From a virus: 24,304 nucleotides of DNA. A program made the position numbers and the translations under genes. The stretch spans positions 1-24,304 of the IMG/VR virus record IMGVR_UViG_3300047177_000043. One strand, 5' to 3'. Positions 1 through 24,304 of the stretch are shown here, one piece after another (position 1 is the stretch's first letter; each line of letters opens with the position of its first letter). The notes below the pieces were generated by a model that worked only from the letters and a program-made list of their open reading frames with translations, was not told the origin of the DNA and did no database searches.

Positions 1-18
1 GTTAGTGACTCAGTAGGA

Positions 19-240
19 TTATTTTTTTCCTGATAAGAATAGTCTGTTGACTATCCATACTCTCCAGACAACTCCCTCTATATTAGAAAACTTCTCTGAT
101 AGGTAGGCTATCTCGCTACTGTGGATATCTCCCTTTTTTCTGATCGCCTTTAACAATTTTCTTATTTTAAAAAAAGTGACCACCACTGTGCTCAAAATCC
201 CCAGTAGGAGAAATATAATTGTATAGAGTATCCAAATCAT
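19..240 (-). CDS. Small single-pass membrane / coiled-coil protein
   Basis: A 73-residue protein with a strongly hydrophobic N-terminus (residues about 2-24, ILYTIIFLLLGILSTVVVTFF), then a basic stretch (KIRKLLKAIRKK) and a short helical segment ending in NIEGVVWRVW. The hydrophobic segment followed by lysines suggests one membrane span with the tail in the cytoplasm. The IEGVVWR ending closely matches RIEGAIWRNW in the 56-residue product at 16234-16404, so the two form a subgroup of the small membrane/coiled-coil family seen throughout this window. It lies on the strand opposite the virion genes, downstream of the zinc-binding gene at 257-550. Function is unknown; holin-like, antiholin or superinfection-exclusion roles are possible but unsupported. 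Confidence 0.6.
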   Translation of the reverse strand: MIWILYTIIFLLLGILSTVVVTFFKIRKLLKAIRKKGDIHSSEIAYLSEKFSNIEGVVWRVWIVNRLFLSGKK

Positions 241-256
241 CTTTAAAGAGTGTCGA

Positions 257-550
257 TTAGTTGAGACAGGTAGCTATGATATTCCACTGATTGCATCCTC
301 TCTCTCCATATAAAACGTGATCCTTAGGTATCTTGTTTGTAAAAAGATAATCATTTTTTTGCTTTAAGTGTCCTATTTTAGCACATTTCTCACCACAATA
401 TTTCCATCTATTTGGCGCTAGTTTCTTTCTGCACTCTTTGCAGTATTTAATAACCTTTTTTTTAGACGCATAAACGCATTTATAGCAAAGGTGTGATCCT
501 AATAGGTAGTCCTCTTCTTTTTTCTCTATATTGCATTTTAAACAGATCAT
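257..550 (-). CDS. Small zinc-ribbon-type protein
   Basis: A 97-residue, lysine-rich protein with two CxxC-based metal sites. The first is C3-x2-C6 with C22-x2-C25; the second is C37-x2-C40 with C52-x3-C56, the latter in the common form CKEC...YCGEKC. Eight spaced cysteines in the first 56 residues strongly suggest two zinc-binding knuckles. The remainder is polar, with no visible HNH or other nuclease catalytic motif. Small zinc-ribbon proteins in phages may bind nucleic acid or modulate transcription; which applies here cannot be told. It is on the minus strand, directly upstream of the small membrane protein gene at 19-240, and diverges from the scaffold-like gene. Confidence 0.6.
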   Translation of the reverse strand: MICLKCNIEKKEEDYLLGSHLCYKCVYASKKKVIKYCKECRKKLAPNRWKYCGEKCAKIGHLKQKNDYLFTNKIPKDHVLYGERGCNQWNIIATCLN

Positions 551-675
551 TTTTAGTAAAATTTAAATTTTATTTTGATATTAAATTTTTTCTGATTACG
601 GTCAAGAAAAGAGAGATTATTTTTTAAGATTTCTCTAGTTGGCAGATATGTCCTCGCCAGACAAAGGAAAAATTT

Positions 676-1428
676 ATGGAAGATGTCGAAAACCAAGGCA
701 GTGAAGTAGAGGCGATCGCCGCGCCTGAGACGGAAACCCAACATGATACTTCTATTCAAGAGAGTCTTCGAGATACCTCGCAAGAGCGTAATTGGAGACA
801 GCTTCGAAGAGAAAATAGCGAACTAAAAAGACAGGCAGAGTTGCACGCTGAGTTGCTTCGTACTATAGCTTCTCAAAATACAGCTCCTAAAGCTCCAAAA
901 GAGGTTGAAGAAAACTACTTAGATGAAATCGAAAGGGAGGAGTACGTTCCTGGACCGAAAGTAGCTAAGGGTATTAAGCGACTGAAAGAGGAGTTTAAGA
1001 GAGACCTTGAAGAGGTAAAAAATGAGTATCGCCTAAGAGCTCAAAACGATGCTTATTCAGACCTTAAGAGGGAAATGCCCGATCTTGAAGATGTCGTTAA
1101 TCATGAAACCCTAGAATTAGTCAAAAAAACGAACCCTAGGCTTGCTCAGACATGGGTAGGAAAAAGTGATTATGAAATTTATATAAACGCTTATCCCTAC
1201 ATAAAAAATTCAGGTTTATTGAACCAAGTTTCAGATGAGAGGATGTCTAAAGAAGTTGACAAAAGAATAGAGCAGAATAAAAAAACTGTTCCTTCTCCTC
1301 ATGTAAATAGCAAGAGGCCCATTGTTCAGCTTTTTGATGCCGCCCGTCTCTCAGAAGAGCGTAAACAACTCTTCGCTGAAATGAATCACTATGCTTCTAG
1401 GGCAGGTTCGGTTCCTTTTATGGGATAA
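676..1428 (+). CDS. Scaffold-like protein preceding the capsid gene
   Basis: A 250-residue, highly charged protein with no hydrophobic segment. Residues 1-35 are acidic (EDVENQGSEVEAIAAPETE), residues about 37-65 are coiled-coil-like (RENSELKRQAELHAELL), and a second helical stretch runs from about 95 to 125 (KGIKRLKEEFKRDLEEVKNE). The C-terminal region after about 210 is more basic. It ends 5 bases before the major capsid gene, the classic scaffold position. Helical, charged scaffolds are poorly conserved in sequence, so the call rests on composition and position. A capsid-assembly protease is unlikely, since no catalytic motif is visible. The start is supported by AAAGGA about 8 bases upstream. 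Confidence 0.65.
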   Translation: MEDVENQGSEVEAIAAPETETQHDTSIQESLRDTSQERNWRQLRRENSELKRQAELHAELLRTIASQNTAPKAPKEVEENYLDEIEREEYVPGPKVAKGIKRLKEEFKRDLEEVKNEYRLRAQNDAYSDLKREMPDLEDVVNHETLELVKKTNPRLAQTWVGKSDYEIYINAYPYIKNSGLLNQVSDERMSKEVDKRIEQNKKTVPSPHVNSKRPIVQLFDAARLSEERKQLFAEMNHYASRAGSVPFMG

Positions 1429-1433
1429 AACTT

Positions 1434-1709
1434 ATGACAGTAGGTATTAATACGCTGCCTCCTCAGGTGCAGAAGCGTTACAATGCAAAACTTCTGTCGA
1501 CTCCGGAGCGCAACTTAGTTCACATGCTATTTGCAACTCCGGTTGAACTTCCTGATAATCAGGGGTTCATAGATCGACAGAGTAGATATGATAGATTGGA
1601 GTTATTTCCAACTCCTTTAGACGATAGTCAGGTAAATCCTCCTAGCCAACAACTCAATCGAGTAGATGTCGATACATTTGGCAGTCGACATATTAGTGAT
1701 CTCTTACTT
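1434..1709 (+). CDS. Major capsid protein, exon 1 (N4-gp56-like)
   Basis: N-terminal part of the major capsid protein, about 92 codons. Features typical of N4-gp56-type capsids are visible: LLSTPERNLVHMLFATP (family pattern around PNLV...F), then an arginine-rich strand (FIDRQSRYDRLELFPTPL), then RVDVDTFGSRHISD (compare VxQYGxYVxISD). Homology stops after HISDLLL, and the unspliced frame ends at TAA 1719-1721. The rest of the protein resumes in exon 2, about 750 bases downstream. The 5' splice site is placed after T1709 because UACUU could pair with GAGUA at 1721-1725, giving the U-G pair typical of group I introns; a site at 1705 is also possible. Confidence 0.75.
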
Positions 1710-2464
1710 TGTGCCGCGTAAGAGTATATGCCACTTATATTGTTTTGACAAGACAGGTGACAATCACTAACGAGGATTAACATTGAGTCCTCGATAAATC
1801 CGCTCTGATTGAGGTGGAAGCCCTAACGTAAAGTCGAGGGTGACACTGGCGAAGATAATAAAGGACCACGATGATTAAGTTGTTTAAGTTTTTGATAACA
1901 TTCTTCTCGAATAGCTTGGAAGGCTGGAGTCACTCTTCTTCCACCTGCTTTTCCAGTAAATGTTTTTCTAAATTCTTGAATAATGATGGCGTGTTGCTGC
2001 TTAATGATCAAATGGGGGATAAGAAGAGGGATAAGTTGATCCAGAGATTCTCTTGTGGTGTACCATTCATAAGAATCTTTCCATTTTGGGTTAACCTTAT
2101 TCCTGTTTCTGTAAACAATATTTCCTCCGAATTTAATTTTAATCCAGTTAATTACTTCTTGATTGGTATTAACAATTTGAATTCTTGGAAAAAAGTTTTT
2201 ACAATAGCCTTCCATTCTGTATTGAATGTAAATGCTTCCTTCTCCGTCGATCATACCAGCCAAATAGCCAATTTCAAAATCAGTCCACATTTTTTCACCA
2301 AAATTTCTGGGTTTTTCTCTGAAATTATAAATGAATTAATATTTATTGTCACGCTAAACGACTTAGGCGAGTGGAATTCCGAAAGGAATATACGAAAGTC
2401 TGATCTTGCGACGAAAGCGCAAGAGGGAGATTCGAAGAAGTCTCCCCGCTCACAAATTATTGTG
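1710..2464 (+). ncRNA. Group I intron 1 in the capsid gene
   Basis: This stretch splits the capsid reading frame and shows group I core architecture near its 3' end. A P7-like pair joins GACTT 2360-2364 to AAGTC 2396-2400. Between them a P8-like hairpin, ATTCC 2376-2380 with GGAAT 2385-2389, is closed by a GAAA tetraloop. A P9-like hairpin, TCTTGCG 2404-2410 with CGCAAGA 2418-2424, follows, then two further hairpins up to about 2466. Near the 5' end CGAGGA 1771-1776 pairs with TCCTCG 1788-1793 (P2-like), and CCCT 1821-1824 with AGGG 1837-1840. Borders are uncertain by about 10 bases; the 3' site could be 2464, 2466 or 2475. Confidence 0.75.
1823..2290 (-). CDS. LAGLIDADG homing endonuclease, antisense to intron 1
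   Basis: A 155-residue protein carrying one LAGLIDADG motif, LAGMIDGEG at residues 10-18. The motif's D15 or E17 would be the metal-binding acidic residue, and GSIYIQYR follows as the first beta strand. One motif implies a homodimeric enzyme that cuts an intron-less allele of the capsid gene and so drives intron homing. Later segments (RIQIVNTNQEVINWIKIKFG, YEWYTT, LIPHLIIKQQHA) match the layout of single-motif members. The gene runs opposite to the capsid gene and intron. Its last codons lie across the P5-like region of the intron, so its C-terminus (SSPVSPSTLR) is constrained by intron structure. GGTG upstream of ATG 2290 may be the ribosome site. Confidence 0.85.
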   Translation of the reverse strand: MWTDFEIGYLAGMIDGEGSIYIQYRMEGYCKNFFPRIQIVNTNQEVINWIKIKFGGNIVYRNRNKVNPKWKDSYEWYTTRESLDQLIPLLIPHLIIKQQHAIIIQEFRKTFTGKAGGRRVTPAFQAIREECYQKLKQLNHRGPLLSSPVSPSTLR

Positions 2465-3060
2465 AGTCATAAAAGTAACAGTTTGCCAGTGTTAAACTCA
2501 GCGGCTGCCCGTCTAGGACAGGCTTTGAGAGAGACTCAGGATGTGTTAGTACGTGATAATCTTGAAAGCACTGCCAGCGTAATTAATTGCGTAAATGGTG
2601 GTAATGGCGATCTTCCGACAGAAATGTCGTTAGAAGACGTTGATGATGTAGTAACTGTGCTACAAAATAATTCGGGTGAGTACATCACCAATATGATAGA
2701 GGCAGAGGATAAATTCTCGACCTCTGCGATTGGCGATTCCTATGGATGTATGTTAACGACCAGGATGATTCCTGTTCTTAACCAAATCTCTGGGTTCACT
2801 CGTAAACAATTTTACCCAAACCAGACTCGTACGTTAAGTACGGAATGGGGTGGTGTCAATAACGTTAGATTTTTCATCTCTGAGCAGGGTAGTGTTTCTC
2901 CAAATGCTAGCTTACTTGGAAATGATGTGGCTAACTGTTTTGTATCTGCTAAAGAGGGGTATAAAGTTGTATGGCAAGCCGGAGGCAAGAGTAGATTTAT
3001 TTACTTGCCACCTGGATATAACAACGACCCATGTATAAACCAAAATTTTAATGTACATGT
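2465..3060 (+). CDS. Major capsid protein, exon 2 (N4-gp56-like)
   Basis: The central and largest part of the capsid protein, about 198 codons. LPVLNSAAARLGQALRETQD matches the family segment DPVLNEAAxxLGxQAxxTxD; VRDNLESTASVINC follows as in RDxLxSTAS. Further family-like parts are LTTRMIPVLNQISGF, FYPNQTRTLSTEWGGVNNVRFF and NCFVSAKEGYKVVWQAGGKSRFI, leading to DPCINQNFNVHV. The upstream part of the same open frame (1871 to about 2464) is intron and not capsid. The frame remains open past the probable 3' border to 3106, but KSEVIGLEAYDYAA no longer looks like capsid. Exact ends rest on phase matching with exons 1 and 3; 3072 is an alternative 3' end. Confidence 0.75.
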
Positions 3061-3569
3061 AAAATCCGAAGTAATTGGCTTGGAAGCCTACGATTACGCA
3101 GCGTAATTATGGTTACAAGGCGGAAGGGATTGAATAATCGTATCGATTATGTTAAAATATTCAGAAAACAAAGGTTTGTTTATGGATAATTTTATAAAAA
3201 AACATGTAGATACTGTTGTTATTTTAGGAGGAATAATTTCCTCTATTTTATGGATGAATGGAAAATTCAACGATGTGGATGAAAAGTTTTTTAGACTGAC
3301 TGACAGGCTTTATTCTATTGAGAATAGGGTAACAAAAATAGAAACTGTTTTAATCATGAAAAGCATTTATCCCTCAGAGTTATCATGTTCTGAAAAGATT
3401 ACAATCTCGCCGTGATCGACTAAACCTTTGGACTCCGATAAGGAGATGTGATAGTCAAAGCTACAGAGGAAACCTGTAGAGAGCGATTCGAAGCGGTCGC
3501 TCCGCCTAGCAATAGGTCAGTAAGCACGCTGTTGCTGAAAGTAATAGAATGGTTAAGACATACAGCAGG
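3061..3569 (+). ncRNA. Group I intron 2 in the capsid gene
   Basis: A second intron-like interruption close to the capsid C-terminus. The 3' core has a P7-like pair GACTA 3418-3422 with TAGTC 3452-3456, and an enclosed P8-like hairpin CTCC 3433-3436 with GGAG 3442-3445. A P9-like hairpin CTACAG 3461-3466 with CTGTAG 3474-3479 follows, then GAGCGA 3481-3486 with TCGCTC 3497-3502. The order is the same as in intron 1, which supports the call. Ending exon 2 after T3060 and starting exon 3 at A3570 preserves the frame (GT|A, valine). An alternative 5' site after T3072 would allow AAGU to pair with GCUU in the intron. It contains no endonuclease gene but a small membrane protein gene. Confidence 0.7.
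3182..3415 (+). CDS. Small membrane / coiled-coil protein inside intron 2
   Basis: A 77-residue product from ATG 3182, chosen over ATG 3149 because AAAGG lies about 8 bases before it. After MDNFIKKHVD comes a hydrophobic span (TVVILGGIISSILWM, residues about 11-25), then a heptad-like helix (FRLTDRLYSIENRVTKIETVL). This is the same design as the many small membrane proteins of this window, although the DFHGRLC tail is lacking. Its final codons (ITISP) run up to the intron P7 region at 3418. It sits where an intron endonuclease gene would be expected but shows no nuclease motif. Function unknown. Confidence 0.55.
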   Translation: MDNFIKKHVDTVVILGGIISSILWMNGKFNDVDEKFFRLTDRLYSIENRVTKIETVLIMKSIYPSELSCSEKITISP

Positions 3570-3642
3570 ATGCTCCTTTTATCAGGGGCAATGTATCACA
3601 AACGATCTTTGGGTTCAAAACCTTAGATCAACAGGAATATAG
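3570..3642 (+). CDS. Major capsid protein, exon 3 (C-terminus)
   Basis: About 24 codons that complete the capsid protein. CSFYQGQCITNDLWVQNLRST resembles the usual C-terminal pattern of N4-gp56-like capsids, WKxxFAAxILNDxWxxxLRS. The upstream part of the same open frame (3448-3569) lies in the intron core and has no capsid similarity. Joined with exon 2 it gives DPCINQNFNVHV-CSFYQGQCITNDLWV, whose spacing roughly matches the family. The spliced protein would be about 315 residues, a normal length for this family. TAG is at 3640-3642. Confidence 0.65.
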
Positions 3643-3651
3643 GAGGAAAAG

Positions 3652-4719
3652 ATGTTACCATATTCGTTTATCGGATCAGGTTCATATTTGAACTCTGCTA
3701 CGCCTGTTGCTCAAAATATTGCGCTCAATGATACTCCCGATTTTTTTTATGTCAAGAATATAACAAATTGGGGAAGCGCAAGTACGGCGGATGCAGCTAT
3801 TTATAGTGAGTTTTACAACTCTACTATGACTCCTGGTTCTTATTTAGGCCTGGGACAAAATAGCAGCGCGACGCCTGCGAGCGTAACAACCTATGCGACT
3901 CAAGGAGCAACTGGAGGATTTACTTGGATTAATCCAAATAATCCCCCTTCCTATCCAGCTTTGACAGCTACGGCAATTAATAACTCTACCTTTGTTGTCT
4001 CTATGGCTAATACCAGTGGCATCTCAGTAGGTGATATTGTTCGTATTACTACTCCAACTGGAATGAATCAAATAGGTGGATTGACGTTCCAAGTCACAGC
4101 TGTAAGCGCAAACACAAGTATAACACTGGGGTATATGGCCTCTGCTGTTGCTGCTGGTTTATCGATTGCAGCTAGTGCTACTGGAGCAATAGTTAGAAAA
4201 GTTGTGCCAAATTTATTCTATCCTAGAAAAAAATCTGTTCTCTATGTGACTCAGGCCACACAGGCAACTGTCTATTTTTCTGAGCAGAATGACTTTACAC
4301 CGGGAGAAATTGTAGATTTTACAATTCCAACTCCCTATGGAATGACACAGCTTAGTTATCTAACAGATAGTACAACTCCGGCCCGTGTTTTATCGGTTAC
4401 AAATTCGGCGACAGTCTCGTCTATTGTAATCAATGTAAATACGACTGGATTTACGCCATTTGTCTATCCGACATCTGCTGCAATTATTACAGCAATCAAT
4501 AGCCCGGCAACGTGCTATCCTGCTGGCTCTGGCATTGTTCCATTAAATGGAAGTGCAACGACTCCGTTGTCTCCTCCAGGAACAAACCTACTAGATGCTT
4601 TTGATAATCGAAATCAATATTTTATGAATATTGGTCTCAGTGTTGTTGGAGCTGCTAGTTGTACAATGCAATGGGCTGCTTGGAAGGGAGATTACTCTTC
4701 TGCTCTAAGTAACGCATAA
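3652..4719 (+). CDS. Putative head decoration / virion surface protein
   Basis: A 355-residue protein rich in Ser, Thr, Ala, Gly and Asn and predicted to be mostly beta. Residues about 115-175 (ATAINNSTFVVSMANTSGISVGDIVRI...GGLTFQVTAV) look like the small beta module seen in many phage structural proteins, where 'feature X occurs on entering a context' strands repeat. There is no signal peptide or membrane segment. A strong ribosome site (GGAGGA) lies 5 bases before ATG, and the gene follows the capsid stop by 9 bases, so it is probably made in high amounts. A decoration or head-fibre role is inferred from position directly after the capsid gene; I do not recognise a named family. Confidence 0.6.
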   Translation: MLPYSFIGSGSYLNSATPVAQNIALNDTPDFFYVKNITNWGSASTADAAIYSEFYNSTMTPGSYLGLGQNSSATPASVTTYATQGATGGFTWINPNNPPSYPALTATAINNSTFVVSMANTSGISVGDIVRITTPTGMNQIGGLTFQVTAVSANTSITLGYMASAVAAGLSIAASATGAIVRKVVPNLFYPRKKSVLYVTQATQATVYFSEQNDFTPGEIVDFTIPTPYGMTQLSYLTDSTTPARVLSVTNSATVSSIVINVNTTGFTPFVYPTSAAIITAINSPATCYPAGSGIVPLNGSATTPLSPPGTNLLDAFDNRNQYFMNIGLSVVGAASCTMQWAAWKGDYSSALSNA

Positions 4720-4724
4720 ATTGA

Positions 4725-4760
4725 AGCAGCCTTGTTTTTATACAGGGCTGCTTTTTCTTT
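4725..4760 (+). terminator. Rho-independent terminator after the head gene block
   Basis: AGCAGCCTTG 4725-4734 pairs with CAGGGCTGCT 4743-4752 (ten pairs, one G-U) around an 8-base loop, followed by a T-rich run to 4760. It lies six bases after the stop of the 3652-4719 gene and directly before the 3' end of the convergent minus-strand gene. Confidence 0.85.
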
Positions 4761-5361
4761 ACATTCCAAAAAAATTATTATCTTTAAGAACTTTATATAA
4801 TGAAGGAGATTTTTCTTTATTTTCCTTAACCCATTTAAAAAATAGGTAGGGATTGATTAGGTATAATCCAAAATCATTGATGAAGAAGAAGTCTTCTTTA
4901 GAATCAGATCTTAATAATTTATATATTATTGATCTAACTGTTGTTGGTTTTATTTTTTTATAAATCCTTTTAAAGTCTTCTATTAATATGTAATCAGTGT
5001 GGGGATTATGTTCTGTATGTGAAGGATTTAGATACTCCTCTTTTAGTTTTTCCATTCCAAAGAAATCATTTTCTATAATTCTTTTTTTTAAATTGATTTT
5101 GACATTGCAATTTAGAATTTTTTTAAAAAATTGATAGGGTTGTATTATATGTCTAGAATAATCAAAAAAATCTAGCCAGTGATTTAATGTAGATTGACTA
5201 AAAATTGGATACTTTTCAAGGAAAAGAGAGAAAGTTAGAAAATCTTTATAAGGATCAAATTCTTTTTCCTCTATTTCTTCTTCGCTTTCTTTTTTCTGCT
5301 CTAATTCTACGATCATTTCTTCAAGAAGTTTTACAATAGATTCTCTTTCTGTAATCTGCAT
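4759..5361 (-). CDS. Unknown protein with two related helical segments
   Basis: A 200-residue protein when started at ATG 5361 (MQITERES), preferred over ATG 5379 because AGGAGG lies 5 bases before it. Residues about 1-40 form an acidic helix (LLEEMIVELEQKKESEEEIEEK). The rest seems to contain two similar units. The first is FLTFSLFLEKYPIFSQSTLNHWL...IIQPYQFFKKIL; the second is ILIEDFKRIYKKIKPTTVRSII...LYLINPYLFFKWV. Each resembles a small helix-turn-helix-like unit followed by an aromatic PYxFFK segment, and each block is followed by NDFFGM or NNFFGM. A DNA-binding or regulatory role is conceivable but not shown. The gene is an antisense island among virion genes, convergent with the head gene block. 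Confidence 0.55.
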   Translation of the reverse strand: MQITERESIVKLLEEMIVELEQKKESEEEIEEKEFDPYKDFLTFSLFLEKYPIFSQSTLNHWLDFFDYSRHIIQPYQFFKKILNCNVKINLKKRIIENDFFGMEKLKEEYLNPSHTEHNPHTDYILIEDFKRIYKKIKPTTVRSIIYKLLRSDSKEDFFFINDFGLYLINPYLFFKWVKENKEKSPSLYKVLKDNNFFGM

Positions 5362-5392
5362 ATCTCCTCCTATTTCCATTCAAAATAAAAGT

Positions 5393-5421
5393 TTGTATAC
5401 TAGTTAAATTTTTCTTTAATA
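5393..5421 (+). promoter_or_regulatory. Possible promoter for the connector/tail genes
   Basis: TTGTAT 5393-5398 and TTAATA 5416-5421 are separated by 17 bases, upstream of the strong ribosome site AGGAG and ATG 5454. A new promoter is expected here because a terminator and a minus-strand gene separate this block from the head genes. In AT-rich DNA such matches are frequent. Confidence 0.35.
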
Positions 5422-5453
5422 CCATGAAAAAAAGATCATGAGGAGAAAAATTT

Positions 5454-5852
5454 ATGCAGGTTATTCAACTAAATAAAAAAAAGTATATCCACGCTACTGC
5501 TACACAAAGAGCTGAGGTTGAAGAAAAAATTAAAAAAATGAGGAAAGAGGATGAAAAGCCTGTAAAGGGCATGTTTGAGTTTGTAGATGCAGGAGGTGGC
5601 TGGTTCGATTTCTCCTATAGAAAATATAAGCAGCCAATTGACATTTATAAAATTGTTCACGGTGAGATTTGTGAGATTCCCTGGGGAATCGTTAAACATC
5701 TAAATAATCTTTTTGTAAAAGTTAGAATGATGCCTAAACAACTCGATGAAAATGGTAGGGCACTAGGTTTGCTTCCTGTCACTAGGAGGTCTAGAACCAA
5801 ATTCACGCCAATAGAGTGTTTACCCGAAGATCTTGTAAGAGAGAATTCTTGA
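5454..5852 (+). CDS. Conserved phage protein, probable head-tail joining
   Basis: A 132-residue soluble protein. The N-terminal third is basic and helical (ATATQRAEVEEKIKKMRKEDEK). The middle carries a distinctive stretch, GMFEFVDAGGGWFDFSYRKY, then a likely beta segment (IDIYKIVHGEICEIPWGIVKHLNN) and a basic C-terminus (RRSRTKFTP). I associate this FEF.DAGGGWF.FS pattern with a small protein found between capsid and connector genes in podovirus-like phages, but cannot name a family. It is followed after 4 bases by the connector gene at 5857. AGGAG lies 8 bases before the ATG. Role inferred from position. Confidence 0.6.
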   Translation: MQVIQLNKKKYIHATATQRAEVEEKIKKMRKEDEKPVKGMFEFVDAGGGWFDFSYRKYKQPIDIYKIVHGEICEIPWGIVKHLNNLFVKVRMMPKQLDENGRALGLLPVTRRSRTKFTPIECLPEDLVRENS

Positions 5853-5856
5853 TCTT

Positions 5857-6978
5857 ATGGCTATTGTTACTCTGAATGCAATCATTGGTAAAATTAGAAG
5901 ATTGACAGGCAGTTCGGACCCTTTACAGCTGCCCGACACAATTTTAATAGGCGGTTACCCTTATGCTACGAGTATATCCGATTATATTAACAGCTTCTAT
6001 AGTTATGATTTTCCCTCTGAATTTAGGTCTTTAAAACTAAAGGATGTCTATTCTTTTAACACTGTTCAGGGAATAGACGTCTATCCATTTAATTCAGAGC
6101 AATACACGACTGTAGAGATGCCCTGTTATTGCATGAAGAGAGAAATGCAACTCTTTAATGATCCCTGGTCGTTTTATGGAGTCAATTACAATTGGCAAAC
6201 ACAGACTAACTTTGACTATGGAGATAATAGCTCTGGTCCTTATTCGGGATTTTTAAGTGCGATTCCGCTAATTAGGAGTGTCAATAACAATCCTAGCGTG
6301 GCAGCTACTCCTAATATTACTCCACAATCTACCAATGGAGTTACTATCTATCCTACTCAAGGATATTCTGGTTATCCAGTAGGGAGAGTCCAAAATGTAT
6401 TGATAACGGCTAATACTTCTACCGGTACGGTGAATGTAACTGATGATGGTTTAGGTAATTTAATAGGTGATTGTTATTCAGGAACCATTAACTACCAAAC
6501 TGGAGAAATCAGTAATTTAATTTTTGGTACGGTAAGCAGTCCTATCTCTATCCCTTCGGGAAATTTTATACAGTGTCAATACAATCCAGTTCAGGAGTCT
6601 ATTCCTCTTAGCATTATGTTTTTTCAAAATCAATTTACTGTAAGACCTGTCCCTGATCAGGGTTACACGATTGAACTCATTGCTTATAGACAACCCTCTC
6701 AAGCTCTTCTTACGCAGTCGGCAAATACGGGAACTCCTGAACTCTCTGAGTGGTGGGAGTGTATTGCAATTGGAGCTTCTAAAAAGATATTTGAAGATCG
6801 TCTAGACATGGATGGAGCAGCAATGATGGATAAGATGTTACAAGAAAGATATCAAATTGCCTATACCAGGACCTATGCGCAGCTAGGAAAACAACGAGTC
6901 AATACGATTTATCAGGATCAATTAGCAGGTAATTATGCAGGCAGTGGTTTCGGTTTTGGATCAGGAGGAAGCATATGA
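5857..6978 (+). CDS. Putative head-tail connector / adaptor protein
   Basis: A 373-residue protein. The N-terminus (TLNAIIGKIRRLTGSSDPLQLPDTILIGGYPYATSISDYIN) is helical and typical in style of ring-forming adaptor proteins that sit under the portal. The central part (residues about 85-235) is beta-rich with Gly/Asn/Thr loops. The C-terminal third (ELSEWWECIAIGASKKIFEDRLDMDG...MLQERYQIAYTRT) is again helical, as in adaptor helices, and ends in a Gly/Ser-rich tail (GSGFGFGSGG). It overlaps the next gene by four bases (ATGA), so the two are translationally coupled. No specific named family is claimed. Confidence 0.6.
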   Translation: MAIVTLNAIIGKIRRLTGSSDPLQLPDTILIGGYPYATSISDYINSFYSYDFPSEFRSLKLKDVYSFNTVQGIDVYPFNSEQYTTVEMPCYCMKREMQLFNDPWSFYGVNYNWQTQTNFDYGDNSSGPYSGFLSAIPLIRSVNNNPSVAATPNITPQSTNGVTIYPTQGYSGYPVGRVQNVLITANTSTGTVNVTDDGLGNLIGDCYSGTINYQTGEISNLIFGTVSSPISIPSGNFIQCQYNPVQESIPLSIMFFQNQFTVRPVPDQGYTIELIAYRQPSQALLTQSANTGTPELSEWWECIAIGASKKIFEDRLDMDGAAMMDKMLQERYQIAYTRTYAQLGKQRVNTIYQDQLAGNYAGSGFGFGSGGSI

Positions 6979-7526
6979 GTTTTACTCCTAATATTCCTAA
7001 TACAGGTCAAAGTTTAGGACAGACTAAGGTTGCAATACAAAATAACTTCACTAATTATAATACGGTAATGAGCGTAGATCACGTGGCTCCCAATGATACA
7101 GGTCAAGGCAAACATAAACACTCTACTTATGTAGCCCAAAGCAGCGATCCTGTTAATTTATCAGGGGAAATCTCCACCTACAGTAAAGCTATTTCTGGGG
7201 TTACTGAGCAATTTGTAATTCGGGATGCAGTAACAACGGCGATCCAGATGACAAGGGGAACCCCCTCTTTGGGAACTTCCGGACGTACATTTTTACCGGG
7301 TGGGCTTTTGTTGCAATGGGGGCAGGGTTCTTCTGGAACTACTATCAATTTTACATTTTCCACTCCTTTTAATAATCCCCCCTACTCTTTGCAAGTGACT
7401 CCTTTAGCAAATAGTACATCTGGAAATGCTGCTGTAATATCTATTGGGTCTGTTACAAGCAGTGGATTTTCTGCTCTTGTTAGCCGCTCTGGACTTTTTG
7501 TCTATTATATCGCTATAGGGGTGTAG
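6975..7526 (+). CDS. Small tail fibre-like protein
   Basis: A 183-residue protein. The N-terminal part (MSFTPNIPNTGQSLGQTKVAIQNNFTNYNTVM) is a frequent start of virion-attached fibres, followed by a polar region with GQGKHKHSTYV. The C-terminal part, GGLLLQWGQGSS...FTFSTPFNNPPYSLQVTP, matches the pattern of the gp53-like C-terminal fibre domain, in which a GGL.LQWG strand is followed by FxTPFNNPPY. It probably forms a trimeric tip or a needle-like piece. It starts within the stop of the connector gene and ends 3 bases before the next gene, so it belongs to the connector/tail transcript. Confidence 0.65.
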   Translation: MSFTPNIPNTGQSLGQTKVAIQNNFTNYNTVMSVDHVAPNDTGQGKHKHSTYVAQSSDPVNLSGEISTYSKAISGVTEQFVIRDAVTTAIQMTRGTPSLGTSGRTFLPGGLLLQWGQGSSGTTINFTFSTPFNNPPYSLQVTPLANSTSGNAAVISIGSVTSSGFSALVSRSGLFVYYIAIGV

Positions 7527-7529
7527 ATT

Positions 7530-9839
7530 GTGGAATCCATTTTTATCACTGGATATCCAACAGGTCTACAAACTGATAAAAAGCCTTTTCTCCTTCCAGA
7601 CACTGCTTGGCAGACGATGGAGAATGCTTTTATATTTAGAGAGAGGGTCAAAAAGCGTCAGGGTCTTGAATATTTAGGAAGATTAAAAAGAAATTTATCT
7701 TCCCAATCTTTAGGATCTACGGTCACCTCTCAATTAACCTATACCTTTAACATAAAGAGTCTTCTTTCTCTAGAATCTTCTGCCGAAATCTCCCCTTCAA
7801 GCTTAGTTGTAACAATAACAGGTGCAGATAGCGCTACCTTTACAGATCAGGGAAATGGCCAATTAACTGCAACTGGCACTGGAGTTACTTTAGGATCTTA
7901 TGTTGTCTATAATAATGGTGTAGTAACTATAAATTTATCTGCTTCTGTGGGTTCCTCGCCAATTACAGCCTCCTTTGATTACTTCCCAACCCTCCCTGTG
8001 ATGGGAATCATTCAAAGGGATTTAGGGTATCTCAATCAAAAACAAACCCTTTGGTTTGATACGAAATATGCCTACATCTTGAATGGCTCTAATTATATAG
8101 AGTTTATACCTGGAACAACATGGAGCGGATCAGATAGCGATTTTTTTTGGGGATTTAACTATAGGGGAACGGGCCCTCAAAACAAACTTTTGTTTGTGAC
8201 AAATTTTGTCAATACAGCCGGGTCTCCTATGAGATATACAGATGGAACTACCTGCACTACTTTTGCTCCGGCTATTACTTCGACTCAATTCCTATTTCAG
8301 GCTCGCATCATCGTTTCTTATTATAATAGGTTGATCGCTCTCAACTGTATAGAGGGAGTCTCTATATCGGGAGCTGTAACAATAGGTAATAGGGCTAGGT
8401 GTTCCGGACCTGTTGGTGCTGATCCCACAAGTAGCAATGCATGGCGCGGTGATCTACCTGGTAATGGATTTGTCTTTGATATTCCCACTAATGAAGATAT
8501 CACATCTGCGATGTTTGTAAAAAATACGTTGGTAGTTAGGTGTGAACAGACTACCTGGCAACTGCGCTACACGGGAAATTATGGAAATCCCTTCTTATGG
8601 GAAAGGGTATCAGCGGATTTTGGTGGTGAATCTACCTTTGCTGGGGTTCTTCTAGAAAATAATCAACTAGACATTGGCACAAAGGCGATTACAGCTGCTA
8701 ATTCAATCGAGGTAAAGAGAATTGATTCCAATATTCCTAGTCAAGTTTTTCAGTTTCAAATTTCCAATAATGGATTGAAAAGAGTTCAAGGTATAAGAGA
8801 TTATTATAATGAATTGATATATTGGAATTATCCAGACTCAAATACTCAATTAAATCAAAATACTCCTGTTATTTTTCCAAACAAAGTATTAGTATACAAC
8901 TATAGAAATTCTTCATGGGCTATTTTTAGAGATAATGTAACAGCCTTTGGAACGTTGCAATTAGTTAATAATCAAGTAACTTGGGATAGTACAACGGTAA
9001 CTTGGGATGATGAAGATGTCACCTGGGATGATACTGAATCTCAATCTAACTTTCCTGCTACGGTAAGTGGGAATGCCCAAGGATGGACTTTTCTCTATAA
9101 TTATAGCAATCCCGATGATCCCTCATTAAGTATTCAATCGATCAATCTGACCACTACACCGATTCAGCTCACAATCCCAAATCATAATTTGCTGCAATTT
9201 GAGACCTTTCAGATAAAGGGAATGAATTTTTTGGAAAGTGTAGGATTTTCTCCTATAGAGTGCAGTCTAAACAATGGACTTTTTAATGTTTTGAATGTCG
9301 TAGATGCTAATACAATTGAAATTTCTCAGTGGGATTTTTCCGAAAATTCCTACACAGAGGATATTGTTGTGACATTCACTCCAGTGACTCCTTTAGTGAA
9401 TGTGATATACATAGGATTAGGCACTCTTACGCTCTTTCCAAAATTAAATATTCAAACCAAAGATTTTAATATTTATCAAAATAGTGGATTGCAGACGAAA
9501 TTGTCTTCGATCGACTTTCTTATAAAGCCTACTTCCAGTGCCTCTATGTCCGTCTTTTTATATAAAAATGCTTCTCCAGCTGTGAGGGGAAATTTTTTAA
9601 TTAGTAGCAACCCTGCTACTTGGATTCAAGATATGGAAACATCTGGTCAAAATACTTTCTACTCCCCCGTATCTGATTATTCTTGGTTTAGATTTTTTAC
9701 TACTCTATCGGCTCAATATTTCAATATAAACCTAACCTATGATGATGCATTAATGAATACATTATCTACACACCAGCAGGGATGGGAACTCTATGCCATT
9801 AATGCCAGATGCATGCCTGGAGGTAGGATTACATTCTAG
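7530..9839 (+). CDS. Large tail (nozzle / stabilisation-like) protein
   Basis: A 769-residue protein started at GTG 7530, three bases after the preceding stop. The N-terminus (FITGYPTGLQTDKKPFLLPDTAWQTMENAFIFRERVKKRQGLEYLGRL) is characteristic of large podovirus tail proteins of the nozzle or packaged-DNA-stabilisation type. Residues 20-50 describe the segment entering the particle. The bulk is beta-rich, consistent with propeller-like domains: repeated aromatic/Asp strands such as SWAIFRDNVTAFG and WDDTES. A 3 x 7 residue VTWD repeat lies at residues 483-503. The C-terminus (HQQGWELYAINARCMPGGRITF) is compact. The gene ends the plus-strand connector/tail block. Function is inferred from length, position and N-terminal style. 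Confidence 0.6.
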   Translation: MESIFITGYPTGLQTDKKPFLLPDTAWQTMENAFIFRERVKKRQGLEYLGRLKRNLSSQSLGSTVTSQLTYTFNIKSLLSLESSAEISPSSLVVTITGADSATFTDQGNGQLTATGTGVTLGSYVVYNNGVVTINLSASVGSSPITASFDYFPTLPVMGIIQRDLGYLNQKQTLWFDTKYAYILNGSNYIEFIPGTTWSGSDSDFFWGFNYRGTGPQNKLLFVTNFVNTAGSPMRYTDGTTCTTFAPAITSTQFLFQARIIVSYYNRLIALNCIEGVSISGAVTIGNRARCSGPVGADPTSSNAWRGDLPGNGFVFDIPTNEDITSAMFVKNTLVVRCEQTTWQLRYTGNYGNPFLWERVSADFGGESTFAGVLLENNQLDIGTKAITAANSIEVKRIDSNIPSQVFQFQISNNGLKRVQGIRDYYNELIYWNYPDSNTQLNQNTPVIFPNKVLVYNYRNSSWAIFRDNVTAFGTLQLVNNQVTWDSTTVTWDDEDVTWDDTESQSNFPATVSGNAQGWTFLYNYSNPDDPSLSIQSINLTTTPIQLTIPNHNLLQFETFQIKGMNFLESVGFSPIECSLNNGLFNVLNVVDANTIEISQWDFSENSYTEDIVVTFTPVTPLVNVIYIGLGTLTLFPKLNIQTKDFNIYQNSGLQTKLSSIDFLIKPTSSASMSVFLYKNASPAVRGNFLISSNPATWIQDMETSGQNTFYSPVSDYSWFRFFTTLSAQYFNINLTYDDALMNTLSTHQQGWELYAINARCMPGGRITF
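8976..9038 (+). repeat. Three 21-base in-frame repeats (VTWD units)
   Basis: Units begin at 8976, 8997 and 9018 and encode VTWDSTT, VTWDDED and VTWDDTE within the large tail protein. The DNA copies have diverged, so this is an old, maintained repeat. Confidence 0.8.
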
Positions 9840-9895
9840 TTTATTCATTTTTATTATATAATTAATGAGATGTTAATAACTTTTTAGGTAAATAA

Positions 9896-10141
9896 ATGAG
9901 CTGGGAAATTATTGTAGGATTGGTATTGGTCATTGGAACGATTTTAGGTGTGACGATTCCTTTGCACCAAACAATTAGAGAAGACATGAGATTTGCTCAA
10001 TCAAGATCAGATGCACAAATAGCAGCTATCAGTCAAAATATCTTAGCTATTCACCAAGAGATGAAAGATTTTCATAGTAGATTATGCCGTATAGAAGAGC
10101 GTTCTAGAGGTCTCAAGATGGATGAGACAAAGGAGAAATAA
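9896..10141 (+). CDS. Small membrane / coiled-coil protein, DFHSRLC tail
   Basis: An 81-residue protein. One membrane span covers residues about 4-24 and contains LVIGTILGVTIPLH, nearly the same as in the minus-strand proteins at 22854-23087, 15589-15771 and 15773-15967. A polar helix follows (REDMRFAQSRSDAQIAAISQNILAIHQEM), then the family tail DFHSRLCRIEERSRG. It stands one base before the next family member at 10143, and its C-terminal codons supply AAGGAG for that gene. Its own ribosome site is TAGG. The single cysteine in the tail could form a disulfide in an oligomer, but this is only inference. Confidence 0.7.
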   Translation: MSWEIIVGLVLVIGTILGVTIPLHQTIREDMRFAQSRSDAQIAAISQNILAIHQEMKDFHSRLCRIEERSRGLKMDETKEK

Positions 10142-10142
10142 T

Positions 10143-10409
10143 ATGAATTTAGAAATTATTGTTGCTATTATGGGTAGCACAATTGCAATTGTGGGCGTAG
10201 TGGTCGCTATGATGTTTTGGGTTCGTCAAGAAGCTAATGCATTAAGAGCCGAAGCAAAAGAAGATAGAAAAGATTTTATACAAATAAGCAGAAATTTAGA
10301 AAATTATGTTTATGCAATTCAATCTGAAATGAAAGATTTTCATAATAGACTGTGCATTATTGAGGAGCGTTCAAGAGGTCTAAAATCAGAAGAAACAAAA
10401 AAGAAATAG
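10143..10409 (+). CDS. Small membrane / coiled-coil protein, DFHNRLC tail
   Basis: An 88-residue protein when started at ATG 10143, which is preferred to ATG 10122 because AAGGAG lies 8 bases before it and the paralogues begin with a short polar stub before the span. The hydrophobic segment (EIIVAIMGSTIAIVGVVVAMMFWV) covers residues about 3-26. A charged helix (EANALRAEAKEDRKDFIQISRNLEN) precedes the tail DFHNRLCIIEERSRG. The C-terminus LKSEETKKK matches LKMDETKEK of the 9896 gene, so these two adjacent copies arose by duplication or have been homogenised. Function unknown. Confidence 0.7.
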   Translation: MNLEIIVAIMGSTIAIVGVVVAMMFWVRQEANALRAEAKEDRKDFIQISRNLENYVYAIQSEMKDFHNRLCIIEERSRGLKSEETKKK

Positions 10410-10412
10410 CGT

Positions 10413-10883
10413 ATGTCTACTAATACCCAAATTTTATCGGCTAATCAGTTACCTATTTCAATTGAAATTCCCTCTGATATAGATCACATGCAAAGTGTTC
10501 TTACTGAACATTTGTCTAGAGTAAGTAACACTGTAAATTCCAAAGAGGGTTCCCTCTATGATTTGCAAGAAATTTCTAATTTCCAACAATTCTTTACTCA
10601 AGGAAATCCTCAAATCTATAGAGATGGGTATCGATTTACTTTTGATTTAGTCGCCATGAACGGGGGAAACATAGCTGGAAGTGCTACAGTTTCTTTTCCT
10701 CACAACATTTCCAACATCATAAATGCAACGCGTATCTATGCTTCTTGTACAAGTACAACTCCGGAATATTTTTCTGTGATGTATCCAGAAGCAAAACTCA
10801 ATGCAACTCAGATTGTTTTTACCAACCCTCAAACATCGCCTTTGAGTGGTTGCATATTCATAGCTGAATATACAAAAACATGA
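10413..10883 (+). CDS. Small virion structural protein
   Basis: A 156-residue soluble protein with no membrane segment. The N-terminus (LSANQLPISIEIPSDIDHMQSVLTEHLSRVSNTVNSKEGSLYDLQEI) is partly helical, like a trimerising attachment region, and is followed by a beta-rich part (YRDGYRFTFDLVAMNGGNIAGSATVSF...FIAEYTKT). Such a layout is frequent in small phage tail or fibre-associated proteins. It lies between two small membrane/coiled-coil genes, so the block alternates virion and accessory genes. No family recognised; a tail or needle-associated role is an inference from position between the large tail protein and the ejection proteins. Confidence 0.5.
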   Translation: MSTNTQILSANQLPISIEIPSDIDHMQSVLTEHLSRVSNTVNSKEGSLYDLQEISNFQQFFTQGNPQIYRDGYRFTFDLVAMNGGNIAGSATVSFPHNISNIINATRIYASCTSTTPEYFSVMYPEAKLNATQIVFTNPQTSPLSGCIFIAEYTKT

Positions 10884-10913
10884 TAAAATATCTCCTAAAA
10901 TAGGGATAAAATT

Positions 10914-11255
10914 ATGGATTGGTCAAATGTTATAATTTCTATATGCACTGTTTCTACAACTGTGCTGGCTATTACATCTATTTTAGGGAAAAAATTTGAT
11001 AAAATAGATGCTAGATTTGAAAAAATAGATGCTAGATTTGAAAAAATAGATGCTAGATTTGATAAAATTGAGACGGAATTAAAGTCTAATGGAGAAAGAT
11101 TGGCGCGTGTAGAAGAAAAGTTAATTAGTTTAGAGAGTCGTTTAGAAGAAAAAATAAATGGATTGGATAGAAGGGTAAGCCATCTTGAAACTATGCTTAG
11201 CATGCTCGTTTCCTTTCTGTTAGATCATAAAAAAACTGGAACAGAAAAAATGTAA
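10914..11255 (+). CDS. Small membrane protein with long KIDARFE coiled coil
   Basis: A 113-residue protein. A membrane span (residues about 5-25, NVIISICTVSTTVLAITSILG) is followed by a long heptad region from about residue 26 to 90: KIDARFE, KIDARFE, KIDARFD, KIETELK, then ERLARVEEKLISLESRLEEKINGLDRRVSHLETM. The C-terminal end LSMLVSFLL is again hydrophobic. The first repeats are exact 21-base DNA units, so this coil has grown by slippage or unequal exchange. It lacks the DFHGRLC tail and is the longest member of the family here. The KID-based coil is reminiscent of small repeat-bearing membrane proteins in other bacteria, but no homology is claimed. Confidence 0.65.
   Translation: MDWSNVIISICTVSTTVLAITSILGKKFDKIDARFEKIDARFEKIDARFDKIETELKSNGERLARVEEKLISLESRLEEKINGLDRRVSHLETMLSMLVSFLLDHKKTGTEKM
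11001..11063 (+). repeat. Three 21-base tandem repeats (KIDARFE units)
   Basis: Units at 11001-11021, 11022-11042 and 11043-11063 are the same except for the last base, and each encodes one coiled-coil heptad. The near-identity points to recent expansion. Confidence 0.9.
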
Positions 11256-11268
11256 ATCTATTTTACAT
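11250..11268. promoter_or_regulatory. Degenerate copy of the 19-base palindrome
   Basis: ATGTAAATCTATTTTACAT has the same length and outer arms (ATGTAAA/TTTACAT) as the two sites at 11406 and 16771, with a poorer centre. It overlaps the stop codon of the 10914 gene and lies about 140 bases before the perfect copy. The stretch 11269-11403 contains no gene; a weak hairpin (AATTTAACC with GGTTGATTT around 11299-11331) followed by a few T bases could be a terminator for the preceding genes, at low confidence. Confidence 0.4.
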
Positions 11269-11403
11269 AAGAATGTCCAAAAAATCTAAGACTTGCAATT
11301 TAACCACCTTTAAAGGCTCAAGGTTGATTTTTATCTAATCTGGGCTACCTTCATATACCTCAATCTATTTAATTTAATCTACGGCCTCTCTACAAAGAGC
11401 AAA

Positions 11404-11426
11404 AAATGTAAAACCGTTTTACATTT
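11404..11426. promoter_or_regulatory. Palindromic operator-like site before the ejection genes
   Basis: The core ATGTAAAAC-C-GTTTTACAT (11406-11424) is a perfect 9+1+9 inverted repeat, extended by AA/TT on both sides. It lies about 40 bases upstream of ATG 11464. The right arm contains TTTACA, which may double as a weak -35 element. The same palindrome precedes the fibre cluster, so a shared regulator is likely. A dimeric helix-turn-helix protein would fit the size; the regulator is not in this window as far as I can see. Confidence 0.55.
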
Positions 11427-11463
11427 GTAATCTTATTTATGATGATGGGAAAAAAGAGGTTAT

Positions 11464-12072
11464 ATGTCTCCAAGCGTAATTATGGGGCTTCTTTCTGCTG
11501 CTGGAATCGGTGGAAGCATTTTTGGTAAGGGATCTAAGGATAAATTTGGTCGTATAGATACTCTGACTCAAGGTCAGCATCAAGGTCTAGATGATATTTT
11601 ATCGCAAATCAGAGGCGGAAGAGCTTCTCAAAATTATGATCTTTCCCAGGATTATCTAAGTAAGCTTTTAAGTGGTGATGAGGGAGTTTACGATCAATTT
11701 GCTGCTCCTTATATGCAAAACTTTAAAGAGAATATCCTTCCAGGGATTGCAGAACAATTTGGAGGTGCTGGAGGAGGACTTGGGGGTGCAAATGAGAGTT
11801 CTGCATTTGGTCAAGCCCTTGGAGGAGCTGGGGGTAATTTACAAGCGCAATTAGCCAATCTATTTGCTAATCTTAGACAGCAGTCAGCTGGACAAGCGAT
11901 GGGTCAATATAATTCGTTGGCAGGTCTAGGACTCGGCACTCAAGCCTTTCAACCCTATTATCAACAAGGCCAACCTGGGTTTGGGAGTCATCTCGCTTCC
12001 GGTATTGGAGGAGGATTTGGAAAGGCTTTTGGGCAAGTAGGCGGAAAGGCTTTTTCGGATTGGTTGGGTTAA
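11464..12072 (+). CDS. Internal virion / DNA ejection protein, first
   Basis: A 202-residue protein with a glycine- and alanine-rich composition. The N-terminus is hydrophobic (VIMGLLSAAGIGGSIFG). The centre includes ILPGIAEQFGGAGGGLGGANESSAFGQALGGAGGNLQAQLA, a pattern familiar from podovirus internal proteins that are ejected with the DNA, and the C-terminus is again Gly-rich (GSHLASGIGGGFGKAFGQVGGKAF). It begins an operon of three such genes, spaced by 18 bases and then overlapping. The start is supported by AGAGG 4 bases before the ATG. Role in building the channel across the cell envelope is inferred from composition and order. Confidence 0.65.
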   Translation: MSPSVIMGLLSAAGIGGSIFGKGSKDKFGRIDTLTQGQHQGLDDILSQIRGGRASQNYDLSQDYLSKLLSGDEGVYDQFAAPYMQNFKENILPGIAEQFGGAGGGLGGANESSAFGQALGGAGGNLQAQLANLFANLRQQSAGQAMGQYNSLAGLGLGTQAFQPYYQQGQPGFGSHLASGIGGGFGKAFGQVGGKAFSDWLG

Positions 12073-12090
12073 TATTTAAATAGGCTTTAT

Positions 12091-13215
12091 ATGGTACATA
12101 TTCTTCCTCCTAAACTCAATATTGGCTCTATGATCGGGCAGAGTTTAGGTCAAGGTTTAGCGGGCGGCTTTGAAAAAGGAATGGATCAAAGCCTATCTGA
12201 TCAATTAGATGAAAAAAAACATCAGAGAGCTTTAGAACAGATAAGAGCAAAAGAACAAGCTAAATATAAGGAAAGAACAGATCAATTTTTACGTGCTCGA
12301 GAAGAAACAGAAAAAAGAAGGTCTCTTTCTGAATCTTTAGAAAACAATCCTGAAAATCCTAAAGGACTTACTCAAAATGAAAATAGACCTATTACAAATG
12401 ATGACGTAGAAAATGCTTATTTATTAGCTAAGGAATATGGAGAGGTTAAACAAAAACAAAAAGAATCTCAAGATCGTAAATTTGAAGCAGACAGAAAATT
12501 TCATTCCACAAGATCAAACAAATTTTTAGATGAAGTAAACACTTCTTTTAAAGGAATCCCTGAAAGAGAAGTAGCCTTGAATGCTGCTGAAGCGGCAATT
12601 ACTTCCGGTCAAATGAATAATGCTTTAGGAGGAGACTTTTGGGCTAATGCTTTAGGTATTCCTTCATTGAGAGATGTAAGCGGGGCCGTATTAAATACGG
12701 CGGCAAAAATTAATTTAATAGGATCTCTCAGTCGCGTTTCTGCTAGACCAAATCAGTTTTTAGAGAAACAAATTGCTGATTCTTTTGCTAAAGCTGGACA
12801 AACTAAAGAAACCAATTTAGCTCAAGTAAGACTAGGTAAATCCATCTTGAATATGGAAAAGAATTTTAATGAAGTTACAGATAATTTAGCAGATCAATAC
12901 AGACAGTCTCTGGGATATGTGCCAGAAAATATAGATTCTATCGTTAGGAAGCAGGTAGAGCCTTTTAATAAAAGAGAAATGGAGAGAACTTCTTTAGATA
13001 TTCAAAGATTAACAGAAAAACAACTGGGTTCTGCTAAACTTAATTCTGTTCAAAAAGTATATCCTGGAACTCCTCTTACCCCTGAAAAATATAGAGTCTT
13101 GTTTAATAAAGCGTCGGGAAGCACAGAAGAAGAGAGAGATAAAAAGGCTATTGAGACAGCTAAAAAAGCTGGGTATAGAATTTTAGACCTTAACGCTCTT
13201 GGCTATAATGAGTAG
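12091..13215 (+). CDS. Internal virion / DNA ejection protein, second
   Basis: A 374-residue protein. Residues 1-35 are Gly-rich and weakly hydrophobic (IGSMIGQSLGQGLAGGFEKGMDQSLS), followed by a highly charged helix (residues about 38-85, EKKHQRALEQIRAKEQAKYKERTDQF). The remaining part is largely helical, with a hydrophobic patch near residues 190-215 (FWANALGIPSLRDVSGAVLNTAAKINLIGSL). This combination of coiled coil and amphipathic helices fits the second ejection protein of a podovirus. Its last codons overlap the start of the third gene by 8 bases, indicating coupled translation. No lytic enzyme motif is visible. Confidence 0.6.
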   Translation: MVHILPPKLNIGSMIGQSLGQGLAGGFEKGMDQSLSDQLDEKKHQRALEQIRAKEQAKYKERTDQFLRAREETEKRRSLSESLENNPENPKGLTQNENRPITNDDVENAYLLAKEYGEVKQKQKESQDRKFEADRKFHSTRSNKFLDEVNTSFKGIPEREVALNAAEAAITSGQMNNALGGDFWANALGIPSLRDVSGAVLNTAAKINLIGSLSRVSARPNQFLEKQIADSFAKAGQTKETNLAQVRLGKSILNMEKNFNEVTDNLADQYRQSLGYVPENIDSIVRKQVEPFNKREMERTSLDIQRLTEKQLGSAKLNSVQKVYPGTPLTPEKYRVLFNKASGSTEEERDKKAIETAKKAGYRILDLNALGYNE

Positions 13216-14626
13216 TTATTTTAAAAACCTATATTCTAATCCAAAAGAAGAAGAAAATCTAGAAAACTTTTCTTCATATTATTCTGCTAACAAAAAATCT
13301 ACAGATAAAGATATTCAAGAAGAAAATCTAAAAAATGATTTAGATTCTAATGATGAGTCTCTGGGATCTAAGATTATTCGTAATACAGCCCGATTAGGAA
13401 CAGATGTGGCTCAAACTGTTGTTGCATCCCCAGGAGAAAACCTTGCTTTTGCTAATTTAGCCGCTGGACCTATTTATGAGGGAATTTCAGGAAAAAAATC
13501 TTCTCCTTATGAAGAAATGGGAATATCTAAAATACTTCCTACCAATGAGCAATTACAAAAGAATCGTCCCGATTATCTTCTTCCTAAAAATGAAACAGAG
13601 GCCTTTTTCAGTGATTCCGTTAAAAATATTACAAATCTTTTAAATCCCATAGACTGGGCTGGAAAATATAAGTTTGCAAAAAAAGGAGTGAATCTAGCAG
13701 CCCAATTAGGAAAAAAGTTATTTAAAGCTACTGCATTAGAGAGTGGTGGAGAGTTGGTAAAACAGGGAGCTGAAAAGTTAGGAGTAGATCAAGAAACTTC
13801 TAAATATTTGAAGTTTGGTTCTGTTGTTTTATCCTCAATTCTTTCTGAAGGGGGCTTAAATGCCGCTAAAAAACTATCAAATTCTCTTTACGATCAAGCA
13901 AGAAAACTTAGATCTCCTTCTTCTTTTGTTAATGCAAATAAGTTAAAGACAAAGTTGGTTAATTTAAAGAAATCTCTTGAATCAGGCGGTGTTTCTCCGG
14001 CATCATCTTCTTCTCTTAAAAAAGTAGATGAGATGCTGGAAAATATCAATAAAGGACAAGGAAGAATTTCTATAGAGGATTTAGAAAATTTTAAGAAGAA
14101 AATTAATATTGATCGTGGAAATCTTTATCAAGAATTACCAGGACGATCGAATAAAGCAGGAAGAAAAACCTTAAAATCTAATATTGATAGTGTCTCTTCA
14201 ATAGTAGATGAAGGGTTAGATGAATATGGAAAATTAAATCCTAAATGGTATAAAAAATATAAAGAAGCGAATGAGGTTTTTTCTTCTATCGAAAGTAGTA
14301 AAACAATCTCGAGAAATCTTGGTCATTTAGCAAAAAAATACTCTCCGCATTCCCTTTCTGGAGTTATTTTAGCGGGAGCTACAAATCCAGAAATGATCAT
14401 TCCAACGGGAATTGGCTCTATTGCTACTTTTGCAGGATTAAAAGTTGCAGAATTAGGAGCTAGATTTATGAAAAGCCCTAGTTTAAGAAAACACTATATG
14501 AATATTTTAGAGGGAGCTGCTACAGGAAATTCTCAGTTTGTAGTTTACAATCTCAACTTACTCAAGAAAGCGATTGAAGATGATCCTTCTCTGTTAGAAG
14601 AAAAAAATGATGCTAATCCTCATTAA
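13208..14626 (+). CDS. Internal virion / DNA ejection protein, third
   Basis: A 472-residue protein started at ATG 13208; a TTG at 13199 is possible but less likely. The first 60 residues are charged and disordered-looking. Hydrophobic Ala/Gly segments appear near residues 70-100 (DVAQTVVASPGENLAFANLAAGPIYEG) and 395-420 (SGVILAGATNPEMIIPTGIGSIATFAGL), with a charged helical centre (VNANKLKTKLVNLKKSLES). Segments of this kind are expected of proteins that insert in the host envelope during DNA ejection. It ends the operon and its 3' end overlaps the convergent 33-residue minus-strand gene. No transglycosylase or other catalytic motif was seen. Confidence 0.55.
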   Translation: MSSYFKNLYSNPKEEENLENFSSYYSANKKSTDKDIQEENLKNDLDSNDESLGSKIIRNTARLGTDVAQTVVASPGENLAFANLAAGPIYEGISGKKSSPYEEMGISKILPTNEQLQKNRPDYLLPKNETEAFFSDSVKNITNLLNPIDWAGKYKFAKKGVNLAAQLGKKLFKATALESGGELVKQGAEKLGVDQETSKYLKFGSVVLSSILSEGGLNAAKKLSNSLYDQARKLRSPSSFVNANKLKTKLVNLKKSLESGGVSPASSSSLKKVDEMLENINKGQGRISIEDLENFKKKINIDRGNLYQELPGRSNKAGRKTLKSNIDSVSSIVDEGLDEYGKLNPKWYKKYKEANEVFSSIESSKTISRNLGHLAKKYSPHSLSGVILAGATNPEMIIPTGIGSIATFAGLKVAELGARFMKSPSLRKHYMNILEGAATGNSQFVVYNLNLLKKAIEDDPSLLEEKNDANPH

Positions 14627-14714
14627 AATGGTCACCCTTCCCACTAAAATATTCACCTATTTCATTGAAAATTCCAAAAAATAGTAGACCAAGAGCTAAA
14701 CAAAATACCCACAC
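14613..14714 (-). CDS. Tiny hydrophobic protein (33 residues, GTG start)
   Basis: A 33-residue open frame from GTG 14714: VWVF-CLALGLLFFGIF forms a hydrophobic stretch, then NEIGEYFSGKGDHFNED is polar. GAGGAG in the end of the preceding gene lies about 9 bases upstream, a good ribosome site. It is the last gene of the minus-strand array, two bases from the stop of the 51-residue gene, and overlaps the 3' end of the third ejection gene by 14 bases. It lacks a coiled coil. Small size and GTG start make the call uncertain. Confidence 0.35.
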   Translation of the reverse strand: MWVFCLALGLLFFGIFNEIGEYFSGKGDHFNED

Positions 14715-14715
14715 T

Positions 14716-14871
14716 TTAAATTCTCCTCATTTCTTCCATAATTCCCTCTATTTTTGATAATCTTTCTCGAGTTTGCATCATATAAGTCATAAGAGTAAAA
14801 AAGCCGATTAGGATTGCTATATAGACTCCAATCTTTTCCCAATTGATGTCTTTCCAGTTAATGTTTGACAT
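14716..14871 (-). CDS. Small membrane / coiled-coil protein (51 residues)
   Basis: Residues 1-14 are polar (MSNINWKDINWEKI). A membrane span follows (GVYIAILIGFFTLMTYMM), then a short coil, QTRERLSKIEGIMEEMRRI. RLSKIEGIMEE resembles the ends of the 19-240 and 16234-16404 products (IEGVVWR, IEGAIWR). GGAG lies about 8 bases before the ATG, inside the overlapping 25-residue frame. Gene order and design argue for a real gene of the same family, minus the DFHGRLC tail. Function unknown. Confidence 0.55.
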   Translation of the reverse strand: MSNINWKDINWEKIGVYIAILIGFFTLMTYMMQTRERLSKIEGIMEEMRRI

Positions 14872-14935
14872 TAGGTAAGCTCCAATAGATTCCCCACATT
14901 AAAACACTGAGACAAAAAATAGTGATCCAGAACAT
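14858..14935 (-). CDS. Tiny hydrophobic peptide (25 residues)
   Basis: MFWITIFCLSVLMWGIYWSL followed by PNVKH makes a single hydrophobic helix with a short tail. The conserved codons at the end of the 14938 gene give GAGGGA upstream of this ATG, just as they do for the true family members. Its end overlaps the start of the 51-residue gene by 14 bases. It may be a small membrane peptide or just a translated leader coupling the two genes. Confidence 0.3.
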   Translation of the reverse strand: MFWITIFCLSVLMWGIYWSLPNVKH

Positions 14936-14937
14936 GG

Positions 14938-15171
14938 TTATTTCCCTCTGTTTCTTTCTTCTATAGCACAGAGTCTTCCATGAAAATCTCTAATTTCATG
15001 TAATAGCGCCTGCTGAAATTGTTTTGAATCTGCATTTATTGCTTCAATAGAAGCTTGCATTCCTTTTAATGTACTTTCTGTCTTATTATCTAAGTGCATA
15101 TATAGGGCAATAATGGTTCCTAGGTTAGCTAACACAACTGCTAGCACGGTTAAAATCTGATTCCAATCCAT
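14938..15171 (-). CDS. DFHGRLC-family membrane protein, array copy 5 (mosaic)
   Basis: A 77-residue protein. The span (residues about 6-25, ILTVLAVVLANLGTIIALYM) is followed by HLDNKTESTLKGMQASIEAI, the same as in the copy at 15387 apart from one residue, and then ADSKQFQQALLHEIRDFHGRLC, the same as in the copy at 15173. It is therefore a hybrid of its neighbours. The tail reads DFHGRLCAIEERNRGK. The start follows the stop of the preceding copy by one base, with the ribosome site (AGGGGAAGG) lying in that copy's last codons. Confidence 0.75.
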   Translation of the reverse strand: MDWNQILTVLAVVLANLGTIIALYMHLDNKTESTLKGMQASIEAINADSKQFQQALLHEIRDFHGRLCAIEERNRGK

Positions 15172-15172
15172 C

Positions 15173-15385
15173 TTACCTTCCCCTGTTTCTCTCTTCTATA
15201 GCACAGAGTCTTCCATGAAAGTCTCTAATTTCATGCAAAAGTGCTTGCTGAAACTGTTTTGAATCGGCTCTCATAGCCTCTAGTGTAGTTTCTGTCTTAT
15301 TATCTAAGTGCATATATAAAGCGACTATAGTGCCTAAGTTTGCCAAAATTACTGCTAATACTGTTAAAATTTGGCTCCAATCCAT
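15173..15385 (-). CDS. DFHGRLC-family membrane protein, array copy 4
   Basis: A 70-residue protein with the span ILTVLAVILANLGTIVALYM, a short coil (HLDNKTETTLEAMRADSKQF), then QQALLHEIRDFHGRLC and an AIEERNRGR ending. Synonymous and conservative changes separate its N-terminal half from copies 3 and 5, whereas its C-terminal half matches copy 5. The polypeptide is too small for an enzyme; one membrane anchor plus a cytoplasmic or periplasmic helix suggests an oligomeric membrane protein. Confidence 0.75.
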   Translation of the reverse strand: MDWSQILTVLAVILANLGTIVALYMHLDNKTETTLEAMRADSKQFQQALLHEIRDFHGRLCAIEERNRGR

Positions 15386-15386
15386 C

Positions 15387-15587
15387 TTATTTCCCTCTAT
15401 TTCTTTCTTCTATAGCACAGAGTCTTCCATGAAAGTCTTTCATTTCTGCATGAATTGCTTCAATAGAAGCTTGCATCCCTTTTAATGTACTTTCTGTCTT
15501 ATTATCTAGTTGCATATATAGGGCAATAATGGTTCCTAGGTTAGCTAACACAACTGCTAATACTGTTAAAATCTGATTCCAATCCAT
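15387..15587 (-). CDS. DFHGRLC-family membrane protein, array copy 3
   Basis: A 66-residue protein. The span is the same as in copy 5 (ILTVLAVVLANLGTIIALYM), followed by QLDNKTESTLKGMQASIEAI. It then joins HAEMKDFHGRLCAIEERNRGK, which is the C-terminal form of copies 1 and 2 and not of copies 4 and 5. The crossover lies near residue 47. This copy is thus the other reciprocal combination seen in the array. Confidence 0.75.
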   Translation of the reverse strand: MDWNQILTVLAVVLANLGTIIALYMQLDNKTESTLKGMQASIEAIHAEMKDFHGRLCAIEERNRGK

Positions 15588-15588
15588 G

Positions 15589-15771
15589 TTATTTTCCTCT
15601 ATTTCTCTCTTCTATAGCACACAATCTTCCATGAAAGTCTTTCATTTCAGAATGAATAGCTGCAATTTGTTGTTGAGTTTGTAAATGCAAAGGAATAACT
15701 ACGCCTAGGATAGTTCCTAAAAATAAAACCATAGATGCTAAAACTTCCCAATGAAATTGTTTTTTGTCCAT
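15589..15771 (-). CDS. DFHGRLC-family membrane protein, array copy 2
   Basis: A 60-residue protein starting MDKKQFHWEV. The span (LASMVLFLGTILGVVIPLHL) contains GTILGVxIPLH, shared with proteins at 9896-10141 and 22854-23087 outside the array. The coil is short (QTQQQIAAIHSEM) before DFHGRLCAIEERNRGK. It is the shortest member with the complete tail, so it may mark the minimal functional unit: anchor, about three helical turns, tail. Confidence 0.75.
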   Translation of the reverse strand: MDKKQFHWEVLASMVLFLGTILGVVIPLHLQTQQQIAAIHSEMKDFHGRLCAIEERNRGK

Positions 15772-15772
15772 G

Positions 15773-15967
15773 TTATTTCCCTCTATTGCGTTCTTCTATA
15801 GCGCAAAGCCTTCCATGGAAGTCTTTCATTTCAGCATGAATCTCTGCGTGAATGGTAGAAATTTGTTGTTGAGTTTGTAAATGCAAAGGAATAACTACGC
15901 CTAAGATAGTACCTAAAAATAAAACCATAGATGCCAAAACTTCCCAATGAAATTGCCTTTTTTCCAT
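15773..15967 (-). CDS. DFHGRLC-family membrane protein, array copy 1
   Basis: A 64-residue protein, nearly the same as copy 2 in its span (LASMVLFLGTILGVVIPLHL) and beginning MEKRQFHWEV. It differs by a four-residue internal insertion in the coil, where IHAE is doubled (STIHAEIHAEMKDFH). The 12-base duplication within the coil shows length change by slippage or unequal exchange. The stop is followed by one base and the next ATG. Confidence 0.75.
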   Translation of the reverse strand: MEKRQFHWEVLASMVLFLGTILGVVIPLHLQTQQQISTIHAEIHAEMKDFHGRLCAIEERNRGK

Positions 15968-15968
15968 C

Positions 15969-16232
15969 TTATTTTCCTTTTCCTTCTAAATATCTTTGCA
16001 TCATCTGGGTATATTTCTCTTCCAAAGAACACAACCTCCCGTGAAAGAATTTCAGCTCGGACCTAAATTCTTTAGTCTCTTCTCTGAACTCTTTCATTTC
16101 TTCCGAAACCTTATCAAATTTAGCATCTGAATCTTGTTTATAGGATTGTAGTTGCTCTTTAGTCTCCCTTCTAAAGTACCAGCAGCAACCAACCGATGTT
16201 CCTATGATGCTTACGACTTGTAGCCATTCCAT
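15969..16232 (-). CDS. Membrane / coiled-coil protein with FFHGRLC tail
   Basis: An 87-residue protein from ATG 16232 (MEWLQVVSIIG), preferred over ATG 16250 because CGGAG lies 8 bases upstream and paralogues begin with MEW or MDW. The span is short (LQVVSIIGTSVGCCWYF, residues about 3-19). The coil is the longest of the minus-strand block (EQLQSYKQDSDAKFDKVSEEMKEF...). The tail is FFHGRLCSLEEKYTQMMQRY followed by LEGKGK. It shares design with the tandem copies but is more diverged, and probably represents the older form from which the block began. Confidence 0.7.
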   Translation of the reverse strand: MEWLQVVSIIGTSVGCCWYFRRETKEQLQSYKQDSDAKFDKVSEEMKEFREETKEFRSELKFFHGRLCSLEEKYTQMMQRYLEGKGK

Positions 16233-16233
16233 C

Positions 16234-16404
16234 TTATTTCTCCGTCCCATTTCCTGGCCAATTTCTCCAGATAGCCCCTTCTATACGCGCTACTCTTTCG
16301 CTAAGAGATTCAATTTTATTTGAAAGTCTATCCATTCTCATCATCATGTAACCAAATCCACCGACTATAAGTCCTATCAAAGACCAAAATTGGTAATCGT
16401 TCAT
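16234..16404 (-). CDS. Small membrane / coiled-coil protein (56 residues)
   Basis: MNDYQFWS is followed by a span LIGLIVGGFGYMMM, a basic turn (RMDR) and a coil LSNKIESLSERVARIEGAIW, then RNWPGNGTEK. The RIEGAIWRNW end resembles the product at 19-240 (NIEGVVWRVW) and partly the 51-residue product at 14716-14871. The stop is one base from ATG 16232 of the next gene, and its last codons (ACGGAG) provide that gene's ribosome site. It is the first gene after the candidate promoter at 16429-16434. Confidence 0.6.
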   Translation of the reverse strand: MNDYQFWSLIGLIVGGFGYMMMRMDRLSNKIESLSERVARIEGAIWRNWPGNGTEK

Positions 16405-16428
16405 ATTATTCCCTATTATTGATCTTTT

Positions 16429-16434
16429 ATCATA
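16429..16434 (-). promoter_or_regulatory. Candidate extended -10 promoter for the minus-strand array
   Basis: On the minus strand TGCTATGAT carries an extended -10 element (TGnTATgAT). The -35 region 17 bases upstream (TTTTAT) is weak. It lies 25 bases before ATG 16404 and could drive all genes down to 14613. Confidence 0.45.
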
Positions 16435-16484
16435 GCAAAATTGCCTAATTAATAAAATGCGAATATAAACTTTAAATCGTTTTT

Positions 16485-16703
16485 TTATTTAAAAAATTTT
16501 ATTTTAGATTTTTTATTTTCTAATTGAATAATTCTATCTGCCAGATTCTCTACTATATCGAGTAGTAGGTTGTAAGACTTCTCAAGTTCTCCATGTCTAG
16601 CAAAAAGAGCCCTTCTCATAGAGGATTGCTCTTCTTTTAATTTAGCAATACTCCACTCTGTAGCTATGTCATCTTGACCAAAAAAATCTAATTGATGAGC
16701 CAT
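16485..16703 (-). CDS. Small soluble helical protein
   Basis: A 72-residue protein without a membrane span: MAHQLDFFGQDDIATEWSIAKLKEEQSSMRRALFARHGELEKSYNLLLDIVENLADRIIQLENKKSK. The sequence after residue 17 is a continuous predicted helix with heptad spacing of leucine/isoleucine, so it may form a coiled coil. It has a strong ribosome site (GGGAG) 6 bases before the ATG. It is separated by about 80 bases from the membrane protein array and divergent from the fibre cluster. It may be a soluble partner of the membrane proteins, which is speculation from position. Confidence 0.55.
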   Translation of the reverse strand: MAHQLDFFGQDDIATEWSIAKLKEEQSSMRRALFARHGELEKSYNLLLDIVENLADRIIQLENKKSKIKFFK

Positions 16704-16770
16704 ATTTTCTCCCTAAATAGGATAAGATTTTACCATATCTCACCTTTAGATCTCTTATAAATTTTGCAAA

Positions 16771-16789
16771 ATGTAAAACAGTTTTACAT
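16771..16789. promoter_or_regulatory. Palindromic operator-like site between divergent blocks
   Basis: ATGTAAAACAGTTTTACAT is a perfect 9+1+9 inverted repeat that matches the core of the site at 11406-11424 except for the centre base. It lies about 55 bases upstream of ATG 16845 on the plus strand and about 67 bases upstream of ATG 16703 on the minus strand, so one bound regulator could control both. Confidence 0.6.
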
Positions 16790-16844
16790 AGCCCTTTATA
16801 TTCTTCTAATTATAGTGAGGTAAATCATCGAAGATAGGAAGAGT

Positions 16845-18047
16845 ATGGGATCTACAAAATTACAGAGAGTCATTAGTGTTTCGAATACAACCGTTGAAGT
16901 TCTCCCTCCTCCTGTCCTAGCAAATAGAGCTCCTCTTACAACTGATTACCAATATCCTAATGGACAGCAATGGATTAACTATTCAGTTTCTCCACCGATA
17001 ATTAGTGAATACACAGGAAAAGGAATATGGATTGATATTTCTGGAACAAGTGCTATTAATACTTTAGAAGGCAATTCTGGGGGGTTTGTTAGTCCTGATG
17101 GTTCTGGCAATCTTCATGTAATCGGAGATGGTACAACAGCAACTGTTGTTGGCAATCCAACGACTAATACCTTGACTATCTCTTCGGGAGGATCGGTAGC
17201 TACGAGCTATGTTGAAGATACGGGAAGTGCTCTTCCTTCTATAGGTATATTAAAAATATTAGGAGGGACTGGAATCTCTACTTCTGGTACCGGCAATACT
17301 GTTACGGTTTCTTCTAATGCAACGGTAGCTACGAGCTATGTTGAAGATACGGGAACTGCTGTGCCTTTTAGTGGAATTTTAAATATATTAGGAGCCTCGG
17401 GTGTTACCACATCTGGATCTGGAAATACTGTAACAATATCTCCAGGATCTTCGATAGCTACAAGTTATGTTGAAAATACAGGAAGCGCAACGCCTTTTTC
17501 TAATGTATTAAATATATTAGGTGGAACAGGTATTTTAACTTCTGGAACAGGCAATAGTATAACAATTTCTTCCACTTCTACCGGATCTCCGATTCAACAA
17601 GTGAGAACTTTTTTAGCAGGAAGATTCCCTTTAACAATTAATGCTCAAAATATTGTAAATGTTCCTCAGAGTACAGATGGTGCGCAAATCATGTCTGTAG
17701 CTATTACTCCTATTTCATCCAGTAGTATTCTGGAAGTACGTATTATAGCCCAAATTGGACAGACTTCAGGAAACTATTACAATGCTATTTTAAGTATTTT
17801 TCGAGATTCTGACACGAGTGCTAGTTTGGCTTCATCTTGTACTTCACCTGAGTCACAAATAGTTTTAAATGGATTTATTGCAGCTAACACAACCTCTCCC
17901 ATAACGATTGCTGCTAGGATAGGAGTAAATGCACTCTACTCAGGGGCACAGCTGGCAATTATAATAAATGGAAATCTTACTGCTGCTTATTTCGGAGGAG
18001 GGTCTGTTTGCAACACTTGCATGAGCGTAACCGAATGGCCTTCATAA
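16845..18047 (+). CDS. Tail fibre-like protein with triple 43-residue repeat
   Basis: A 400-residue protein. Residues 1-65 (KLQRVISV...LANRAPLTTDYQYPNGQQWIN...GKGIWIDISG) form an attachment module also found at the start of the 18268 gene. Residues about 118-246 are three 43-residue units, ATSYVEDTGSA..(I/V)LNILGG(T/A)G...SGNTVTISS, typical of fibre shafts built from repeated beta elements. The C-terminal part from about 255 (RTFLAGRFPLTINAQNIVNVPQSTDGAQIMSVAITP...) is beta-rich and likely a tip domain of its own type; it lacks the cap shared by the next four genes. The gene ends at a strong terminator and starts after the palindrome. Confidence 0.7.
   Translation: MGSTKLQRVISVSNTTVEVLPPPVLANRAPLTTDYQYPNGQQWINYSVSPPIISEYTGKGIWIDISGTSAINTLEGNSGGFVSPDGSGNLHVIGDGTTATVVGNPTTNTLTISSGGSVATSYVEDTGSALPSIGILKILGGTGISTSGTGNTVTVSSNATVATSYVEDTGTAVPFSGILNILGASGVTTSGSGNTVTISPGSSIATSYVENTGSATPFSNVLNILGGTGILTSGTGNSITISSTSTGSPIQQVRTFLAGRFPLTINAQNIVNVPQSTDGAQIMSVAITPISSSSILEVRIIAQIGQTSGNYYNAILSIFRDSDTSASLASSCTSPESQIVLNGFIAANTTSPITIAARIGVNALYSGAQLAIIINGNLTAAYFGGGSVCNTCMSVTEWPS
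17196..17582 (+). repeat. Three 129-base tandem repeats in the fibre gene
   Basis: Units begin at 17196, 17325 and 17454. The DNA GTAGCTACGAGCTATGTTGA is conserved at the start of the first two, and the third is more diverged (ATAGCTACAAGTTATGTTGA). Confidence 0.9.
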
Positions 18048-18115
18048 TCTTCTTTGAACTTAAAAAAATATTTGATATGAAGAGGACGTAAACTCCCTAA
18101 GTTTGTTAATAGATG

Positions 18116-18150
18116 AAGAGCTCTCAAAAAAAAATGAGAGCTCTTTTTTA
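18116..18150 (+). terminator. Strong rho-independent terminator after the first fibre gene
   Basis: AAGAGCTCTCA 18116-18126 pairs perfectly with TGAGAGCTCTT 18135-18145 around an A-rich loop, followed by a run of T. The stem is symmetric with A-rich loop, so it could work in both directions, but no minus-strand gene ends here. Confidence 0.9.
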
Positions 18151-18209
18151 TTTATCTCTTTTATCCAATTACTTTATTTTTCTCTCTAAGAAAATAAAAT
18201 AAAAAACTA

Positions 18210-18238
18210 TTGACTGTGTGATTTTTATTCATCAAATT
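18210..18238 (+). promoter_or_regulatory. Weak candidate promoter for the second fibre block
   Basis: TTGACT 18210-18215 is a good -35 match; the hexamer 17 bases later (CAAATT) is a poor -10. The strong terminator just upstream means a promoter is needed between 18150 and 18268. Apart from these elements I see nothing in 18048-18267. Confidence 0.25.
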
Positions 18239-18267
18239 GAAATTTAATAAGAAAACTAAGGTCTTTC

Positions 18268-18939
18268 ATGGGTACTAAGATTCAAAGAGCTGTTGGGGTT
18301 GGAGCTCCTTTTATAAATGTATTTCCTATACCTATTCACGAGCAGAGGGCACCTACTACTACCGATGATCAATACCCTCCCGGCCAAGAATGGTTTGATG
18401 ATAGTCAAAGCCCTTCTATTCTCTATCAATACGTGGGAAATGGGATCTGGAACGCTTCTTCTTCTACCTCAGGGGTCTCGACATTAACAGGAAATACAGG
18501 CACAGCCTCCCCTGCTTCTGGAAATATCGCTATTGTAGGAATCGGAGCGGTTTCTGTAGCAGGATCAGGAAGCACTTTAACCATCTCAGCAACTATACCA
18601 GCCTCTTTTACCTGGAATGACAATGCAACCTCTCTCACGATGGTCTCTAACAATGGCTATCTTGTAAAATCTGCTTCTCAACAAAGTTTTACTCTTCCTA
18701 CTACAGCAGCTCTCGGAGACCTTATAGAAATTGTTTGGGTTTCAGGAGCAGGCGGATTTAGAATTACTCAATCAGCAGGCCAACAAATTCGATACAGCGG
18801 AAATCTTACAACAGCAGGAGCCACAGGAACTTTAACTTCTAGCTCTGTTGGTAATACAGTACATCTAGTTTGTACAACGGCAGGGGCCTCCTCTTTCTGG
18901 GTGGTAGATTTCAATCAAGGACCTTTAACAGCGGCATAA
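18268..18939 (+). CDS. Short tail fibre-like protein: attachment module plus cap
   Basis: A 223-residue protein made of two modules. The N-terminal one (MGTKIQRAVGVGAPFINVF...HEQRAPTTTDDQYPPGQEWF...GNGIWNASS) is paralogous to residues 1-65 of the 16845 product. The C-terminal one starts with SLTMVSNNGYLVKSASQQSF and LPTTAALGDLIEIV, passes through ITQSAGQQIRYSGN and ends VNHLVCTTAG-like, SFWVVDFNQG; it is the same type as the caps of the 18943, 20464 and 21779 products. The linker includes a TGTASPASGNIAIVG strand. It is the shortest combination in the cluster, and may be the simplest form of a mix-and-match fibre. Confidence 0.65.
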   Translation: MGTKIQRAVGVGAPFINVFPIPIHEQRAPTTTDDQYPPGQEWFDDSQSPSILYQYVGNGIWNASSSTSGVSTLTGNTGTASPASGNIAIVGIGAVSVAGSGSTLTISATIPASFTWNDNATSLTMVSNNGYLVKSASQQSFTLPTTAALGDLIEIVWVSGAGGFRITQSAGQQIRYSGNLTTAGATGTLTSSSVGNTVHLVCTTAGASSFWVVDFNQGPLTAA

Positions 18940-18942
18940 AAT

Positions 18943-20151
18943 ATGACTCTAGCTACAACTAGTACCTATAATTTTGGATCTTACCCAGTCATTGTTTCTA
19001 CAATCCAGGGCACTTGCTCCACAACCGATGTAATGACCGCCTTTAATGCTGTTGTAGCCCAAGGTGGGGGATCCATATTTATTCAGTCTGGAACCTATAC
19101 TTTCAATGGGGCCTTTAATGCTTTAGGAACAAATATCACAGTTGCTGCTCCTCCTACCAATGCTTTAGGAGTCTTAGCAGTTCCAGAAAATTCCGTGATG
19201 TTTGTAGGTAATCATACGATTACGGGTGCAGGAAATATTACTTTCGAAAACATTACTTTTCAGGCCTCTAGCGGAGTAGCCCTATCAGCAACTAGAGCAT
19301 CCTCTTCTAGCTTATCTTTTACTCAGTGTACAATTAGCAATTCTGCTGGATCAGTCTTCTCTTTTACTGGAACTAACTCAACTTCATTTTTGGCTTTAGA
19401 AACCTGTAATCTCATAGGAACAACTAGTGGAGCTTCTTTATCTGCCTGTACAGCCTCTCTTTTCAATACAGTTGTAGATTCAGGAAGTGCAGCAGCTCTT
19501 ACCCTAGGGGCAACTACTAGTGTTACAGCCCAAACATGCTATTTTTTATCAACTTCTAGTAATGATGTGTCTATTACATCTGCATCCGCTTCGATGTCAT
19601 CTACTAACTGCTCTTATATAGCTGCATCTAATTCTTCCTGTATTGATTATACTGGCGTTGGAAGTTTAATTAGCATCAATGACACCTATAATTCAAATGC
19701 AGTCTCAAATTACTATGCAACAACTAGTAACTCGTCAGCTGGATCCATTTCTTTAGGTAATGCAACCTTAACAGGTAATGCTAAGCAAGTTAATCCTATT
19801 TTATTAGCTACCTATTTCTCCTCTTCCAATGGTTCTGGTATTGCATGGTCTGATGTGAGCTCTTCAGCTACTGTCTCTATTGCATCTGGTTCATTTGCGA
19901 CAGCTGCTATCACCCTTACACTGCCAGCATCTCCAGCAGAGGGCGCGACATGTGCTTTTGTGGCAGACACTTCTGGGGCTTTAGTGATACAGGCAAATAC
20001 GGGTCAGGTTATTCGAGTGGGAAATATTGTCAGCGGTACAACAGGCAATGTGACGACCACAGCACAAGGGGATTCTCTTACTTTAGTATATAGAACCTCT
20101 GGACAGAGATGGATAGCTACGCAGTCGATGGGCAACTTAACGGTAACATGA
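18943..20151 (+). CDS. Beta-helix tail spike-like protein with shared C-terminal cap
   Basis: A 402-residue protein. The opening CSTTDVMTAFNAVVAQGGGS with IFIQSGTYTFNG is the usual entrance to a right-handed beta helix (pectin-lyase-like fold), as is the run of Asn/Ser/Thr rungs (ITGAGNITFENITFQASSG, LSFTQCTISNSAGSVFSF, ALETCNLIGTTSG). Residues from about 305 (SSSATVSIASGSFATAAITLTLP...QVIRVGN...MGNLTVT) form the C-terminal cap shared with neighbouring fibres. No catalytic acidic residues can be assigned, so it may bind or degrade a glycan or simply act as a spike. It starts 3 bases after the preceding stop, so it is part of that operon. Confidence 0.65.
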   Translation: MTLATTSTYNFGSYPVIVSTIQGTCSTTDVMTAFNAVVAQGGGSIFIQSGTYTFNGAFNALGTNITVAAPPTNALGVLAVPENSVMFVGNHTITGAGNITFENITFQASSGVALSATRASSSSLSFTQCTISNSAGSVFSFTGTNSTSFLALETCNLIGTTSGASLSACTASLFNTVVDSGSAAALTLGATTSVTAQTCYFLSTSSNDVSITSASASMSSTNCSYIAASNSSCIDYTGVGSLISINDTYNSNAVSNYYATTSNSSAGSISLGNATLTGNAKQVNPILLATYFSSSNGSGIAWSDVSSSATVSIASGSFATAAITLTLPASPAEGATCAFVADTSGALVIQANTGQVIRVGNIVSGTTGNVTTTAQGDSLTLVYRTSGQRWIATQSMGNLTVT

Positions 20152-20152
20152 T

Positions 20153-20431
20153 TTATTTTGATTTATGTCGTTCTTCAACGCCGAATATTCTCATGTGGAT
20201 GACTTTCATTTCTCCTCTAATTTCTGCATCCTGCCTTTCTAGACGTCCATGGAAATCTCTATTTTCCTGCTCCATCGATCTCATAATGTCGATCATTTCA
20301 CGCCTAAGTTGTATATTTTGCTCGTCAGATCTTCTTGCGTCTGCTCTAGCTTCTGATCTTGACCAAAGCCACATAGGAAGAATTACAGCTAGATTCCCAA
20401 AAACTAAAACAAAAAGTTGTGCCCATTCCAT
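20153..20431 (-). CDS. Membrane / coiled-coil protein between fibre genes
   Basis: A 92-residue protein on the strand opposite the fibres. It begins MEWAQLFVLVFGNLAVILPMWLWSRSE with a span at residues about 4-23; MEW and the WLWSRSEAR turn resemble the 15969-16232 product. The coil is charged (ARADARRSDEQNIQLRREMIDIMRSM), and DFHGRLERQDAEI keeps the DFHGRL signature but lacks the cysteine. An added second half, HMRIFGVEERHKSK, restores the VEER ending. The gene starts about 32 bases from the divergent 20464 start and ends right at the stop of the 18943 gene. Confidence 0.65.
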   Translation of the reverse strand: MEWAQLFVLVFGNLAVILPMWLWSRSEARADARRSDEQNIQLRREMIDIMRSMEQENRDFHGRLERQDAEIRGEMKVIHMRIFGVEERHKSK

Positions 20432-20463
20432 AATTAATCCTATTTTAGGGAGTGCATTCTAAC

Positions 20464-21771
20464 ATGCCAATAAACAATAGCTCAAATTTATTTGCAACTA
20501 CTCCCTATATTGTAAGTGCAATAGCGTCTCAAGGCTCCTACACCACAATTCAGGCAGCGATTACAGCGGCATCAACAGCTGGTGGCGGAGTAGTCTATGT
20601 AAAACCAGGTACTTATTTTGAAAATCTTTCTATAGCTAATAATGTAACATTAGCAGGTACAAATGTAGGAATAGATGGAGTAAGTTTAGGAGTATCGAAC
20701 ACTATAATTTTTGGAAATCATACATTCCCTGCCGGAGCTTCGGTCACATCTATAGCTAATCTAACATTTGGATGCCCTGCTTCTGGTTCTTCTCCGATTT
20801 TTACGGTAGCTCCAAGTACAGGACAATCTTCAATAAGCTTTTCTCAATGCGTATTAGACGATACTTTAGGAAGTGGGACACCAACTTCAACGATCTCTTC
20901 TGCTCCTACAGGATCTGGAAATGTTTTATTACAGATTACAGATAGTGTCCTGACTGCCGGAGCCATTAACCTATCTTTAGGTGCTAATAGCACTGCAAAC
21001 GTCTCTTATTGCTCTATCAATGATGTGTCAGGAACTACTCCGTGCGTTCTATTGAGTTCAGCTACTGCAATTTTAAATAGTTCTTACAATTCTTATAACT
21101 CTGATGTATTTGCTAGCATTCGTTTCACTGCTAATGGACTAGTAACTTCTTTATATGACAGTTTCAACTCCCAAGACCCTTCCGGATTCTATATTAGTTC
21201 TTCTGGATCCTTCGGAAGATTTGCTTTTGCAGATGCGATTGCCATAAGTACAGCTACAGGAATCGATCCCCAAATCACTAAGACTCTCTATTCTCAACTG
21301 CCTGATGTCTATCCAACAACAAATGGTCAAGTGGTTATTGGTCGCACTGGAAATACACCAGTGGCAACCACTTTAACAGCTGGTACAGGGGTATCGATCA
21401 CTAATGGGTCGGGAATAATTTCAATTGCTACCTCAGTAGCTCCAGTTACTTGGAATATAATTAATGTCAGTTTAACGATGACCTCAAATAACGGATATAT
21501 TGTTATATCAGGAATTGGAAGCAACTTAACTCTTCCCACTACTTCAGCGGTTGGAGATCGCCTCATCATTGTAGCCAACGATGTAGCTACTATATTTTCT
21601 ATAAGGCAGGCAGCTGGTCAAAGAGTGAGATTTGGAAGCTTTTTAAGTACAACTGGAACAGGCGGATCTATTACCTCAGTAGATGATGGTGCTTCTTTGA
21701 CTTTAGTATGTACTACAGCAAATACAAATTGGTCGGTATACGACTCTTTAGGAAACTTTACAATTATTTAG
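20464..21771 (+). CDS. Beta-helix tail spike-like protein, second copy
   Basis: A 435-residue protein from ATG 20464 (MPINNSSNLFATTPYIVSAI), which aligns with the start of the 18943 product (MTLATTSTYNFGSYPVIVSTI); GTG 20452 is less likely. SYTTIQAAITAASTAGGGVV with YVKPGTYFENLSIANNVTLAG is a clear beta-helix opening. Rungs such as SSISFSQCVLDDT and LLQITDSVLTAGAINLSL follow, then a fibre linker NGQVVIGRTGNTPVATTLTA. The C-terminal cap from about residue 332 (VSLTMTSNNGYIVISG...LPTTSAVGDRLIIV...QAAGQRVRFG...SLGNFTII) is shared with three other fibres. It seems to have diverged greatly from the 18943 product in its middle. Confidence 0.65.
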   Translation: MPINNSSNLFATTPYIVSAIASQGSYTTIQAAITAASTAGGGVVYVKPGTYFENLSIANNVTLAGTNVGIDGVSLGVSNTIIFGNHTFPAGASVTSIANLTFGCPASGSSPIFTVAPSTGQSSISFSQCVLDDTLGSGTPTSTISSAPTGSGNVLLQITDSVLTAGAINLSLGANSTANVSYCSINDVSGTTPCVLLSSATAILNSSYNSYNSDVFASIRFTANGLVTSLYDSFNSQDPSGFYISSSGSFGRFAFADAIAISTATGIDPQITKTLYSQLPDVYPTTNGQVVIGRTGNTPVATTLTAGTGVSITNGSGIISIATSVAPVTWNIINVSLTMTSNNGYIVISGIGSNLTLPTTSAVGDRLIIVANDVATIFSIRQAAGQRVRFGSFLSTTGTGGSITSVDDGASLTLVCTTANTNWSVYDSLGNFTII

Positions 21772-21778
21772 GAGAGAT

Positions 21779-22867
21779 ATGGCTTATTCTAACTCAACAA
21801 ACAATATCAATATCAACACTCCTATCAGAAGCGTCGCTGCTTCTGCAACGGCTGCTCTTACCGATTATATCATCGAGGTTACTTCTGTTGCTGCTGCTCG
21901 CACGATTACTCTTCCAGCTCCTTCTAGTAGCGGTTCAACTTCTACGGTAGGAAAAGTCTATATTGTAAAAAACACTTCAGGCGCTACGACAAATCCTATT
22001 ACGATTACTCCGACTTCAGGAACCATTGACGGAGCTGCTTCCCTTTCTATCGCTACTGCTTATGGATCTTATATAGTTTATAGCGATGGCACAAGCTGGT
22101 ATAGCGAAGCAGGAGCTTCTAACTTAACATTTCCAGTATCAGTACCTAACGGAGGTACAGGAGATTCTACTTTAACTAACCACGCGGTGCTCCTTGGACA
22201 AGGAACAAGCCCTGTTGCATTCGTAGGCCCAACCGCTACCTCAGGACAAGTGCTTCAAAGCGCAGGATCTTCCGCTGACCCTGCATTTTCTACTGCAACC
22301 TACCCATCTACCACGACTCTATCCCAGCTTCTATATAGCTCGGCAACTAATACAGTTGGAGGACTTGCAACGGCTAATAGTGCCTCTCTTGTCACTAACT
22401 CCACTGGAGTCCCAGCCTGGTCATCTACTATGACAAATGGACAGATGATTATAGGTAGTACGGGAGCAACACCTGTTTCTGCGACATTAACCGCGGGTGT
22501 TGGCATTTTTGTCACCAATGGAGCGGGTTCTGTAACAGTAGCTTCGATGCCCTACACTTCGATCACAGCTAACCAGACTCTTGCAGTATCTAATGGTTAT
22601 TTCGTGACTTCAGGTGCTCTCTCTTTAGCTTTACCAGCAACATCAGCAGTAGGAGATAAGATTGAATTGATCCTGACAGCAGGAACTTCTTGGACGATTA
22701 CACAAGCTTCAGGACAGCAAATTGTAATTGGCAATCAATCTACAACTTTAGGAGCTGGTGGATCTTTAGCATCAACAGCCACAGGAGATGCGGTAAGCTT
22801 AGTATGTAGTGCTGCAAACACTATATGGTATGTTAGATCTTCTATGGGGAATATTACGGTGACTTAA
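21779..22867 (+). CDS. Tail fibre-like protein with shared N- and C-terminal modules
   Basis: A 362-residue protein with a strong ribosome site (AGGAGAG). The N-terminal module (VAASATAALTDYIIEVTSVAAARTITLPAPSS...YIVKNTSG...TSGTIDGAASLSI) is paralogous to that of the 23654 product. The middle, NGGTGDSTLTNHAVLLGQGT and NGQMIIGSTGATPVSATLTA, is a linker type seen in many phage fibres; the second part also matches the 20464 product. The C-terminal cap (SNGYFVTSGALSLALPATSAVGDKIELI...ITQASGQQIVIGN...SSMGNITVT) is that of the preceding fibres. It therefore links the two module groups of the cluster. Its end overlaps the convergent gene at 22854. Confidence 0.65.
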   Translation: MAYSNSTNNININTPIRSVAASATAALTDYIIEVTSVAAARTITLPAPSSSGSTSTVGKVYIVKNTSGATTNPITITPTSGTIDGAASLSIATAYGSYIVYSDGTSWYSEAGASNLTFPVSVPNGGTGDSTLTNHAVLLGQGTSPVAFVGPTATSGQVLQSAGSSADPAFSTATYPSTTTLSQLLYSSATNTVGGLATANSASLVTNSTGVPAWSSTMTNGQMIIGSTGATPVSATLTAGVGIFVTNGAGSVTVASMPYTSITANQTLAVSNGYFVTSGALSLALPATSAVGDKIELILTAGTSWTITQASGQQIVIGNQSTTLGAGGSLASTATGDAVSLVCSAANTIWYVRSSMGNITVT

Positions 22868-23087
22868 TGTTTGAATTGTTTTTAGTTCGTTCTTCTACTA
22901 TGTGGCAGCGACCGCTTACTTCTCTCATTTCTCTATGGAATTGGTTCATATCTTGTCTTATTCCCTCCATAAAATTTTGCGTAGAATTTTGTAAAGACAT
23001 GTGTAGAGGAATAGTTACTCCTAGAATAGTGCCTATCACTAAGATGACTCCAACTAAAAATTCCCAATGTATCTTTTCCTTTTCCAT
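22854..23087 (-). CDS. Membrane / coiled-coil protein, GTILGV subgroup
   Basis: A 77-residue protein starting MEKEKIHWEF. The span FLVGVILVIGTILGVTIPLH (residues about 10-29) is almost the same as that of the 9896-10141 product on the plus strand 13 kb away. The coil is MSLQNSTQNFMEGIRQDMNQFH, and the tail is altered: REMREVSGRCHIVEERTKNN, where GRC and VEER remain but DFH is lost. The last codons (NIKSP) overlap the end of the 21779 gene by 14 bases, so the frame may have been extended into the neighbour after insertion. Confidence 0.65.
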   Translation of the reverse strand: MEKEKIHWEFLVGVILVIGTILGVTIPLHMSLQNSTQNFMEGIRQDMNQFHREMREVSGRCHIVEERTKNNSNIKSP

Positions 23088-23207
23088 GATATTTGAATCC
23101 TTTATAAAGAGAACAGAATAACAGAATGATGAATTTAAAAATATATAAATGTAAAATGTAATGTCCTCTCACTAATTATTTAAGGAGAGCAACAAGGAGA
23201 ATAAGAT

Positions 23208-23426
23208 ATGGAAAAGAAATCAGAAACTGGGATTGCGATCATATCGTGTTCAGCTGGTTCGGTCATAGCAATGCTAACAGCCATGATTGTGTTATTCACA
23301 CATTTAGACAGTAAAATGGAAAAAAGTATGGCAGAAGGCAGAGCCGAATTGAGACATCAAGATGAAAAATTGATTATGGTAATTAGGGAATTGAGAGATG
23401 AGATAAAGGATTCTAAAAAATCATAA
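23208..23426 (+). CDS. Membrane / coiled-coil protein, plus-strand pair member 1
   Basis: A 72-residue protein. The span (AIISCSAGSVIAMLTAMIVLFTHL, residues about 9-32) is followed by DSKMEKSMAEGRAELRHQDEKLIMVIRELRDEIKDSKKS. HLDSKMEKS resembles HLDNKTEST of the tandem array, but the ending is RELRDEIKDSK in place of DFHGRLC. A strong ribosome site AAGGAG lies about 9 bases before the ATG. It and the next gene form a pair with the same ending. Confidence 0.65.
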   Translation: MEKKSETGIAIISCSAGSVIAMLTAMIVLFTHLDSKMEKSMAEGRAELRHQDEKLIMVIRELRDEIKDSKKS

Positions 23427-23437
23427 GAAACACGAAT

Positions 23438-23647
23438 ATGGAAAATACATTAATAATTACTTTAATTGGTGCAATAGTAGCGAATATCGGGACGACCATT
23501 ATTCTGTTTATCCATGGGGATAATAAGCTTGAGGCGACAATACGGCATCAAGATAATAAACTTTCTCTTGCTATTGCAGAAGGTAGACGAGAACTAATAG
23601 AAGCAATTCGAGAAATTAGAGCAGAAATCAAAGACTCAAAACAGTAG
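23438..23647 (+). CDS. Membrane / coiled-coil protein, plus-strand pair member 2
   Basis: A 69-residue protein. The span is LIITLIGAIVANIGTTIILFI (residues about 5-25), then HGDNKLEATIRHQDNKLSLAIAEGRRELIEAIREIRAEIKDSKQ. VANIGTTI and DNKLEAT match the array pattern LANLGTII and DNKTEST, while the ending IKDSKQ matches the preceding gene. It ends six bases before the next fibre gene and its last codons lie near AGGGG, the ribosome site of that fibre. The start has only a weak ribosome site. Confidence 0.65.
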   Translation: MENTLIITLIGAIVANIGTTIILFIHGDNKLEATIRHQDNKLSLAIAEGRRELIEAIREIRAEIKDSKQ

Positions 23648-23653
23648 GGGAAC

Positions 23654-24304
23654 ATGTCCAACAATAACAGTGTCAATAATCGCTTCCTGAACCAGCCAGT
23701 CACTCAGACAGCCACTAATTATACAGCATTATTGAGTGATGTTATTATTGAGGTCACAAGCACTAGCGCAGCTCGTACGATCACTCTACCCTCTCCCTCT
23801 CTCATCACTGGAGGAGGCAATCTAGGCAAGTCCTACATCATCAAAGATACCTCAGGTGGAGCGAGCGTCAATAACATCACAATCCTCCCTGCTTCTGGAA
23901 CCATCGACAGTGGAAGCAACATCGTCATCTCTGCCAACTATGGAAGCGTCCAAATCTACTGCGACGGCTCTAACTACTACTCCTCCTACGCTCCAGGAAC
24001 GGGAACTCTTGGCGTGGTGAAACAGGTATTCACCACAAATGGAACCTATACGCCAACAGTAGGGATGCTCTACTGCGAAATCGAAATGGTAGGAGGAGGA
24101 GGAGCTGGTGGTGGAAGTCAAGCTGTTCCAGGAGTCGGCATGTCTTCGGCAGCTGGTGGGGGTGGTGGAGAGTATGCCTTTGGGATCTTTTCTGCCTCTC
24201 AGATTGGCACCTCTCAAAGTATCACCATTGGAGCTGGTGGAACTGGCATTGCAGCTTCAACAGGAGGAACGGGAGGCACAACATCAGTAGGATCTCTCAT
24301 TACT
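23654..24304 (+). CDS. Tail fibre-like protein with Gly-rich domain, cut by window end
   Basis: An open frame of 217 codons without stop, continuing past the window. The first about 115 residues (TATNYTALLSDVIIEVTSTSAARTITLPSPS...GKSYIIKDTSGG...ASGTIDSGSNIVIS) are paralogous to the N-terminal module of the 21779 product. After a short linker (GTGTLGVVKQVFTTNGTYTP) comes a glycine-rich domain, CEIEMVGGGGAGGGSQ, followed by AAGGGGGEYAFGIFSA and SITIGAGGTGIAASTGGTGG. Such domains can form polyglycine bundles at receptor-binding tips. C-ending codons (ATC, CTC, TCC, AAC) are far more frequent than in the neighbouring genes, suggesting separate origin. AGGGG is 4 bases before the ATG. Confidence 0.75.
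   Translation, partial: MSNNNSVNNRFLNQPVTQTATNYTALLSDVIIEVTSTSAARTITLPSPSLITGGGNLGKSYIIKDTSGGASVNNITILPASGTIDSGSNIVISANYGSVQIYCDGSNYYSSYAPGTGTLGVVKQVFTTNGTYTPTVGMLYCEIEMVGGGGAGGGSQAVPGVGMSSAAGGGGGEYAFGIFSASQIGTSQSITIGAGGTGIAASTGGTGGTTSVGSLIT

What the first reader, a model, noticed from the sequence alone, without database searches (positions are those of the whole stretch)
9896..23647. A dispersed family of about 17 tiny membrane / coiled-coil proteins in one phage region
Seventeen short genes (19, 3182, 9896, 10143, 10914, 14716, 14938, 15173, 15387, 15589, 15773, 15969, 16234, 20153, 22854, 23208, 23438) encode one N-terminal span plus a coil. Eight end in a clear D/FFHxRLCxI/LEE tail and two more keep remnants. 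They occupy gaps between virion genes on both strands. Such multiplicity suggests a heteromeric membrane complex, a superinfection-exclusion or lysis-control set, or a mobile gene unit. No described system I know matches it.
Basis: partly seen in the sequence, partly recalled or inferred. Interest (0 to 1): 0.85.

Follow-up and report, generated by a model that had tools for sequence, protein, structure and literature searches.

The report
Exclusion-like membrane proteins in chlamydial phages
A phage that probably infects environmental relatives of Chlamydia carries twelve copies of a tiny, previously undescribed membrane-protein gene, mostly in the genome slot where the well-studied phage P22 keeps its gene for shutting out rival phages, so the copies may act as a door-lock against second infections.

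Summary
A profile trained without any window sequence finds 12 copies (E 5e-27 to 7e-6; no hit among 28,800 shuffled ORFs). The other five belong to other TM-plus-coil families or are single genes. The family is absent from cultivated phages, plasmids, PDB and curated libraries, but is common in uncultivated 35-42 kb podoviruses with a P22-like portal. Host evidence points to Chlamydiota. The modelled member is one long helix: membrane span, variable coil, and a nearly invariant C-terminal tail (EMKDFHGRLCAIEER) conserved as protein (synonymous codons vary freely; dN/dS 0.03-0.12). The genes are accessory (7 of 18 portal-selected relatives) and antisense to flanking virion genes (60 of 66 copies). 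Their main slot, between the gene-16-like gene and the tail-fibre genes, is where P22 has antisense sieA. The window is an outlier: 12 copies against a mean of 1.9. Best explanation: independently expressed morons for superinfection exclusion, analogous but not homologous to SieA. The moron part is strong (about 0.85); the exclusion mechanism is inferred (about 0.45). Co-variation with ejection genes was tested and not found. Rivals: other lysogenic conversion, lysis control.

The parts
9896..10141 (+). family member (81 aa), between virion genes c2 and c1, sense strand
   Evidence: E 3.6e-19; tail DFHSRLCRIEER
10143..10409 (+). family member (88 aa from ATG 10143; a longer frame starts at 10122), directly after 9896
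   Evidence: E 3.5e-21; tail DFHNRLCIIEER
14613..16703 (-). antisense operon in the slot between the gene-16-like gene (13199-14626 +) and the first tail-fibre gene (16845 +); equivalent position to P22 sieA
   Evidence: P22 order
16485..16703 (-). first operon gene, 72 aa, soluble, not a family member
   Evidence: no Pfam above cutoff
16234..16404 (-). 56 aa TM + short coil, not detected as family member
15969..16232 (-). family member (87 aa), tail FFHGRLCSLEEKYTQMMQR subtype
   Evidence: E 4.6e-15
15773..15967 (-). family member (64 aa), IPLH subtype
   Evidence: E 3.8e-19
15589..15771 (-). family member (60 aa), IPLH subtype; charge bias around the TM reversed
   Evidence: E 4e-17
15387..15587 (-). 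family member (66 aa); modelled as one helix, residues 3-63
   Evidence: E 4.7e-27; pLDDT 94.6
15173..15385 (-). family member (70 aa)
   Evidence: E 1.9e-25
14938..15171 (-). family member (77 aa)
   Evidence: E 6.8e-25
14858..14935 (-). 25 aa hydrophobic ORF (MFWITIFCLSVLMWGIYWSLPNVKH) right after 14938; status uncertain
   Evidence: sequence
14716..14871 (-). 51 aa TM + coil, not detected as family member
14613..14714 (-). 33 aa hydrophobic ORF (GTG start), last of the operon; status uncertain
20153..20431 (-). family member (92 aa), tail remnant DFHGRLERQDAE, between two fibre genes, antisense
   Evidence: E 1.8e-21
22854..23087 (-). family member (77 aa), degenerate tail, antisense to fibre genes
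   Evidence: E 4.2e-10
23208..23426 (+). divergent family member (72 aa), tail lost
   Evidence: E 6.6e-6
23438..23647 (+). divergent family member (69 aa), tail lost
   Evidence: E 8.9e-11
3182..3415 (+). c14 family TM + coil gene, inside an insert in the major capsid gene; not this family
10914..11255 (+). c48 TM + long coil gene; borderline to the family, treated as separate
11464..14626 (+). three ORFs (c7, c35, c23) in the position of P22 ejection genes 7, 20, 16; neighbours, possible targets of exclusion by analogy
   Evidence: order; c23 vs P22 gp16 hhalign E 2.6e-4; c7 vs gp7 no match

Best explanation
The genes are morons: accessory, independently expressed genes inserted between virion genes of P22-like podoviruses that infect Chlamydiota. 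The most likely job is superinfection exclusion. Each copy makes a single-pass inner-membrane protein whose helix continues into a coil ending in a conserved tail, for most members predicted on the cytoplasmic side. Made from the resident phage, the proteins would oligomerise at the membrane and block the DNA-delivery conduit of an incoming related phage, as P22 SieA blocks the functions of gp16 and gp20. The constant tail would bind a shared partner (a host membrane component or an invariant conduit feature), while the variable span and coil would tune assembly or target range, which could favour many copies. Shown: family, tail conservation at protein level, slot, antisense orientation, accessory status, host link. 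Inferred: expression state, topology, oligomerisation, exclusion, target. I rate the moron part about 0.85 and the exclusion mechanism about 0.45.
For: Slot and strand: gene order of the relatives matches P22 (portal, scaffold, coat, tail/head genes, three ejection-position genes, then antisense cassette, then fibres), and the P22 record places sieA antisense right after gene 16 and before tailspike gene 9. All 29 cassettes scored in this slot are antisense; 60 of 66 assessable copies overall. P22-likeness: portal Pfam P22_portal E 2e-64; gp16-like neighbour E 2.6e-4. Moron criteria of PMC2629481 (variable, not morphogenetic, independently expressed): only 7 of 18 portal-selected relatives carry it; complete genome G185 has none; several c0-lacking relatives hold other antisense small genes in the slot; c0 divergence does not track virion genes. 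Some cassettes start with an HTH_17 regulator, reminiscent of regulators in the P22 region. SieA types also combine divergent membrane parts with a more conserved cytoplasmic motif (PMC10883804). Solitary copies sit among housekeeping genes on contigs of Chlamydiae MAGs, compatible with host use as protection.
Against: No functional data. No homology to SieA (hhalign E 0.38), and SieA has several TM segments. c0 distances do not correlate with ejection-gene distances (rho 0.08, p 0.30), so no sign of lock-and-key pairing. A nearly invariant tail is not the usual signature of an arms-race interface. Some copies lie in early regions or in sense orientation inside the virion block. Temperate lifestyle is not shown: the phage contigs in Chlamydiota MAGs are stand-alone 36-41 kb contigs, not integrated prophages. 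Three window members have reversed charge bias around the TM (for 15589 and 22854; 15773 by sequence).
Confidence: 0.45

Rival explanations
1. Lysogenic-conversion or host-takeover membrane factors: the conserved tail binds a chlamydial inner-membrane or cytoplasmic protein and changes host physiology (division, envelope, growth inside the eukaryotic cell) without blocking phages.
For: Accessory moron distribution, near-invariant tail suggesting one conserved partner, solitary chromosomal copies in Chlamydiae, copies in early regions.
Against: No specific evidence for any host target; the preferred slot is that of sieA, and the tandem expansion in one phage is not obviously explained.
Confidence: 0.3
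2. Lysis control: holin-, antiholin- or spanin-like proteins adapted to hosts without a normal peptidoglycan sacculus.
For: Small TM + coil proteins; no recognisable endolysin among the Pfam hits listed for ten genomes (11 weaker families were not displayed); single weak PHROG match of one member to Rz-like spanin.
Against: Antisense to late genes in 60 of 66 copies; absent from 11 of 18 near-full-length relatives that must also lyse; six copies in one operon is unlike any lysis cassette I know; predicted tail mostly cytoplasmic, unlike spanins.
Confidence: 0.12
3. Selfish or neutral gene family: copies spread by tandem duplication and recombination between phages with little benefit.
For: Variable copy number (1-6 in 40 relatives, mean 1.9; 12 here), independence from neighbours, degenerate members 22854, 23208, 23438.
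Against: Strong purifying selection (dN/dS 0.03-0.12) and conserved tail across very diverged phages; no mobility genes seen with it.
Confidence: 0.08
4. Virion or DNA-delivery component: membrane proteins that help the phage's own ejection conduit or assembly.
For: Adjacent to ejection-position genes in the main slot.
Against: Accessory, antisense, no co-variation with ejection genes.
Confidence: 0.05

Closest known systems
P22 sieA / ant-moron (immunity I) region (PMC10883804, PMC2629481, NC_002371)
   Same: Same slot between gene 16 and the tail fibre/spike gene, antisense, accessory, predicted inner-membrane protein, divergent types with a more conserved C-terminal cytoplasmic motif, regulators in the same region.
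   Different: No sequence homology; single TM and 54-114 aa here against a 164-aa multi-TM protein; up to six tandem copies per cassette and copies at other sites; function untested.
HK97 gp15 and other small-membrane-protein exclusion morons (TP-J34 Ltp, Tuc2009 Sie2009, T4 Imm)
   Same: Membrane proteins acting at DNA injection, several encoded by morons (as cited in PMC10883804 and PMC11436027).
   Different: Different phage types and hosts; no sequence link found; not multi-copy as far as I know (own knowledge).
Phage holin/antiholin and Rz spanin families
   Same: Short TM + coil architecture; one weak PHROG match to Rz-like spanin.
   Different: Antisense to late genes, accessory, predicted cytoplasmic tail, multi-copy.
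phrog_1009 and phrog_1863 (unknown function)
   Same: Weak matches of several members (best E 1.7e-4 and 6.6e-5), similar TM + coil layout.
   Different: Too weak to claim homology; coiled-coil composition could explain it.

Membership tests
P22 SieA family | sequence homology to SieA | tested here: not met
   hhalign A3 vs P22 SieA: probability 0.2, E 0.38
P22 SieA family | location between gene 16 and tailspike region, antisense | tested here: met
   29 of 29 scored slot cassettes antisense; P22 record
P22 SieA family | several transmembrane helices | tested here: not met
   one hydrophobic segment per protein
P22 SieA family | blocks DNA injection through gp16/gp20 | not testable with these tools
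   needs infection assay; indirect test by co-variation was negative
moron (sensu PMC2629481) | variable presence among relatives with syntenic virion genes | tested here: met
   7 of 18 portal-selected relatives have it; slot content varies
moron (sensu PMC2629481) | usually independent expression | tested here: inconclusive
   antisense orientation requires its own promoter, but promoter scans were no better than shuffles
moron (sensu PMC2629481) | no role in morphogenesis or lysis | tested here: inconclusive
   dispensable in most relatives; no direct test
lysis cassette (holin/endolysin/spanin) | co-transcribed with late genes, next to an endolysin | tested here: not met
   antisense; no endolysin among displayed Pfam hits
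known anti-phage defence systems (PADLOC-DB) | match to a defence protein model | tested here: not met
   only weak coil-type matches

The most novel reading that the evidence does not exclude
A constant-tail, variable-head repertoire: tandem duplication and exchange generate many membrane-anchored proteins with different spans and coils but one invariant cytoplasmic tail that recruits the same host or phage partner, giving a single phage a multi-specific membrane barrier against many competitors in an obligate intracellular host.
Probability: 0.15. Interest if true: 0.8.

Novelty: new variant of a known kind. Interest (0 to 1): 0.6.

Why it matters
Literature searches here found no description of tailed dsDNA phages of Chlamydiota. 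This work outlines a group of P22-like podoviruses of that phylum and a new accessory gene family in the P22 sieA slot. If the family excludes superinfection, the slot and strategy would be convergent across very distant hosts, with an unusual multi-copy solution. The single conserved tail with one nearly invariant cysteine gives a precise, testable handle on its partner, and solitary chromosomal copies in Chlamydiae would be candidate host-borne phage protection.

Tried and rejected
Curated families: Pfam, PHROGs, NCBIfam, PADLOC and PDB gave no convincing relative. Cultivated phages and plasmids: nothing significant (best E 4). Co-variation with ejection genes as support for exclusion: negative. 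Promoter/terminator consensus scans: no more than in shuffles. The palindrome TGTAAAACNGTTTTACA as a shared operator: present near the operon but almost absent from relatives. Homology of c7 to P22 gp7: none; PHROGs name none of the ejection-position proteins; the c23 model is too uncertain (pLDDT 61) for a fold search, so none was run. Ribbon-helix-helix regulators in c0-lacking slots: by eye only; Pfam supports one weakly (CopG, E 0.005), so not claimed. Structure search of the family model: a single helix would match anything, not run. One family of 17: rejected. The Thermoproteota hit (L091) is a 3.3 kb contig and only 1 of 234 genomes in that phylum has it; treated as likely mis-binning.
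Full report
WHAT WAS CHECKED. The window is a 24,304-base linear IMG/VR record. An alignment shows ten with the tail or its remnants. To judge chance and membership without circularity I built a profile from 120 relatives, none from the window. It finds 12 window ORFs at E 4.7e-27 to 6.6e-6; 10914 is borderline; 28,800 shuffled ORFs gave no hit. So 12 of the 17 form a family (called c0 here); the others are separate TM-plus-coil genes (c14: 3182; c48: 10914) or unassigned (19, 14716, 16234).

ARE THEY GENES. In the antisense cluster the members follow each other with 1-nt gaps, and most starts carry a Shine-Dalgarno-like sequence, for operon members often formed by the end of the preceding gene. 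Across 132 distinct copies, 102 are followed by another start within -4 to +25 nt. Tandem copies show dN 0.026-0.091 against dS 0.22-1.76.

DISTRIBUTION. One scan of viral contigs gave 183 relatives and 79 loci. A genome scan gave five hits, four in Chlamydiae MAGs. In 40 related contigs there are 1-6 copies, mean 1.9. Contigs with terminal repeats, taken as complete genomes, have 2-4 (G001, G012, G018, G020, G031); the window's 12 in 24 kb is exceptional. These 40 were found through c0, so I made an independent sample through the portal: 7 of 18 near-full-length relatives have c0 and 11 have none. G185, a 39,969-base contig with a terminal repeat in a Chlamydiota MAG, has none. The family is therefore accessory. 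Cultivated phages and plasmids have no significant match.

HOST. Portal relatives occur in 9 of 234 Chlamydiota genomes (E 1e-58 or better) and c0 in 6 of 234, against 1 of 234 in a control phylum, that one being the genome through which the phylum was chosen. Three of the phage contigs are stand-alone at 36-41 kb, so host assignment rests on binning. Better, solitary c0 genes lie among housekeeping genes on Chlamydiae MAG contigs: next to aroB/aroDE-like genes (L093), near ribulose-phosphate epimerase, EF-P, AccB/AccC, DnaA and YidC-like genes (L094), and near an FtsY-like gene (L118). These gene names are my reading of the translations, not database hits. Chlamydiota as host is likely, not proven.

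PHAGE TYPE AND SLOT. The portal matches Pfam P22_portal at 2e-64 and P22 gp1 by hhalign E 5e-6. Gene order across ten relatives is conserved, and the cassette sits after the last of three ORFs in the position of P22 ejection genes 7-20-16 and before the fibre genes. The last of these, c23, matches P22 gp16 weakly (E 2.6e-4); c7 does not match gp7; PHROGs name none of them. The P22 record shows the same layout, with sieA antisense immediately after gene 16 and before tailspike gene 9. Of 66 copies with virion genes of one strand on both sides, 60 are antisense (binomial p 3e-12, but copies in one cassette are not independent); all 29 cassettes in the P22-like slot are antisense. Other insertion sites are portal/scaffold, scaffold/coat, c8/c3 and c2/c1. 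Six of the 29 cassettes hold c38, an HTH_17 protein. In several of ten c0-lacking relatives the slot still holds antisense small genes, some with TM segments and some with c38.

PROTEIN ANATOMY. In 102 distinct tails, H and L are invariant, D, C and E about 98%, R 95%, G 92%; arginine and leucine positions use all six codons and third-position diversity is 0.54 against 0.14 and 0.08 for positions 1 and 2. The conservation is at protein level. The conserved residues are not only on the coil core, which suggests a binding surface (inference). The span and coil vary widely. Most copies have a single cysteine, in the tail. AlphaFold gives one helix, residues 3-63, pLDDT 94.6. Positive charges follow the TM in 113 of 132 copies, predicting a cytoplasmic tail, but 15589 and 22854 show the reverse.

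HOW IT MAY WORK. Established knowledge: a moron is a usually independently expressed insertion in a phage operon, and in P22-like phages this slot is in rapid flux and holds sieA with regulators (PMC2629481). SieA is an inner-membrane protein, sufficient for exclusion, and escape mutations lie in genes 16 and 20; its divergent types share a more conserved cytoplasmic C-terminal motif (PMC10883804). By analogy, c0 proteins would sit in the inner membrane of the resident phage's host and interfere with the incoming conduit. Shown here: family, slot, strand, accessory status, conservation. Inferred: expression, topology, oligomers, target, exclusion. A direct computational test, co-variation of c0 with ejection-gene divergence in 20 genomes, was negative (rho 0.08, p 0.30), as it was with other virion genes. 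This fits independent exchange but gives no support for specific pairing.

RIVALS. A host-takeover or conversion role explains the invariant tail and chromosomal copies equally well. Lysis is weakened by strand and absence in most relatives, though no endolysin was found among displayed hits. A selfish family is weakened by strong purifying selection.

KNOWN OR NEW. It works most like P22 SieA in position and layout but is not a SieA: sequence homology and multi-TM structure were tested and not met. I file it as a new variant of a known kind, exclusion-type membrane morons, with function unproven.

Noticed in passing
1434-3642: The major capsid gene is split relative to an intact 315-aa relative: coding pieces at 1434-1676, 1712-1777, about 2486-3034 and about 3550-3639. 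One insert (about 708 nt) holds an antisense homing-endonuclease-like ORF (1823-2290), another (about 515 nt) holds the c14 gene 3182. Rfam found no known intron. Capsid genes are also split in G001, G007, G011, G012, G014.
   Followed up: partly
1677-1711: A 35-nt frame-shifting insert inside the capsid coding sequence; bypassing, part of an intron, or an assembly error are all open.
   Followed up: no
11407-11423, 16772-16788, 11251-11267: Perfect palindrome TGTAAAACNGTTTTACA twice plus a 2-mismatch copy (0.29 expected); one lies between the antisense operon and the divergent fibre gene, one upstream of the c7 gene. Nearly absent from relatives.
   Followed up: partly
17166-17552: Three tandem 129-nt repeats (71-73% identical) inside the fibre gene 16845-18047.
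   Followed up: no
L113 5177-5833 (G001): ParA-like ATPase in some relatives, about 50% identical to plasmid proteins; with terminal repeats on the contigs this suggests possible phage-plasmids.
   Followed up: partly
15589-15771, 15773-15967, 22854-23087: IPLH-subtype members have positive charges before rather than after the membrane span, so their topology may be opposite to the others (15773 judged from its sequence).
   Followed up: no
ten related genomes (L095-L114): No recognisable endolysin among the displayed Pfam hits; how these phages leave a host with little peptidoglycan is unclear.
   Followed up: partly
L093, L094, L118: Solitary family genes among housekeeping genes on Chlamydiae MAG contigs, without nearby phage genes in the stretch read.
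   Followed up: partly
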